DNA of 60,360 nt. It comes from Bacteroidaceae bacterium (GTDB lineage: Bacteria; Bacteroidota; Bacteroidia; Bacteroidales; Bacteroidaceae). The notes beneath the pieces were generated by a model. The model searched no databases and was not told the DNA's origin. It was given only the letters and a program-made list of their open reading frames with translations. Numbering within the stretch: the first letter of the stretch is position 1; every line of letters begins with the position of its first letter. The stretch spans positions 1-60,360 of the forward strand of contig JAFTEV010000021.1 in NCBI GenBank assembly GCA_017453465.1, written 5' to 3'. Positions 1-60,360 of this stretch are shown here, piece after piece. Both the position numbers and the translations under genes were made by a program.

Positions 1-86
1 AGTTAAAAGTTAAAAGTTAAAATGGGCTGGCGCAGTGCACGGGCATTCCGCACGGCATTTTATCTTTTAACTTTTAACTTTTAACT
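1..86. repeat. Inverted short-tandem-repeat element A
   Basis: Positions 1-22 (three AGTTAAAA-type units, period 8) are the exact reverse complement of 65-86, a perfect 22-bp inverted repeat around a 42-nt GC-richer loop. The right arm ends 10 bp from the stop codon of the minus-strand gene that follows, so the RNA hairpin could act as its 3' end. The left arm may continue beyond the window. It belongs to the same architectural class as the elements near 8.4, 31-37 and 51.9 kb. Confidence 0.8.
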
Positions 87-96
87 TTTTTGCTTG

Positions 97-1272
97 TTAC
101 TTTTCTGCTTCCAGATAGGCGTTGATGAGGATGGTGATATCGGTAACAGTTACTTTGCCGTCGCCGTCGAGGTCGCCCTTGATGCGTTCTGGAGTTTCGC
201 CGCCTTGCTGTTCCTCGATGTATTTGGCGTAGGTTTCGTCGTCAACGAAGTGGAGCGTAGCATTGACGAGGACGTACTTCTTGTTGGCGATGATGGCAAA
301 GCTGGCCTTGTAGTCTTCGCCTGGGTTGCAGCGGTAGCTGCGGCGATACTGGGTGATGGTGCCGTCTTCGTTTTCCCAGTCCCAGATAATGCTGTTGTAG
401 GATGTCTCTGGTGCACGGAGCTTTGCGCCAGTAGGAGTAACTACAAGTGTGTCGGGCTGGTCGGGATTGTATTCAGTCCAGTAGTCATAGAAGAAATAGG
501 ACACGGTGTCGGCTGTCTCGTTGAGCTTGATGCTATAGACAGCGGGGTAGGCATTGTGGCCCAGCAGGTCGTAAGCATTGCCGCCCCATACGGTGTATTC
601 GCCGTCGGCATCGCGCCATCCGTCGAATGGGTCAATGTAGTTGGGGTTGTAGGAGCCGTTGAGGTTCAGACCGTACATGGTGGCTTCGCCAATGCTGTCA
701 ATGCCCAGTGCCTCGTTGATGCTGCCTGTGTCAAGGAGGGAGAATGTCAGCGGGTTGTACTGGTCGGTGATGGCCAGTGCCATGGTGCCTTCTACGTCGA
801 TGGTCTTCACGAGTTCTGCACCCTTGATGGAGAACGAGATGGTGTATGAGTCGCTGTTCGTGGAGAGGGTGTCGGTCTTGTATGTGGCGAGGTTGGCTTG
901 TGCCATCAAAGCACCAGTGGTGACGATTTTGTATTTGTGGCCTTCAACCCACTTGTAGTCAAATTTGATGTTCATGGGGCCATTGGAGGGATTCATCCTA
1001 TCTCCGTGTCCTGATGCGCTACCCTTGACGGGTTCTGTTGCGTCGTCAATGTAGAGGTCGTAATTTACAGCCACGATGTTGAGGAATGTCATCAGAACGC
1101 CCGAAGGGTTGGGGTAGGTCAGGACGATGCCTTCCAGGTTGATGTCGTCGATGTCTTCAAAGACGCGACCGTCTTCGATGTTCCATTTGGCTGTGCCCCA
1201 TTCCCATGTCTGGGCATTGGCACTGATGACTGTAGCGAGTGCTGCAATGATTGAGAGTAATGTTTTCTTCAT
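97..1272 (-). CDS. Secreted protein with C-terminal dockerin-like repeat
   Basis: This is a 391-aa protein with a clear signal peptide (MKKTLLSIIAALATVISANAQ). The body is not recognised. It is rich in aromatic residues and beta-type segments, as in extracellular binding or enzyme domains of Bacteroidales. The last 26 residues contain GDLDGDGKVTVTDITILINA, a single well-formed type I dockerin-like repeat with the D-x-D-x-D calcium loop. Related tails occur in three other secreted proteins of this window. ATG at 1272 is supported by a -7 box 47 bp upstream. The gene stands alone; its 3' end is followed by inverted repeat element A. Its substrate and function are unknown. Confidence 0.85.
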   Translation of the reverse strand: MKKTLLSIIAALATVISANAQTWEWGTAKWNIEDGRVFEDIDDINLEGIVLTYPNPSGVLMTFLNIVAVNYDLYIDDATEPVKGSASGHGDRMNPSNGPMNIKFDYKWVEGHKYKIVTTGALMAQANLATYKTDTLSTNSDSYTISFSIKGAELVKTIDVEGTMALAITDQYNPLTFSLLDTGSINEALGIDSIGEATMYGLNLNGSYNPNYIDPFDGWRDADGEYTVWGGNAYDLLGHNAYPAVYSIKLNETADTVSYFFYDYWTEYNPDQPDTLVVTPTGAKLRAPETSYNSIIWDWENEDGTITQYRRSYRCNPGEDYKASFAIIANKKYVLVNATLHFVDDETYAKYIEEQQGGETPERIKGDLDGDGKVTVTDITILINAYLEAEK

Positions 1273-1318
1273 AATGATTTGATGAATTAAAAATTAAATA
1301 ATGAATAAGTTTTGCTGG

Positions 1319-1326
1319 CAAAGGTA
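1319..1326 (-). promoter_or_regulatory. Bacteroidota -7 box for the secreted dockerin-tail gene
   Basis: The minus strand reads TACCTTTG, matching the Bacteroidota TAnnTTTG element, about 47 bp before the ATG at 1272. Confidence 0.6.
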
Positions 1327-1406
1327 GGTATTTTATATGAAAAAGGATGGCAAAAAGTGCAGAAATGTAGCTTTTTGAGTGTTTTATTCTAAAAAAGTAG
1401 CGTTTT

Positions 1407-2192
1407 TCACACTTTTTTCCTGCCTTCTCTTTGTCTGACGGCTTCAAACATGAGGATGGCGGCACTGACGGAGACGTTGAGTGAGTCGAGTTGTCCCAGC
1501 ATGGGGATGCGGATGTGGGCATTGGCAGCTGTGCGCCACTGTGTGGTCAGTCCTGTCGATTCGGTGCCCATGACGATGGCTGTGCCTTGGGTCATGTCGG
1601 TGTCGTAATAAGGAAGGGAGTCTTGCAGCTGTGCCGTAAGAATCTGAATGCCGTGCCCATTCAGGAAGGAAATGCACTCTTCCGAGCTGCAAGCCACGCA
1701 GGGCACGGTGAAGATGGCTCCGATGCTGCTGCGGATGAGGTTGGGGTTGTAGAGGTCGGTCAACGGGTCGCAGACAATGACGGCATCCACTCCGGCAGCG
1801 TCGGCACTGCGCAGGATGGCTCCCAGGTTGCCTGGCTTTTCCACGCTTTCCAGTACGATGATGAGGGGGTGAGCCTTCAGCCGTAAATCGCTTAGCTTGG
1901 TCGGCTTGGCTCTGACGATGGCGATGATGCCTTCTGTGCTGCCACGGTAGGCAATCTTTTCATAGACGGACTGGGTCACTTCGTAGGTCGTGGGTACTTT
2001 ATTGAGGGGCAATGCGGGCAGCAGGTCGGGCTGATGGAAGAGGGTGGTGACCTCCAGTCCTGCCTGGATGCAGTGCTGGAGTTCGCGCAGGCCTTCCACA
2101 ACAAAAAGCCCTTGCTTGCGCCTTTCACTGGATTTCTGTTGCAGGGCAAGCAGGGCTTTTATCTTGGGATTTTGTGGGCTGGTGATGGTCAT
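1407..2192 (-). CDS. SpoU/TrmH-family RNA 2'-O-methyltransferase
   Basis: This 261-aa enzyme is expected to methylate a ribose 2'-OH in rRNA or tRNA using S-adenosylmethionine. The N-terminal substrate-binding region (about residues 1-75, with GLFVVEGLRELQ) is followed by the knotted SPOUT domain: the N-x-x-x-x-x-R motif in PGNLGAILRSADA, the GTESTGL loop, and the DSLNVSVSAAI motif 3. The frame stays open 47 codons upstream, but ATG at 2192 matches the usual family start (MTITSPQNPKIK) and avoids overlapping the upstream SDR gene, which ends 14 bp earlier. It is the last gene of the aminotransferase-SDR-methyltransferase operon. The exact target base cannot be told from sequence. Confidence 0.88.
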   Translation of the reverse strand: MTITSPQNPKIKALLALQQKSSERRKQGLFVVEGLRELQHCIQAGLEVTTLFHQPDLLPALPLNKVPTTYEVTQSVYEKIAYRGSTEGIIAIVRAKPTKLSDLRLKAHPLIIVLESVEKPGNLGAILRSADAAGVDAVIVCDPLTDLYNPNLIRSSIGAIFTVPCVACSSEECISFLNGHGIQILTAQLQDSLPYYDTDMTQGTAIVMGTESTGLTTQWRTAANAHIRIPMLGQLDSLNVSVSAAILMFEAVRQREGRKKV

Positions 2193-2206
2193 GGGGAAGA
2201 GTTTTG

Positions 2207-3010
2207 TCAGCAGTGGTACATCATGCCCACAACCTTTGTGGCTAACCATGTGGGCAGCAGGCGGTTGCCCAGACACTCCAGGTCGGAGAGCAAGTCGCTG
2301 GTGTAGTAGAGGCTCGGATTCTTCTTGGTGCAAGCCTTGACCACCTGCTTGGCACAGGCCGTCGCGCTGAGTCCGTTCTCTTCGTCGTGTTCCATCTGCT
2401 GGATGGCGGCTTGCATGTTGGGATAGACATCGCTGCCAGCCAGGTCGGTGCGGCGTGCATTTCCGAAGCTTGTCTTCACATCGCCAGGCTGCACACAGCT
2501 GACAGCTATCTGGTAGGCTTTCAACTCGTTCTTCAGCGAGAAGGCAAATGAGTTGATGGCAGCTTTCGTGGCCGAATACATGGCCTGGAAGGGGATGCCA
2601 AAGACGGCAGCCATGCTGCTGACAAAGACAATGCGACCGCGCTCGCCTTGTTGCAGCATTGGCTGGGTGCGCATCAGGGGCAGGGCAGCTTGCACCACAC
2701 GGATGGGGCCGTAGGTGTTCACATCAAACTGGCGTTGCATTTCTTCTTCCTTCGTAAACTCAATGGAGCCAGCCACACCCATGCCGGCACAGAGCACCAG
2801 CACATCGATGCGTCCGTCGGTGTCCGTAATTTGCTGAATGGCAGCTGTGATGGTTTCGCGATTGGTCACGTCGCAAGGCAGATGGATGATGCCCTCCTGT
2901 GGTTTGTCGCTTCGGCTGAGGTCATAGACTTTGTAGCCCTTGTCGGCCATTTGGCGGGCTGTTTCGCGTCCGATGCCCGACGAGGCTCCTGTGATGACAG
3001 CTATTTTCAT
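2207..3010 (-). CDS. Short-chain dehydrogenase/reductase (SDR)
   Basis: This is a 267-aa NAD(P)-dependent oxidoreductase of the classical SDR family. The nucleotide-binding motif TGASSGIG lies at residues 7-14, the catalytic Ser at about 131, Tyr144 and Lys148 in YSATKAA, and a CAG motif near 73. The length is typical. Its start overlaps the aminotransferase stop by 4 bp (ATGA type), implying translational coupling. The C-terminal 50 residues carry a CAKQVVKACTKKNPSLYYTS segment seen in SDRs acting on acyl or sterol-like substrates, but the substrate is not determined. Confidence 0.88.
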   Translation of the reverse strand: MKIAVITGASSGIGRETARQMADKGYKVYDLSRSDKPQEGIIHLPCDVTNRETITAAIQQITDTDGRIDVLVLCAGMGVAGSIEFTKEEEMQRQFDVNTYGPIRVVQAALPLMRTQPMLQQGERGRIVFVSSMAAVFGIPFQAMYSATKAAINSFAFSLKNELKAYQIAVSCVQPGDVKTSFGNARRTDLAGSDVYPNMQAAIQQMEHDEENGLSATACAKQVVKACTKKNPSLYYTSDLLSDLECLGNRLLPTWLATKVVGMMYHC

Positions 3011-4317
3011 GCTTGGTGATTTTGTTTAAATGCTTCGATGCGTTCCTTGAAGATGGGTTCCTGTTCGGGGCTGAAGAAGGAGGTGCAGATGCGCACGCCC
3101 TGTTCGTTGCTGCCCATCGTGTCGAGCGGGAACACAGCAATGCCGTAGTACATCAGTTCGCGTGTCAGTTGCAGGTCGTTCATGCCTGGGTATTGCACGG
3201 TGAAGTAGAAGCCGTCGGCCAGTGGAGCACCGAGGTCGTTGTCATAGACCAGGTAGAAGCCGTTCTGCAACAGCACATCCTTCATGAACTTGGCTCTGCG
3301 GCCATATTCGCGCACATCGGCCAGGAAGTTGTACGAACCATTGCAAGCAGCTTCCATCAGTGCGGCCATGGCGTGCTGCACGCTGTGGGTGGTGCCGCTG
3401 CTGAGGGTGTACATCAGTCGGTTGCAGAAGAAGTTGCCAAATTCGCCCACGCCGAAACGGTCTTGCAGGGCGGGATAGACACGGTGGTAGAGCTTGTTGC
3501 TGATGCAAGCCACACCGATGCGCTGTCCTGCGTAGGAGAAAGCCTTGGAGCCAGAGACGGCCAGAATGTAGTTGTCCGTGTAGAGGGCAATGGTGGCCTG
3601 ATAGGGAGCCTCGAAGGGGTGGGAGAGGTCGCGGCGGAAGTCCATGGCAAAGTAGGCGAGGTCTTCCAGCACGATGATGTCATACTGGCTGGCCAGTTTC
3701 GCAATGCCCTTCAGTTCCTCTTCGTTGAAGCAAACCCACGAGGGGTTGTTGGGGTTGGAATAGACAATGCCGCAGATGTTGCCAGCCGAGAGGATTTCGT
3801 CCAGTTTCTTGACGAGAGCTTCGCCACGGTAGTCGTGGATGTCCAGTCCGATGTGTTTCAGTCCAATGACATCACACTGTGTGGTCTGCACGGGGAAGCC
3901 CGGATGAATGAACAGCACGGTGTCCTTTTCGGGCATGGCGTGGTGCCAAGCCGTGAAGGTGGCAAACGTGCCCTGCATACTGCCCGTAGTGGGGATGCAG
4001 CACAGCGGGTCGATGTCAATGCCGATGAAAGCCTTGACAAACTGCGATGCAGCCTTCTTGATGCGTGGAATGCCTCCGTTGGGCGGATAGATGGTGGCAC
4101 AGCCGTTTTGCAGTGCCTCCTGCTCGGCCTTCAGCGCAATGTCGGAGGGTTGCAGGCCGGGCACGCCCATTTCCAGGTGGATGACCGACTGGCCAGTCTT
4201 TTCTTCCAGCAGACGTGAAAGCGACTGGATGTCACGAATGGTAGCTTGTGAAAAGTCACCGAGGCTCATGCTGTCGATGGCCTCAGTGACTACATTATAA
4301 TCTAAAGGTGTATTCAT
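3007..4317 (-). CDS. PLP-dependent class I/II aminotransferase
   Basis: This 436-aa aminotransferase has the fold-type I signature: the PLP-binding Lys (about residue 258) in SGSKAFSYAGQRIG, NPNNPSWVC for the substrate carboxylate and the aspartate-containing segment VLEDLAYFAMD. It is likely to transfer an amino group from an amino acid to a 2-oxo acid; the specificity is not readable. It is the first gene of a three-gene minus-strand operon, with ATG at 4317 lying 36 bp below a -7 box. Its neighbour downstream is an SDR overlapping by 4 bp, so the two may act on one metabolite (inference). Confidence 0.88.
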   Translation of the reverse strand: MNTPLDYNVVTEAIDSMSLGDFSQATIRDIQSLSRLLEEKTGQSVIHLEMGVPGLQPSDIALKAEQEALQNGCATIYPPNGGIPRIKKAASQFVKAFIGIDIDPLCCIPTTGSMQGTFATFTAWHHAMPEKDTVLFIHPGFPVQTTQCDVIGLKHIGLDIHDYRGEALVKKLDEILSAGNICGIVYSNPNNPSWVCFNEEELKGIAKLASQYDIIVLEDLAYFAMDFRRDLSHPFEAPYQATIALYTDNYILAVSGSKAFSYAGQRIGVACISNKLYHRVYPALQDRFGVGEFGNFFCNRLMYTLSSGTTHSVQHAMAALMEAACNGSYNFLADVREYGRRAKFMKDVLLQNGFYLVYDNDLGAPLADGFYFTVQYPGMNDLQLTRELMYYGIAVFPLDTMGSNEQGVRICTSFFSPEQEPIFKERIEAFKQNHQA

Positions 4318-4352
4318 AATCTGTTTCTATACATTATATATATAATTGCGTG

Positions 4353-4360
4353 CAAATTTA
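4353..4360 (-). promoter_or_regulatory. -7 box for the aminotransferase operon
   Basis: The minus strand reads TAAATTTG, the Bacteroidota -7 pattern, 36 bp upstream of the ATG at 4317. Confidence 0.6.
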
Positions 4361-4425
4361 CGCAAAAACATACAAATGCAAAAGCAAAAACAGAAAATAA
4401 TGCTTTTTCCTTTAGTTCTTCGCTG

Positions 4426-4854
4426 TTATTTGATGCGTTTCAGTGTGTAAGTTTTCTTTCCGTCGTTACATTGAAGTGATGTTCCGTCGTTTTGCAGAAT
4501 GTAGGTCGTGTCGCCTTTTCCCTTCTTGCCACCTCCTATGACGGTGATGACACCGTCCTTGATGGTGTATTTCAGCAGCGGCTTCTTGGCCACGGCTTTT
4601 GCCATCTTCTTCTGGGCGATGTTCAGCCCGAACTTCATCATGAAGTTGGCTCCGGGCTTGGCCTTGATGGTGGGTGTTTGCTTGACCTCTGTCTGGCTGA
4701 CAAATTCCAGCTTGATGCTTGCCTCGACGTTGGACTTTTCTGTGCCTTGGTTCAAGATGTCTTCGCCAAAGTAGATGCGTCCTGTCAAGTCTTGTGCATA
4801 GCTACAGACGGAGCAGCAAAGCACACTCAGCAATATGAGGGAAAGTCTTCTCAT
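4426..4854 (-). CDS. Small secreted protein of unknown function
   Basis: This 142-aa protein has a signal peptide (MRRLSLILLSVLCCSVCSYAQ, cleavage after AQ). The mature part is about 120 residues of predicted beta strands with Lys-rich stretches (KKMAKAVAKKPLLKYTIKDG) and a glycine-lysine turn (GGGKKGKGD). It resembles small lipocalin-like or DUF-type periplasmic proteins of Bacteroidales, but I cannot name a family. It starts 1 bp after the paaK stop, so it is probably cotranscribed with paaK. Confidence 0.75.
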   Translation of the reverse strand: MRRLSLILLSVLCCSVCSYAQDLTGRIYFGEDILNQGTEKSNVEASIKLEFVSQTEVKQTPTIKAKPGANFMMKFGLNIAQKKMAKAVAKKPLLKYTIKDGVITVIGGGKKGKGDTTYILQNDGTSLQCNDGKKTYTLKRIK

Positions 4855-4855
4855 G

Positions 4856-6172
4856 CTACTTCCAGTCTGTCAGGAGGGTTCTCTTGTCGAGCACGTGCTT
4901 GGCCTTACCCGTAGAACGCTCGATGTTTCCAGGTTCCTTGATGTGGATGTTGGGCTTGATGCCGACCATGGAGACGATGCGGTCGTAGAGCGGCTTGATG
5001 AACGGCATTTGCTTGGCCGGGTTGGGCGAGAAGTACTCGGCGCGCAACTCTACATCCAGGTCGAAGGTGTCCTCGTTGTTCTTGCGATCTACGGTGATGA
5101 AATACTGCGGAGTAAATACTGGGAACTCGGTCAGGGCTGTTTCGATTTGTGACGGGAAGACGTTCACGCCACGGATGATGAGCATATCGTCGCTGCGTCC
5201 CAGAATCTTTCCGAGTCGGACAGTGGTACGTCCACATTCGCAAGGCTCGTAGATGAGGTGTGTGAGGTCGCGTGTGCGGTAGCGCAGAATCGGCATGGCC
5301 TCCTTGCACAGCGAGGTAAATACCAGTTCGCCCTCTTCGCCGGGTGCTACAGGTTCCAGTGTTTCCGGGTTGATGATTTCCGGGTAGAACATATCTTCTG
5401 CCACGTGGGTGCCGTTCTGGTACAGACATTCGCCGCCCACACCGGGACCACACATTTCTGTCAGTCCGTAGATGTCGATGGCTTTGATGTGCAGTTTCTT
5501 TTCCAGCTCTCGGCGAATGCCCCAAGTCCAAGGCTCGGCTCCGAAGAAGCCTACCCTGAGTTTCAGGTCTTCCACCTTGATGTCGGGATGCTTCTCGATG
5601 ACCTCTGCCAGGTGCAGGGCATAGGAGGGTGTACAACAGAGGGCGGTAGAGCCGAAGTCTTTCATCAGCATCACCTGTTTCTCGGAGTTCCCGGCAGAGG
5701 TAGGCAACTGGACAGCCCCACGCATGGCGGCACCGTCGTGGGCTCCCAGTCCACCAGTGAAGAGTCCGTAGCCGTAGGAAACCTGTACGATGTCGCCGGG
5801 TCCCACGTCGCCGACAGCCATCACGCGGGCTACGCCTTCTGCCCACATCTTCAGGTCATTCTCTGTGTAGGTATCGACCACGGGCTTGCCTGTTGTGCCT
5901 GATGAGGCATGGATGCGGCGCACCTCACTCATGGGCACAGCTTGCAGACCAAACGGATATTCATCGCGCAAGTCGTGCTTGGTGGTGAAAGGCAGTTTGT
6001 GGATGTCCTCAATGCCATGAATGTCTTCGGGCTTTACGCCCATGCGGTCCATCTTCTTCTTGTAGAACGGAACTTTCTCATAGCAGGTTTTTACGGTCTT
6101 AATCAGACGTTCTGATTGCAACTTGCGCATAGACTCCCTGTCCATGCACTCCATTTCGGGATTGTGAATCAT
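4856..6172 (-). CDS. paaK: Phenylacetate-CoA ligase
   Basis: This 438-aa member of the ANL adenylate-forming family makes aryl-acetyl-CoA from phenylacetate (or a related arylacetate), ATP and CoA. The P-loop-like motif HASSGTTGKP sits at residues 88-97, followed by DIYGLTEMCGPG in the adenylation core and the C-terminal RGVNVFPSQIE segment typical of PaaK. The length is standard. It lies 32 bp after iorB. With indolepyruvate oxidoreductase in the same operon, the natural reading is arylpyruvate to arylacetyl-CoA to arylacetate interconversion, an amino-acid fermentation or aromatic amino-acid salvage route (inference). Confidence 0.93.
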   Translation of the reverse strand: MIHNPEMECMDRESMRKLQSERLIKTVKTCYEKVPFYKKKMDRMGVKPEDIHGIEDIHKLPFTTKHDLRDEYPFGLQAVPMSEVRRIHASSGTTGKPVVDTYTENDLKMWAEGVARVMAVGDVGPGDIVQVSYGYGLFTGGLGAHDGAAMRGAVQLPTSAGNSEKQVMLMKDFGSTALCCTPSYALHLAEVIEKHPDIKVEDLKLRVGFFGAEPWTWGIRRELEKKLHIKAIDIYGLTEMCGPGVGGECLYQNGTHVAEDMFYPEIINPETLEPVAPGEEGELVFTSLCKEAMPILRYRTRDLTHLIYEPCECGRTTVRLGKILGRSDDMLIIRGVNVFPSQIETALTEFPVFTPQYFITVDRKNNEDTFDLDVELRAEYFSPNPAKQMPFIKPLYDRIVSMVGIKPNIHIKEPGNIERSTGKAKHVLDKRTLLTDWK

Positions 6173-6204
6173 GTGTGTTTTAGTTTTGTTGTTTGGTATT
6201 TGGG

Positions 6205-6780
6205 TTATTTACTTGCCTCCACGCCCTTGTCGAAGGCTTTCAGGTTGGCCTGGACAATGTCGTCACCCTTGCGGGCAAAGACGGTGGCGATGGCTTGGCG
6301 GAGTTGTTCTACGCTGACGATTTCGATGAAGGGAGCAGCCATGCCCAGCAGCACCATGTTGGCACCACGTGCGTTGCCCGCATCCTTGGCCACGCTCTCA
6401 ATGTCGAGCTTCACGACGGAGGGGAGCGAGTCGAGTTCTGCCATCAGTGCAGCCTCGTCGGGATAGTTGGGAATGTTGATGAAAGGCTTGCTGCTGGTCA
6501 CGATGGTGCCCGTCTTTGCCAAATAGGGAAGGTAGCGCAGCGACTCCATGGGTTCCATGGAGATAACCACATCTGTGCCACCCTGCGGAATCAGGTCGGA
6601 ATAGATAGGGTCGGTTGAGAGGCGCAGGTTCGACTGTACGTCGCCACCGCGCTGGCTCATGCCGTGCACTTCGGCCTGTTTCAAGTAAAGGCCAGCCTTG
6701 GTAGCAGCTTCGCCTATGATGGTTGCGATGGAGAGGATGCCTTGTCCGCCCACACCGCAGAGTATGATGTCTTTTTTCAT
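6205..6780 (-). CDS. iorB: Indolepyruvate ferredoxin oxidoreductase, beta subunit
   Basis: This 191-aa gamma-type POR domain has the CGVGGQGILS motif at residues 8-17. With IorA it oxidatively decarboxylates indolepyruvate, phenylpyruvate or hydroxyphenylpyruvate to the aryl-acetyl-CoA, passing electrons to ferredoxin. The frame is open 20 codons upstream into iorA, but ATG at 6780 gives the conserved start MKKDIILCGVGGQG and overlaps the iorA stop by 4 bp (6777-6780). It is followed 32 bp later by paaK. Confidence 0.92.
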   Translation of the reverse strand: MKKDIILCGVGGQGILSIATIIGEAATKAGLYLKQAEVHGMSQRGGDVQSNLRLSTDPIYSDLIPQGGTDVVISMEPMESLRYLPYLAKTGTIVTSSKPFINIPNYPDEAALMAELDSLPSVVKLDIESVAKDAGNARGANMVLLGMAAPFIEIVSVEQLRQAIATVFARKGDDIVQANLKAFDKGVEASK

Positions 6781-8375
6781 TTGTTTGCCTCCTTTGCTTT
6801 TCTTGCTTCCCTTGCATGGCGAGCGGCAGTCTGGATGCACTCGCGGCGGGGGATGATGACGCTTACTCCGTTGTATTCAATCTCTTCCTTCAGGATGCGG
6901 GTGATTTCGGGCATGTTCTTGGGCAGCGGAACCACCACGCGCACATGGTCTGGCTCCACACCCAGGCCCAGGCAGATGGCCTCAAACTTGTTGGTGCCGG
7001 CAGAGTCCTGTCCGCCCGTCATGCCTGTGGTCAGGTTGTCGCTGATGACCACAGTGATGTTCGAGTGGTCGTTCACGGCATCGAGCAAGCCCGTCATGCC
7101 GCTGTGGGTGAAGGTAGAGTCGCCGATGATGGCCACGGAGGGGAACAGCCCTGCGTCGGCAGCACCCTTGGCCATCGTGATGCTGGCACCCATATCTACG
7201 CAGCTGGCCAGTGCCTTGAACGGGGGCAGTGCGCCCAGCGTGTAGCAGCCGATGTCGCCAAACACGCGGTAGTCGGGATATTCGGCCAGCACTTGATTCA
7301 GTGCGGCATACACATCGCGGTGTCCGCAGCCCTGGCAGAGCTGTGGCGGACGTGCAGCCAGGTTCTTAGCGGGTTCAAATGCAGGGCCTGCGGGCAGACC
7401 GAGAGCCTGAGCCACATTGTCGGGGTTCAGCTCCCCAGTGCGGGGCAGGTCGCCTGTCAGTCGGCCCTTCACGGGATAGTCGGCACCCAGCAGACCAGCC
7501 ACCATTTCTTCTACGACGGGCTGTCCGTCTTCCACGACGAGGATGGCGTCGTTCTCCTTTGCCAACTGCTTCACCTGTTCGGCGGGCAGCGGATACTGGC
7601 TCACCTTCAGCAGGTTCACGTTGTCGGCCACGGCTTCCTTCACATAGTTGTAGGCAATGCCACAGGCAATGACACCCAGCTTCTGGGCTGAGCCTTTTTC
7701 CACCTTATTATATATAGACGTTTCGGCAGCCTTGAGCAATGCGGGCTGCTTCTCAATCAAATCAACGTAACGCTTGCGGGCAATGCCGGGCAGCAGTACC
7801 CAACGCTCGGTGCATACGTTCATGGGGTTCTCGGCCTTCTGCTGACCAACTTCCACGGCGGCGCGGCTGTGGGCCAGACGTGTGACGATGCGCAGGACAA
7901 CGGGCACCTTCATCTGTTCCGACAGCTCGAAGGCACTCGACATCATGTCGTAAGCCTCCTGCTGGTTGCTCGGTTCAAACACGGGCACGAGGGCAAACTT
8001 GGCATAGAAGCGGCTGTCCTGTTCGTTCTGGCTGCTGTGCATGGAGGGGTCGTCGGCGGCCAGCACAATCAGTCCGCCGTTTACGCCAGTGATGGCACTA
8101 TTGACAAATGCGTCGGCACACACGTTCATGCCCACGTGCTTCATGCACACCAGGGCACGCTTGCCAGCATACGACATGCCCAGCGCGGCCTCCATAGCCG
8201 TCTTCTCATTCGTACACCAGCGGCTGTGAATGCCACGTTCCTTGGCTGTGGCATCGGCTTGGATAAACTCTGTGATTTCCGTAGATGGTGTGCCGGGGTA
8301 AGCATATACGCCGCTTAACCCGGCATGGATGGCTCCGAGGGCAATGGCCTCGTCACCAAGAAGTAGTCTCTTCAT
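6777..8375 (-). CDS. iorA: Indolepyruvate ferredoxin oxidoreductase, alpha subunit
   Basis: This is the 532-aa TPP-binding subunit. The N-terminal pyrimidine-binding domain has YPGTPSTEIT and KHVGMNVCADAF; the C-terminal TPP/Mg domain has LCQGCGHRD, GDIGCYTLG and GDSTFTHSGM. ATG at 8375 is chosen because the upstream in-frame extension is encoded only by a short tandem repeat (element B). The C-terminus stops soon after IPRREC with a Lys/Arg/Ala-rich tail. No CxxCxxC ferredoxin motif is present, although archaeal IorA proteins carry two 4Fe-4S clusters there. Electrons must then leave by another route or a separate ferredoxin. Confidence 0.93.
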   Translation of the reverse strand: MKRLLLGDEAIALGAIHAGLSGVYAYPGTPSTEITEFIQADATAKERGIHSRWCTNEKTAMEAALGMSYAGKRALVCMKHVGMNVCADAFVNSAITGVNGGLIVLAADDPSMHSSQNEQDSRFYAKFALVPVFEPSNQQEAYDMMSSAFELSEQMKVPVVLRIVTRLAHSRAAVEVGQQKAENPMNVCTERWVLLPGIARKRYVDLIEKQPALLKAAETSIYNKVEKGSAQKLGVIACGIAYNYVKEAVADNVNLLKVSQYPLPAEQVKQLAKENDAILVVEDGQPVVEEMVAGLLGADYPVKGRLTGDLPRTGELNPDNVAQALGLPAGPAFEPAKNLAARPPQLCQGCGHRDVYAALNQVLAEYPDYRVFGDIGCYTLGALPPFKALASCVDMGASITMAKGAADAGLFPSVAIIGDSTFTHSGMTGLLDAVNDHSNITVVISDNLTTGMTGGQDSAGTNKFEAICLGLGVEPDHVRVVVPLPKNMPEITRILKEEIEYNGVSVIIPRRECIQTAARHAREARKAKEANK

Positions 8376-8380
8376 AATAG

Positions 8381-8500
8381 TTAAATTACGAAATCCGAAA
8401 TGTGAAATCCGAAATCCGAATTCCGAAATCCGAAATCCGAGATATGACAACTTTCGTGTTTCGTATTTCGTAATTCGTAATTCGTATTTCATAATTCGGA
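8381..8500. repeat. Inverted short-tandem-repeat element B
   Basis: The left half (about 8387-8441) is a run of GAAATCCGAAATCCGAA-like units. The right half (about 8453-8500) is a run of TTTCGTAATTCGTAATTCG-like units. The two are imperfect reverse complements (AATTACGAAAT in the left, ATTTCGTAATT in the right). It lies between the 63-aa gene and iorA inside one operon, so the transcript would carry a long AT-rich hairpin. It keeps the iorA frame open upstream without being part of the protein. Confidence 0.8.
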
Positions 8501-8510
8501 TTTTTTTTAT

Positions 8511-8702
8511 TTATGTAAATCCTTTTGTCTTGTTTCTGGGGCCGCGCTCCACGCCGCTGGCTTCGTAGGCGGCCACTTTCTCTTCTAACGTCAGCCCGTT
8601 CCACCATGTGCTGCACTCTGGGTAAGGTTTGCCTGAAACGGCCTCTTTTGTGGCTACTGGCACTGCCGACCACCACTTGATCATGTCAACTTCTGTTTTC
8701 AT
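8511..8702 (-). CDS. Small 63-aa protein at head of ior operon
   Basis: This 63-aa soluble protein begins MKTEVDMIKWWSAVPVATKE and has several Trp residues (two WW pairs). The family is not recognised. It is supported as a real gene by a -7 box 29 bp upstream, coding-like composition, and its place as first gene before iorA with only repeat element B between them. It could be a small accessory or regulatory protein of the ior operon, or an unrelated leader gene. Confidence 0.55.
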   Translation of the reverse strand: MKTEVDMIKWWSAVPVATKEAVSGKPYPECSTWWNGLTLEEKVAAYEASGVERGPRNKTKGFT

Positions 8703-8730
8703 AAAAATGCAGATATGTAGAATTACGCCG

Positions 8731-8738
8731 CAAAATTA
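8731..8738 (-). promoter_or_regulatory. -7 box for the ior/paaK operon
   Basis: The minus strand reads TAATTTTG 29 bp before the ATG of the 63-aa protein, in the Bacteroidota -7 pattern. Confidence 0.6.
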
Positions 8739-8819
8739 CGGCTTTTTCCATTAAAAACCAAACGAAAACCGAATAAAAAGTTTGAAGAGCGGTGTTGCCG
8801 CTTAGAACTTTCTTAAGAA

Positions 8820-8908
8820 GTGTAAGCAATGCGCCGCATTCGTGTAGGCAATGCTTTGGGTTTGATTGCCTACGCGGGAGCGTTTGGTTGCCTACGCGAT
8901 TCCGACAT
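8820..8908. repeat. 22-bp periodic intergenic array C
   Basis: Four units start at 8820, 8842, 8864 and 8886, exactly 22 bp apart. Units 1-2 carry the core GTGTARGCAATGC; units 3-4 carry its approximate reverse complement, GATTGCCTACGC or GGTTGCCTACGC. The array lies in the 556-bp gap between the divergent ior operon and lysS. It resembles the arrays at 20.5, 45.5, 53.3 and 57.5 kb in period but not in sequence. Confidence 0.75.
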
Positions 8909-9174
8909 TTTCTATACGTAACAGATTCAGTTTGTTTCTGCTGCTCATTTTGAGGCGATAACGCACCGTGTTTTATTGAAAAGTGGATTCTTCCGGCTCC
9001 GAATCAACATTGTTTAACGATAGGAGTTCCGCAGGAGGTGGATTTAACGCCAGTTAACGAGCGTTCTGCTTGTTCGTCTTTTTTCGTTGGACGAAATTTC
9101 CGACATTTGTCATAAAACACAGGCTTTTATGCTTTTTTGTATGTGCACATTTCTTTTTTTTCGTTTACTTTTTG
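8909..9174. other. Rest of the divergent lysS/ior intergenic region
   Basis: No gene is supported here. A loosely repeated TTTAACG appears near 9014, 9044 and 9053, possibly a decayed continuation of the array. The rest is AT-rich and leads into the lysS promoter. Confidence 0.4.
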
Positions 9175-9182
9175 TATCTTTG
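9175..9182 (+). promoter_or_regulatory. lysS promoter -7 box and 5'UTR hairpin
   Basis: TATCTTTG is a full match to the Bacteroidota -7 element, 76 bp before the lysS ATG. The 5' untranslated region has a GGCAGC/GCTGCC hairpin at 9215-9231 within a weaker outer GAGG/CCTC pairing. A 24-codon upstream frame (ATG at 9198) overlaps the lysS start but contains no Lys, so it does not look like an attenuation leader. Confidence 0.6.
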
Positions 9183-9258
9183 CGCCCAGATTTAATCATG
9201 TACTCAGGTTTCGAGGCAGCGAATTGCTGCCGTGGAGCCTCATTAATATGTTTGATAG

Positions 9259-11025
9259 ATGAATATTCTTGAACTTTCCGAACAGGAAATCAACCGCCGC
9301 AACAATTTGCAGGCACTGAGGGACTTAGGCATTGAGCCTTATCCTGCCGCCATGTATCCGACCAACGCTTTCTCTGTAGATGTCATAGCCGAATTTAAAG
9401 ACCCCGCCGTCGATGAAGAGGGCAAGCCCACCGAGCCACTGCGCGAGGTGTGCATTGCGGGCCGCATGATGAGCCGCCGCGTAATGGGCAAGGCCAGCTT
9501 TGTGGAGCTGCAAGACTCGAAGGGCAGGATTCAGGTGTATGTAACACGTGATGACATTTGCCCCGACGAGAACAAGGACCTCTACAACCAGGTGTTCAAG
9601 AAGTTGCTCGACCTGGGCGACTTCATCGGCGTGAAAGGCTTTGTCTTCCGCACACAGACGGGAGAAATTTCGGTTCATGCCCGCGAACTCACCGTGCTGG
9701 CCAAGAGCCTGAAGCCGCTGCCCGTGGTGAAGGAGAAGGACGGACAGGTGTTCGATGCCTTTGAAGACCCCGAACTGCGCTATCGTCAGCGGTATGTTGA
9801 CCTGATTGTGAACAACGGCGTGAAGGAAACGTTCCTGAAGCGTGCCACCATCCTCAGAACCATGCGTCAGGTCTTTGACGAGGCCGGATTCACGGAGGTT
9901 GAGACCCCCATCTTGCAGCAGATTGCAGGTGGTGCCAGTGCACGCCCCTTCATCACCCACCACAATGCGCTGAATGTGGACCTCTACTTGCGTATTGCTA
10001 CGGAACTCTACCTCAAGCGTCTCATCGTGGGTGGCTTCGAGGGTGTTTACGAGATTGGCCGCAACTTCCGCAACGAGGGTATGGACCGCAGTCACAATCC
10101 CGAATTTACCTGCATGGAACTCTATGTGGCCTACAAGGACTACAACTGGATGATGTCGTTCACCGAGCAACTGCTGGAGAAGATTTGCGTGGCTGTCAAC
10201 GGCACAACCGAAGTGAAGATTGGCGACAACATTGTCAGCTTCAAGGCTCCCTATCGCCGCTTGCCCATTTTGGAGGCCATCAAGGAAAAGACGGGCTACG
10301 ACCTGGAGCAGATGACTGAGGACGAAATGCGCGAGGCAGCCAAGAAGGTAGGCGTGGAGGTGGACGACACGATGGGACGTGGCAAGCTGATTGACGAAAT
10401 CTTCGGCGAAACCTGCGAAGGCTCGTTCATCCAGCCCACATTTATTATAGACTACCCCGTGGAAATGTCTCCGCTGACTAAGATGCACCGCTCTAAGCCT
10501 GGATTGACCGAGCGTTTTGAGCTGATGGTCAACGGCAAGGAACTGGCCAATGCCTACTCCGAACTGAACGACCCCATCGACCAGGAAGAACGCTTCGTGG
10601 AGCAGATGAAGCTGGCCGACAAGGGCGACGACGAGGCCATGGTCATCGACCACGACTTCCTGCGTGCCCTTCAGTATGGTATGCCTCCGACGAGTGGCAT
10701 CGGCATCGGCATTGACCGTCTGGCCATCCTGATGACGGGTCAGCCCACCATCCAGGAGGTGCTGCTGTTCCCCACCATGAAGCCCGAAAAGAAGGCTCCA
10801 CGCGACGCTGTGGAGAAGTTTGTGGAAGTGGGCTTCCAGCCCGACATCGTGCCCGTGCTCTACAAGGTGGGCTACAATCTGGTTGCAGACCTTGAGGGTG
10901 CTGGTGCACAGAAGGTTCAGCAGCAGATAGGTGAGGTAATCAAGAAGTATAAGTTGGACGTTCAGAAGCCTACGGTGGATGAGCTGAGCAATATATTATG
11001 CAATTTAAAAGTACAGGCAGAGTAG
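9259..11025 (+). CDS. lysS: Lysyl-tRNA synthetase (class II)
   Basis: This 588-aa enzyme charges tRNA-Lys. The OB-fold anticodon domain is in residues ~55-150. Class II motif 2 is FRNEGMDRSHNPEFT and motif 3 is GIGIGIDRLAILM. It is about 80 residues longer than E. coli LysS: after motif 3 there is a C-terminal extension (from about residue 515) with alternating helices ending in a [12 protein letters not shown] segment, as seen in other Bacteroidales. The ATG at 9259 follows the promoter at 9175. Its 3' end overlaps gpsA by 28 bp. Confidence 0.97.
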   Translation: MNILELSEQEINRRNNLQALRDLGIEPYPAAMYPTNAFSVDVIAEFKDPAVDEEGKPTEPLREVCIAGRMMSRRVMGKASFVELQDSKGRIQVYVTRDDICPDENKDLYNQVFKKLLDLGDFIGVKGFVFRTQTGEISVHARELTVLAKSLKPLPVVKEKDGQVFDAFEDPELRYRQRYVDLIVNNGVKETFLKRATILRTMRQVFDEAGFTEVETPILQQIAGGASARPFITHHNALNVDLYLRIATELYLKRLIVGGFEGVYEIGRNFRNEGMDRSHNPEFTCMELYVAYKDYNWMMSFTEQLLEKICVAVNGTTEVKIGDNIVSFKAPYRRLPILEAIKEKTGYDLEQMTEDEMREAAKKVGVEVDDTMGRGKLIDEIFGETCEGSFIQPTFIIDYPVEMSPLTKMHRSKPGLTERFELMVNGKELANAYSELNDPIDQEERFVEQMKLADKGDDEAMVIDHDFLRALQYGMPPTSGIGIGIDRLAILMTGQPTIQEVLLFPTMKPEKKAPRDAVEKFVEVGFQPDIVPVLYKVGYNLVADLEGAGAQKVQQQIGEVIKKYKLDVQKPTVDELSNILCNLKVQAE

Positions 11026-12002
11026 CCATCTTGGGCGGTGGCAGCTGGGCTACGGCCATCGCAAAGATTGTGATGCACCACGAGGAGCACATCACGTGGT
11101 ACATGCGCCGTGACGACCGCATTGAGGACTTCAAGCGGCTGCACCACAATCCTGCGTACCTGCCGAACCTGCATTTCGATGTGGACCGCATCACGTTCAG
11201 CAGTGACATCAACGAGGTGGTGAAGAACAACGACACGCTTATCTTTGTCATTCCCTCGCCTTACGTCAAGAGTCACCTGAAGAAGCTGAAGGCGAACATG
11301 CGCGAAAAGATGGTCGTCACGGCCATCAAGGGTATCGTGCCCGAAGAGTCGCTCACCGTGAGCCGCTACTTCTGCAAGGTCTATAACATTCCTGAAGAAC
11401 AGATTGCCTGCATCGGTGGACCCAGCCATGCCGAGGAGGTGGCACTCGACCGACTGTGTTACCTCACAGTGGGCTGTCGCGACCTGGAGAACGCTCAGGT
11501 TGTGGCCGACTTGCTGACAAACAAGTTTGTGAAGACCAGCGTGAGTCACGACATCGAGGGCATTGAGTATTCGTCTGTGCTGAAGAATGTCTATGCCATT
11601 GCCGCTGGTATCTGTCACGGCTTAAAGCTGGGCGACAACTTCCAGGCAGTGCTGGCTTGCAACGCTTTGCAGGAAATGAAGCGGTTTCTCACCTCTGTGC
11701 AACCCGACGAGGAGCGTCATGTTTCTTCGACGGCCTATCTGGGTGACCTCTTGGTGACGATGTATTCCAACTTCTCGCGCAACCGTGTCTTTGGCACCAT
11801 GATAGGGCAGGGCTACAGTGTGAAGACGGCCCAGCTGGAGATGGAAATGATTGCCGAGGGTTACTATGGCACGGACTGCATGAAGGTGCTCAACAAGAAA
11901 TACCACGTCAACATGCCCATCCTCGATGCGGTATATAATATATTGTATGGCAAAATCAGTCCCTCCGTGGAAATCAAGATACTCAGCGACAGTTTACGAT
12001 AA
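10998..12002 (+). CDS. gpsA: Glycerol-3-phosphate dehydrogenase [NAD(P)+]
   Basis: This 334-aa cytoplasmic enzyme reduces dihydroxyacetone phosphate to sn-glycerol-3-phosphate for phospholipid synthesis. The Rossmann motif [12 protein letters not shown] lies near residue 12. The KGI(V) segment and the catalytic-Lys region [10 protein letters not shown] (about residue 195) are present. The start lies 28 bp inside the lysS 3' end, indicating coupled translation in a lysS-gpsA-pgi operon. Confidence 0.95.
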
Positions 12003-12064
12003 ATACGCATGATGTGGCTGGAATAAAACAAAAAATTAAATTCACAAAATCAAAAAATAAGGTT

Positions 12065-13399
12065 ATGCAAATCAACATCTCGAAGGCGCAGCAGTTCATT
12101 GCTGCTGACGCAGTGAAAAACTTAGAGCCACAGGTGAAGGCTGCACAGACAGCACTCGAACAGGGCACTTGTGCAGGTAATGATTTCTTGGGTTGGCTCC
12201 ATCTGCCCAGTTCTATCACACCTGAGTTTATCAGCGAAATCAACCAGACAGCCAAGGTGCTGCAGGACAACTGCGAGGCCGTAGTCGTTGCTGGCATCGG
12301 TGGCAGCTACCTCGGTGCACGCATGGTCATTGATGCGCTCTCCAACACCTTCGGTTGGCTCCAGCCCTCCAAGGCTCCGCGCATTCTTTTTGCCGGTAAC
12401 AACATTGGTGAGGATTATCTCTCGGAACTCATTGGCTACCTGAAGACCGTGAACTTCGGTGTTATCAACATTTCAAAGTCGGGCACTACTACAGAGACTG
12501 CCATCACCTTCCGTCTCTTGAAGAAGATGTGTGAAGACCAGCGTGGCAAGGACATGGCCAAGAAAGTCATCGTAGCCATTACGGATGCCAAGAAGGGTGC
12601 AGCTCGCACCACGGCTGACAAGGAAGGCTACAAGAGCTTCGTCATCCCCGACAACGTGGGTGGCCGCTTCTCTGTGCTCACTCCCGTAGGTTTGCTGCCC
12701 ATCGCTGTGGCAGGCTTTGACATTGCCGCCCTTGTGAAGGGTGCACAGGACATGGAGGCACAGTGCGATGTAAATGCACCGCTTAGCCAGAATCCCGCCG
12801 CCATTTATGCAGCTGTGCGCAATGCTATCTACCAGAGTGGCAAGAAGATTGAGATTATGGCCAACTATCAGCCCAAGCTCCACAACCTGGGCGAATGGTG
12901 GAAGCAGCTCTACGGCGAAAGCGAAGGCAAGGACGGCAAGGGCATATTCCCCGCATCGGTTGACCTCACCACCGACCTGCACTCCATGGGCCAGTGGATT
13001 CAGGACGGCGAGCGCACCATCTTCGAGACGGTCATCTCCGTGGAGCATCCCAACAGCATTCTGGAAGTGCCCAGCGACGCAGAGAACCTTGACGGTCTGA
13101 ACTTCCTGGCTGGCAAGCGCATCGACCAGGTGAACAAGATGGCTGAACTTGGCACGCAGCTGGCTCACGTGGATGGCGGTGTGCCCAACATCAAGATTAG
13201 TATCGAGAAGCTGGATGAATACAACATCGGCCAGCTCATCTACTTCTTCGAGAAGGGTTGCGGTATTTCTGGCCTTATCCTTGGTGTGAACCCCTTCAAC
13301 CAGCCAGGCGTAGAAGCTTATAAAAAGAATATGTTTGCCCTGCTCAACAAGCCAGGCTATGAGGCTGAAAGCAAGGCTATACAGGAAAGACTGAAATAA
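12065..13399 (+). CDS. pgi: Glucose-6-phosphate isomerase
   Basis: This 444-aa enzyme interconverts glucose-6-phosphate and fructose-6-phosphate. Family signatures are [21 protein letters not shown] (phosphosugar-binding SIS motif), the [14 protein letters not shown] signature and a C-terminal Lys in the [13 protein letters not shown] region. The frame extends 17 codons upstream, but ATG at 12065 gives the usual N-terminus [11 protein letters not shown]. It lies 62 bp after gpsA and ends at a bidirectional terminator. Confidence 0.96.
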
Positions 13400-13406
13400 A
13401 GAAAAA

Positions 13407-13441
13407 CTCCCAAACGCTCCTTATAGGGGAGGGTTTGGGAG
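13407..13441. terminator. Bidirectional terminator between pgi and queF
   Basis: CTCCCAAAC at 13407-13415 pairs with GTTTGGGAG at 13433-13441, and CTCC with GGAG closes further inside. A-rich sequence precedes and CCTTTT follows, so it can serve both convergent genes. Confidence 0.8.
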
Positions 13442-13448
13442 AAACCTT

Positions 13449-13913
13449 TTATTCGTGGCTGAGCATTCGTTGTTCAGCCATTTTTTCATACTTTGTGCCG
13501 GGCCGTCCGTAGTTGGCGTAGGGGTAGATGCTGATGCCGCCACGAGGGGTGAAGAAGCCTGTTACCTCGATGTATTTAGGATTCATCAGCTTGATGAGGT
13601 CCTTCATGATTTTGTTTACGCAGTCTTCGTGGAAGTCGCCGTGATTGCGGAAGGAAAAAAGGTAGAGCTTCAGCGACTTGCTCTCTACCATCCGCTCGTC
13701 GGGCAGGTAGCTGATGCGGATTTCTGCAAAGTCGGGCTGCCCTGTGATGGGGCATAAGCTGGTGAACTCTGGGCAATTGAACCTGACCCAGTAGTCGTTC
13801 TCCTTGTGTTTGTTCTCGAATGTTTCCAGCACTTCGGGCGCATAGTCCTGTCGGTACTCTGTCTTTTTGCCCAGGGCCTGTAGTCCCTCTTGTTCTCTTT
13901 CTGTGTTCATCAT
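13449..13913 (-). CDS. queF: 7-cyano-7-deazaguanine (preQ0) reductase
   Basis: This 154-aa type I (unimodular) QueF reduces preQ0 to preQ1 with NADPH in queuosine synthesis. The catalytic Cys54 and Asp61 lie in [16 protein letters not shown]. The family-defining [15 protein letters not shown] motif and the HEDCVNKI segment follow. Two adjacent ATGs (13913 and 13910) are equivalent. A -7 box lies 21 bp upstream. The gap is too short for a preQ1 riboswitch. No other queuosine gene is in the window. Confidence 0.96.
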
Positions 13914-13933
13914 TGTGAAATTGTTTTTGTTTG

Positions 13934-13941
13934 CAAAGTTA
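13934..13941 (-). promoter_or_regulatory. -7 box for queF
   Basis: The minus strand reads TAACTTTG 21 bp before the queF ATG, matching the Bacteroidota -7 consensus. Confidence 0.6.
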
Positions 13942-14024
13942 AGGATTTTTTTCGAGAAAGCAGCAATATGGCCTCATCTTTACAAGTTTACGGGCTTTCG
14001 TTTGCAAGGATGAGGATTTTTCCC

Positions 14025-14032
14025 TATCTTTG
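14025..14032 (+). promoter_or_regulatory. -7 box for the GT/DUF4922 cluster
   Basis: TATCTTTG lies 28 bp before the ATG at 14060. It rules out the in-frame TTG at 14030 as start, because that codon sits inside the promoter. Confidence 0.65.
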
Positions 14033-14059
14033 CCCGACAATTTTAACTGTTATCAGAAT

Positions 14060-16555
14060 ATGGTGAAAGGTATAGATTGCTTTATTTCATTTGTGAATAG
14101 AGAAACTACAGGGCAAATTGTAGAACAGCTTCAGCACGAAAAGTTGGTTCACAATATATATATAATGACAACCAGCGACACGGATGTGCCCAACTGGGGG
14201 TGCAAGGTGCTGCATTCATTTTCTTTATTTTCTTCAGACATCATTAGGCAGATAGCCAAGTGTGTAGAGACCGATTATTTCCTGATGCTTTATCCCAAGC
14301 ACATAGAATTGGGTTATCGGGCACTGGAACGTCTTTACTATGTGGCGCAGAGCATCTTCCCGGCCAAGGTGTATGCCGACCACTACACGGTGCGTGGCGA
14401 CAAGGTGGAGCGTGCACCGCTGAATGATTTGTACTACGGCAGTGTGCGCAATGACTTCGACTTTGGTTCGCTTGTGCTGATTTCGGCTCAGTCGTTGCGT
14501 GAGTCTATAGCCGAGCATCCAGATAGCCAGTGGCGTTATGCTGGATGGTATGAGTTGCAGCTGTCGCAATTGCGCAGGAAGCGGACAGCCTCGGTTTTCC
14601 ATCTGCGTGAATACCTCTATACAGACAAGGAGGTAGATTTGCGAAAGAGCGGCGAAAAGCAATTTGACTATGTGGACCCGCGCAACAAGGATGTGCAGCT
14701 GGAGGCAGAGCAAGTCTTTACCGACCACCTGAAGCGCATTGGTGCTTACATCGCTCCCGAATCTATTTCTTTGGTGAACATTGAACGTGCTGATTTTGAT
14801 GTCGAGGCTTCGGTCATCATTCCGGTGCGCAACCGTGCCAGAACCATTGCTGACGCTGTGAACTCAGCTTTGTCCCAAAAGGCATCGTTTCAATATAATG
14901 TGCTGGTTGTGGATAACCATTCAAGCGATGGTACCACGGAGATTCTGGAGAAGATTTCGGCTGAAGACAGCCGCTGCATTCTCATCAAACCTGAACGAAC
15001 AGACTTGGGCATTGGTGGCTGTTGGTCAATGGCCGTGAACGATGAACGCTGTGGACGCTTTGCTGTTCAGCTGGACAGCGACGACCTCTACAGCGGCGTG
15101 GACACCTTGCAGCGCATTGTTGACAAATTCTACGAAGAACAGTGTGCCATGGTCATTGGCTCTTATCGTATGTGCAACTTCCAGCTGGAGACCTTGCCGC
15201 CTGGAGTCATAGACCACAGGGAATGGACCGAGGAGAACGGGCGTAACAATGCTTTGCGCATCAACGGACTGGGCGCACCGCGTGCTTTCTTCACTCCGCT
15301 GCTGCGCAAGGTGGGCATTCCCAACACGTCATACGGTGAAGACTATGCGCTGGGACTTGCCTTTTCGCGAAAATACAAGATTGGCCGCATCTACGACGAA
15401 CTGTACCTTTGCCGCCGCTGGGAAGGCAACAGCGATGCAGCCTTGTCTGCCGAGCAGGTGAACTTGAATAATATGTACAAGGACAATCTGCGCACGATGG
15501 AAATCATTGACCGTCGCAGTCTGAATGAATACTGGAACACGGAGGCTACACCCGAAGGTGCCATCAATTTCTTTAAGGAACAGCTGAAACTGTGGCCCGA
15601 AGTGGCTAAGAACTATGAGAAACTTTCGTCTGTTGTGCAGACAGACCTGGAGGAAGACGGTGTGCGCATGGTGGTGCAATGGAATCCTGCCCGCATCGTA
15701 TCGACGGGAGCCAAGGTTGACAAAAAGACCATTAGCCAGCGTCCCTGTTTTCTTTGTGAAATCAATCGCCCTGAAAAGCAGATTGACTACCCTGTGGCAG
15801 GCAAATATCAGCTCTTAATCAATCCGCACCCCATTCTGCCAATGCACTTCACCATCCCAATGCGTTACCATACGCCACAGGTTATTCGGGCGAATTATGT
15901 CGATATGATGCGCATTACACAGGGACTGCGAGATATGCTGGTGTTCTACAACGGACCCAAGTGTGGAGCTTCTGCGCCAGACCACATGCACTTTCAGGCA
16001 GGTTCGCGTGGTGTTGTCCCCCTGGAACGTGATTGGACAGAGCTGTACCGCTACAATCGCAGCCGCATTTATCCCATCACAGAAGAAGAATACATTGAGG
16101 CCAGCCACCTGGAAAGCCTGTCTGACAGTATGGGCATATACAGTTTGAAAGGCTACCTCTGCCCAGGCTTCATCATCATTTCGCGCACGCCGGAAGCCAA
16201 CGCAGTGCTGTTCCAGAAGATTTATGATGCCATGCCAGTGGCGGAAGGTGACGTAGAACCCATGATGAACATTCTGTCCTGGATGCAGCGGGGCAGTGTG
16301 GATGGTCTGCCCAACATCGTGAGTGTCGTGATTCCACGCTTGAAGCATCGCCCCGACTGTTATTTCAAGGCGGGCGATGAGCAAATCATGGTCAGTCCGG
16401 GTGCACTGGATATGGCGGGTCTGATTGTTACGCCGCGTGAACAGGACTTCCGTAAAATGACTCCCCAACTGGCTGCCGACATCATCAGAGAATGCGCTTA
16501 CACGGCTGATAACGAGCTGGAAACCATTCTTTTTGCCAAGGGGGGGGTAAAATAA
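14060..16555 (+). CDS. Glycosyltransferase / DUF4922 phosphorylase-like fusion
   Basis: This 831-aa protein has three parts. Residues ~1-200 form a GT-A-like segment (GIDCFISFVNRETTGQIVEQ). Residues ~250-480 are a GT2 domain (ASVIIPVRNRARTIADAVN, VVDNHSSDGTTEIL, QLDSDDLY as the DxD-like metal site). The C-terminal ~300 residues match the DUF4922/GalT-like HIT superfamily with His642-x-His644-x-Gln646 in PDHMHFQAG, the active-site pattern of nucleotide-sugar phosphorylases. It is likely to handle a nucleotide sugar or phosphosugar in the cytoplasm; the substrate is unknown. It heads a cluster with a SpoIID-like protein and two permeases, spacing 68 bp. Confidence 0.8.
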   Translation: MVKGIDCFISFVNRETTGQIVEQLQHEKLVHNIYIMTTSDTDVPNWGCKVLHSFSLFSSDIIRQIAKCVETDYFLMLYPKHIELGYRALERLYYVAQSIFPAKVYADHYTVRGDKVERAPLNDLYYGSVRNDFDFGSLVLISAQSLRESIAEHPDSQWRYAGWYELQLSQLRRKRTASVFHLREYLYTDKEVDLRKSGEKQFDYVDPRNKDVQLEAEQVFTDHLKRIGAYIAPESISLVNIERADFDVEASVIIPVRNRARTIADAVNSALSQKASFQYNVLVVDNHSSDGTTEILEKISAEDSRCILIKPERTDLGIGGCWSMAVNDERCGRFAVQLDSDDLYSGVDTLQRIVDKFYEEQCAMVIGSYRMCNFQLETLPPGVIDHREWTEENGRNNALRINGLGAPRAFFTPLLRKVGIPNTSYGEDYALGLAFSRKYKIGRIYDELYLCRRWEGNSDAALSAEQVNLNNMYKDNLRTMEIIDRRSLNEYWNTEATPEGAINFFKEQLKLWPEVAKNYEKLSSVVQTDLEEDGVRMVVQWNPARIVSTGAKVDKKTISQRPCFLCEINRPEKQIDYPVAGKYQLLINPHPILPMHFTIPMRYHTPQVIRANYVDMMRITQGLRDMLVFYNGPKCGASAPDHMHFQAGSRGVVPLERDWTELYRYNRSRIYPITEEEYIEASHLESLSDSMGIYSLKGYLCPGFIIISRTPEANAVLFQKIYDAMPVAEGDVEPMMNILSWMQRGSVDGLPNIVSVVIPRLKHRPDCYFKAGDEQIMVSPGALDMAGLIVTPREQDFRKMTPQLAADIIRECAYTADNELETILFAKGGVK

Positions 16556-16623
16556 ACCTTTCGTGAGAGAAGTGCGCTGAGAGGGGCTTTTTCGCCCCTT
16601 GTGTTCGGGCGACGGAAAGTAGT

Positions 16624-17880
16624 ATGGAAGAACCAGTCATCAAGGTAGGAATCATCACGGCACAATGTGTCCGCTTCTGTTTGAATGCCGCATACGACTG
16701 CAATGGCAAAACATTGCAGCCAGGCGATGTAGAGGTGGCAGAAGCTACGCCAACGGGTATTTGTTGGCGCGGCAAGTTATTCCACGAACTGGCATTTGTA
16801 CCAAAGGAGGCTGCTGATGCCTCCTTTTCCTTGTTTGATGTGACGATTGGTCTCCATTTCCATTGGGAACGGAAAGAGACGCAGACTTTTCGCGGTTCGC
16901 TCCGTCTTGTTCCTGCTGGTGGCGGAATGTTGTGTGCCATCAATGTGTTGCCTCTCGAAGAGTATCTGGCCTGTGTTGTTTCCAGCGAAATGTCGGCCAC
17001 GGCTTCTCTGGAGTTCCTGAAGGCTCATGCCGTCATTTCCCGCAGTTGGCTGTTGGCACAAATCCGCTCTACCCACAAACAAACCTCGCCCCAGTCTGTG
17101 TTTAGGACGACTGGACAGCTGCTGAAGTGGTATGACCACGACGACCATCTGCTGTTTGATGTCTGTGCCGATGACCATTGCCAGCGATACCAGGGTACGG
17201 GGCGGATGAACAATGCAAATGCTCCCGAAGCAGTAAGCCAGACACGGGGACGTGTGCTCATGTATGGCGGCGAGATATGCGATGCACGGTTCTCGAAGTG
17301 CTGTGGCGGTCGGCTGGAGCTGTTCTCTTCTTGCTGGGACGACGAAGACAAGCCTTATCTGGTTAGCAAGCCCGATATAATAAATGATGTACGTGCGCGT
17401 GAAGTGAAAGAAGCCTTTTGCAACACAGATGACACTGCTGTCCTGTCGCAGGTTCTGAACAACTACGACCAGGAAACTCACGATTTCTACCGCTGGACGG
17501 TGGCTTATACGACGGCAGAACTGAGCCGGCTGGTGGCCAAGAAGTCGGGGCTGGACTTTGGCACGGTGCTCGACCTTCGGCCACTGAAGCGCGGCCCTTC
17601 GGGTCGCATTGTGCTGCTGGAGATTGTTGGCACGCGGATGTCGCTGACAGTGGGCAAGGAGCTGGAGATACGCAAATGGCTTAGCCCCACACACTTATAT
17701 TCGTCTGCTTTCAGTGTGGAACGCACAGAAGACGGCTTCGTTCTGCACGGCAAAGGCTGGGGGCATGGTGTAGGGCTGTGCCAGATTGGTGCTGCCGTGA
17801 TGGGCACTTTGGGCTACAGCTATGACGAGATACTCCAGCACTATTACCCAGGTTCGGAACTGACAGATTACTACACATAG
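16624..17880 (+). CDS. SpoIID/LytB-domain protein
   Basis: This 418-aa protein carries the SpoIID domain (INVLPLEEYLACVVSSEM near residue 110, then LKAHAVISRSWLL). SpoIID-type proteins cut or bind denuded peptidoglycan glycan strands in sporulating bacteria; this organism is not expected to sporulate. The C-terminal part has GKGWGHGVGLCQIGA, the conserved SpoIID ending. No clear signal peptide is visible at the chosen ATG, so its location is uncertain. It lies 3 bp before an MFS gene. Context suggests peptidoglycan remodelling or fragment recycling (inference). Confidence 0.85.
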   Translation: MEEPVIKVGIITAQCVRFCLNAAYDCNGKTLQPGDVEVAEATPTGICWRGKLFHELAFVPKEAADASFSLFDVTIGLHFHWERKETQTFRGSLRLVPAGGGMLCAINVLPLEEYLACVVSSEMSATASLEFLKAHAVISRSWLLAQIRSTHKQTSPQSVFRTTGQLLKWYDHDDHLLFDVCADDHCQRYQGTGRMNNANAPEAVSQTRGRVLMYGGEICDARFSKCCGGRLELFSSCWDDEDKPYLVSKPDIINDVRAREVKEAFCNTDDTAVLSQVLNNYDQETHDFYRWTVAYTTAELSRLVAKKSGLDFGTVLDLRPLKRGPSGRIVLLEIVGTRMSLTVGKELEIRKWLSPTHLYSSAFSVERTEDGFVLHGKGWGHGVGLCQIGAAVMGTLGYSYDEILQHYYPGSELTDYYT

Positions 17881-17883
17881 CCC

Positions 17884-19149
17884 ATGGAGAAAGCACCACA
17901 TAATCCCTTGCTCTGGATTCCGACCCTGAGTGCTGCCGAGGAAATTCCCACGGCGGTGGTTACATACGTGTCGTTGCTCATGTTTGTGCAGTTTGGCTTC
18001 GATTGGTGCTGGGCTTCGTTCTGTACAGCATTGCTGCTGTTGCCCTCTGTGCTGAAGTCATACCTGCGTTCCAAGTTGCGCCATGCAGGGCATTTCAAGC
18101 GCAACATCCATTACACGGAGTGCCTGCTGTTTTGTTCCCTGATGGCCTTGGCCCTGTACATCAACTACTGCTCCATAGTGGGGTGGCAGCTTTTCCTCTT
18201 GCTCCTGCTGGTTTCCCTGCTTTGTTCTGTCCACGAATTGCTTGGGCAGATGTATTACAACAGAATGCTTTACCCACGTCAGCAGAAGCTCTACAACAAG
18301 ACAAAGATTTTTGCCTCGCAAGCCACTGTGGTCATCACCTATGGTGTGCTCATCATCAGCGCGGGCTTCCTTGAGGTATTCTTCCGCAGTGTCCGCAAGG
18401 CATGGGCAATGGAGAGTTGTCTGGTGGCGGGTGCATTCATGGTGTTTGCCATCTATAATGTGGTGGTGATGCAGAATCCACGAGTCTATAATCCTTACCG
18501 CTATGAATCGCTGCTCCATGCGTTCAAGAACGAACTGCGCGTAGTGGAACGCATCCGCAGCACTCCTGGTTCGCTGCGGCTGATTCTGGCCTTTGCGCTG
18601 TTGTTGTTGCCACAGGCACTGATGTTCAACACACGGGTGTTTTTCCTGCTGGCCACTGCTGAACAAGGCGGGCTGGACTGCTCGCTTCAGGACGTGGGCT
18701 TTGCACAGGGCACCATCGGTGTGCTGGCATTCTCGGTGGGAGCCGTGCTGGGCCGCATCTTGCGTGAGCATTACGGCATCAAATCCACGTTCTGGCTCTT
18801 TGCAGTGCCGCTCACGTTGTCGCCTGTGTTCTATATGATGATGTCGCAACATCCTTTGCTTGACAATATGCTTGCACTCTGCCTGATGACTTTCTCGGCG
18901 CAATTTTGCTTTGGCTTCGGACTGAACGGCTGCATGGCCTTTGTGCACTGCATATCGGGCGAGCGTTACCGCAACACGGTTGATTATCTGTACATTCCCC
19001 TTGTGGCTTCGGTCATGCTGCTGCCCATGGCACTGTCGGGCTGGCTCGTGACTTGGCTGGGCTTCAAATCCTACTTCCTGCTGGATGCCTGCTGTGCTCC
19101 AGTGGCGTGGCTGGCTCTTGGTTTGCTTAAAATTAAAAGAATGATATGA
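17884..19149 (+). CDS. MFS transporter
   Basis: This 421-aa integral membrane protein has about 12 hydrophobic segments and a Lys/Arg-rich cytoplasmic loop near residue 60 (SYLRSKLRHAGHFKR). It belongs to the major facilitator superfamily by its overall pattern; the substrate is not readable. It starts 3 bp after the SpoIID gene and overlaps the next permease by 4 bp (ATGA), so it is part of one operon. Together with the next gene it may import or export cell-wall sugar or muropeptide compounds, as AmpG-type carriers do (inference). Confidence 0.85.
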   Translation: MEKAPHNPLLWIPTLSAAEEIPTAVVTYVSLLMFVQFGFDWCWASFCTALLLLPSVLKSYLRSKLRHAGHFKRNIHYTECLLFCSLMALALYINYCSIVGWQLFLLLLLVSLLCSVHELLGQMYYNRMLYPRQQKLYNKTKIFASQATVVITYGVLIISAGFLEVFFRSVRKAWAMESCLVAGAFMVFAIYNVVVMQNPRVYNPYRYESLLHAFKNELRVVERIRSTPGSLRLILAFALLLLPQALMFNTRVFFLLATAEQGGLDCSLQDVGFAQGTIGVLAFSVGAVLGRILREHYGIKSTFWLFAVPLTLSPVFYMMMSQHPLLDNMLALCLMTFSAQFCFGFGLNGCMAFVHCISGERYRNTVDYLYIPLVASVMLLPMALSGWLVTWLGFKSYFLLDACCAPVAWLALGLLKIKRMI

Positions 19150-20423
19150 AACAATTAGCTATTCAAACCTCAAAACCCTACAGTTGGGTTCCCTCACTTT
19201 ATCTTTCTGAGTCATTGCCTTTTTCGGCAGTCATGTTGGTATCGGTCATCATGTTCAAGGAATACGGACTGACCGACACGCAAATCACACTCTACACCGG
19301 GTGGCTGGGCTTGCCCTGGGTCATCAAGCCACTGTGGAGTCCCATCATTGACGGTGTGTGGACGAAGCGTTGGTGGATTCTGATGACGCAGTTCCTGATG
19401 GGCATCGGGCTGGCACTGGTTGCCTTTACGCTGTCAGCCGATTTCTGGCTGCAAAGCGCACTGGCTCTGTTCATGCTGATAGCCTTTGCCAGCGCAACGC
19501 ACGACATTTCTGCCGACGGTTTCTACATTCTGGGGCTCTCCGACCACGACCAAGAACTCTACGTTGGTGTGCGCAATACGTTCTACCGCATTGGCATGGT
19601 GATAGGGCAGGGCGGAATTGTCATGCTGGTCGGCAAGATGCAGGAGGGGCTTTTCGGTACATCCTGCTCGTCGGTGGCAGCCTCTTGGTCGGTCGCGTTC
19701 CTGTTGCTGGGCGCAGTCATGCTCTTGCTGGGCACGTACCACACGGCGATGCTGCCGAAGGTGGAGAGCGATGCCGACGAAAAGGAAAAGAGTACGAATG
19801 TGCTGAAGGATTTCTATCTGACGTTGAAGTCCTTTGTCACACGTCCCCACATCATCTCTGCGCTCTGCTTCATCCTGCTGTTCCGTCTGCCCGAAGGTTT
19901 GCTCACCAAGATAGTACCCCTCTTCCTTACGCGAACAACGGCTGAGGGCGGCTTGGCTCTGACCGATGTGGATTTTGGCCTTATCTATGGTACTCTGGGC
20001 GTTATAGGTCTGTTGCTGGGCGGCATTGTTGGTGGCTGGGCCGTCTCGCGATGGGGGCTGAAGCGTTGCTTATGGCCATTGGTGCTTTGCATCACTTTGC
20101 CCGATGCTGTCTATGTTTACCTTAGCTATTGTCCCACAGATAATCTCTGGCTCGTGGGCACCTGTGTCTGCGTTGAACAGATTGGCTATGGCTTGGGTTT
20201 TGCAGCCTATACGCTTTTCCTGGTCACTTTTTCGCGAGGCGAGCGCAGTACCAGTGTGTTTAGCATCTGCACGGCTGGCCAGTATCTCGGAGGCGTAATG
20301 CTGCCCGGCATGGTCTCAGGCTTGATTTCCGATAGCTTGGGTTATCAGCAGTTTTTCCTGCTTATCATGTTGCTCTGTTTGGTTACTTTCGCCGTCACCG
20401 CTTTTGTGAAGGTGGAGCGTTAG
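19146..20423 (+). CDS. MFS transporter, AmpG/PAT-like
   Basis: This 425-aa 12-TM permease has features of the peptide-acetyl-CoA (PAT)/AmpG subgroup: the SLYLSESLPFSAV start, GLPWVIKPLWSPIIDGV after the second helix, and ASATHDISADGFYI in helix 4. AmpG carriers import anhydromuropeptides in proteobacteria. A cell-wall recycling role fits the SpoIID-like neighbour but is not proven here. It is the last gene of the four-gene cluster and is followed by the 22-bp array E. Confidence 0.85.
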   Translation: MKQLAIQTSKPYSWVPSLYLSESLPFSAVMLVSVIMFKEYGLTDTQITLYTGWLGLPWVIKPLWSPIIDGVWTKRWWILMTQFLMGIGLALVAFTLSADFWLQSALALFMLIAFASATHDISADGFYILGLSDHDQELYVGVRNTFYRIGMVIGQGGIVMLVGKMQEGLFGTSCSSVAASWSVAFLLLGAVMLLLGTYHTAMLPKVESDADEKEKSTNVLKDFYLTLKSFVTRPHIISALCFILLFRLPEGLLTKIVPLFLTRTTAEGGLALTDVDFGLIYGTLGVIGLLLGGIVGGWAVSRWGLKRCLWPLVLCITLPDAVYVYLSYCPTDNLWLVGTCVCVEQIGYGLGFAAYTLFLVTFSRGERSTSVFSICTAGQYLGGVMLPGMVSGLISDSLGYQQFFLLIMLLCLVTFAVTAFVKVER

Positions 20424-20461
20424 AGTGCTGCTGTTGCAGTAGCATCGTTTTCTCGTTGCGG

Positions 20462-20593
20462 TGGCACAGTTCTGGTAATTCACTACCACTGCAAAGGTAT
20501 TTCATTACCACTGCGGTGGTAAAGTTTTACCACTGTGATGGTAAAGTTTTACCACCATAGTGGTAATGTTTTACCAATGCAGTGGAAACACTG
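20462..20593. repeat. 22-bp periodic palindrome array E
   Basis: Units begin TACCA at 20484, 20506, 20528, 20550 and 20572, exactly 22 bp apart, with decayed flanking copies. Individual units are near-perfect palindromes such as TTACCACTGCGGTGGTAA at 20505-20522. The array fills the 318-bp gap after the permease gene and ends about 75 bp before the -7 box of the FGE-fold gene. It could form a row of RNA hairpins or DNA binding sites spaced at two helical turns. Confidence 0.85.
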
Positions 20594-20666
20594 GTAAAAT
20601 GCAGTGCTGCTGCAACAACTACAATAAAAAAGCGCGTCAAATCTTTGTGGTGCGCAAAAAAAGCCC

Positions 20667-20674
20667 TACCTTTG
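20667..20674 (+). promoter_or_regulatory. -7 box for the FGE-fold secreted protein
   Basis: TACCTTTG lies 68 bp before the ATG at 20742, in the Bacteroidota -7 pattern. Confidence 0.6.
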
Positions 20675-20741
20675 TCGTCAAACGAATCAATAATAAAAAT
20701 TTACCCCTTAAAACAACCCTTAAAAACAACTTTAAAAAGCA

Positions 20742-22202
20742 ATGAAACTACTCAAGTGTTTTTCGCTGCTGCTTGCAGCCTCACTGCTGCCCATGGCTGT
20801 CGGTGCACAAGTGATTAACGGCGACCTGAACCACAACAATGCGCTTGATGTGGGCGATGTAACGCTGGTCATTGACGGCTACCTCACGGGCGAGACCGAG
20901 GTCATTAGCTCCGAAGTGGACCACTTCCGTGAAGATAACACCCTCGTTGTGGGCACATGGTACAAGTCAAAGACCGACGTGCTCGTACTCAACGCTGACG
21001 GCACCACCAACTACGGCTCCGGCTACACCTACCGCTTCCTTCCCTCTCAGGGCTGCATCCTCTTCTTCAACGCTTCGCAGACTCCTGTTGACTACATTAA
21101 AGTAATCTACTTTAACAGCAACTCGATGGGCAAGTACATGGCAGCCAAGCTGCCCGGCAAGGACGCGCTGACCATCTACTACACAGAGCCTATCCAGCCC
21201 GTGGAGACCATCACCCTCAGCCAGACCACGCTCTCTTTGCAGCTCGATAGCGACCCCATCCGCCTCACGGCCACCGTGGAGCCAGCAGATGCCGACAACA
21301 CAGCCGTGGTCTGGACATCGAGCAATGAGGACGTGGCCACCGTCTCGTCGCGTGGTTCGGTTGAAGCCATGGGCGAAGGCACAACCACTATTACCTGCAC
21401 CGCAGCCGACGGCAGCGGCGTGAAGGCCACCTGCGAGGTGACCGTGGGCGAGACCACGCCGACCCCACAGCCCAGCGGCACCATCACTTACACGGTGAAG
21501 GGTGTGTCGTTCAAGATGGTGTCCGTCAGCGGCGGCACGTTCAAGATGGGCGCGCAGAAGACAAGCAGCTCCAGCTCCAACTACGATGCCGATGCTTATG
21601 ATAATGAAGCCCCTGTTCACAATGTGACCCTGAGCGACTATCAGATAGGCGAGACCGAGGTGACACAAGCCCTCTGGGTTGCCGTCATGGGCAGCAATCC
21701 TTCCAACTGGCTGGGTGACAACCTGCCCGTGGAGACAGTGAGCTGGAACGACTGCCAGGAGTTCATCACGAAGCTGAACGCAGCTACGGGCATGACCTTC
21801 CGCCTGCCCACCGAGGCCGAGTGGGAGTTTGCGGCACGCGGCGGCACAAAGAGTCAGGGCTACAAGTACTCAGGCAGCAACACCCTCGGCGATGTGGCGT
21901 GGTACACGGAGAACAGCAGCAGCAAGACCCATGCAGTGGGCACGAAGCAAGCCAACGAGCTTGGCCTCTATGACATGAGCGGCAACGTGTGGGAATGGTG
22001 CAGCGACTGGTATGCAAGCACGTATGATTCTTCTGCCCAGTCCAATCCTACTGGTCCTACCACCGGCTCTAGCCGGGTGCGACGTGGCGGCAGCTGGTAC
22101 AACAATTCCGGGAGCTGTCGTGTTACCTATCGCAACTTCAATACGCCGACGATCAGTAGCTACTACAATGGTCTGCGCCTCGCCCTTAGTTCTACAAGAT
22201 AA
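20742..22202 (+). CDS. Secreted dockerin-like/BIG2/FGE-sulfatase-fold protein, candidate DGR target
   Basis: This is a 486-aa protein. The signal peptide is residues 1-23. A dockerin-like repeat (GDLNHNNALDVGDVTLVIDG) lies at ~27-46. An unassigned strand-rich region (~50-150) is followed by a BIG2 immunoglobulin-like domain (~153-237, VWTSSNEDVATVSSRG). A formylglycine-generating-enzyme (SUMF1) C-type-lectin-like domain runs from ~250 to 486 (FRLPTEAEWEFAARGG, GNVWEWCSDWY, RRGGSWYNN). The catalytic Cys pair of true FGE is not evident, so it is more likely a binding domain. The last 40 codons match the layout of variable regions in diversity-generating retroelement target proteins. It stands alone, flanked by repeat-rich gaps. 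Confidence 0.85.
   Translation: MKLLKCFSLLLAASLLPMAVGAQVINGDLNHNNALDVGDVTLVIDGYLTGETEVISSEVDHFREDNTLVVGTWYKSKTDVLVLNADGTTNYGSGYTYRFLPSQGCILFFNASQTPVDYIKVIYFNSNSMGKYMAAKLPGKDALTIYYTEPIQPVETITLSQTTLSLQLDSDPIRLTATVEPADADNTAVVWTSSNEDVATVSSRGSVEAMGEGTTTITCTAADGSGVKATCEVTVGETTPTPQPSGTITYTVKGVSFKMVSVSGGTFKMGAQKTSSSSSNYDADAYDNEAPVHNVTLSDYQIGETEVTQALWVAVMGSNPSNWLGDNLPVETVSWNDCQEFITKLNAATGMTFRLPTEAEWEFAARGGTKSQGYKYSGSNTLGDVAWYTENSSSKTHAVGTKQANELGLYDMSGNVWEWCSDWYASTYDSSAQSNPTGPTTGSSRVRRGGSWYNNSGSCRVTYRNFNTPTISSYYNGLRLALSSTR
22077..22199 (+). other. Candidate DGR variable region (VR)
   Basis: The C-terminal codons after GGSW include TAC, TCC, AGC, ACC, TAT, TTC, ATC, AGT, AGC, TAC and TAC. Each can derive from an AAC or AAT template codon by changing only A positions, while the framework (CGT, GGC, TGT, CGC, CCG, CTG) stays fixed. 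This is the expected trace of adenine-specific mutagenic retrohoming into an FGE-fold target. No template repeat or reverse transcriptase is in this window, so the call is provisional. Confidence 0.45.
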
Positions 22203-22587
22203 GGAAAGAAAAGCAGAAAAAACAGGAAAAGCCTAAACGAAAATCCTGCTTGCTCTGCTAAAGGGACGGCCCAAAAGAAAATTTTGAGTGTGCAGTTTTT
22301 AGTAGAGGAGACATGCTGGCCTCGAAAGATGCTGTGCACTTTTTACATCGAAAGAATTTTCATACTGTGGTGGTGAGGTTTTCTCACAGTGGTGTCACTG
22401 CACAGCCAGTCGTGTGGCACATCTATCGAAGTGCCGCGTATATATCCCTCTATCCATGCGTTTTAGGATGGCACGTTTTACCGTGCATACGAATGGAGCG
22501 CATGGCTATCGGTAGCAAGGTTCTCCCGTTGGAGTGGCATAGCATTGTCGGAATGGCGGCACAGTTCTCCTGCTGACTTGTGGGCAC
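22203..22587. other. Gap after the FGE-fold gene
   Basis: No gene is supported; an 87-codon frame at 22313-22576 lacks any family feature. A two-part stem (AGCAG 22212-22216 with CTGCT 22255-22259; CAGGA 22223-22227 with TCCTG 22244-22248) follows the stop codon. Near 22362-22405 there are degenerate sequences like those of array E (GTGGTGGTGAGGTTTTC). Confidence 0.4.
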
Positions 22588-22625
22588 AAAAAAGCACCGG
22601 CGTGCAATCGCTGCAGGCCGGTGCT
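22588..22625 (-). terminator. Terminator of the SPOR lipoprotein gene
   Basis: AGCACCGGC (22593-22601) and GCCGGTGCT (22617-22625) form a perfect 9-bp stem. On the minus strand it is followed by a T run (A run at 22588-22592), typical of a Rho-independent terminator, about 90 nt past the stop codon. Confidence 0.8.
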
Positions 22626-22714
22626 ACAATTCTTACATTAATATATTCTCACCTTTACCAAAAAGATTTTTTAAACAAACAGTATTATGAAAAAACTATA
22701 TTTTATGTGACTTC

Positions 22715-23224
22715 TTAATAGGTGCGAAGCAAAATCCATGCATCAGGATATGTGGCACGCAGGTCGTTGCGTGAGTTGATGGCCGATGTGCGGTCGTCAA
22801 ACGATGAAGCCACTACGCGATACATGCCAGTTTCGGGATTCTGTGCCACCTGTGCGTTGTAGCCTTTGTTGACAAGCGTATTGCGCAGGTTGTTGGCATT
22901 GTCGATGCTCTTGAATGAGCCGCAGACCACGTTGTATGCTTTCAGTGTTCCGTTGTTCATCACGTTGAGCCGCTCAGAACGGAGGTCGGAGTTGTCGGTT
23001 GGGGTGACTGGCTGAACTGTAGTGACAGGTGTGACAGGCGTTACGCTTACAGGTTCTGTTGTTCTTTGTTCAGCTTGTTCCTGTGCTTTTGCTTTCTCGT
23101 ATGCTTTCTTGTAGCTGCTTTCTGCTGAAGATTTGCATCCAGTGAATGCAATGGCTGAGAAAAGTGCGACTCCTGCGAGGAGCATTTGTTTTGATGCAAA
23201 AGCATTGATTGGTTTCTTTTCCAT
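22715..23224 (-). CDS. SPOR-domain lipoprotein
   Basis: This 169-aa protein has a lipoprotein signal ending in AIAFTGC (Cys at about 30), a charged coiled stretch (SYKKAYEKAKAQEQAEQR), a Thr/Pro/Val-rich linker of VTPVTP repeats, and a C-terminal SPOR domain (~95-169, YNVVCGSFKSIDNANNLRN). SPOR domains bind denuded peptidoglycan at division sites. It is predicted to sit on the periplasmic face of a membrane. The ATG at 23224 follows a -7 box 46 bp upstream. Confidence 0.9.
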   Translation of the reverse strand: MEKKPINAFASKQMLLAGVALFSAIAFTGCKSSAESSYKKAYEKAKAQEQAEQRTTEPVSVTPVTPVTTVQPVTPTDNSDLRSERLNVMNNGTLKAYNVVCGSFKSIDNANNLRNTLVNKGYNAQVAQNPETGMYRVVASSFDDRTSAINSRNDLRATYPDAWILLRTY

Positions 23225-23270
23225 AAATGTTTTGATGTTGTAATTTTTGAATGATTGAATGATTATTGTG

Positions 23271-23278
23271 CAAATTTA
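23271..23278 (-). promoter_or_regulatory. -7 box for the SPOR gene
   Basis: The minus strand reads TAAATTTG 46 bp before the ATG at 23224. Confidence 0.55.
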
Positions 23279-23364
23279 GTGGTATAAATCTGCGTAAGCA
23301 AGCGTTTTTGCAAAAAAAAATGTTAAAGCCCCACTATTTTTGTGCTTTGTTAAGGATATTGTTG

Positions 23365-23372
23365 TATTTTTG
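23365..23372 (+). promoter_or_regulatory. -7 box for the YtxH-like operon
   Basis: TATTTTTG fits the -7 pattern, 43 bp before the ATG at 23416. The upstream -33 region is less clear. Confidence 0.45.
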
Positions 23373-23415
23373 GGCAAAAATTTTCTTATTAACCTTTTAA
23401 AACAACGTAAAAGCT

Positions 23416-23658
23416 ATGGCAAAGAGTAATGGTATTGCATTGGCAGCTGCTTTTATCGGCGGCGCAATCGCAGGCGCAGCTTGCGGACTTTTGTTTGCTC
23501 CAACCTCTGGTGAGGATCAGCGCAAAAAAATCAAGGAAACACTTGACAAGTATGGTGTGAAGCTGAACAAGGACCAATTTTCAAAACTTGTGGATGAAAT
23601 CAAGTCGATAGGTAAGAAAAAGGAACCAGTTCCGGCAGAAGATTATGACGCTGAATAA
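23416..23658 (+). CDS. YtxH-domain small membrane protein
   Basis: This 80-aa protein has an N-terminal glycine/alanine-rich membrane segment (AAAFIGGAIAGAACGLLFAP) followed by the YtxH-type TSGEDQRKKIKE motif and an amphipathic charged tail. YtxH-like proteins are stress- or envelope-associated; the exact role is unknown. Its 3' end overlaps the next gene by 14 bp. It begins a run of three small envelope genes before recR. Confidence 0.8.
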   Translation: MAKSNGIALAAAFIGGAIAGAACGLLFAPTSGEDQRKKIKETLDKYGVKLNKDQFSKLVDEIKSIGKKKEPVPAEDYDAE

Positions 23659-24019
23659 TACAGGTGATGCCAGCCGTCTGGCCCATGATGGCAGAGGTGT
23701 GCTGACATTGCTCGTGGACTACTTGAAGCTGGAAGCGACCGACAAGCTGTCGGTCGCTACCAACTTCTTGATTTTGTTCGGCATCCTCTTTGCCTTGGCT
23801 ACCAGTGCCATTTTCTTTCTGAGCACAGGTCTTGTGAAGTCGCTTAGCGGCATCATTGGCAGCGAGGCTGGCGCCTACTATGTGGTGGGCGGGCTGCTTG
23901 TTATTGTGATGCTGATTGTTTATTTGAAACGTAAGGACTGGATAGAACGCCCTGTGGTCAGGAACATATCCCAGTCGATGCTTAAACAAGATGAAAATGA
24001 AGAGGAAGCAAGTTTATGA
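23645..24019 (+). CDS. Phage-holin-superfamily/YqjE-like membrane protein
   Basis: This 124-aa protein has two hydrophobic helices (about residues 40-65 and 75-95; LSVATNFLILFGILFALAT and YYVVGGLLVIVMLIVYLK) with an acidic C-terminal tail. Its layout matches the YqjE/putative holin III family commonly found beside YtxH-type genes in Bacteroidota. It is not a phage gene by context: neighbours are chromosomal envelope genes and recR. It overlaps both neighbours (14 bp and 29 bp). Confidence 0.7.
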   Translation: MTLNNTGDASRLAHDGRGVLTLLVDYLKLEATDKLSVATNFLILFGILFALATSAIFFLSTGLVKSLSGIIGSEAGAYYVVGGLLVIVMLIVYLKRKDWIERPVVRNISQSMLKQDENEEEASL

Positions 24020-24248
24020 TTCATTGGAAGAGTTGCGCGCTGACAAACTGAAGGTGATGCGCTCTCTGGAACATGCCTCCAAGGTTCTTGAGGCTGACGC
24101 TGTGGATTGTGTGTTGCCGTCCAACAATGCTTTCTTGTCGTCCGACTTTTCTTATATGCGCTACATTGGCTACGGAATCACGGCCTATAAGACCTTTAAT
24201 TTTGTAAGGAAGATGGCCAACTTTGTGACCACCAGGCGCTGGAGATAG
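23991..24248 (+). CDS. Small conserved-context protein
   Basis: This 85-aa basic protein has an N-terminal charged helix (SLEELRADKLKVMRSLEHAS) and a possible short membrane-associated helix (YMRYIGYGITAYKTFNFVRK). No family is recognised. Two start ATGs (23991, 23997) are equivalent. The 29-bp overlap with the holin-like gene suggests it forms one translational unit with the two genes before it. Confidence 0.65.
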   Translation: MKMKRKQVYDSLEELRADKLKVMRSLEHASKVLEADAVDCVLPSNNAFLSSDFSYMRYIGYGITAYKTFNFVRKMANFVTTRRWR

Positions 24249-24334
24249 TACGGTTTTTTGCTTCTTGCTTGCTTTGCAAGGGCTTTTTTCAAAGAAAACT
24301 CTGTTTTCATACTGATAAACTGATATTTTTTTCG

Positions 24335-24342
24335 TAACTTCG
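24335..24342 (+). promoter_or_regulatory. Possible -7 box for recR
   Basis: TAACTTCG lies 11 bp before the recR ATG. It differs from TAnnTTTG at one position and would give a very short leader, so it is uncertain. Confidence 0.4.
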
Positions 24343-24353
24343 CACCCGTTTTC

Positions 24354-24971
24354 ATGGACCAGCAGTTTACATCAACACTGTTAGGACGCGCCGTAGATGA
24401 GTTTGCGAAGCTTCCGGGTATTGGGCGTAAGACGGCGATGAGGCTTGTGCTTCATACCTTGCGCCTGGACGAAGGTGCTGTTGACAACTTCTGCCAGGCT
24501 TTGTCCACACTGCGGCATGAGGTGAAATACTGCACTGTGTGCCACAACATCAGTGACACAGACGTGTGTGCCTTGTGTGCCAACAAACAGCGCGATGCCA
24601 GTACCATCTGTGTGGTAGAGAATGTGCAGGACGTGATGGCGCTGGAGGCTACGATGCAATATCATGGGCTGTATCATGTGCTGGGCGGAGTAATCTCTCC
24701 GATGGACGGTGTAGGCCCAAGCGATTTGCAGATTCAGAGCCTTGTGGACAGGGTGGAACGTGGTGGTGTGGCTGAAGTGATACTGGCACTGAGCAGCACC
24801 ATGGAGGGCGATACAACCAACTTCTATATATCAAGGAAGTTGCAGCCTTTCCCAGATGTGAAACTCTCGGTTCTGGCCCGTGGATTGAGTATAAACGATG
24901 AGTTGCAGTACACAGACGAGGTGACGCTGGGACGCTCGCTGATTAACCGCGTGCCCTTCACTGGAGCCTGA
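24354..24971 (+). CDS. recR: Recombination protein RecR
   Basis: This 205-aa RecR helps load RecA at gaps with RecF/RecO. The N-terminal helix-hairpin-helix ([15 protein letters not shown]), the four-Cys zinc finger ([16 protein letters not shown], residues ~58-73), and a Toprim domain starting at [12 protein letters not shown] are present. The C-terminal Walker-like [20 protein letters not shown] is complete. Length is normal. Confidence 0.97.
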
Positions 24972-25001
24972 TTATTGAACTGCTTCTCGAGACGAAAAGA
25001 T

Positions 25002-25463
25002 ATGGAGAAAAGAATACAGTCGTTACTGCTGATGTTGAGGGTTGAGTCCTGTGTGTCGTGGCTTGTAGTGGTAATAGTTTTTGTATTGGGCTTTTGTGGT
25101 GTCATTGTGAATGGCTCGGTCATGCCCAACACGCTGCAGGAGTTTACGCTGAACAGCATTGGCGTGTTGGCAACCCTGCTCTTGTTGCCGCTGACACTGA
25201 AGCTGTTTCTGCTGAACACAACCAAGGGGCTGCGGCGCATGAATAAGGATGAGGCTCTGGACTTCTACCACGTGTGGAGCCTTGTGCGGCTGGTGCTGGT
25301 TACATTGTGCATCGCTTACAATGCCGTCATCTATTTTATGACTCTCAATGCAACGGGACTGCTCTGCGCCTTTATCGGGGTCTGCATTACCATCTATTGC
25401 TTGCCGACCCGCAACAAGGTGAATCTGTACTTGGATGTGGTCAACGAGGATTACGTTAACTGA
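25002..25463 (+). CDS. Four-helix membrane protein
   Basis: This 153-aa protein has about four hydrophobic segments (~12-38, 45-72, 92-115, 118-135). No family is recognised. ATG at 25002 is preferred over the TTG at 24975 because the ATG is immediately before the first membrane region and the start reads MEKRIQSLLLML. It is 30 bp after recR and 20 bp before a GT2 gene; it may be cotranscribed with them. Confidence 0.7.
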   Translation: MEKRIQSLLLMLRVESCVSWLVVVIVFVLGFCGVIVNGSVMPNTLQEFTLNSIGVLATLLLLPLTLKLFLLNTTKGLRRMNKDEALDFYHVWSLVRLVLVTLCIAYNAVIYFMTLNATGLLCAFIGVCITIYCLPTRNKVNLYLDVVNEDYVN

Positions 25464-25483
25464 TTGATGTAAATGACGAGAAT

Positions 25484-26671
25484 ATGAAGTTGTCGGTTGT
25501 CATAGTAAACTACAATGTGAAATACTATCTGGAGCAATGTTTGCTTTCTGTGGAACGTGCGCTTGTGGGTATTCAGGGCGAGGTGTTTGTGGTTGACAAT
25601 GACAGTTCAGACGATTCCATCGAGTACTTGAAAGGCAAATTCCCCTGGGTCTATTATATAGAATGTAAAAGGAACAACGGTTTTTCTGTGGCCAACAACA
25701 TGGCCATCCGGCAGGCACGCGGAGAATACGTGATGCTGCTTAATCCTGACACCATTCTGGGCGAACATACGCTACACGAGTGCATTTCGTTCATGGATGC
25801 TCATCCCAGTGCGGGTGGGGTAGGCGTGAGGATGCTCAAGGAGGATGGCAGCTTTGCGCTGGAGTCTCGGCGCGGTGTGCCTACGCCGTGGACCTCTTTT
25901 TGCAAGATGATAGGCTTGGGCAAACTCTATCCCAAGTCTCCGTTCTTCGGGCGTTACTACATGCAGTATTTGCCACTCGACGAGCCTGTCGAGATCGACA
26001 TTATGTCGGGTGCCTGTATGACCATGCGCCGTTCTGCGTTAGACCAGTGCGGGTTGCTGGACGAAGACTTCTTTATGTATGGCGAAGACATCGATATGTC
26101 GTATCGCATCTTGAATGCTGGCTACAAGAACTATTATCTGCCAACAACCATTCTGCACTACAAGGGCGAGAGTACTCAGAAGAGTTCGTATAAGTACGCT
26201 ATTGTTTTTCATCGCGCTATGCTTATTTTCTTCAAGAAACACTTTAGGTACAATTTCGTGCTTCTGGGTGTGGTTTCAACGCTCATTTATTTCAAGGCTT
26301 TGCTGACTTATCTGCAGCAGCAGATTATGAAACGCCGACATTTGAACCCCGTTTCCATTGACGAAATGCGCCAGAAGAAATTCCTCCTCGTTGGGCGCGG
26401 ATTTAATCTGAAGCAGATGGAGGCTCTGATGGAGTCGCACAAGTTTTACCATTCCGTCTCGGACGGAACTCCAGAGAAATTCGACCCCACTGCCGACTAT
26501 GTTGTCTTTGACACCGATGCCTATTCCTTCGAGGAAATTCTGGAGTGGTTTAGGCACCAAGACAAACAACGCAAGTCGCCCCTTATCGCTACCTTCATCA
26601 GCCAAAGCCAGACCATCTTGACTGGCAGCAGTGTGATAAGGATGGTAGATGACAAAGAGACAAAGAACTGA
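25484..26671 (+). CDS. Glycosyltransferase family 2, rhamnosyltransferase-like
   Basis: This is a 395-aa protein. The GT2 domain (residues ~1-240) has VVIVNYNVKYYLEQCL, VDNDSSDDSIEYL and NPDTILGEH, as in O-antigen/rhamnan chain transferases. A hydrophobic stretch near residue 260 may anchor it to the membrane. A C-terminal extension of ~100 residues (from about 295) has an unusual FLLVGRGFNLKQMEALMES segment that resembles a small Rossmann-like appended domain; I do not recognise it. It lies just before hisG but is unlikely to belong to histidine synthesis. Confidence 0.83.
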   Translation: MKLSVVIVNYNVKYYLEQCLLSVERALVGIQGEVFVVDNDSSDDSIEYLKGKFPWVYYIECKRNNGFSVANNMAIRQARGEYVMLLNPDTILGEHTLHECISFMDAHPSAGGVGVRMLKEDGSFALESRRGVPTPWTSFCKMIGLGKLYPKSPFFGRYYMQYLPLDEPVEIDIMSGACMTMRRSALDQCGLLDEDFFMYGEDIDMSYRILNAGYKNYYLPTTILHYKGESTQKSSYKYAIVFHRAMLIFFKKHFRYNFVLLGVVSTLIYFKALLTYLQQQIMKRRHLNPVSIDEMRQKKFLLVGRGFNLKQMEALMESHKFYHSVSDGTPEKFDPTADYVVFDTDAYSFEEILEWFRHQDKQRKSPLIATFISQSQTILTGSSVIRMVDDKETKN

Positions 26672-26717
26672 GATTTCATAACTTTTGACACACAAACGAT
26701 AAAATACAAATAGAACT

Positions 26718-27569
26718 ATGCTGAGAATAGCAGTACAATCCAAAGGCCGTCTTTTTGAAGACACAATGGCTCTTCTGAAAGAAGCAGGCGTAAAAGTTAG
26801 CAGTACGAAACGCACCCTGCTGGTGCAATCATCCAATTTCCCGCTTGAAGTACTTTATTTGCGCGACGACGACATCCCTCAGACGGTGGCCGACGGTGTG
26901 GCTGATGTGGGTATTGTAGGCGAAAACGAATTTGTAGAACGCGGCTTCGATGCTGACATCATCAAACGTTTGGGCTTCAGCAAATGCCGTTTGTCGCTGG
27001 CCATACCCAAGGCCGAGGACTATCAGGGTGTGGAGTGGTTTAACGGAAAGAAAATTGCCACTTCCTACCCAGCCATCTTGCGCAACTTTATGCAACAAAA
27101 GGGAATCAGCATGGACATCCATGTGATTCAGGGTTCTGTGGAGATTGCCCCAGGCATCGGACTGGCCGACGGCATTTTCGACATCGTCAGCTCTGGTTCC
27201 ACACTGGTGAGCAACAACCTGAAAGAAGTGGAAGTCGTGATGCAGAGCGAAGCCCTGCTGATAGGCAACAAGCAGATGGACGAAGAGAAGAAGGCTATCC
27301 TTGCAGAATTGCTTTTCCGCATTGAGTCTGTGCTGATTGCAGACGACAAGAAATATGTTCGGATGAATGCTCCGAAAGCTCGCCTTCAGGAGATTGTGAA
27401 AGTGCTGCCAGGACTGAAAAGTCCTACCATCATTCCGCTGGCCGATGAAGAGTGGTGCTCAGTTCATGCAGTGATTGACGAGAAGCACTTCTGGGAAATT
27501 GTAGGCCAGTTGAAGGCTTTAGGTGCAGAGGGCATTCTGGTTACGCCTATTGAGAAAATGATTCTGTAA
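26718..27569 (+). CDS. hisG: ATP phosphoribosyltransferase (long form)
   Basis: This 283-aa enzyme catalyses the first step of histidine synthesis, joining ATP and PRPP. The N-terminal catalytic domains include VQSKGRLFEDTM and the PRPP-binding EIAPGIGLADGIFDIVSSGS. The C-terminal ~75-residue regulatory domain that binds histidine is present (long HisG form, no HisZ needed). It opens hisGDCB. A weak -7-like sequence precedes it; no his leader peptide was seen. Confidence 0.97.
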   Translation: MLRIAVQSKGRLFEDTMALLKEAGVKVSSTKRTLLVQSSNFPLEVLYLRDDDIPQTVADGVADVGIVGENEFVERGFDADIIKRLGFSKCRLSLAIPKAEDYQGVEWFNGKKIATSYPAILRNFMQQKGISMDIHVIQGSVEIAPGIGLADGIFDIVSSGSTLVSNNLKEVEVVMQSEALLIGNKQMDEEKKAILAELLFRIESVLIADDKKYVRMNAPKARLQEIVKVLPGLKSPTIIPLADEEWCSVHAVIDEKHFWEIVGQLKALGAEGILVTPIEKMIL

Positions 27570-27590
27570 GGCTATAAAAGATGTTGAGGC

Positions 27591-28877
27591 ATGGAAATTA
27601 TCTTATATCCAGACAAGACAACTTGGGGCAACTACCTGCAGCGTCCCCACCGCGATGCTTCCGAATTGCGCGAGGTGGTGAAGACGGTGCTTGACGATGT
27701 GCAGGCGAATGGCGACGAGGCAGTGAAACGCTATGAACTCAAGTTCGACAAAGTGCAACTCCCTTCTTTGGCGGTTTCCGATGCGGAAATGCAAGAAGCA
27801 GAGTCGCTCGTCAGTGAAGAACTGAAAGCGGCTATTAGGCTGGCTCATGCCAACATAGAGAAGTTTCATGCAGCCCAGAAGTTTGAAAGCGTAAAGGTGG
27901 AAACGCAGCCAGGCGTTACTTGCTGGCAGAAGTCGGTTGCCATAGAGAAGGTTGGACTTTACATCCCTGGTGGCACAGCTCCGCTGTTTTCCACAGTGCT
28001 GATGCTGGCTACTCCTGCAAAGATTGCTGGTTGCCGTGACATCGTGCTTTGCAGTCCGCCTAACGCCGAAGGCAAGCTGCATCCCGCCATCCTGTTTGCA
28101 GCACAGGTTGCTGGAGTAAACCGCATCTACAAAGCAGGTGGTGTGCAAGCCATTGGAGCCATGGCATACGGCACGGAGAGTGTGCCCAAAGTCAGCAAAA
28201 TCTTTGGTCCGGGCAATCAGTTTGTCACAGCGGCCAAACAGCAGGTCAGTCTGCACGATGTAGCCATTGATATGCCTGCTGGTCCCAGCGAAGTGGCGGT
28301 GATGGCCGACGATTCTGCCAATGCGCGTTTTGTGGCAGCCGACTTGCTCAGTCAGGCAGAGCATGGTGTGGACAGCCAGGCTGTGATGTTTACCGACAGC
28401 GAAGTGCTTGCCCGTGCCGTGAGTGATGAGGTAGAGAGCCAGTTGCAGCGGCTTCCACGCAAGGAGATTGCAGCAAAATCGTTGGCATACAGCAAAATCA
28501 TTGTGGTGAAAGATTTGAACGAAGTAGTTGACATTACTAACGAATACGCCCCTGAACACTTGATTTTGGCCGTGAAGAACTACACGGCGATTGCCGACCG
28601 CATTGTCAATGCTGGTTCCGTGTTTCTTGGTAATTATTCGTGTGAATCGGCTGGCGACTATGCTTCGGGCACCAATCACACGCTGCCCACTTCGGGCTAT
28701 GCCAAAGCCTATAGCGGCGTGAACCTCGATTCTTTCTGCCGTAAAATTACTTTCCAGGAACTGACCGCCGAAGGCATTCGCAGCATTGGCCGAGCCGTGG
28801 AACTGATGGCCGAGGCCGAACAGCTGGATGCTCACAAATATGCCATGACGGTACGACTAAACGAGATAGAGAAATGA
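27591..28877 (+). CDS. hisD: Histidinol dehydrogenase
   Basis: This 428-aa enzyme oxidises L-histidinol to histidine in two NAD steps. Family markers are [30 protein letters not shown], and [13 protein letters not shown] with the [11 protein letters not shown] zinc region; the C-terminal [16 protein letters not shown] is complete. It starts 21 bp after hisG and overlaps hisC by 4 bp (ATGA). Confidence 0.97.
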
Positions 28878-29911
28878 AAGCTTTACAAGACTTGGTTCGC
28901 CCAAACATCTGGGCACTACAGCCTTACAGTTGCGCACGCGATGAATTTAAAGGCTTCAAGGCAGACGTGTTTATTGATGCCAACGAGAATCCCTTTCCCA
29001 ATGGTGTGAATCGCTATCCCGACCCTTTGCAGGAAGAACTGAAGCGCAGCATTTCGCCCATGAAGGGAGTGCCGGTGCAGAACATCTTTCTGGGCAATGG
29101 TTCAGACGAAGCCATCGACCTGCCTTTCCGCATCTTCTGTCGCCCAGGCATTGACAATGTGGTAGCCATTGCCCCCACTTACGGAATGTATGAAGTCTGT
29201 GCCGACATCAACGATGTGGAGTATCGCAAAGTGTTGCTTGATGAGAAGTACGACTTCTCTCCAGAGGCTTTGCTGGCAGCTTGCGACGACAATACCAAAA
29301 TCATCTTTATTTGTTCTCCCAATAATCCTACGGGCAATGCCTTTAGACGCGAGAAGATTGAACAGGTGTTGACTGCCTTCGAGGGCATTGTTATTGTGGA
29401 CGAAGCCTACTCTGAGTTTTCTTCTCAACGACCTTTAAGGCTTGATTTAACAAAATATCCCAACCTAATCGTTCTGAATACATTCAGTAAGGCAATGGGG
29501 TGCGCTGGCATACGCTTGGGCATGGCCTTTGCCTGTGAAGAAATCATTGGGCTGTTGAACAAGGTGAAGTACCCCTACAATGTGAATGTGCTGACACAAC
29601 AAAAGGCGATGGAAGTCTTGCAGAACCTCACCATTTTGCAGCGGCACATTTCGCAGATTCTCGATGAACGCCAGTCACTGATGCAAGCGTTCTCCCTCTT
29701 GCCCATCTGCAAGAAAGTTTATCCCACTGATGCAAACTTCTTCCTTACCAAAGTGACGGATGCCAACAGGATTTACCGTTACTTGGTGGAGCGCGGCATT
29801 ATTGTGCGCAACCGCAGCAAGGTAACGCTGTGTGGCGAATGCCTTCGTATCACAGTGGGACTGAAAGAAGAAAACAGAAAGCTGCTTGCAGCACTCAGAC
29901 AATACGTATGA
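28874..29911 (+). CDS. hisC: Histidinol-phosphate aminotransferase
   Basis: This 345-aa PLP enzyme makes histidinol phosphate from imidazole-acetol phosphate. It carries [17 protein letters not shown], and the PLP-Lys motif [15 protein letters not shown]. It overlaps hisD by 4 bp and hisB by 4 bp, so translation is coupled through the operon. Confidence 0.96.
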
Positions 29912-30975
29912 AACGTGCACTATTCATAGACCGAGACGGAACCATCCTTGTGGAACCTGCCGACGAGCAAATAGATTCTTTTGACAAGTTTCAGTTTCTT
30001 CCCGGCGTTATTCGCAACTTGAACTTCATCCGCACCAAACTCGACTTTGAGTTTGTCATGGTGAGCAACCAAGACGGACTGGGTACCGACAGCTATCCAG
30101 AGGCAGACTTCTGGCCTACACACAACTTGATGATGGGTACGCTGAAGGGTGAAGGCATTACTTTCGATGATGTCCTCATCGACCGTTCCTTTCCAGAAGA
30201 CAATCTGCCAACGCGCAAACCTGGCACCGCCATGCTGACAAAGTATATGACGGGCGAATATGACTTGGCTAACAGCTATGTCATTGGCGACCGACCAACC
30301 GATAAGCAACTGGCTTTGAACCTGGGCTGCAAGTATCTGATACTGGGCGACAACGTGCAGAATTGGGACGCTATTGCAGAGCGGCTTTTTGCTGGAGAGC
30401 GTACAGCTTCAGTTCGTCGCACCACGAAGGAGACGGACATCGACATCTGGCTTGACCTCGACGGCACAGGGCAGTGTGACATCAGCACAGGGCTGGGATT
30501 CTTCGACCACATGTTGGAACAGATAGGCAAGCATGGCAGCATTGACTTGCGCATCCAGGTGAAGGGAGACCTTCATGTTGATGAACACCACACCATAGAA
30601 GACACAGGCATAGCTCTGGGCGAATGTATTGCCAAAGCCCTTGGCAACAAGCGCGGCATTGAACGCTATGGTTACATGCTGCCCATGGACGACTGTCTCT
30701 GCCAAGTTGCCCTTGATTTCGGAGGTCGTCCTTGGCTCGTCTGGGATGCAGAGTTCCATCGTGAACGCATTGGCGAAATGCCTACAGAAATGTTTTTCCA
30801 CTTCTTCAAGAGTTTCAGCGATGCCGCCCGTATCAATCTGAACATTAAAGCCGAAGGCCAGAACGAGCACCACAAGATAGAAGGCATATTCAAAGCCCTT
30901 GCCCGCAGCATCAAAATGGCCGTGAAGCGTGACATCTATAAATATCAGCTGCCCAGCAGTAAAGGAACGCTGTAA
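29908..30975 (+). CDS. hisB: Bifunctional histidinol-phosphatase / imidazoleglycerol-phosphate dehydratase
   Basis: This 355-aa fused HisB has a HAD phosphatase domain (residues ~1-165, FIDRDGTI nucleophile motif) and an IGPD domain (~168-355) with [16 protein letters not shown] and [15 protein letters not shown] metal-binding motifs. The frame opens 26 codons earlier, but ATG at 29908 overlaps the hisC stop (ATGA) and yields the usual start [11 protein letters not shown]. It is the last his gene here; hisA, hisF, hisH and hisI are not in the window. Confidence 0.96.
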
Positions 30976-31060
30976 TTGGACAATTTACAATTCGCAATTG
31001 GCTACGCCGAGCTAAAGGTTTACAATTTGAGTATCAATTCCTAATTCCTAATTCCTCATT
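30974..31060. repeat. Short-tandem-repeat element G with AGCTAAA unit
   Basis: AATTGGACAATTTACAATTC-type units follow the hisB stop. One AGCTAAA unit is at 30998-31020, and ATTCCTAATTCCTCATTC-type repeats (period 7) run up to the cdd start. The TACAATTTGAGTATCAATTC segment recurs almost unchanged in element H. Confidence 0.8.
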
Positions 31061-31061
31061 C

Positions 31062-31562
31062 ATGGAAGAACTAACCATCAACATTCCCCTTCTCAAGAAA
31101 GAAGAAGCAGAGCTGACACCCACGGAGGCTACACTCTTGCAGAAAGCAAAGCAGGCCACCTACCGCAGTTACTCGCCTTACTCCCACTTCTCCGTCGGGG
31201 CCGCAGCCCTGCTTGATGACGGCACCATTGTCGAAGGAGCCAATCAGGAGAACAGTGCCTACCCCTCTGGCCTTTGTGCCGAGCGCACAGCCGTGTTCTA
31301 TGCTGGTGCGCAATATCCAGAGCGAGCCGTCACCCTGCTCTGTGTGGCTGCTCGCGACACCGATGGAAAGTTTACGGCGCGTCCCATTCCGCCCTGTGGC
31401 GGTTGCCGCCAAGTGTTGTCCGAGACTGAAGACCGCCAGAAACAGCCCATGCGCATCATGCTCTACGGCACAGACGGCATCTACTTCATCAATACCGCCA
31501 AAGACCTCCTGCCCATTCATTTCGATACCACATATTTTTTACAATCCACAATTCACAATTAA
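31062..31562 (+). CDS. cdd: Cytidine deaminase
   Basis: This 166-aa zinc enzyme deaminates cytidine and deoxycytidine. Zinc ligands are Cys72 (in the CAE motif, catalytic Glu74), Cys112 and Cys115 (PCGGC). It is about 25 residues longer than typical tetrameric Cdd at the N-terminus. The last residues (FLQSTIHN) are encoded by the beginning of the downstream repeat element H, so the natural C-terminus has been replaced or extended by repeat sequence. It lies 86 bp after hisB. Confidence 0.94.
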   Translation: MEELTINIPLLKKEEAELTPTEATLLQKAKQATYRSYSPYSHFSVGAAALLDDGTIVEGANQENSAYPSGLCAERTAVFYAGAQYPERAVTLLCVAARDTDGKFTARPIPPCGGCRQVLSETEDRQKQPMRIMLYGTDGIYFINTAKDLLPIHFDTTYFLQSTIHN

Positions 31563-31650
31563 TCAATTCACAATTTGAGTATCAATTCCTCATTCCTCAT
31601 TGACTTCGTCGAGCTAAAGGTTCCTCATTCCTCATTCCTCATTGCTGTAT
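31541..31650. repeat. Short-tandem-repeat element H, overlapping two genes
   Basis: CAATTCACAATT units start inside the 3' end of cdd. An AGCTAAA unit (31600-31622, variant GACTTCGTCGAGCTAAAGG) is flanked on both sides by ATTCCTCATTCCTC repeats (period 7). The right part lies in the glucosaminidase frame and encodes its first 25 residues. It shares both motif types with element G. Confidence 0.85.
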
Positions 31651-32531
31651 TGCTGCATTGTTTCGCGCTTCCAGCCTCTGCCCAACTGCGGAAGAACGCT
31701 GCCTACCAAGCCTACATTGACAAGTACAAAGACCTGGCAGTGGAGCAGATGCGCAAGTACCACATTCCTGCCAGCATCACGTTGGCACAGGGACTCTTCG
31801 AGAGTGGGGCGGGGCAGAGCCAGCTGGCCAAAAACTCGAACAACCACTTCGGCATCAAGTGTCACTCCGACTGGAAAGGCAAGCGCATCTATCGCAACGA
31901 CGACAATCCCAACGACTGCTTCCGTGTGTATTCCTCTGTACGAGATAGTTACGAAGACCACTCCCGATTTCTCCAGGCTCCCCGCTACAGCCGACTTTTC
32001 AAGCTGAATCCCAAGGACTACAAGGGTTGGGCCAAAGGGCTGAAAGCCTGTGGCTATGCTACGCTATCGACCTATGCACAGCGGCTCATCGACGTTATCG
32101 AACTCTACCAACTTTATCAATACGACCGTGGCAAACAGGCCACATACGTAGTCCCAGCCGACTACCACCAGATGTATCTCGTCAACAATCTCGACTGCAT
32201 CATAGCCCAAGACGGCGACACCTGGGAAAGCATTTCAGCCGAAATGCGTCAGCGTGGCATCCGTCTCTCTCCACGCAAGTTGCGGAAATACAACGAAGCT
32301 CCCTCCAAGGACTTTTTCCCCGCCGTCGGCACACACATCTTCCTCCAGAAGAAAGCCAAACATGCCGACAAGAACAAATATCCCCGTGACTACTGGCACC
32401 ACGTCCAGGCTGGCGAATCCATGTACTCCGTAGCCCAGCAGTACGGCATCCGCCTGAAGAATCTCTACAAACTCAACTTCCGCACTGCCGACTATGTGCC
32501 AGAACAGGGCGACCTTTTGCGAGTAAGGTGA
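31575..32531 (+). CDS. Glucosaminidase (peptidoglycan hydrolase) with LysM
   Basis: This protein is up to 318 aa. The glucosaminidase domain (~45-185) has the catalytic Glu in TLAQGLFESGAGQS and the NHFGIKCH motif; it cleaves GlcNAc-beta-1,4 bonds in peptidoglycan. A C-terminal LysM (HHVQAGESMYSVAQQYGIRL, ~272-315) binds glycan. No ATG lies between cdd and the enzyme domain; the only in-frame starts are TTG (31575, 31650). The signal peptide's hydrophobic core (SSFLIAVLLHCFALPASAQ) is partly encoded by the tandem repeat. The original start may have been overwritten; expression is uncertain. Confidence 0.82.
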   Translation: MSINSSFLIDFVELKVPHSSFLIAVLLHCFALPASAQLRKNAAYQAYIDKYKDLAVEQMRKYHIPASITLAQGLFESGAGQSQLAKNSNNHFGIKCHSDWKGKRIYRNDDNPNDCFRVYSSVRDSYEDHSRFLQAPRYSRLFKLNPKDYKGWAKGLKACGYATLSTYAQRLIDVIELYQLYQYDRGKQATYVVPADYHQMYLVNNLDCIIAQDGDTWESISAEMRQRGIRLSPRKLRKYNEAPSKDFFPAVGTHIFLQKKAKHADKNKYPRDYWHHVQAGESMYSVAQQYGIRLKNLYKLNFRTADYVPEQGDLLRVR

Positions 32532-32532
32532 C

Positions 32533-32663
32533 TAATTTGACAATTTACAATTTGACAATTGGCTACGCCGAGCTAAAGGTTCACAAATTGGGTATGGACA
32601 AGCAAGCCATAGATACTTCATTTGTAAATTGTCAAATTGTAAATTGTCCAATTGTCCAATTTG
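32533..32663. repeat. Inverted short-tandem-repeat element I
   Basis: AATTTGACAATTTACAATTT-type sequence at 32534-32560 is inverted at 32627-32653 with 26 of 27 positions matching. The intervening loop holds an AGCTAAA unit at 32559-32581. The remaining gap to the GH5 gene contains its promoter. Confidence 0.85.
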
Positions 32664-32769
32664 TTTCGTTTTTCTTTTCTCATGTTACATAAGCGGTCAA
32701 ACACCGCTGTGTGTTTCCATTTTGAAAGTCCGTGTTTCTTTTCTTTCAAAAGGTGTAAAGGGGAAGGCG

Positions 32770-32777
32770 TAATTTTG
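32770..32777 (+). promoter_or_regulatory. -7 box for the GH5 gene
   Basis: TAATTTTG lies 28 bp before the ATG at 32805 and excludes the longer in-frame reading upstream. Confidence 0.6.
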
Positions 32778-32804
32778 CAGCAGAAAAATCAAAGCAAACT
32801 CACG

Positions 32805-34643
32805 ATGAAAAAATTTTTACTCCTGACTGTAGCTGCTTGCTCCTTGTCGCTTTCGCTGATGGGGCAAGTAGTGGCACACGGCAAATTGCAGCCTCTCCAT
32901 GTGGACGGCAAATACCTGAAAGACCCGTATGGCAACAAGGTGGTGCTGCATGGTGTGATGGACACGCCCAGTCCTTACTTCAACAACAACCGCTGGGGCA
33001 ATTCGGCTACGGACGGCAATGTCTCCGCATGTGTAAACTACTTCAATAAGCTGTTCGTTGCTCTGACCGACAGCACAAGCGGTGCCTACTGCAACCTGTT
33101 CCGTTTGCATCTGGACCCCTGCTGGACTAACAACAACAGTGCTTCCTGGACTCAGGACGACCGAGAATCGGGCACAGGAGAGGCAAACATCAGCCACTAC
33201 GACCCCTCTCGGCTCAGAAAGTACATGAAGACCCTGTACTGGAGAATCACCAATCAAGCCATGAAGCACGGCCTCTACGTCATCATGCGTCCGCCAGGGG
33301 TATGCCCAGCCACCATTTATGTGGGCGGCAGCTACCAGCAGTATCTGCTCAACGTGTGGGACATTGTGACCCAGAACGACTCCGTGCTGAAATACTACGG
33401 TCAGGTGGGCATCGAGCTGGCCAACGAGCCAGTGAGCGTGAAGAATGCCGATGGCTCGGAGAGCGACCGCACGCTGCACGACTTCTTCCAGCCCATTGTT
33501 GACAAGATTCGTGCCAACGGCTTCAAGGGCATCATCTGGGTGCCAGGTTCAGGATGGCAAATGAACTACAGACCCTACGCCAAATACCCCATCACGGGCG
33601 ACCAGATTGGCTATGCTGTGCACGACTACGTGGGCTGGTATGACACGAATGACGACCATTACGACCACGACAACGCCATCAAGAAATTCGGTGAGTCAAT
33701 CCCCATCGTGCGCACCAATCCCATCGCCATTACAGAGGTGGACTGGAGTCCCTACAAGGAAGGCACCGGCCACTACAACGAGCACGGCGACTGGGTGCTG
33801 AGCAACTACGGCACATGGGCTACTGGCACAACCAGCAAGTGGGGCCTGGCCTACAAAGCCGTGCTGGACTATTATGGCAACATCTCCATGACCCTTTCGG
33901 GCACACATACCTTCCTGGATATTGACACCTACCTCAAGACTAAAAAGGTGGTTCCAGCCTTCAAGACAGCGATGGAAGCCAACGGACTTGACCCCTATGA
34001 GGCCAGCGGTGTAGCCTGTTTCCAGTGGTATGCCGACTATGCCAAGGTAGATTACCCCTCGGTTTGGCGTTACCAGCCCCTGCAAGAAGTGCCCGAAAAT
34101 CCCTTTGCCGTGACGAAAGACTGGTTTATCCCCACCATCCTCTACGAAGGCTCGGCCACATACGGAGCTTCGATGAACACCCTGAAGCTGAAGCAAGGAG
34201 GCTGTTCTGGCTGGCGATTCGAGAACGAAGAAGGCATCGACATTTCCGACTGCAACTATCTGGTTATCCGCTTAGCACGCAATGCCACCAAGAACACACG
34301 CTTCCTCTTCTACGACACAGCTAACTACTGGGCCGAACCCTCGGCAACCGACATCGGGGTCAAGAAGGATATCAAAATTGACCTGCACGACCTGAAAACT
34401 GCATCGGGCCGAGCCATCGACCTCACCCACATCCGCATGGCTGGCTTCAGCTCGTTGGGTGCAGACCAGACCCTCTATGTAAAAGAAATCTTCCTCTCCA
34501 ACGACGGAGTGAACCCTGTCTCAAGAAAGGTAAGCCTGGAGGACATCACAACCTTGATTGACCAGTATCTGGCCGAAGGCTCAAACGTAACCTTGCAGGA
34601 CATCACAGCACTGATTGATAAATATCTGGAACAGGAAGATTAA
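32805..34643 (+). CDS. Secreted GH5-type glycoside hydrolase with C-terminal binding module and dockerin-like repeats
   Basis: This is a 612-aa protein. The signal peptide ends at SLMGQ. The GH5 (alpha/beta)8 catalytic domain spans ~25-430: acid/base Glu208 in GIELANEPVS and nucleophile Glu311 in AITEVDWS. It is likely an endo-beta-glucanase or mannanase; the substrate is not fixed. Residues ~440-570 form a carbohydrate-binding-like module also found at the end of the neighbouring esterase. The last ~40 residues hold two degenerate dockerin-like repeats (LEDITTLIDQYL, LQDITALIDKYL) lacking the usual calcium-loop aspartates. The neighbouring HTCS probably controls it. Confidence 0.88.
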   Translation: MKKFLLLTVAACSLSLSLMGQVVAHGKLQPLHVDGKYLKDPYGNKVVLHGVMDTPSPYFNNNRWGNSATDGNVSACVNYFNKLFVALTDSTSGAYCNLFRLHLDPCWTNNNSASWTQDDRESGTGEANISHYDPSRLRKYMKTLYWRITNQAMKHGLYVIMRPPGVCPATIYVGGSYQQYLLNVWDIVTQNDSVLKYYGQVGIELANEPVSVKNADGSESDRTLHDFFQPIVDKIRANGFKGIIWVPGSGWQMNYRPYAKYPITGDQIGYAVHDYVGWYDTNDDHYDHDNAIKKFGESIPIVRTNPIAITEVDWSPYKEGTGHYNEHGDWVLSNYGTWATGTTSKWGLAYKAVLDYYGNISMTLSGTHTFLDIDTYLKTKKVVPAFKTAMEANGLDPYEASGVACFQWYADYAKVDYPSVWRYQPLQEVPENPFAVTKDWFIPTILYEGSATYGASMNTLKLKQGGCSGWRFENEEGIDISDCNYLVIRLARNATKNTRFLFYDTANYWAEPSATDIGVKKDIKIDLHDLKTASGRAIDLTHIRMAGFSSLGADQTLYVKEIFLSNDGVNPVSRKVSLEDITTLIDQYLAEGSNVTLQDITALIDKYLEQED

Positions 34644-34842
34644 GTGAACCTTTAGCTCGACGAAGTCAAAAGTGAAAAATCTGAGTTACCAAAATAGTGA
34701 AAAGTGAACCTTTAGCTCGACGAAGTCAACCTTTAGCTCGACGAAGTCAAAATCTGAAATTCAGTTTACCCAACGTAAGGCAGTGTTTAGCCCCTGTAAC
34801 CTAGATTTTTCACTTTTCACTATTCACTATTCACTTAAAAAA
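34642..34842. repeat. Inverted short-tandem-repeat element J with three AGCTAAA units
   Basis: AAGTGAAAAATCT (34670-34682) is inverted at 34803-34815, and AATAGTGAAAAGTGAA (34693-34708) at 34809-34824, both perfectly. Three reverse-orientation AGCTAAA units lie at 34647-34669, 34707-34729 and 34728-34750, the last two in tandem at 21 bp. The element fills the gap between GH5 and the esterase and begins at the GH5 stop codon. Confidence 0.88.
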
Positions 34843-34852
34843 ATATCCAATC

Positions 34853-37243
34853 ATGAAACGTATTCTATATCTTCTAACCCTTCTGCTGACCCTCTCTTCC
34901 GCTCATGCCTACAAGAAGGAAAGCATCGACATCACGGTGAACGGACAGCAGCGCAACATGGTGGTCTTCACACCCAACCAGACGCAGACAAACATGCCGC
35001 TGATGATTGTCACCCACGGCATGAACCAAAACCCCGAATATCAGTACGACGCAGACAAGTTCTACAATCTGATTGACACCGCCAAGTTCATCGTCACCTA
35101 TCTGCGCAGCGACGGCAACACATGGGACATCGGCGGCACCAAAGACCAGAACTTCGTGCTCCAGACCATCGACGAAATGGCTCGCCGCTACTCCGTCAAC
35201 ACCAACCGCGTCTATTGGTCGGGCTTCTCCATGGGTTCCATGCTGATGTACCACTGCATGGCTAACGTGCAGGACAAGATTGCAGCCTTTGCCCCCACCA
35301 GCGGCGTGCAGTTCAGCGAACAACCCTGGAATGCCTGCAAGAAGCCCGTCAACCTGATTCACTGCCACGCTTACGGCGACGACGTGTTCAACTACGAACA
35401 GTACGGCATCCACGACTACGTGCAGAATATGGCAAAGATGAACCAGTTCACCACCTACATCAAGCTCCAGAACTACAACCCCGGCAGCTGGTACACAGGC
35501 GACAAGGAAGTGTGGAGCGGCGGACAGAACGGCAGCATCGTGGAGCTGTTCTCCTACAACAACGGCGGACACTGGCCCATGGACGGCAACGCCCGCGAGA
35601 TTTGGAACTTCTGCAAGCGATTCAGCCTTCAGACCGTGGCCGAAGAATACCTGGCCACCTACAACAAAGCCAAAAACCTCATCGAGGAATGGAAAGACAC
35701 ACCAGAAATGACCTCGCGTGCCGTCTATACCACCCTGAAACGCGCACTCGACACCTACGCCCCCGAAAAAGTGACAACCGAGACAGCCATGAGCAAAGCC
35801 ACAGCCAAACTCTCGGCCTACATCGCCGTCTTTGAGCGCGCAGCCGCAACCATTGAAAAAAAAACTGAAGGAGGCGACATCGACCAGCCCACAGGCTTCA
35901 CCCCCAACTTCCACATCTACCTCTGCTTCGGCCAGTCGAACATGGAGGGCAACGCAAAGATAGAGGCACAAGACCGCACAGGCATCGACCCTCGCTTCAA
36001 GATGATGGCAGCCGTCAACATGCCCACCTCTTCACGCGAGAAGGGCAAGTGGTACACAGCCTACCCTCCGCTCTGCCGCGACTGGACAGGACTGACCCCC
36101 GCCGACTACTTTGGGCGCACCATGGTGGAGAACCTGCCCGACAGCATTTCCGTCGGCATCATCAACGTAGCCGTAGGCGGCTGTGCCATCGAACTCTTCG
36201 ACGAAGACCTGTGTGCCAGCTACATTGCCCAGGCTGCCGACTGGCTGAAGGGCTACTGTGCTGAATACGACAACAACCCCTTTCGCACACTCATCAATCT
36301 GGCCAAGGAAGCACAGAAGGTAGGAGTCATCAAGGGCATCCTGCTCCACCAGGGCTGCTCCAACAACAGCCAACCCGACTGGCCAGTGAAAGTGAAGCGC
36401 GTCTATATCCGTATGCTGCGCGAACTGGGCCTCAACGAAGCAGAAACCCCGCTGCTCATCGGCGAACTCCTCTCCCAGCAGATGGGCGGCGTATGCTGGG
36501 GCCACAACAACGTGATAGCCCAGACCCACACCGTCATCCCCAATGCCCACGTCATCTCCTCGCAGGGCTGTCCCGGAGCAGCCGACGGACTCCACTTCAC
36601 GGCTGAAGGCTACCGCATGATAGGCAAACGCTATGCCGAGAAGATGCTGGAACTTTTGGGAACCACAAAGCAGATTGATTTCGACACCAGCGATGGGTAT
36701 TTCCCTCTGGAGGCTGATGCGTTCAATCCGTCGCTCTACCTGCAAGGCAAATTCAAGAAGATGGGTTCGTTTGCCACGTTCACAGGCGAGCATGAGGGCA
36801 ACTTTGGCGGCTGGCGATACAGCCAGGGCATAGACCTCTCCCCCTACAGCTACCTGGTCGTAAAACTGATGCGCGCAGCAGGATGCAAGCCCGTCGTGAA
36901 AATCTACGACACCGACGACTATCTGGACCCCTGCTACAGTCAGGAAATGGGCACATCGAAGCTGGCCACCATCGACCTGCACAACATGACCACCCCCGAC
37001 GGAACCACGGTTGACCCCACCCACATCTACATGGTGGGCATCCAGACCAACGGCACCCAGACGCTCTACCTGAACAGCGTCTTCCTCAGTGACGACGGCA
37101 CATCACCAGCCACAGGCATACAGAGCATCAACACTATGCCAGCAGTCAAGAACACAGATTACTATGACCTCACGGGGCGCAAGGTGCAGAACCCCACACG
37201 AGGCATCTACATACAAAACGGTAAAAAGATTCTTGTGAAGTAA
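34853..37243 (+). CDS. Secreted bifunctional CE1-like/CE6-like esterase
   Basis: This 796-aa protein has a signal peptide (RILYLLTLLLTLSSAHA). The first catalytic domain (~20-270) is a CE1/feruloyl-esterase-type alpha/beta hydrolase with nucleophile Ser126 in SGFSMGSML. A charged helical linker (~275-340) follows. The second (~355-605) is a CE6/SGNH acetylxylan esterase with Ser362 in CFGQSNMEGN and a late DGLHFTAEGY His block. A module shared with the GH5 C-terminus (~615-765) is followed by YDLTGRKVQNPTRGIYIQNG, which resembles a type IX-type sorting tail. It probably removes feruloyl and acetyl side groups from xylan. Confidence 0.9.
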   Translation: MKRILYLLTLLLTLSSAHAYKKESIDITVNGQQRNMVVFTPNQTQTNMPLMIVTHGMNQNPEYQYDADKFYNLIDTAKFIVTYLRSDGNTWDIGGTKDQNFVLQTIDEMARRYSVNTNRVYWSGFSMGSMLMYHCMANVQDKIAAFAPTSGVQFSEQPWNACKKPVNLIHCHAYGDDVFNYEQYGIHDYVQNMAKMNQFTTYIKLQNYNPGSWYTGDKEVWSGGQNGSIVELFSYNNGGHWPMDGNAREIWNFCKRFSLQTVAEEYLATYNKAKNLIEEWKDTPEMTSRAVYTTLKRALDTYAPEKVTTETAMSKATAKLSAYIAVFERAAATIEKKTEGGDIDQPTGFTPNFHIYLCFGQSNMEGNAKIEAQDRTGIDPRFKMMAAVNMPTSSREKGKWYTAYPPLCRDWTGLTPADYFGRTMVENLPDSISVGIINVAVGGCAIELFDEDLCASYIAQAADWLKGYCAEYDNNPFRTLINLAKEAQKVGVIKGILLHQGCSNNSQPDWPVKVKRVYIRMLRELGLNEAETPLLIGELLSQQMGGVCWGHNNVIAQTHTVIPNAHVISSQGCPGAADGLHFTAEGYRMIGKRYAEKMLELLGTTKQIDFDTSDGYFPLEADAFNPSLYLQGKFKKMGSFATFTGEHEGNFGGWRYSQGIDLSPYSYLVVKLMRAAGCKPVVKIYDTDDYLDPCYSQEMGTSKLATIDLHNMTTPDGTTVDPTHIYMVGIQTNGTQTLYLNSVFLSDDGTSPATGIQSINTMPAVKNTDYYDLTGRKVQNPTRGIYIQNGKKILVK

Positions 37244-37501
37244 AAAAAACAGCCAAGGGAAGGGGTAACAACGGGTAACCCCCCAAAAAGGAAAAGCTAA
37301 AAGGATTAAAGGTTAATTGTTAGGTTATTATTAGGTAGTTTTTATTAGTTAGTTAAATCGTTCTTCATGTTCCCGTTACCCCTTCCCCCCTGGCTCATTT
37401 TATTGGACTAATCGACTTTAGTCGCTTTCGGAAGAAAGAATTTGTAATTGGACAATTTGACAATTGATTTCACCCAGCTAAAAAATTGGCTTTACCGAGC
37501 T
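37244..37501. other. Gap after the esterase gene
   Basis: An imperfect inverted pair (AGCCAAGGGAAGGGGTAAC at 37251-37269 and its complement around 37376-37395) encloses T-rich sequence and may terminate the esterase transcript. CAATTGGACAATTTGAC-type repeats follow at ~37444, and two divergent AGCTAAA units lie at ~37464 and 37486, 22 bp apart. No gene is seen. Confidence 0.55.
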
Positions 37502-37620
37502 AAAAATTCATGAAAATTCATGGTCAATTCATGGCAATTCATGTCGAATAAAAAAACATTGACAGGTTCTTTTTTTAACATGAATTGCCATGAATTGACC
37601 ATGAATTTTCATGAATTTTT
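37502..37620. repeat. Perfect 43-bp inverted repeat (element K)
   Basis: Positions 37502-37544 are an exact reverse complement of 37578-37620, around a 33-nt loop. Each arm is built of AATTCATG motifs at 10-11 bp spacing (four per arm). It sits between convergent ends: the esterase on plus and the HTCS on minus. The RNA on either strand would fold into a very long hairpin. Confidence 0.95.
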
Positions 37621-37693
37621 TATGAACACGCCATGAATTATATGTTCAATCAATTTTGAACAGATTCTTAAAACACGTTGCAACGTATTTCAT

Positions 37694-40600
37694 TCACTCC
37701 AGCAGCTTTTGCAGGGCTTCGCTGTTTTCTTCTGCGGAGTAGTAGGCGATGAATTCTTTGGGCGACATGCCGAAGTGGTCGTGGAAGGAGGTGGTGAAGT
37801 AGGAGTGGCTGGAGAAACCGACTTTGTAGGCTACTTCGCTGACGTTTACCCGCCCGGCGGTCAGCAGGTAGGCGGCTTGCTTGAGACGGAAGGTGCGGAT
37901 GAAGATGTTGGGGGAGACTCCGTAGCGTTCTTTCATCTTGCGGTTGAGGTGGACACGGCTGATACCGACTTCCTGGCTGAGCTGCTGGACGGTGTAGTCG
38001 GAGTCGTCGAGGTGGTGTTTCAGGCTTTCGTTTACTTTGCTGAAGAGTTTGTCGTCGGCGTTCTCGATGACGGGGCGGGGCATTTCGTCGGCCATGGCGG
38101 TGCGGTGTGCTCGCCAGCGCATGTTTTCGCGCACCCTGAGCACTTGGTTGATGGCCGAGCGCAACATGGGGAGGTTGACGGGTTTCTCCAGATAGTGGTC
38201 GGCCTGCAGGTTGAGGCTGTGGAGCTGTACGGTTTCGTCGCCTTCGCCCGTGAGCATGATGACGGGGGTGTCGGCGGTGTCAGGGCTTGTCTTGATGCGC
38301 TGGCAGAGCATCATGCCGTCGCCGTCGGGCATTCGGTAGTCGGTCACGACGACGTCGGGCCGATGCCGCAGCACTTGTGCGTAGCCCTGGTTGCCTGTGA
38401 GGGCTGTGATGACGGTGTAGTCGGGGGAGAGCTGGTGGCTGAGGTACTGGATGATTTCTGTGTCGTCATCGACGAGCAGCAGGGTGGGGTGTCCGTTTTG
38501 TTCTGTGGGCGGCGTGGTGCCTGTGTAGGGGAAGTGGAGGGTGAACTCTACGCCGTCGGGGTCCACGTTCTTCACTTCGATGCTGCCATGGTGCATCTTT
38601 ACCAGTTCGTAAACCAGGTTGAGGCCAATGCCTGAGCCTGTAGCGTCGGTGCCGGCACTGCCTTGGTAGAAGCGTTCCCAGAGGTGGCTGATGTCTTCGT
38701 CGCTGAAGTGTGAGCCGCTGTTGTAGAATCGCAGTTCGGCCTGTCCATCCTGTGTGCCGCTCGTGACGATGACTTTGCCGCCAGCGGGGGTGAACTTGAA
38801 GGCATTGCTGAGCAGGTTGGTGATGATTTTCTCGAAGTGTGTCGTGTCCATCATCATGGGGAGTTCTGCTTCGTGGTGTTCTACGGTGAAGGAGATTTCT
38901 TTCAGTGTGGCTACTCCCTTGAACTGCTCGAATACGCGCTCGGCGTAGCTGACGTAGTCTTGCTGCTCCAGGTGGAGCGTGAGTTGTCCGGCATCAATCT
39001 TGCGGATGTCGGTAATCTGCTTCACGATGCCCAGCAGTCGGTCGCAGTTGCGCTGCATGACTGCGTAGAGCGACTGGTGTTCTGGGTTCTGGTCTTCCTC
39101 TTGCAGTTGTCGCAGTGGCGACTCAATCATGGTGAGCGGTGAGCGCAGTTCGTGGGTGATGGAGGTGAAGAGGCGCAGTTTGGCTTCCTTGATGCGGTCG
39201 CCTTCAGCTGCCTGTCGCAGTGCTTCTTGCTGGCGTTTGCGTGCTCGGATTTGCTGGTAGATGAAGTATGCCAGAATGCAGCAGAGAAGGAAGTAAGCAA
39301 GGTAGGCCCAGATGGTGGCGTACCACGGGGCTGCCACGTGGATGCTGATTGTTGCTTCGGTTTGCTGTGTGGGGTTGTCTTCCATGTATGCTTTCACGCG
39401 GAAGAGGTAGTTGCCTGCCGGGAGTGATGAGTAGCTGGCCTGGGGCGGGGTGGGCGTGTCGGTGTGCCACTGTTTTTCGTGTCCTTCCAGCATATAGTCG
39501 TAGTGGATGCGTTCTGGTTCGCCCAGTTCTGCGGCGGCAAACTGGATGTTGAACGAGCCGCCTCCTGCCTTCAGCTTGATGTGCTGTGCATAGAGGATGC
39601 TGGCGTCCAGCTGTTCTGTGTGCTGGGGTGTGGAGAAGCCTGTGAAATAGACGTGGTGTACGTGGCTTCGTCGGCTGTTAATCAGCCCAGGGGTGAAGCA
39701 GATGATGCCGTTGTCTGCGCCAAAGAGGATGTAGCCGTGGCCGGGCATGAGGCTGGAGTTGCGGTGAAACTCTCCGAGCTGGTAGCCGCTGAAGGAAGAG
39801 AAGTTGCGCACGGTGTGGGTGGCTCGGTCGATGGAGGCTACGTTGGTGCGGGTGGAGACCCAGATGTTTTCTTTATCTACGGTGATAGACTGAATCTGCG
39901 GGCAGGTCAGTCCCTGGGGTTCGGCGATGAGTTGTTGCTGTTGTGTCTTCTTGTTATATATAATGAGTCCTTCGTCACTGGCGATGAGGATGTTTTCTCC
40001 GTCTTGCTTGATGGCGTTGGCGTTGTTGATGCGTTTTCCGTCGTGTGTGAGTTCTTGTTGTTTGGCTGCCCGCTTGTTGTAGTGGAAGAGTCCGCTGCTG
40101 GTGGCAATCCAGAGGGTCTGGTCTGTGTCCTGGAAGAGGCAGCGAATCCAGGGGTTGAAGCTCGTGGGGAATGTCAGCTGGCTGATGGTGTGGTGGGTGA
40201 TGTCGATGTCGAAGACGCTGTGTCCATTGGTGCCTACAAGCAGGTGGTCGGTGGCAGGATTGTAGTGCATGGTCATGCAGAGTTCCTGACTGAGCTTCCC
40301 CAGCCAGTCGTCGTTCTGCCAGCGTCCGTCGTGCAGGTATTGCACACCGCCACCAAAGGTAGCTGCCCAGGGCGTGCCGTGGCGGTCAATCTTGATGTCC
40401 TGCACCAGCAGCGAGCGGAGACCTGTGTTGATGGGCTGTGCCGTGGCCAGCTTCATGCCGTTGGTCTTGAACACGCCGCAGCCGTCGGTGGCTATCCAGT
40501 AGTTTTCTGCGTTGTCGATTTCCATCGACGTGATGCAGTTGCCGTTTTTTCCGTTTTGCAGGGGCGATATGGCGTGGTAGTGGAAGCAGTCTGTCTGTGG

Positions 40601-41638
40601 CGGAATGACAGCCAGCCCTTTGTTCAGGAAGATGGCGATGATGTTGCCCTCGTGGTCTTCCTTCAGGTCTTTCACCTTTCCGTAGGAGATGTCGAAGTCA
40701 GCCATCTGTTCGTAGAGCGGGGTGAGCGAGTGCCCTCCGTCTTTTGCCTGGAGTTCCCAGATGCCCCTGCCGTCTGTCCCCACCAGGATGTGGCCGCTCT
40801 TGGTCTTGAGGATGGAGGTGATGTACATGCTTTGCAGCGCGGGTGTCTGGAGGTTCAGCTCCTGCACCCTGTTTTGCTGTTTGTCGTAGATGAGGAGTCC
40901 GTGGTTTGTGCCGATGACGATGCCTTCCTGCGTCTCCAGCAGGGCGGTCACGGTGCTGGCCTGGATGATGGCCTGTGCCGCAGGGGTGTAGTCGATGGGA
41001 GTGCGGCGCGGGTTTCCGTTCAGGTTGATGCGCACCAGGGGAGTCTCTTTGGTGCTGACCCACAGCTGGTGCTGCCGGTCGATGAGAGGGGTGGAGACAA
41101 AGTAGTCTTGTGCTGCCTCGTTGAGCATATTGGAGAGTCGGCGGTCCACTTTCAGAGTCTTTGTGTTCAGCAGGAAGGTGCTGAAGCCATCGGTGGTAAT
41201 CAGCTTGTAGTCGGTCTTGGGGTAGTCGATGATGTTGTTGATGGCGCAGCCGTAGATGCTGTCCTCGTCGTCCAGCAGGTAGATGCGCTGAAACTTCGTC
41301 TTGCGTGCATCCAGCAAGTACAGTCCCTGCGAGGTGGCTACCCAGTAGTGGTCGTCGGCTGCCTCCTTCACGCCGTAGGCTATCTGGAACAGGGGCTGCC
41401 CTGCGGCAGACTGGTTGGGCAGGTACTGGAAGCGTGTGCCGTCGAATAGTCCCAGAGTGTTGAAGCCCGATACCCAGACAAAGCCTCGCGAGTCGATATC
41501 CACGCTGTAGCAGTTGTTGGTCTTCAGTCCGTGTTTTGTGGTGTATAGTCTGACTACCTGCCCCACCGAGAGGTGTGCGAAGAGCAGCAGCAGCGAGGCG
41601 GTCAGCAGGATGCGGTGTGCAAGCGGATGTTTTTCCAT
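37694..41638 (-). CDS. Hybrid two-component system regulator (HTCS)
   Basis: This 1314-aa one-protein sensor-regulator starts with a signal peptide and a periplasmic two-component propeller sensor (Reg_prop repeats such as GLFDGTRFQYL and NYWIATDGCGVF) ending in a Y_Y_Y domain (~665-760). One membrane helix follows (~770-796). It then has HisKA (His at ~828 in TSITHELRSP), HATPase, a receiver (Asp at ~1098 in VVVTDYRMPDGDG) and a C-terminal AraC-type HTH (~1210-1310). ATG at 41638 is chosen over a frame opening at 41701 because the -7 box at 41681 would lie inside the longer form. It probably controls the flanking carbohydrate genes. Confidence 0.95.
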   Translation of the reverse strand: MEKHPLAHRILLTASLLLLFAHLSVGQVVRLYTTKHGLKTNNCYSVDIDSRGFVWVSGFNTLGLFDGTRFQYLPNQSAAGQPLFQIAYGVKEAADDHYWVATSQGLYLLDARKTKFQRIYLLDDEDSIYGCAINNIIDYPKTDYKLITTDGFSTFLLNTKTLKVDRRLSNMLNEAAQDYFVSTPLIDRQHQLWVSTKETPLVRINLNGNPRRTPIDYTPAAQAIIQASTVTALLETQEGIVIGTNHGLLIYDKQQNRVQELNLQTPALQSMYITSILKTKSGHILVGTDGRGIWELQAKDGGHSLTPLYEQMADFDISYGKVKDLKEDHEGNIIAIFLNKGLAVIPPQTDCFHYHAISPLQNGKNGNCITSMEIDNAENYWIATDGCGVFKTNGMKLATAQPINTGLRSLLVQDIKIDRHGTPWAATFGGGVQYLHDGRWQNDDWLGKLSQELCMTMHYNPATDHLLVGTNGHSVFDIDITHHTISQLTFPTSFNPWIRCLFQDTDQTLWIATSSGLFHYNKRAAKQQELTHDGKRINNANAIKQDGENILIASDEGLIIYNKKTQQQQLIAEPQGLTCPQIQSITVDKENIWVSTRTNVASIDRATHTVRNFSSFSGYQLGEFHRNSSLMPGHGYILFGADNGIICFTPGLINSRRSHVHHVYFTGFSTPQHTEQLDASILYAQHIKLKAGGGSFNIQFAAAELGEPERIHYDYMLEGHEKQWHTDTPTPPQASYSSLPAGNYLFRVKAYMEDNPTQQTEATISIHVAAPWYATIWAYLAYFLLCCILAYFIYQQIRARKRQQEALRQAAEGDRIKEAKLRLFTSITHELRSPLTMIESPLRQLQEEDQNPEHQSLYAVMQRNCDRLLGIVKQITDIRKIDAGQLTLHLEQQDYVSYAERVFEQFKGVATLKEISFTVEHHEAELPMMMDTTHFEKIITNLLSNAFKFTPAGGKVIVTSGTQDGQAELRFYNSGSHFSDEDISHLWERFYQGSAGTDATGSGIGLNLVYELVKMHHGSIEVKNVDPDGVEFTLHFPYTGTTPPTEQNGHPTLLLVDDDTEIIQYLSHQLSPDYTVITALTGNQGYAQVLRHRPDVVVTDYRMPDGDGMMLCQRIKTSPDTADTPVIMLTGEGDETVQLHSLNLQADHYLEKPVNLPMLRSAINQVLRVRENMRWRAHRTAMADEMPRPVIENADDKLFSKVNESLKHHLDDSDYTVQQLSQEVGISRVHLNRKMKERYGVSPNIFIRTFRLKQAAYLLTAGRVNVSEVAYKVGFSSHSYFTTSFHDHFGMSPKEFIAYYSAEENSEALQKLLE

Positions 41639-41680
41639 GATATCGTGTGTGTGTGTTTCTCGTTTTTTCGTCTTTGAGCA

Positions 41681-41688
41681 CAAAGTTA
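41681..41688 (-). promoter_or_regulatory. -7 box for the HTCS gene
   Basis: The minus strand reads TAACTTTG 43 bp before the ATG at 41638. Confidence 0.6.
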
Positions 41689-41871
41689 CGAATTTTCTCA
41701 TAATATATACAAGTTTACTGCAAACAAATTGTAAAAAGCAATAGCAGAAAACTGTTTCATGGATTTTTTCTCACGTAACATCGCCTTGCAACTGCTTGAT
41801 TTTTGCTTTCAAAAAACGAACAAGAATTTATGGAGTTGAAAAAGCCTATTGCGTATGTATTTAAATGAAAA

Positions 41872-41879
41872 TAACTTTG
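41872..41879 (+). promoter_or_regulatory. -7 box for the 1102-aa secreted protein
   Basis: TAACTTTG lies 66 bp before the ATG at 41945. The same octamer serves the divergent HTCS gene, and the roughly 300-bp divergent region between the two starts could hold the HTCS binding site. Confidence 0.6.
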
Positions 41880-41944
41880 CAGCGGAAAAACGTAAACCTT
41901 TTTACACACTATTATCAACAACCATTTTAAAAACTTCAATCACT

Positions 41945-44900
41945 ATGAAGAAAATCTTACTAACCACATCATTGCTTGTTGCAAGCATGAGTGCAGCTTT
42001 CGCTCAGGTGCCCGATGCATCGCAGTGGAAAGCGGGGCAGGAGATTACCGAACAGCTGAACTGGGGTAATCTTAGTTTTGAAAACCCGACCAAGGACCCT
42101 TGGCAGTTCACTACCTCGAAGGGTAGCACTACCGAGACGGGCGGTCTGTTTGAGTGCTACGATGGTGCCGACGAAGACCTCTGGCAGTATGTACAGCTCC
42201 CTGCCGGTATGTACCGTCTGGAGTGCCAGGGCTACTATCGTTGCGGTACTTCGTGGGACGATGACCCAAAATCTTTCGGTACAGACGACTGGCAGGACAA
42301 CGCTCTGCTCTATGCATCCAATGGCACTTACGATGTCACCAGTCAGGAGTTTACTGCTGGCCGCACTTTCAAGAAGCCGCTGATGCCACGTCTGTTCCTC
42401 AACCAACCTACGCAGCTCTATGAGGATCCCGTAAAGGAAGGTTGGGATATGTCGGATGGTAATTATGGAGAAAAAGGCTGGGGCCCATGCTCTGTGCCTG
42501 GTTCTCTGGTTTGGTTCCAGAATGGGCTTTACGCACCCTACGACGATGGCGTTGTCAAGTATAATACTGTGACATTCTTCCTCACCGAGGATGGTTATGC
42601 ACGTGTAGGTATTCGCAAGACCGAGCCACGCAGTGCCGACTCTTTCATGGCTACTAATTTTAAGATGTATTATGAAGGCACAGTTGACCCAGAGACTGCC
42701 GAACTCATGGCTCTGCAAGACGAAGTGGCCGAGGTTTACGCTCAAATCGCCGACCTTGAGTCGATGCTTGAGAATACTTACAGCGGTGGTCTGCTTTATA
42801 CACTCGTCAGCGATGCCCGCATGGAGTTTGATGAAAACTACCCCAGCATCGAAGACCTTACCACAAAGGAAGAGTGTGAGGCTGCCATGGCTGCACTGAA
42901 GAACATCTACGACAAGGCTACTGCTGCCGCAGCTGTTGTTGGCAAGCTGGAGTCGCTCGTCAAGGTGATGGACCTGCTCTACAACACTACCGACTATGCT
43001 GGCAAGGCTGAGTTTGGTGCTGCATTGCAGGAAGCCAAGAATTGCATCGATGTCAACTATGAAATTCAGGAAGACGACACCTTCGATTCTTTCCAGACGG
43101 CTTACGACAACCTCTGTGCTGCACGTGTTGCTTACATCATGACACAGGAGCCAGTGAATGGTGCCTACAACTTCTCTTCTGCCATCAACACGCCGTTCTT
43201 CTGCGACAACCAGTACACTCCACAGTGGAACGAGGAGGCTCAGGCTTATCAGTTCCCCACTATCGAGGGCGTAGATGAGTCTTTGCAGCCCGAAAACACA
43301 TGGGCTACAGTGCAGGAGAGTGGCTACGGCGACCTGAAGAACGAGCACTCCGACTGGATTCCTATCTGCGAAGAATTTGCTATCTCTGAGAAGCCAACCG
43401 AGAACCAGTGGGTTATCCGTTCTAACACATGGCACGGCGGTGGTGCTATCGGCATAACCATGCAGCACAGCTACCCAGCTATCGGCGGTTGGACAGCAGA
43501 ACCAACAGGCAACCCCGAACTGCTCTACCAGACTATCACTGGTCTGCCAAACGGCTACTACTCTATGTCTGCCCTCATGTGTAATGCTGGTGCAGAAATC
43601 TCTCCACTCCAGTACGCTTACATCGAGGCTGGCGACGCTAAGGAAATTGCTCCGCTCACCAAGAAGGGCAACCCATGGTGGGGTGGCAACCGCGAAGCAT
43701 GGCGCAGTGGCGTATGGGAGAAACTGACTACCAACATGGTCTATGTATCCGACGGCCAGGTAACCATCGGTACTTCTTCCGACGCATTCTACGCTGCTAC
43801 CGGCTTCCAGCTCTACTACTACGGCGAGCACCCAGACTTCTCTGCACTGCTTGGCTCTTCTATCGAAGCTGCAAAGAAGAATGTCGAAACACTCACATGG
43901 GCCGGCGACGTGAAGGCCGCCAACGCTCTCCTGGCCAAGATTCCAGCAAAGATTGACTCACAGGAAGCTTATCAGGCAGCACTCGAAACACTGGCTGAAG
44001 TAAACAACTACGTGACAACTGCCACCAACGTCATCAACAACTGGAAGGCACTCGATAACTTCAGCGCACTGAACGACAAGCAGCCCGAAGGCTCTGCCGA
44101 ATACGCCATCGTCGAGACTGCCCTCATGCGCACACTCTCGCTGGGTGAAGGCGAAGACGACACTTACCTCGACGCTATCGCTTCGGACAACGACTATGCT
44201 GCATACGTAGATTACCTCGACTATCGCAGTGGCATGGGCGAACTCATCGAGAGCGAAGGCGTGGCCAAGCTCATTGCCGAGCAGAACGACTACCTCTCTG
44301 AGAACTATGCTACAGCCAGCGAACTTAACGACTTCAAGGCTCAGCTTGCCGCTCCCTACAACAAGGCCCTGCTCGCCTCACTGGGCATCGACAAGGCTAC
44401 ACCAGAGAACCCCATTGACATCACTTCGCTCATCGTCAACCCAAGCTTCAACGAGGGCCAGAAGGGATGGAACGGTGAAATCACCTACACTTCAGACCAG
44501 ACTACATTCACCGAGGAACTGGGCGTTGCCGAGCGTTGGAACTGCAACTTCAACGTAAGCCAGACCATCTACTCACTGCCTGCCGGTACCTATCGCGTAG
44601 AAGTCCAGGCTCTCTACCGTGACGCTGGCGACGCAAGCGCAGCCTACAACAACTGGTGGTACAATGCTGGTGACGACATGGAATACTGGGAGAACCCCAA
44701 TGCCAAGTTCTATGCCAACAACAACGAGACTACTATCGTTTCTATCGCTTCCGAACTCTTCCAGGACAAGTCTATGACCAGCTTCCGCGACAAGTGGGTT
44801 GTGGCAGAAGAGGCAGACGAGCATGGTGACGACGTGTGGGTAGAGCACTGGAAGGCTCAGGACTCTATCGCAGCCGAACCTTATCAGCCATACGTAGAAG

Positions 44901-45253
44901 TGGTAGCCGACGGCTGGTTCTGGGATACCGAGGTTGAAGACGTAGAAGAGTTCTACTACTATCCTGCTTCACTCATGGGCGTTTCACACCGCTTCGCCAA
45001 GAGCCCAGAGGCTTACCTCAATGTGGTTAGTGCCAATGTACGTGAAGGCGGCTCACTCACCTTCGGTATCAAGAAGGATGTCCTTGTCAGCGGCGACTGG
45101 GTTGCATTCGACAACTTCAAGCTCTACTACTGCGGCAAGACTACAGTTGACCTGGGCGACATCACCGCTCTCATCGACGACTACCTCACAGAGGGCAGCA
45201 CCGTTCAGCTGAACGACATCACAGACCTCATCGACCTGTATCTGGCTCAGTAA
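41945..45253 (+). CDS. Large secreted protein with repeated lectin-like modules and dockerin-like tail
   Basis: This 1102-aa protein has a signal peptide (MKKILLTTSLLVASMSAAFA). Three beta-rich galactose-binding-like blocks each carry a YxLPAGxYRxE-type motif (~30-240, LPAGMYRLECQGYYRCGT; ~460-620, LPNGYYSMSALMCN; ~830-1060, LPAGTYRVEVQALYRDAG). Between them are helical FIVAR-like segments (ALQEAKNCIDVNYE, YQAALETLAEVNNYVTTA). The last 40 residues contain two degenerate dockerin-like repeats (LGDITALIDDYL, LNDITDLIDLYL), the same type as on GH5. No catalytic motif was found; it may bind glycans outside the cell. It is divergent from the HTCS. Confidence 0.82.
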   Translation: MKKILLTTSLLVASMSAAFAQVPDASQWKAGQEITEQLNWGNLSFENPTKDPWQFTTSKGSTTETGGLFECYDGADEDLWQYVQLPAGMYRLECQGYYRCGTSWDDDPKSFGTDDWQDNALLYASNGTYDVTSQEFTAGRTFKKPLMPRLFLNQPTQLYEDPVKEGWDMSDGNYGEKGWGPCSVPGSLVWFQNGLYAPYDDGVVKYNTVTFFLTEDGYARVGIRKTEPRSADSFMATNFKMYYEGTVDPETAELMALQDEVAEVYAQIADLESMLENTYSGGLLYTLVSDARMEFDENYPSIEDLTTKEECEAAMAALKNIYDKATAAAAVVGKLESLVKVMDLLYNTTDYAGKAEFGAALQEAKNCIDVNYEIQEDDTFDSFQTAYDNLCAARVAYIMTQEPVNGAYNFSSAINTPFFCDNQYTPQWNEEAQAYQFPTIEGVDESLQPENTWATVQESGYGDLKNEHSDWIPICEEFAISEKPTENQWVIRSNTWHGGGAIGITMQHSYPAIGGWTAEPTGNPELLYQTITGLPNGYYSMSALMCNAGAEISPLQYAYIEAGDAKEIAPLTKKGNPWWGGNREAWRSGVWEKLTTNMVYVSDGQVTIGTSSDAFYAATGFQLYYYGEHPDFSALLGSSIEAAKKNVETLTWAGDVKAANALLAKIPAKIDSQEAYQAALETLAEVNNYVTTATNVINNWKALDNFSALNDKQPEGSAEYAIVETALMRTLSLGEGEDDTYLDAIASDNDYAAYVDYLDYRSGMGELIESEGVAKLIAEQNDYLSENYATASELNDFKAQLAAPYNKALLASLGIDKATPENPIDITSLIVNPSFNEGQKGWNGEITYTSDQTTFTEELGVAERWNCNFNVSQTIYSLPAGTYRVEVQALYRDAGDASAAYNNWWYNAGDDMEYWENPNAKFYANNNETTIVSIASELFQDKSMTSFRDKWVVAEEADEHGDDVWVEHWKAQDSIAAEPYQPYVEVVADGWFWDTEVEDVEEFYYYPASLMGVSHRFAKSPEAYLNVVSANVREGGSLTFGIKKDVLVSGDWVAFDNFKLYYCGKTTVDLGDITALIDDYLTEGSTVQLNDITDLIDLYLAQ

Positions 45254-45321
45254 GCAAACTAAACTTTTTTTCTTACACCAGCGTCAGTCCTCTCTCTGAC
45301 CGAAGACTGACACCTCTGACC

Positions 45322-45365
45322 GCAGGGGGCTTGGACGAACTTCATCCAGGCCTCCTGCCTTTTTC
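45322..45365 (+). terminator. Terminator of the 1102-aa gene
   Basis: GCAGGGGG..CTTGGA pairs with TCCAGG..CCTCCTGC around an 8-10 nt loop and is followed by CTTTTTC. A further GTCAGTC/GACTGAC pair lies just upstream (45284-45312). Confidence 0.7.
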
Positions 45366-45485
45366 ATGCCCTTCCCGCTGCCACTGCATAGCACTTCCGC
45401 TGCCGTCCCGCAGGCTTCCCCCTTCAGCCCCATACCAGCATTTTTTTCTCGTCACTTGGAATCAAAATTTTTGGCGTGCCTAAAT

Positions 45486-45580
45486 AAAGTTGACGCAACG
45501 GCGTTGTTTTTGAAAACAACGAGCGATGTTTTTAGAAACAACGGCGTTGTTTTCAAAAACAACGCCGTTGCGTCAACTTT
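45486..45580. repeat. Palindrome array L, perfect 36-bp inverted repeat
   Basis: Positions 45486-45521 are the exact reverse complement of 45545-45580. Inside are three palindromic units, 45502-45521, 45524-45543 and 45545-45564 (CGTTGTTTTTGAAAACAACG and variants), spaced 22 and 21 bp. It lies between the terminator at 45322 and the acyl-CoA ligase promoter. The rest of the 549-bp gap (45581-45757) shows no gene. Confidence 0.92.
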
Positions 45581-45757
45581 CATTGCTGAAGTGAATGATT
45601 TTGCTGCGCAGTGTTGGCCTTTTTTCTCTGCACACAGTCTGCTTTTCCACTTCAGTGGGGAGGAAAAAACACTGAATTTGAAGTCCTTTTGGACAGCATT
45701 TTGGCTCCGATGCCCATTTTTTGACGGGCTGTTGGGTATTAAGTGGAAAATAATGTT

Positions 45758-45765
45758 TATCTTTG
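45758..45765 (+). promoter_or_regulatory. -7 box for the acyl-CoA ligase fusion
   Basis: TATCTTTG lies 38 bp before the ATG at 45803, a full Bacteroidota -7 match. Confidence 0.65.
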
Positions 45766-45802
45766 CGCGATAATAATAAATAATGTATAAGACAAACGAA
45801 AG

Positions 45803-48295
45803 ATGGATTACGGACGGATAGCCATTATTGCCGGTGAACGGCGAGTGACATTCTCGGAGCTGCTGGCACGCATCAATCAGTATGCCGCAGTGTCGGGCCT
45901 GGGACGCGGAACAAAGACCGTCGTCTTTGCGGAGAATCGCGAAGAGTGGATTTATGCACTCTATTCGGTGTGGCAAAACGGCGGCGTGGCCGTGCCTGTG
46001 GATGCTATGTCCACGGCGGAAGATGTGGCCTACATCCTGCGCGACTGCCAGCCCGAAGGGGCTTGGGTGTCGCGCAAGCGGCTGGACGTGCTGCAGGAGG
46101 CCATAGCCCAGGCGGGCGTAAGCCCAAAAGTCATGGTGATGGAGGAAACGCCGCTCCCTGCCACCAGCTCTCCGCAGGGCGAGCGGGCGGAAGAGGCTTC
46201 TTCCTTCCTGCGCCTCTACAGCAAGGACGAGACCGACACGGCTCTGATAGTCTATACATCGGGCACGACGGGCACGCCGAAGGGGGTGATGCTCTCGTTC
46301 AGGAACCTGTTTGCCAACGTGCGTGCCGTTTCTGAGGAAGTCCGGATTTATCATGCCACCATGCGCGTGCTGATTCTCCTGCCGCTGCATCATGTGTTGC
46401 CGCTGATGGGCACGCTGATTGCGCCGATGATGCTGGGGGCCGGCGTGACGATTTGCCCCTCGATGACGGGCCCCGACATCATGAAGACCCTGGCCGAGGG
46501 CGATGTGCACATGATTATCGGTGTGCCCCGCCTGTGGCAGACCATCTATGGCGGCGTGATGAAGAAGATTGACGGTTCGCCCGTGGCCCGCGTGCTGTTC
46601 TGGCTGTGCAAGAAGGCGAACAACATGAAGCTGTCGCGCACCGTCTTCAGTGCCGTGCACAAGAAGCTGGGCGGACGGCTGGAGTTCTGCGTGAACGGCG
46701 GTGCCGCCATTCCGAAGGAGGTGGCCGAGGGCATGAAGACACTGGGCCTGGACCTGCTCGACGGCTATGGCATGACGGAGATGGCCCCTATGATTTCGTT
46801 CACGCGCCCAGGCCAGTTGCTGCCCGGCAGTGTGGGCAAGGCGTTGCCGTGCGTGGAGGTGAAGTTTGTGGATGGTGAGCTGTGCGCCAAGGGTCCCAAC
46901 CTGATGCAGGGCTACTATCACCGCCCGGAGGAGACGGCTGAGGTGGTCGATAAGGACGGCTTCATCCACACGGGCGACCTGGGCCATGTAGATAGCGAGG
47001 GGCATATTTTCATCACGGGGCGCACCAAGGAAATCATTGTGCTCTCAAACGGCAAAAACATCAATCCGACCGAAATAGAATACAAGCTGGAAGGCATGAC
47101 CGACCGTGTGAAAGAGGTCGGCGTGGCGCAGGACGGTGACAAACTCTGCGCCATCGTTGTGCCCGACGAGCTGTGGGCACGCGACCTGACGGACGAGGCT
47201 GTGGAGCAGTGGCTGAAGCAGGAAGTGGTGGAGCCTTACAACCAGAGCACCGAGTCGTACAAGCGGGTGCTGCGCGTGGTGGTCTATCGTGGGGAGTTGC
47301 CCCGCACACGCATGGAGAAGTTGCAGCGGTACAAGTTGCCCGAACTCCTGCAAAAGGGTAGCCAGGCTCAGCCGAAGCAGACGAACTACGTGGAGCCTAC
47401 GTTTGAGGAATATCGGCTCATCAAGCAATACATTGAGGAAGAGAAGCGCGTGGCCGTGAAGCCCACGGACAGCCTGGACACCGACTTGGCCCTGGACTCG
47501 CTGGACAAGGTGGGTCTGCAGTCTTTCGTCGAACTGACGTTTGGCCTGAAGCTCACAGCCGAGCGCGTGGCCACGTTCCGCAACGTGCTCGGACTGGCTG
47601 AGTACGTGAGCGACTACAAGACGCGCATCGAGGTGGAGAAGACCGACTGGGCTGCCATCCTCCATGCCGACACGAGCCACATCCGCCTGCCCAAGACGTG
47701 GTGGACGGCTGGTGTGCTTGTGAAACTGGCCAAGTGGCTGGGGCAGATGTACTTCGGACTGGAAGGCCGTGGCATGGAGAACATTCCCGACAGGGGTCCC
47801 TTCATTGTGGCACCGAACCACCAGAGCTACCTGGACGGTATGTTTGTGACGGCGTTCATGCCCAAACACTTGGTGCTGAACTCTTATTTCTATGCCAAGC
47901 AGGAGCATGTCCAGGGTCCGTTTGCACGCATGATGGCTGCCCACAACAATGTGGTTGTGGTCGATTTGAACAACCTGAAGGAGAGCATACAGACGCTGGG
48001 CGAAGCGCTGAAGCGCGGGAAGAATGTGATTGTGTTCCCCGAAGGCACCCGCACCCGCACGGGCGAGCTGGGGCAGTTCAAGAAGATGTTTGCCATCCTG
48101 TGCAAGGAGCTGAACGTGCCCATTGTGCCCGTCTGCATCAAGGGGGCTTTCGAGGCTATGCCCAAGGGACAGCACCACCTGAACAGAACGAAGGTGACGG
48201 TGGACTATCTGCCTGTGGTCAGTCCGGCAGACTTCAGCAGTTACGACGAGCTTTCAGACAAGGTGCGCAATGACATCGCGGCAGTCCTCCATTAA
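45803..48295 (+). CDS. Acyl-CoA/ACP ligase - ACP - acyltransferase fusion
   Basis: This 830-aa protein has three modules. The AMP-dependent ligase (~1-530) has YTSGTTGTPKG at 151-161 and GYGMTEMAPMIS. An acyl-carrier-like domain (~540-615) has the phosphopantetheine Ser566 in LALDSLDKV. A PlsC-type 1-acylglycerol-3-phosphate acyltransferase (~650-830) has the HX4D site in NHQSYLDG (His673) and FPEGTRTRTGELG. It probably activates a free fatty acid, holds it on the internal carrier and passes it to a lysophospholipid or similar acceptor at the membrane. Its last 42 bp overlap the convergent ispH gene. Confidence 0.88.
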   Translation: MDYGRIAIIAGERRVTFSELLARINQYAAVSGLGRGTKTVVFAENREEWIYALYSVWQNGGVAVPVDAMSTAEDVAYILRDCQPEGAWVSRKRLDVLQEAIAQAGVSPKVMVMEETPLPATSSPQGERAEEASSFLRLYSKDETDTALIVYTSGTTGTPKGVMLSFRNLFANVRAVSEEVRIYHATMRVLILLPLHHVLPLMGTLIAPMMLGAGVTICPSMTGPDIMKTLAEGDVHMIIGVPRLWQTIYGGVMKKIDGSPVARVLFWLCKKANNMKLSRTVFSAVHKKLGGRLEFCVNGGAAIPKEVAEGMKTLGLDLLDGYGMTEMAPMISFTRPGQLLPGSVGKALPCVEVKFVDGELCAKGPNLMQGYYHRPEETAEVVDKDGFIHTGDLGHVDSEGHIFITGRTKEIIVLSNGKNINPTEIEYKLEGMTDRVKEVGVAQDGDKLCAIVVPDELWARDLTDEAVEQWLKQEVVEPYNQSTESYKRVLRVVVYRGELPRTRMEKLQRYKLPELLQKGSQAQPKQTNYVEPTFEEYRLIKQYIEEEKRVAVKPTDSLDTDLALDSLDKVGLQSFVELTFGLKLTAERVATFRNVLGLAEYVSDYKTRIEVEKTDWAAILHADTSHIRLPKTWWTAGVLVKLAKWLGQMYFGLEGRGMENIPDRGPFIVAPNHQSYLDGMFVTAFMPKHLVLNSYFYAKQEHVQGPFARMMAAHNNVVVVDLNNLKESIQTLGEALKRGKNVIVFPEGTRTRTGELGQFKKMFAILCKELNVPIVPVCIKGAFEAMPKGQHHLNRTKVTVDYLPVVSPADFSSYDELSDKVRNDIAAVLH

Positions 48296-49114
48296 CCACT
48301 TCGGCGTGGAGGTGGCACCACAGATGCCCACGGACTGAACCCCACGGAACCACTCGGCGTTAATCTCCTGCGGGTCGTCAATAAGGTATGAATTTGGATT
48401 AACGGCAAGGCACTCGCCAAAGAGTACTTTGCCGTTGCTGCTTTTTTTGCCGCATACGAAGAGGATGAGGTCGTGGCGTGCGGCAAACTGGCGTATGTTG
48501 GGAATACGGTTGGCCACCTGTCGGCAGATGGTGTCGAAGTAGTGGAACTGGGCGGGCGGCTGTATGTGGGCCTCGATGTAGCTCACGATGCTGCGGAAGC
48601 CTTCGAGCGATTTGGTGGTTTGGGAATAAAGGTGGATGTCGCGCGAAAAGTTCAGCCGCTTGGCATCCTCCAGTGACTCGATGACGATGGCGTTCCCCTC
48701 GGTCTGGCCCACCAGTCCGACGACTTCGGCATGGCCCGTCTTGCCGTAGATGACGATTTGTCTTCTGTGTTCGGGGTCGCTGTCGTAGTCGGCCTTGATG
48801 CGCTTCTGCAGGTTGAGCACGACGGGGCACGTGGCGTCGATAAGCTTGATGCCTTGTTCCTTTGCCATGGCGTAGGTCTGTGGGGGTTCGCCGTGCGCCC
48901 GCAGCAGCATCTTTGTGTCGTGCAGACTGCCCAGGTTGGAGTGCTCCACGGTGATGAGCCCCATGCGCTTGAGCCGTTCACATTCGCGTCCGTTGTGCAC
49001 AATGTCGCCCAGGCAATAGAGCGATTCGCTCTCTGCCAGTTCTTCCTCGGCCTTGCGGATAGCCGTTGTCACTCCGAAGCAGAAGCCTGAGCCGGTGTCT
49101 ATCTCTATGGTCAT
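48254..49114 (-). CDS. ispH: 4-hydroxy-3-methylbut-2-enyl diphosphate reductase
   Basis: This 286-aa 4Fe-4S enzyme makes IPP and DMAPP in the last step of the MEP isoprenoid pathway. The three cluster cysteines are Cys12 (GFCFGV), Cys96 (DATCP) and Cys197 (FDTICRQ), the same positions as in E. coli IspH. It overlaps cmk by 4 bp. Its 3' end overlaps the acyltransferase fusion on the opposite strand by 42 bp, so both C-termini are coded by the same base pairs. Confidence 0.96.
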
Positions 49115-49824
49115 GATGCAGCGGCTTCGTTATATCGTTGCAGGAGCCATGCGTTCTGCTCCTCCTTGGTCATGTGTGAGTTGTCGAGCACAAGGGCATC
49201 GGGAGCCTGGCGGAGTGGGGCAGTCTCGCGGTGCGAATCCAGGTAGTCGCGCTCTTGCACGTTTTTCAGAATCTCGTCGAAGCTCAGTGCGTCGGCCTCT
49301 TCCTGGGTCTGCGCCTTGCCCCGCAGTTCGTCGTAGCGGCGCTGGGCACGCACTTCGGCAGATGCCGTGACGAAGACCTTCAGCTCGGCCTGTGGGAAGA
49401 CAGCCGTGCCGATGTCGCGTCCGTCCATGACAATGCCCTTTTCGCGCCCCATGGCCTGCTGTTGCTGGGTGAGCAGGGTGCGCACAAAGGGTAGGGCGGC
49501 AATGGGGCTGACGCGGTTGGAGACTTCCATCTGGCGGATTTCGGTCTCCACCAGCTCGCCGTTCAGATAGGTGTCGGGGCGGCCTGCCTCTGCATTGAAC
49601 TTGAAGGAGACCTGCACCTTGCCGGCCTCGATGTCGGCTTTCAGCGCCTCCTCCTTGATGCCCTCTGCGGGGTAGAGTCCGTTGCGCATGGCGTACAGTG
49701 TCACTGCGCGATACATGGCACCCGTGTCAACATACACGTAGCCAATGCTGCGAGCCAGGTCTTTGGCCATCGTGCTTTTGCCGCAAGACGAGTGGCCATC
49801 TATGGCGATTACGATTTTCTTCAT
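49111..49824 (-). CDS. cmk: Cytidylate kinase
   Basis: This 237-aa enzyme phosphorylates CMP and dCMP. The P-loop GHSSCGKST lies at residues ~9-17, with [32 protein letters not shown] and the [10 protein letters not shown] lid following. The frame opens 24 codons earlier into porQ, but ATG at 49824 starts [13 protein letters not shown] and lies 4 bp after the porQ stop. cmk-ispH is a translationally coupled pair. Confidence 0.96.
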
Positions 49825-49828
49825 GTCA

Positions 49829-50782
49829 TTAAAAAGTGTAGGAAACATTTGCCAGCAGTGAACTGGCGGCGATGTGGTATTTTCCGAAGGCCACACCCAC
49901 CTTGAAACTCCTGATGCTAAGGCCTGCGCCCACGCTGAAACCCGCCCAATGGGCCGAGCCGAGTGCTTTCATCTCGTGGGCACGGCGGAAGTTGTAGCCC
50001 AGGGCAATCCACGTCTGGCCCGACGGGAACACATCGACACCGAGGATGCAGTGCTGGATGAAGTTGATGTCCTTCCAGTGGGTCAGGTCGTCGAATGTGA
50101 CGCTGAAGCGGATGGGCGCATTTGCCAGCGACTGCGACAAGCCTACAGCCAGGTCGAAGGGCAGCTTCGCACGCTCCTCGTGGAGTGCCTTGATTTGTCC
50201 GCCAAGGTTGCGGCCCACGAGCGAGAGCGAGGTGCCGCTCCCTTCGTTATAGTAGTTGATGCCAAGGTCAACGGCCATGGCAAAGGCGTTGTAGTTAGCG
50301 TACTTGGAGAACAGGAACTTGGCCGACACGCCGCCGCTCCAGTAGTCGGAGAGCATGTAGGCATAGCTGCCCTGCACATCAATGTCGTTGGCCGAGAACG
50401 TACCAATCTCTGCGCCCGATGCGTCAGTTTCGGTCATCTTTCCGTAAGTCAGCATCTGCGCCCCCACAGCCCACGTGCCACGGTCGCCCAGTGCGCGCAC
50501 ATAGCCCGCAGCCAGTTTCTTGCTGCCGGCAATGTAGCTGATGAAGTCGAAGTTGACCGTATTGCTCGACACGTTGGAAAGCAGTGCCGGGTTGTTGAAT
50601 ATCAGTGTGGCATCGTCCTCGCCAATGCTGATGTTCTGGCTGCCCAGTGCCGCAGAGTGGGCCGACACGGGCACGCTCAGGTATTCATAGCCTGTAGTTC
50701 CGCTCTGTGCAGCCATGTCCGAGGCGGCAAACAGCATTGCCACTGCTGCCAGAACCATTTGCCAGTAGGTTTTCATGTTCAT
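49829..50782 (-). CDS. porQ: Type IX secretion system outer-membrane protein PorQ
   Basis: This 317-aa PorV/PorQ-family beta-barrel has a signal peptide (~1-25). Typical family motifs are [20 protein letters not shown] near the start of the mature protein, [13 protein letters not shown], and a C-terminal strand ending in Phe ([12 protein letters not shown]). PorQ works with PorV and PorU at the outer membrane, where T9SS substrates are released or attached. It sits directly after meaB (TAA then ATG) and before cmk-ispH, as in related genomes. It suggests that T9SS exists here and may export the secreted proteins of this window. Confidence 0.87.
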
Positions 50783-51883
50783 TTATTTCAGCGTTGAATA
50801 ATACTCGTCCAGCAATTTCTTTGCAGCCACGAAGGAGGTAATCTTGCCTCCCAGCACATCGCGCTCCATGTCGTCAATCTGCTGCTTCACACGGGGATTG
50901 AAGTAGAAGTTATTCTTCAGGTGCTCGTTGATGCTCTCGTACATCCAGTACTTTGACTGCTCGTTGCGTTTATACTGGAAATAGCCGCTTTCCTTGGTCT
51001 GTTCAATGTGGTCGAACACCATTTTCAGCACCTCGTCAATGCCCAGTTCGTAGAATCCGCTATAGCACAGCACCTGCGGCATGAGGCCGCTTTCGGGCAT
51101 GGGGAACAGGTGGAGCGCGTTGCGGAAATGGCTTGCGGCCAGCTTCGCTTTCTCCACGTTCTCGCCGTCGGCCTTGTTGATGACGATGCCGTCTGCAATC
51201 TCCATGATGCCGCGCTTGATGCCCTGCAGTTCGTCGCCCGTGCCGGCCAGCTGGATGAGCAGGAAGAAATCGACCATGGAGTGACACGCGGTCTCGCTCT
51301 GACCCACACCGACGGTCTCCACAAAGATGTTGTTGTAGCCCGCCGCTTCACACAGGATGATGGTCTCCCTCGTTTTCCGCGCCACGCCGCCCAGGGAACC
51401 CGCCGTTGGCGAAGGGCGGATGAACGACTTGGGGTGTACAGCCAGCTTTTCCATGCGCGTCTTGTCGCCCAGGATGCTGCCTTTCGTCTTCTCCGACGAG
51501 GGGTCGATGGCCAGCACAGCCAGTTTTCCGCCGTAGTTCTGGAGCAGGTGCGTGCCGAATGCGTCAATGCTCGTACTCTTTCCCGCCCCCGGTACGCCGC
51601 TGATGCCAATGCGCACCGAGTTGCCGCTGAAGGGCAGACACTTCTCTATCACCTCCTGTGCCAGGGCCTGGTGGTCGGGGTGCACGCTCTCGATGAGTGT
51701 CACGGCCTGTCCCAGCATAGAGACATCGCCCTTCAGGATGCCCTCTACATATTCGCCAGCCGTGAAGAGGCGGTGCCGCCGCTTCCGCATCTGACTGAGG
51801 TAAGGGTTCACGATGCTGGGTTGCGCAACGCCCGCATTCACTTGCAGGCCTGCATATTCGGTGCTATTTTCTGGATGTTCCAT
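50783..51883 (-). CDS. meaB: Methylmalonyl-CoA mutase-associated GTPase MeaB
   Basis: This 366-aa G3E-type GTPase protects and gates the B12-dependent methylmalonyl-CoA mutase used in succinate-to-propionate fermentation. The Walker A is GISGVPGAGKSTSIDAFG (~95-112). The Mg-binding and switch segments (VAIDPSSEKTKG-type LAIDPSS, GGVARKTRE, ETVGVGQSE) are present. The length is standard. The mutase genes are not in the window. porQ follows with no gap. Confidence 0.94.
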   Translation of the reverse strand: MEHPENSTEYAGLQVNAGVAQPSIVNPYLSQMRKRRHRLFTAGEYVEGILKGDVSMLGQAVTLIESVHPDHQALAQEVIEKCLPFSGNSVRIGISGVPGAGKSTSIDAFGTHLLQNYGGKLAVLAIDPSSEKTKGSILGDKTRMEKLAVHPKSFIRPSPTAGSLGGVARKTRETIILCEAAGYNNIFVETVGVGQSETACHSMVDFFLLIQLAGTGDELQGIKRGIMEIADGIVINKADGENVEKAKLAASHFRNALHLFPMPESGLMPQVLCYSGFYELGIDEVLKMVFDHIEQTKESGYFQYKRNEQSKYWMYESINEHLKNNFYFNPRVKQQIDDMERDVLGGKITSFVAAKKLLDEYYSTLK

Positions 51884-51892
51884 TCGGTTTTG

Positions 51893-51918
51893 AGTGAATA
51901 GTGAAATGTGAAATATCT
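51893..51918. repeat. Short copy of the element J motif
   Basis: The sequence AGTGAATAGTGAAATGTGAA and the next six bases match the inverted right arm of element J (34.8 kb) apart from small changes. It lies upstream of meaB in the 82-bp gap after the DUF1573 gene. It shows that the short tandem motifs recur at unlinked loci. Confidence 0.6.
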
Positions 51919-51965
51919 AAGTTTCAGGGTCGCAGCCGCCTTGCGTGGTTTTTTCACCAACGCCG

Positions 51966-53030
51966 TCAGCGTTCAAACAGGACGTTCACCACCTCCTTGC
52001 AGTGTTGAGGGTCGTTGGTGATAATGAGCACACGCGGCTCGGCCTTGCTCAGGTCCAGGTACTTGGCCTCCACAGTGATGTTCATGGCAATCTCCTCTCC
52101 CGCCTTCAGCTCACGCTTGGGCAGGCTCACCTGCACAGCCTGGTTGAAGGCCTGGATGCTCGTCAGCATGAGCGGCGCAGAGCCTTGATTCTTGAGGGTG
52201 ACTGTGCCCTTCAGCTTCGATTTCTTGCCCAGCTTGCCGAGGCGCAGTTCTGTGGTCGAGAGGGTAAAGCGCGGCTGCAGGGCCTGTGCCTCAGCCTCGT
52301 GCATGTCGGGCAGCAGTACGGCTGAGACGGTAAGGTCGTTGCCGGTGCCCACACGGTCTCCGCTGTAGCGCGCCACATAAATCTGCGTCTGGTTCAGCCC
52401 CAGTGTCGGTACCAGGTCGCCGTGCAGCGTCAGCTCTATCTTCCCCTTGCGCCCACGGGCCAGCATCTTTGGCGTGGCGCGGGCAGTGATGTACGACGGC
52501 AGGTGCATCAGCTGCGGCTCGTACACCTCTGTGCCGTCGTTCAGCACTTCAAGGTACACTTTCGCGCTGTCGCCCTTGTGCACATCGGGAAACTCAATGT
52601 TGTTCGTGCTCAGGCAGATGTCATCTATTCGGTAGGGGAAGGCTTGCTCAATGGCCTGCTGTTCGCCGTTGGTCACGTGGCCCTTCATCCGGATTCTTGT
52701 GGGCTTGGCCGACTGGTTGGTATAGACATCGATGAAGCGGTCGAAGTGTCCCAGCATCATCGCGTCGTAAGTAATCTGAATCTCCCCGGTTGTCCCTTTC
52801 GTGACAGCCGCCGAAGGCCATTTCACGCTCAGGCAACCGCATCCCGCATCCACCTCTCTGATTTGCAGTGGCTGGCGGCCATCCTTGTTGGTGAAGCGGA
52901 ACGTGGCCGTCACGGGCGACTTCCACAGCACTTTCCCCACGTCCACAGTGTTCCGCTCAAAAGAAATCTTCTGAGCCAGCACAATCTGTGCACTGAGCAA
53001 AAGTGTCAACAAAACTATATATCTGTTCAT
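51966..53030 (-). CDS. Secreted DUF1573-type protein
   Basis: This 354-aa protein has a signal peptide (YIVLLTLLLSAQIVLAQ). It has two or three Ig-like DUF1573/ASH-type beta-sandwich repeats: first TATFRFTNKDGRQPLQIREV with the DAGCGCLSV hallmark, later SKLKGTVTLKNQGSAPLMLTS. Such domains are common in Bacteroidota periplasmic proteins of unknown role. It is the upstream gene of the meaB-porQ-cmk-ispH strand and has its own -7 box; an 82-bp gap to meaB may or may not contain a promoter. Confidence 0.87.
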   Translation of the reverse strand: MNRYIVLLTLLLSAQIVLAQKISFERNTVDVGKVLWKSPVTATFRFTNKDGRQPLQIREVDAGCGCLSVKWPSAAVTKGTTGEIQITYDAMMLGHFDRFIDVYTNQSAKPTRIRMKGHVTNGEQQAIEQAFPYRIDDICLSTNNIEFPDVHKGDSAKVYLEVLNDGTEVYEPQLMHLPSYITARATPKMLARGRKGKIELTLHGDLVPTLGLNQTQIYVARYSGDRVGTGNDLTVSAVLLPDMHEAEAQALQPRFTLSTTELRLGKLGKKSKLKGTVTLKNQGSAPLMLTSIQAFNQAVQVSLPKRELKAGEEIAMNITVEAKYLDLSKAEPRVLIITNDPQHCKEVVNVLFER

Positions 53031-53080
53031 TCAATGCTGTCTTTATATATTGATAAACGCTTTTTCAGCCTATTTCAGTA

Positions 53081-53088
53081 CAAAGGTA
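53081..53088 (-). promoter_or_regulatory. -7 box for the DUF1573 gene
   Basis: The minus strand reads TACCTTTG 51 bp before the ATG at 53030. Confidence 0.6.
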
Positions 53089-53289
53089 CAAAAGTTTTTC
53101 TTATTTCACCCCGAATTTAAAGAATTTTCTCGAATTTTCGCAGCTATTATGCTTCTTCCTTGCCACTTCACTTCCCCCCGGCTGCCACTACATTCCCCTC
53201 TGCCTCCCACAGCCTTTCATTTATACATAATGTGTGAATCCTTCTTGCTCAGTGTGCGGATTAAACGGAGTGGGATAGGCAATAAAACT

Positions 53290-53373
53290 AAGAATCATTG
53301 TTTGATTCTTGTAAATCATTGTTTGATTCTTAAGAATCATTGTGTGATTCTTAAGAATCAAACAATGATTTAT
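53290..53373. repeat. 21-bp periodic palindrome array M
   Basis: Four units start at 53290, 53311, 53332 and 53353, exactly 21 bp apart. Units 1-3 are palindromic (AAGAATCA, 5-nt centre, TGATTCTT). Unit 4 has its centre inverted, so that 53313-53331 is the perfect complement of 53353-53371. It lies in a 602-bp gap between the DUF1573 promoter and the panB terminator; no gene is supported in the gap. Confidence 0.9.
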
Positions 53374-53562
53374 AGATTGAAAGCCTATCTCGCTGCGTTT
53401 CTTCTTCATTCTGGGCAAAAAAGAAAGCCGACTGTCCGCCCGATTGGGACGAACTGTCGGCATAGGCAGAAAGGTGTGCCGCTTCTGTTTCTGCCCTTCT
53501 GCACGCTGGCCTTCCTGCATGGATAAACAATGTGGAAATCAGCATGGTGGCTGAAGGGTAAA

Positions 53563-53604
53563 GACAAAAACAGGCCATCTGCCTAAGTTGGGCAGATGGC
53601 CTGT
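53563..53604 (-). terminator. panB terminator
   Basis: ACAGGCCATCTGCC (53570-53583) and GGCAGATGGCCTGT (53591-53604) form a perfect 14-bp stem with a 7-nt loop. On the minus strand it is followed by TTTTTGTCTTT, 29 bp past the panB stop. Confidence 0.88.
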
Positions 53605-53632
53605 GTGGTTAAATCGTAGTTGTGTTTCGCCG

Positions 53633-54454
53633 TTAGTATTGCTCGTTTTCGTTGGGGAAGTCGCTGTTCTTTACGTCCTCGATGTAGTGGCCAATGGCGT
53701 CGGTCATGATGGTGTGGAGGTCGGCGTAGCGGCGCAGGAACTTGGGGCTGAAGCCTTGAGTCTTGCCCAGCATGTCGTCGATGACGAGCACTTGGCCGTC
53801 CACACCGCCGCCGGCTCCGATGCCTATGACGGGGATGGTGAGTTCCTGTGCTACCTGAGCGGCGAGTTTGGCTGGAATCTTCTCCAGCACAACGGCAAAG
53901 CAGCCTGCTTCTTCCAGTGCGTGTGAGTCGCTGATGAGTTTTTGGGCCTCGGCTTCCTCACGCGCGCGCACCGTGTACGTACCGAATTTATTTATAGACT
54001 GCGGTGTGAGGCCGAGATGCCCACAGATGGGTATGCCAGCGTCCAGTATTTTCTTGACTGCGGGCAGAATTTCTACGCCGCCTTCCAGCTTGAGGGCATC
54101 GCAGTGGGTTTCCTTCATGATGCGGATGGCGTTGCTGACAGCCTCGGTCTCGTTCACCTGATAGGTGCCGAAGGGCATGTCGCAGACGACGAGTGCACGC
54201 TTGGTGGCGCGGACTACGGCCTTGGCGTGGTAAATCATCTGGTCAAGCGTGATGGGCAGTGTGGTCCAGTTGCCAGCCATGACGTTGCTGGCAGAGTCGC
54301 CCACAAGGATGATGTCCATGCCGGCTTCGTCTGTGATTTGTGCGGTGGTGTAGTCGTAGGATGTGAGCATGGCAATCTTCTTGCCTTCATGTTTCATCTG
54401 AATCAATCGGTGGGTGGTGACCTTGCGTTGGTCCTCTACTAAATAACCTGCCAT
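53633..54454 (-). CDS. panB: 3-methyl-2-oxobutanoate hydroxymethyltransferase
   Basis: This 273-aa enzyme is the first step of pantothenate synthesis, adding a hydroxymethyl group from methylene-THF to 2-oxoisovalerate. Signatures are [29 protein letters not shown] (metal-binding Asp) and [16 protein letters not shown], with [11 protein letters not shown] late in the barrel. Length is normal. It is a single gene with its own -7 box and terminator; panC and panD are not in view. Confidence 0.97.
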
Positions 54455-54485
54455 AATGTTTTTGAGTTTTTAAGTTTTTATGCCG

Positions 54486-54493
54486 CAAAATTA
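54486..54493 (-). promoter_or_regulatory. -7 box for panB
   Basis: The minus strand reads TAATTTTG 32 bp before the panB ATG. Confidence 0.6.
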
Positions 54494-54588
54494 CGAAATA
54501 TATCAATTGGGCGTGCTGAATTTTCCATAAAAACGCACACAAATATTTTTTTTTAGCTGAAAATTTGGTTTATATCATTGAAAAAACT

Positions 54589-54596
54589 TACATTTG
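54589..54596 (+). promoter_or_regulatory. Promoter of ppdK
   Basis: TACATTTG lies 62 bp before the ATG with a TTTGG about 22 bp further upstream (54564-54568), a fair -33/-7 pair of the Bacteroidota type. Confidence 0.6.
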
Positions 54597-54657
54597 TAAA
54601 CGAAAATAGTATTCTATTTTATAAAACACATTTTTTCAACCTTAATAAACGTTTTTT

Positions 54658-57378
54658 ATGGCTCAAAAAAGAGTTTACACCTTCGGTAATGGTAAGGCCG
54701 AAGGTAATGCATCAATGCGTGAGGAACTGGGTGGTAAGGGTGCAAACCTTGCCGAGATGAACCTGATTGGTGTGCCAGTGCCTCCTGGTTTTACTATTAC
54801 TACTGATTGCTGCAACGAGTATTACGAAGTGGGCGAGGAGAAAATCAAGGAACTCCTGCAGGACGAAGTGAATGCAGCCGTAGCTCACACAGAGGCACTG
54901 ATGAACTGCAAGTTCGGCGACGTGAACAACCCGCTGCTCGTCAGCGTGCGTTCTGGTGCCCGTGCTTCTATGCCTGGTATGATGGATACCATCCTGAACC
55001 TTGGTCTGAACGACGAAGTAGCTGAGGGCATGGTGAAGAAGACTAACAACCCGCACTTTGTTTACGACTCTTATCGTCGTTTCGTACAGATGTACGGCGA
55101 CGTGGTGATGGGCTTGAAGCCCGTGAACAAGGAAGACATCGACCCCTTTGAGGCCATCATCGAGAAGGTGAAGGAGGAGCAGGGCGTCACACTGGACAAG
55201 GACCTCTCCGTAGAGTCGCTGAAGAAGCTGGTTCAGCTCTTCAAGGCTGCCATCAAGGAGCAGACGGGCCAGGACTTCCCGACAGACCCAATCGTTCAGC
55301 TCTGGGGTGCTATCTGCGCCGTGTTCCGCAGCTGGATGAACGAGCGTGCCATCCTGTACCGCAAGATGGAGGGTATTCCAGACGAGTGGGGTACTGCCGT
55401 GAGCGTCATGGCAATGGTATTCGGCAACATGGGCGACACCAGTGCTACAGGTGTATGCTTCAGCCGCGATGCCGGTAACGGCGAGAACCTGTTCAACGGT
55501 GAGTACCTCATCAACGCACAGGGCGAGGACGTTGTGGCTGGTATCCGCACACCACAGCAGATTACAAAGATTGGTTCTCAGCGCTGGGCTGAGCGTGCCG
55601 GCATTTCCGAGGAAGTACGTGCCAGCAAGTATCCGTCAATGGAAGAGGCCATGCCGAAGCTCTATGCTGAACTGAACGAGATTCAGGACAAGCTGGAGAA
55701 GCACTACAAGGATATGCAGGACATGGAGTTCACCGTTCAGGAAGGCAAGCTCTGGTTCCTCCAGACTCGTAACGGCAAGCGCACAGGTACGGCAATGGTA
55801 AAGATTGCTATGGACCTGGTACGCGAAGGTCTTATCGATGAGAAGACTGCCATCCTGCGCTGCGAACCCCAGAAGCTGGACGAACTGCTTCACCCGGTAT
55901 TCGACAAGGATGCCCTGAAGAAGGCCAAGGTCATCACTCAGGGTCTGCCCGCTTCGCCAGGTGCTGCATGCGGTCAGATTGTGTTCCATGCTGACGATGC
56001 TCAGGAGTGGCACGCCAATGGTCACAAGGTGGTGATGGTTCGTATCGAGACCAGCCCCGAAGACCTCGCAGGTATGGCTTCTGCCGAAGGTATCCTTACT
56101 GCACGTGGTGGTATGACCAGCCACGCTGCTGTGGTTGCCCGTGGTATGGGTAAGTGCTGTGTCAGCGGTGCTGGTGCCATCAACGTTGACTACAAGACTA
56201 AGACTGTGGAAATCGAGGGCGTTACCTACAAGGAGGGCGACTACATCTCTCTGAACGGTACGACAGGTCAGGTTTATGCAGGTGAGGTTCCAACGAAGGC
56301 TGCCGAACTCAGCGGCGACTTCAAGACGCTGATGGACCTCTGCGACAAATACACTAAGCTGCAGGTTCGCACCAACGCCGACACGCCACACGACGCTCAG
56401 GTTGCCCGTGCTTTCGGTGCCAAGGGTATCGGTTTGACTCGTACAGAGCATATGTTCTTCGACGACCAGAAGATTATCGCCATGCGTGAGATGATTCTCT
56501 CCGACACGGTGGAAGGTCGCGAGAAGGCGCTTGCCAAGTTGCTGCCATACCAGAAGGCTGACTTCTACGGCATCCTGAAGGCTATGGACGGTCTGCACGT
56601 GAACATCCGTCTGCTCGACCCGCCACTCCACGAGTTCGTACCACACGATCTGAAGGGACAGCAGGTTATGGCTGACGAGATGGGCGTTGACATCAAGGTC
56701 ATCCAGCAGCGTGTAGCTTCTCTTGCCGAGAACAACCCAATGCTGGGTCACCGTGGTTGCCGTCTGGGCATCACATTCCCCGAAATCACAGCCATGCAGA
56801 CTCGCGCCATCCTCGGTGCTGCTTGCCAGCTGAAGAAGGAAGGCTTCGACCCACATCCAGAAATCATGGTTCCGCTCATCGGTATCCTCTACGAGCTGAA
56901 GCAGCAGAAGGAAATCATCCAGGTTACAGCCAAGGAAGTGTTTGCCGAGGAAGGCATCGAGATTCCATTCGAAATCGGTACGATGATTGAGATTCCACGT
57001 GCAGCCCTCACTGCCGACAAGATAGCTAAGGAGGCTGAGTACTTCTCATTCGGTACTAACGACTTGACGCAGATGACCTTCGGCTACTCTCGTGACGACA
57101 TCGCCAGCTTCCTCCCCGTTTACTTGGAGAAGAAGATTCTGAAGGTTGACCCCTTCCAGGTTCTCGACCAGAACGGTGTCGGCCAGCTCATCAAGATGGC
57201 CGTCGAGAAGGGCCGCGCAGTTCGTCCAGGACTCCGCACAGGTATCTGTGGCGAGCACGGTGGTGAACCATCATCTGTGAAGTTCTGCGCCAAGATTGGC
57301 ATGGACTACGCTTCTTGCTCACCCTTCCGTGTGCCCATCGCACGCCTGGCCGCCGCGCAGGCAGCGGTCGAGGAATAA
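54658..57378 (+). CDS. ppdK: Pyruvate, phosphate dikinase
   Basis: This 906-aa enzyme interconverts pyruvate/ATP/Pi and PEP/AMP/PPi. The N-terminal nucleotide-binding domain has KGANLAEMNLIGVPVPPGFT and RSGARASMPGMMDT. The swivelling phospho-His domain has GGMTSHAAVVARGMGKCC (His at ~487). The C-terminal PEP barrel has GIGLTRTEHMFF and the catalytic Cys in GICGEHGGEPSS. The full length is normal. Codon choice here is strongly biased, as in highly expressed genes. It has its own promoter and terminator. Confidence 0.98.
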   Translation: MAQKRVYTFGNGKAEGNASMREELGGKGANLAEMNLIGVPVPPGFTITTDCCNEYYEVGEEKIKELLQDEVNAAVAHTEALMNCKFGDVNNPLLVSVRSGARASMPGMMDTILNLGLNDEVAEGMVKKTNNPHFVYDSYRRFVQMYGDVVMGLKPVNKEDIDPFEAIIEKVKEEQGVTLDKDLSVESLKKLVQLFKAAIKEQTGQDFPTDPIVQLWGAICAVFRSWMNERAILYRKMEGIPDEWGTAVSVMAMVFGNMGDTSATGVCFSRDAGNGENLFNGEYLINAQGEDVVAGIRTPQQITKIGSQRWAERAGISEEVRASKYPSMEEAMPKLYAELNEIQDKLEKHYKDMQDMEFTVQEGKLWFLQTRNGKRTGTAMVKIAMDLVREGLIDEKTAILRCEPQKLDELLHPVFDKDALKKAKVITQGLPASPGAACGQIVFHADDAQEWHANGHKVVMVRIETSPEDLAGMASAEGILTARGGMTSHAAVVARGMGKCCVSGAGAINVDYKTKTVEIEGVTYKEGDYISLNGTTGQVYAGEVPTKAAELSGDFKTLMDLCDKYTKLQVRTNADTPHDAQVARAFGAKGIGLTRTEHMFFDDQKIIAMREMILSDTVEGREKALAKLLPYQKADFYGILKAMDGLHVNIRLLDPPLHEFVPHDLKGQQVMADEMGVDIKVIQQRVASLAENNPMLGHRGCRLGITFPEITAMQTRAILGAACQLKKEGFDPHPEIMVPLIGILYELKQQKEIIQVTAKEVFAEEGIEIPFEIGTMIEIPRAALTADKIAKEAEYFSFGTNDLTQMTFGYSRDDIASFLPVYLEKKILKVDPFQVLDQNGVGQLIKMAVEKGRAVRPGLRTGICGEHGGEPSSVKFCAKIGMDYASCSPFRVPIARLAAAQAAVEE

Positions 57379-57406
57379 TCGAAAGATGCTGAAAATCAGT
57401 TACATA

Positions 57407-57441
57407 AAGGGCAAGTATCTGGGAAACAGGTACTTGCCCTT
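57407..57441 (+). terminator. ppdK terminator
   Basis: AAGGGCAAGTA (57407-57417) pairs perfectly with TACTTGCCCTT (57431-57441), followed by AATTATTTG. Confidence 0.8.
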
Positions 57442-57501
57442 AATTATTTGTGCATGTTCTGCACGTTCTAAATGCAGAATAAGATGCCGAAAACGGGGCA
57501 A

Positions 57502-57566
57502 ATGTTTCCCAAAAATCAGGGGTATGTTTCCCAAAAATCAGTGCCTGTTTTCCAAAAACAATCGGG
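57502..57566. repeat. 22-bp tandem array N
   Basis: Two nearly identical units start at 57502 and 57524 (ATGTTTCCCAAAAATCAG plus four variable bases), and a third diverged unit at about 57545. It lies between the ppdK terminator and the integrase gene. Units here are direct repeats and not clear palindromes. The remaining gap up to 57683 holds no gene and probably contains the element boundary. Confidence 0.75.
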
Positions 57567-57683
57567 TGCTTGAGTTTTCAAACAAAGCTGGAACTCGTTT
57601 TGGGTAGTCTCATAAACGTCACATTGGCACGATGTAGATTAAGAATTAATGCACAAAATAATATGTACTAATAATTTTCAGTT

Positions 57684-59147
57684 ATGGCAACATTAAAAGC
57701 AATCGTCAAATCAAGAGCAAAAAACGGAATGTACCCTGTTTACATCCGTATTACTCAAAACAGACAGTTCTCCTACGTGAGGACATCATGGATGGTCAAT
57801 GACAAAGGACTCAGTGATGACAAGAAAGACATCATTGACCCTTATGTTATCCAACAGACGTCTCTCATGATTAGTGATTACTACAACAAACTTAATCTCT
57901 CAGATACTTCAGCGTGGTCATCAAGTGAGATAATGAACTATCTTTTGGAGTTTGGCAAGGATCTTTCATTTTCAGAATATACAAGAAATCATATAGAGAA
58001 GATGAAAGCCAGAGGACAGGAACGTACATCACGTAACTATAAATGGGCACTCCAGCATTTGGAACGTTTTGCTGGAACAGACGACCTAATGTTCTCGCGT
58101 CTCACTTCATCTTTTCTTAACCGATGGATAGAAAGTCTTTCTGTGACCAATCGTTGCAAGGAACAATACCCTGTTTGTATTCGTGAGGTGTTTAAGGCTG
58201 CTATGAAGGAATACAATGATGAGGAACTTGGCATTATCAAAATCAAGAATCCTTGGGGCAAAATTGTTATTCCAAAGGCTGACATACCTGAGAAGCGTGC
58301 TATTTCTGCAAGCATGTTACGTAAGTTCTTTAACGTCGTACCAGACAGAAGTAGATTCACCCATCCTCTTATGGAACTTGGACAGGATGTAGCTTTAATC
58401 TCATTCTGTATGTGCGGTCTAAATGCAGTGGATATTTTCAATGCTGAGAAAGGGCAATATGTTGATGGCATATTCCACTATGAGCGTCGTAAAACAAGAA
58501 ACTCTCGTTCAGATAAAGGTTATTTTGAAGTGCGTGTGCCTGAGTTCTTAAAACCAACATTTGAAAAGTATCTTTCTAAGAATGTTGATTCTCCATGGCT
58601 TTTCGAATTCCATGAACGTTTGTCAACTTCCGACTCTTTCTGTGCTAACGTGAATATTGGCATTAAGCAGATATGGGAAAAGGTGGATCCAAATTATAAG
58701 GAATCGTTATATGCATTCCGGCATAGTTGGGCAACCATAGCTCAAAATGAATGCGGTGCGTCTTTGGCTGAGGTCGATTTTGGATTGAACCATTCCATGA
58801 ACAGGATGGCAAGAGTATATGTAAAAATTGACTATTCACCAGCATGGACTCTTAATGAGAAAGTTATTGATTTCATTTTCTTCTCAGACAAGGAGTCAAG
58901 AGAAAAGTCTCGAGAGAAAAGCAAGACATTCGAGAGGATTTCCAAATACAACAATGTTCGAGCTGAGGCATATTTAATGGGCAAAAAACTCTGTGCTCTC
59001 GAAGATACAGGTTTCTCAAATGTTGACCAGATAATGGATAAGCTTGTGACTCTACTCCCTAAAAAGGTGAGAAATACAAGAGTTCAGTTCAAAATAACCA
59101 ATGTTGACAAGAACCTCACTCAGATGTATCAGCGTCTGGTGCCATAG
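57684..59147 (+). CDS. Tyrosine recombinase/integrase
   Basis: This 487-aa protein has an N-terminal arm-type DNA-binding region, a SAM-like core-binding region (~95-200) and a C-terminal catalytic domain (~205-400). The box II region YAFRHSWATIA keeps Arg but has Tyr for the first His. GLNHSMNRMARVYVKID gives the later His and the nucleophile Tyr (~388). The first catalytic Arg is replaced: the motif reads CGLNAVDIF, as is known for some Bacteroidota integrases such as IntDOT. About 85 extra residues follow the catalytic core. It is likely to integrate and excise this element. Confidence 0.88.
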   Translation: MATLKAIVKSRAKNGMYPVYIRITQNRQFSYVRTSWMVNDKGLSDDKKDIIDPYVIQQTSLMISDYYNKLNLSDTSAWSSSEIMNYLLEFGKDLSFSEYTRNHIEKMKARGQERTSRNYKWALQHLERFAGTDDLMFSRLTSSFLNRWIESLSVTNRCKEQYPVCIREVFKAAMKEYNDEELGIIKIKNPWGKIVIPKADIPEKRAISASMLRKFFNVVPDRSRFTHPLMELGQDVALISFCMCGLNAVDIFNAEKGQYVDGIFHYERRKTRNSRSDKGYFEVRVPEFLKPTFEKYLSKNVDSPWLFEFHERLSTSDSFCANVNIGIKQIWEKVDPNYKESLYAFRHSWATIAQNECGASLAEVDFGLNHSMNRMARVYVKIDYSPAWTLNEKVIDFIFFSDKESREKSREKSKTFERISKYNNVRAEAYLMGKKLCALEDTGFSNVDQIMDKLVTLLPKKVRNTRVQFKITNVDKNLTQMYQRLVP

Positions 59148-59169
59148 TATTTTCTTTTTACCGATAAAA

Positions 59170-59204
59170 AAACTCAGATATAGCCTTGTGCCATATCTGA
59201 GTTT
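59170..59204. terminator. Bidirectional terminator between integrase and excisionase-like gene
   Basis: AAACTCAGATAT (59170-59181) pairs perfectly with ATATCTGAGTTT (59193-59204), flanked by an A run on the left and T-rich sequence on the right. Confidence 0.85.
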
Positions 59205-59217
59205 CTTCGTTTATTGT

Positions 59218-59505
59218 TTATTTACCCAGAAGATAGTTTTGCTGAATGCTTGCTAACTTCTGTAAGTCAATAAGCCTGTATCGCTTCTTGCCTGGTGATA
59301 TTCTGACTGGCTCTAAGTTACCACTTCTCACCCATCTTTCAACATCAGCTCTACCAAATAACTTGTAAGCCTGAGCTTGACTTATCTCCAGTTGACCTTT
59401 TTCGACTTGATGTATTCTTAATGCAACTTTTGTTGCCAGCATATCAACGAACTGTTCAAATGTGACAGTCTTATCTGAAAATTGAAGTGTTGTATTATCG
59501 TCCAT
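59218..59505 (-). CDS. Excisionase-like helix-turn-helix protein
   Basis: This 95-aa protein has a winged-helix/MerR-like DNA-binding region in residues ~45-90 (ISQAQAYKLFGRADVERWVR, then PGKKRYRLIDLQKL), a form used by recombination directionality factors and small repressors. It is convergent with the integrase and separated by a terminator. A -7 box (59568-59575) and two palindromes upstream could be its own control region. Confidence 0.75.
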   Translation of the reverse strand: MDDNTTLQFSDKTVTFEQFVDMLATKVALRIHQVEKGQLEISQAQAYKLFGRADVERWVRSGNLEPVRISPGKKRYRLIDLQKLASIQQNYLLGK

Positions 59506-59567
59506 ATACTTATGATTTTTTGTAAGGGCATGGAGGGACTACCCTCGTGCCAGATTCAATTCTGCCG

Positions 59568-59575
59568 CAAAGGTA
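59568..59575 (-). promoter_or_regulatory. -7 box for the excisionase-like gene
   Basis: The minus strand reads TACCTTTG 63 bp before the ATG at 59505. The leader between them contains a GGCA..GGG/CCC..TGCC hairpin. Confidence 0.55.
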
Positions 59576-59598
59576 GCCCACAAAAACCATAAGTGTGC

Positions 59599-59640
59599 GT
59601 ATAGCAGCTATATAGGATTCCGTATATAGTTGTTATATAG
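59599..59640. promoter_or_regulatory. Paired TATAG palindromes, possible operator
   Basis: TATAGCAGCTATA and TATATAGTTGTTATATA are two related dyads about 23 bp apart, just upstream of the -33 region of the excisionase-like gene. They may bind that protein, the integrase or another element-encoded regulator. Confidence 0.45.
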
Positions 59641-59675
59641 CCCTGATATTTGCAGATAATAGGATTGCTTGCATT

Positions 59676-60360
59676 TTACAGACATTCTTTCAACTTCTTT
59701 ATAAATACGTCACAACTGTCATAAAAGCCAATGCCATCGTCAAGAATGTTAGAGTTTGGCTTCTTTCGAAGGTTAGCAACTCTTGCTTGCGATAATCCGC
59801 AGCGCAGTTGGCTTGCTCGTAGAGGTTCGTTGTTGACAGACGATGATACCAGTTTGTGGTTTTCCATAATCTTCTGCCACGAATAAGGAAGAAGTCCATG
59901 TTCACGTAGTTTCCCGAAGAAGATGGCCACATATCTGTTGACTGTTGCCTGAAGAGGAACTTGCAGCCGACATTCAAACAGATCCCTGATGCTGTTTTCT
60001 GTCACCTCTGACTTAAAAAGACTTGTTGACCTGACGAAGTTAGTAATGAGACTTATCTGTCCATCACTGAAATGAGCCAGACACACGGGTTCTGGCTCTT
60101 CAAGATTCTTTCCTTTATTGAACAAGGCATCCATTAGAAGAAAGTCCTTCTCCTCAAAAACGTCCTTTGAGAAGAAGGCATCTACAAGGTCACGGCGTTC
60201 TTCCAGAAGCTCCTTCAGAGCAAACACATGCATGACATGAAGTCTGATGTCGGCTTCACGAATGCTTAAACATGGAAGGTGATAGTAGATGAAATCATTC
60301 ACATACCGAGAATAAGATTTCTCGCCATTGAGGATTTCTGACTGGTACTGCTCATAGGCA
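59676..60360 (-). CDS. Partial protein of the integrated element
   Basis: A GTG at 60302 could start a 208-aa protein, but the frame is open without a stop up to the window edge, so the gene probably begins outside. At least 227 residues are visible. It is soluble, with helical segments rich in Leu, Glu and Lys (VFALKELLEERRDLVDAFFS, DGQISLITNFVRS). The C-terminal part (NEPLRASQLRCGLSQARVAN) may be a helix-turn-helix-like region. I do not recognise the family. Regulators of element excision are found at such positions, so a regulatory role is possible (inference). Confidence 0.6.
   Translation of the reverse strand, partial: AYEQYQSEILNGEKSYSRYVNDFIYYHLPCLSIREADIRLHVMHVFALKELLEERRDLVDAFFSKDVFEEKDFLLMDALFNKGKNLEEPEPVCLAHFSDGQISLITNFVRSTSLFKSEVTENSIRDLFECRLQVPLQATVNRYVAIFFGKLREHGLLPYSWQKIMENHKLVSSSVNNEPLRASQLRCGLSQARVANLRKKPNSNILDDGIGFYDSCDVFIKKLKECL

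Follow-up and report, generated by a model that had tools for sequence, protein, structure and literature searches.

The window analysed here, a stretch of 60,360 nucleotides from a Bacteroidaceae bacterium (contig JAFTEV010000021.1), is one contig of a 3.16-Mb, 108-contig assembly (a MAG, 85% complete and 6% contaminated). A sequence-only reading of the window had listed five gaps with arrays whose units start 21-22 bp apart, and arrays were present at all five of these places; no strand was assigned to any of them. Array A (8820..8908), located between divergent genes, comprises four 22-bp units, with two direct copies of the GTGTAGGCAATGC type facing two inverted copies of the GATTGCCTACGCG type. 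Array B (20484..20594) consists of about five 22-bp units, identified by a pattern allowing up to 2 mismatches; these are GGTAAAGTTTTACC palindromes, the first ones degenerate. C (45486..45580) and D (53275..53388) are elements of exactly 95 bp and about 114 bp, respectively, and array E (57498..57566) contains three direct units, 22 and 21 bp apart, with no dyad. The best self-match lag was 22 for A (identity 0.55), B (0.72) and E (0.64), and 21 for C (0.54) and D (0.71). For each array, taken separately, the observed maximum over lags 8-33 was reached by none of 1000 dinucleotide shuffles. The palindromic character ascribed to many of the units held for B, C and D, where the dyads are real, but A proved to be an inverted pair of direct repeats and E a plain direct repeat. 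Two further direct repeats, again without an assigned strand, were detected by TRF: one of 21 bp (2.3 copies, 34702..34750), absent from the earlier reading, and one of 22 bp (2 copies, 37462..37506). Inverted arrays of 10-11 bp at 37505-37626 adjoin the latter. The TRF copy numbers for the listed arrays of period 18-26 were 1.9-3.8; C and D have four dyads and E about three units.

The expectation of a genome-wide excess at lags 21-22 in intergenic DNA, relative to both shuffled and coding sequence, was borne out in a genome sample of 363 kb (the window and 20 further stretches). Within the 157 gaps of this sample (48 kb), exact 8-mer pairs numbered 175 at lag 21 and 200 at lag 22, compared with 1.8 and 1.6 in shuffles, whereas genes longer than 600 bp (296 kb) contained 64 and 7 such pairs. 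When single gaps were scored (gaps of at least 100 bp and without N, with G021 left out), 19 of 133 had an exact 9-mer match at lag 21 and 23 of 133 at lag 22 (shuffle means of 0.2 and 0.6). The self-match lags, the 8-mer pairs and the per-gap table all place the arrays among non-coding repeats of 20-23 nt. Lags 7 (19 gaps) and 14 (18 gaps) were approximately as common as lags 21-22 among the 133 gaps of the own genome, and they occurred with about the same frequency as 21-22 across the genus samples; since one congener additionally uses 23 bp, 21-22 is not the sole period. Inverted 8-mer pairs were in excess at almost every distance from 12 to 110 in the 157 gaps. The A/T content of the gaps, taken as a helical-phase signal, gave a weak peak at lag 22 (0.038); the A/T spectrum of G021 was out of scale, probably as a result of masked N, and was excluded from use.

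The arrays had been described as completely different in sequence from one locus to another, a view that was not sustained. Whole-genome searches revealed that A, B, C and D are dispersed families and that E alone is single copy. The earlier reader had seen one member each of several families, and therefore took them for unrelated sequences. The place counts in the own genome (A about 36, B 7, C about 36, D 29 and E 1) are approximate, since further redundant pairs may remain (e.g., C12/C92 for family C); the six duplicate contig pairs compared in the MAG were 99.99-100% identical and represent redundant assembly. Family A occupied 40 places, or 36 once four contigs verified as redundant were removed; scoring covered 40 of 95 candidates, so that the family has at least 40 places before redundancy removal. 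Among the 26 A loci given, 22 were accounted for by gap context (10 divergent, 8 tandem, 2 convergent and 2 at edges). Family B was found at 7 places, together with one 27-bp stub, and the pattern detected 5, 5, 0, 0, 4, 1 and 2 units at loci L173-L179. As the unit number of B varies, the four-unit rule is firm for C and D only. A related B-like unit forms a 22-bp array in RUG14757 (locus L041), 3' of the orthologous MFS gene. All four families occur as multiple intergenic copies without coding capacity, with the exception of one B locus, which lies within a predicted gene.

Element C was delimited by the end-match search and the conservation profile. Its ends are 24-bp perfect terminal inverted repeats (AAAGTTGACGCAACGGCGTTGTTT), which flank dyads of the half-site AAACAWCG at about 21 bp. 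The own genome contained 71 end matches with up to 2 mismatches, 63 of them without mismatch (control, 0), and 38 places carrying at least one end, or 36 minus two verified redundant contigs. Of 33 paired ends, 32 were exactly 95 bp apart and the remaining one 52 bp, with a further 5 ends single; no pair flanking a gene was found among the end matches of this 85%-complete MAG. Out of 30 C loci, a list in which some places appear on both strands, 26 had three junctions at 20-22 bp, corresponding to four dyads, and the remaining four had 0 or 1. Among 22 distinct copies, the mean difference was 1.5% at the ends and 14.9% in the interior (maximum 32%), an approximately 10-fold contrast in which the end value is biased low, as the script required 95 bp and admitted near-consensus ends only. 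Within the interior, the half-sites (AAACAACG / CGWTGTTT) were almost constant, and the centres and N4 linkers varied in sequence, the linkers being constant in length. The sixth stem pair was A-A in 11 of 22 copies at two of the three junction stems, without compensating change, and at junction 1 one pair was G-C in 11 of 22 copies and G-T in the other 11, an alternation that RNA folding would tolerate. No two-sided compensatory pair changes were found in the 22 copies. The retention of half-sites beside variable linkers, mostly without compensating changes, points to protein recognition rather than folding; a constant length with changing linkers would suit binding sites that have a fixed spacing and one degenerate position better than a maintained hairpin. 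The gap context was tandem at 13, divergent at 3 and convergent at 2 C loci (18 accounted for out of 19 given).

The alignment of D copies defined an element with the terminal inverted repeats ATAGGCA/TGCCTAT. The window copy (L114) starts with ATAGGCAA, ends with GCCTAT (family consensus TGCCTAT) and contains four AATCA-N5-TGATT dyads (53293..53370), which start at 53293, 53314, 53335 and 53356 and are spaced by exactly 21 bp. Family D was found at 32 places in the own genome, 29 minus three verified redundant contigs. Four dyads exactly 21 bp apart were present at 25 of the 29 loci given, that is, at 25 of 25 where dyads were located. The pattern did not locate the chain in the remaining four; three of these (L117, L119 and L136) are twins, on redundant contigs, of loci already counted, and the fourth is L126. 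The same four dyads at 21 bp were observed in the congener G004, in all 6 loci fetched out of 8 places listed. Full identity at AATC/GATT in these copies is partly by construction, since the search pattern itself requires AATC/GATT. The similarity of a D unit to the unit at the same position in another copy was 0.928, compared with 0.861 for other units of its own copy and 0.871 for other positions in other copies. The higher same-position similarity, together with the fixed unit number, indicates that D spread as whole elements and was not grown in place.

The D loci were distributed unevenly with respect to the flanking genes: 16 gaps were divergent, 9 tandem and none convergent (25 accounted for out of 26 given), whereas the sampled gaps of at least 200 bp (n = 57) included 13 divergent, 35 tandem and 9 convergent ones (Fisher p = 0.0008 for divergent enrichment). 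As D lies mostly in divergent gaps, read-through transcription from the flanking genes is not expected there. D had a gene start downstream of it on 41 of 50 sides, and the median distance to the start codon was 265 bp. The genes scanned beside the arrays were functionally mixed and included those for EPSP synthase, biotin/lipoate ligase, ABC ATPases, TonB plug and HAD hydrolase, among others. Target-site duplications showed no clear excess at offsets 0-29 and lengths 3-9 (17 C and 25 D loci). The possibility that the flanking arms form locus-specific inverted repeats was rejected, as within-locus similarity did not exceed the between-locus level (C, p = 0.96; D, p = 0.25); by eye, the arms share merely a loose consensus with a period of about 22 bp.

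Array E was found at one place in the own genome, upstream of a recombinase-like gene (57684..59147, + strand). The Pfam analysis of this gene returned a phage-integrase SAM-like domain above the cut-off and a weaker Arm-DNA-binding match below the cut-off. The boxes TTTCCC/TTTTCC of E lie at 57505, 57527 and 57548, and the orthologous gap in G013 carries TTGACC boxes spaced by 22, 52, 11 and 22. The iterons of plasmid origins are direct repeats of nearly 22 bp, phased at two helical turns and bound by protein. A-D differ from iterons in being dispersed in many chromosomal gaps and in having dyad or inverted units; only E resembles them. We infer that E, separate from A-D, is an iterated site of the recombinase or replication type, and it is probably a different kind of thing altogether.

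The distribution of the families was assessed in 41 genomes of the genus, the own genome included. The C search matched 6 of them (the own genome, G004 and, weakly, G006, G012, G035 and G039), and the D search matched 3 (the own genome, G004 and, weakly, G013). The sampled gaps of three congeners had 9-mer matches at similar lags: 8, 2 and 7 of 65 gaps at lags 21, 22 and 23 in G002, and, at lags 21 and 22, 6 and 10 of 54 in G004 and 8 and 8 of 74 in G015. In genomes from other families of the order, the corresponding values at lags 21 and 22 were 2 and 2 of 39 (G020), 0 and 0 of 24 (G025) and 0 and 0 of 15 (G019). The repeats of the congeners included a 22-bp family of the TTTCACGCAGAACTCTATTCGA type in six sampled gaps of G015, together with a 21-22-bp TCGTCGAGAAT type, a 23-bp ATCGATGTCGTCGATGTCGGTCA type in two sampled gaps of G002, and a 22-bp AGTTCT..CCACTGC..GTGGCAT type in several sampled gaps of G004. 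The three sampled congeners have their own families at 21, 22 or 23 bp; the geometry is common and the words differ. Single 22-bp units in the G015 arrays, inspected by eye, flip their orientation and keep the register. The sequence-only reading had proposed a shared generating or selecting mechanism, and the data fit a selecting one that acts on the period and not on the sequence, as differing families in the genome and its congeners keep 21, 22 or 23 bp.

The comparison of the own genome with G004 made it possible to follow D between species. The similarity among D copies was 0.929 within the own genome and 0.839 within G004, and between the two genomes it was 0.717 for five orthologous pairs versus 0.730 for 145 non-orthologous pairs. 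The orthologous pairs were no more alike than the non-orthologous ones, and D sequences therefore cluster according to species and not to site. In G004, five of the six D loci had as neighbour a gene whose orthologue adjoins an own D element, and the sixth (L203) a gene whose orthologue adjoins an own C element; among the five D-D pairs, both flanking genes were shown to be orthologous for L128/L216 only. Two gaps had exchanged one family for the other. The G004 D element at L203 is flanked by two genes whose orthologues (81% and 66% identity) flank the own C element at L087, and the own D element at L127 corresponds to a C-like element of G004 at L197, with 93-95% identity for both flanking genes. 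There were 4 D dyads in the L127 gap and none in the L197 gap; C half-sites, conversely, were absent from the former and numbered 6 in the latter. In a set of 17 orthologous own-G004 gaps, found by script in the stretches and loci sampled, which includes loci chosen for carrying C or D and missed L127/L197, arrays were present in both genomes at 2 (L128, D/D; L087, C/D), in the own genome only at 4, in G004 only at 3 and in neither at 8. Array presence was uncorrelated between the two genomes in these 17 gaps (Fisher p = 1), so that strong selection keeping an array at a given place is not general. The window C gap is 549 bp long, and the orthologous G004 gap is 145-170 bp long and has no element. 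In G015, the gap at the D site of the window, for which one flank was aligned, showed palindromic units of about 22 bp and different sequence by eye.

The reading towards which we lean is that A-D are copies of dispersed non-coding intergenic elements, whose phased sites, two helical turns apart, would be the platform that a multimeric DNA-binding protein occupies. C and D are dispersed as whole elements of fixed length and unit count, their half-sites are conserved beside variable linkers, their sequence versions are species-specific, and arrays turn over between species. Each element would comprise several dyad or half-site words, four in the case of C and D, at two-helical-turn spacing, and sites placed in this manner face the same side of the DNA. 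The putative protein, either transposase-like or of a nucleoid/boundary kind, would fix the spacing. Within a species, the words may drift in concert, either because all copies are read by one trans-acting protein or because transposition or conversion re-seeds them. Three mechanisms had been suggested from the sequence alone, and the binding of a periodic protein fits best among them, given the fixed spacing, the conserved half-sites and the stem-pair data.

It is also possible, although we regard it as unlikely, that these are selfish MITE-like elements only, with dyads that bind a transposase or are merely inherited and with a spacing that has no host role. The 24-bp terminal inverted repeats of C, 63 of whose 71 matches (2 mismatches allowed) are identical, their roughly 10 times lower divergence relative to the interiors (22 copies, near-consensus ends admitted only), the species-restricted families, the presence/absence differences between species and the precedent of BrickBuilt are all in line with such elements. 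They are harder to reconcile with the lack of a detectable target-site duplication at 17 C and 25 D loci and with C ends that occur as 95-bp or 52-bp pairs or singly, never as a pair around a gene. The enrichment of D between divergent genes and the position of the six G004 D loci, which adjoin genes next to an own D (5 of 6) or an own C (1 of 6), also speak against this explanation. An extension of the platform reading, which is rather doubtful at present, would see genus-wide interchangeable intergenic platforms of about four protein sites phased at two turns, bound by species-specific multimeric proteins and marking transcription-unit boundaries; the words would co-evolve with all copies, and a word could be replaced wholesale with the geometry kept.

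We consider it improbable that each family is the site of one transcription regulator acting over many promoters. The scanned neighbour genes had no evident common function, the start codon lies at a median of 265 bp from D, and two orthologous gaps show C and D substituted for one another, even though the position of D upstream of gene starts (41 of 50 sides) and a two-turn dyad spacing suited to co-operative dimers would agree with operator arrays. Selection for strand folding, in the form of hairpins or cruciforms acting as terminators, mRNA 3' structures or supercoil relief, appears quite improbable as well. The dyads are foldable, there is an excess of inverted 8-mer pairs over almost the whole range of distances from 12 to 110, and one C stem pair alternates between G-C and G-T, but the 22 C copies lack any two-sided compensatory change and carry an A-A mismatch in half of the cases at two stems. 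Moreover, C linkers are fixed in length, D lies mostly between divergent genes, and a comparison of the window with Rfam at the gathering threshold gave no match.

Tandem growth on the spot, whether by slippage or by template switching, another of the earlier proposals, is very unlikely as a general explanation and was rejected for C and D on account of their fixed length, unit count and same-position similarity (for D, 0.928 versus 0.861 within the own array), despite the likeness of units within a locus, the varying unit number of B and the appearance of E and A-type units as simple duplications. Spread as REP/BIME elements by a RAYT (Y1) transposase, for a linked copy of which the earlier reading had suggested looking, would suit short dispersed intergenic palindromes and the strong Y1 matches in G004 and G015 (some match in 18 of 41 genomes of the genus), but is hardly credible with no Y1 match in the window's assembly (MAG 85% complete) or in the array-bearing G002 (99% complete).

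The nearest named element is BrickBuilt of Porphyromonas gingivalis, a species of the same order as the window organism. BrickBuilt (PMC4596501) is an intergenic MITE of 84 to 991 nt, with 19 copies, 23-nt units varying in number, leader and tail segments, IS5-like inverted-repeat ends and a restricted host range. C and D share with it repeats of 20-some nt in a dispersed intergenic element, inverted-repeat ends, multiple non-coding copies and restricted hosts; they differ in their fixed length, their dyad units and the lack of a detected target-site duplication. Subirana and Messeguer (PMC8161180) described bacterial tandem repeats (satellites) of constant size and variable sequence, which are 20-23 nt long, non-coding and present as several families per genome. 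Their sequences are not conserved between species. The authors noted the two helical turns and proposed a protein polymerising on DNA, or small RNAs; their catalogue covers arrays of at least 4 repeats in Bacillus genomes. Constant-size, variable-sequence tandem repeats of 20-23 nt are also described in PMC6749651. The arrays studied here resemble the repeats of PMC8161180 in their 20-23-nt non-coding size, in the several families per genome and in a size that is kept while the sequence differs between families and species. C and D differ from them in having four dyads and a fixed length inside dispersed elements with inverted-repeat ends, some of whose orthologous sites can be compared. The earlier reader knew of no named element of this kind; published ones that come near are the constant-size repeats and BrickBuilt with its 23-nt units (PMC8161180 and PMC4596501). 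REP/BIME and GTAG/CGTC palindromes are described in PMC3733652 as dispersed extragenic palindromes of 20-40 bp, sometimes grouped; C and D are distinguished from these by four phased dyads per element and by an own assembly without a Y1 match. Searches of the open literature yielded no title or abstract in which phased dyads of this form are described for Bacteroidales.

What we describe belongs, as a variant, to an already known and so far unexplained class, that of constant-size, variable-sequence repeats; what is new here is the fixed four-dyad geometry, the species-grouped turnover and the replacement of C and D by each other at two orthologous gaps. The results also carry a warning, as local arrays that seem unrelated when a single window is inspected can turn out to belong to dispersed families. 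Constant-size repeats have so far been without an established explanation, and a single geometry comes back with other words, both within this genome and among its congeners. With this recurring geometry, a fixed count and length in two families, and comparable orthologous sites, the question of what reads the period becomes directly testable.

Inspection by eye revealed degenerate arms directed outwards on both sides of the copies of C, the dispersed 95-bp palindromic element, and D, the dispersed element of about 114 bp (loci L084-L142). The consensus of these arms was TTTGGTGTGCAGTGCGGGAAAG, with a period of roughly 22 bp, and, again by eye, the arms often reached a promoter-like box, TAnnTTTG, the motif of the Bacteroidetes promoter. 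Among 33 paired ends, the sole length variant of C was a 52-bp element (contig C102, 17134-17185), in which both ends were intact and approximately two units were absent.

Within the window, 7-, 8- and 10-11-bp tandem repeats occurred in inverted pairs at 1-89, 8389-8503, 32529-32661 and 37505-37626, forming long potential hairpins; similar sequences were also present elsewhere in the genome sample. The gene encoding an FGE-sulfatase/Big_2 protein (20742-22202) had several partial matches elsewhere in its own genome, with 72-85% DNA identity.

The assembly contained redundant contig pairs of 99.99-100% identity (C81/C106, C84/C11, C94/C88, C105/C82, C89/C83 and C86/C5). The start of contig C81 fell within a D element and that of contig C82 within a C element, which suggests that these repeats break the assembly.

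Three gaps with hairpin-like repeats differed in length between this genome and the related species G004, namely L022 (15192-15387; 196 versus 33 bp), L025 (9442-9635; 194 versus 28 bp) and the C locus L087 (1886-2136; 251 versus 12 bp). Since the G004 gaps are this short, the palindromic elements were either gained whole in this genome or lost whole in G004.
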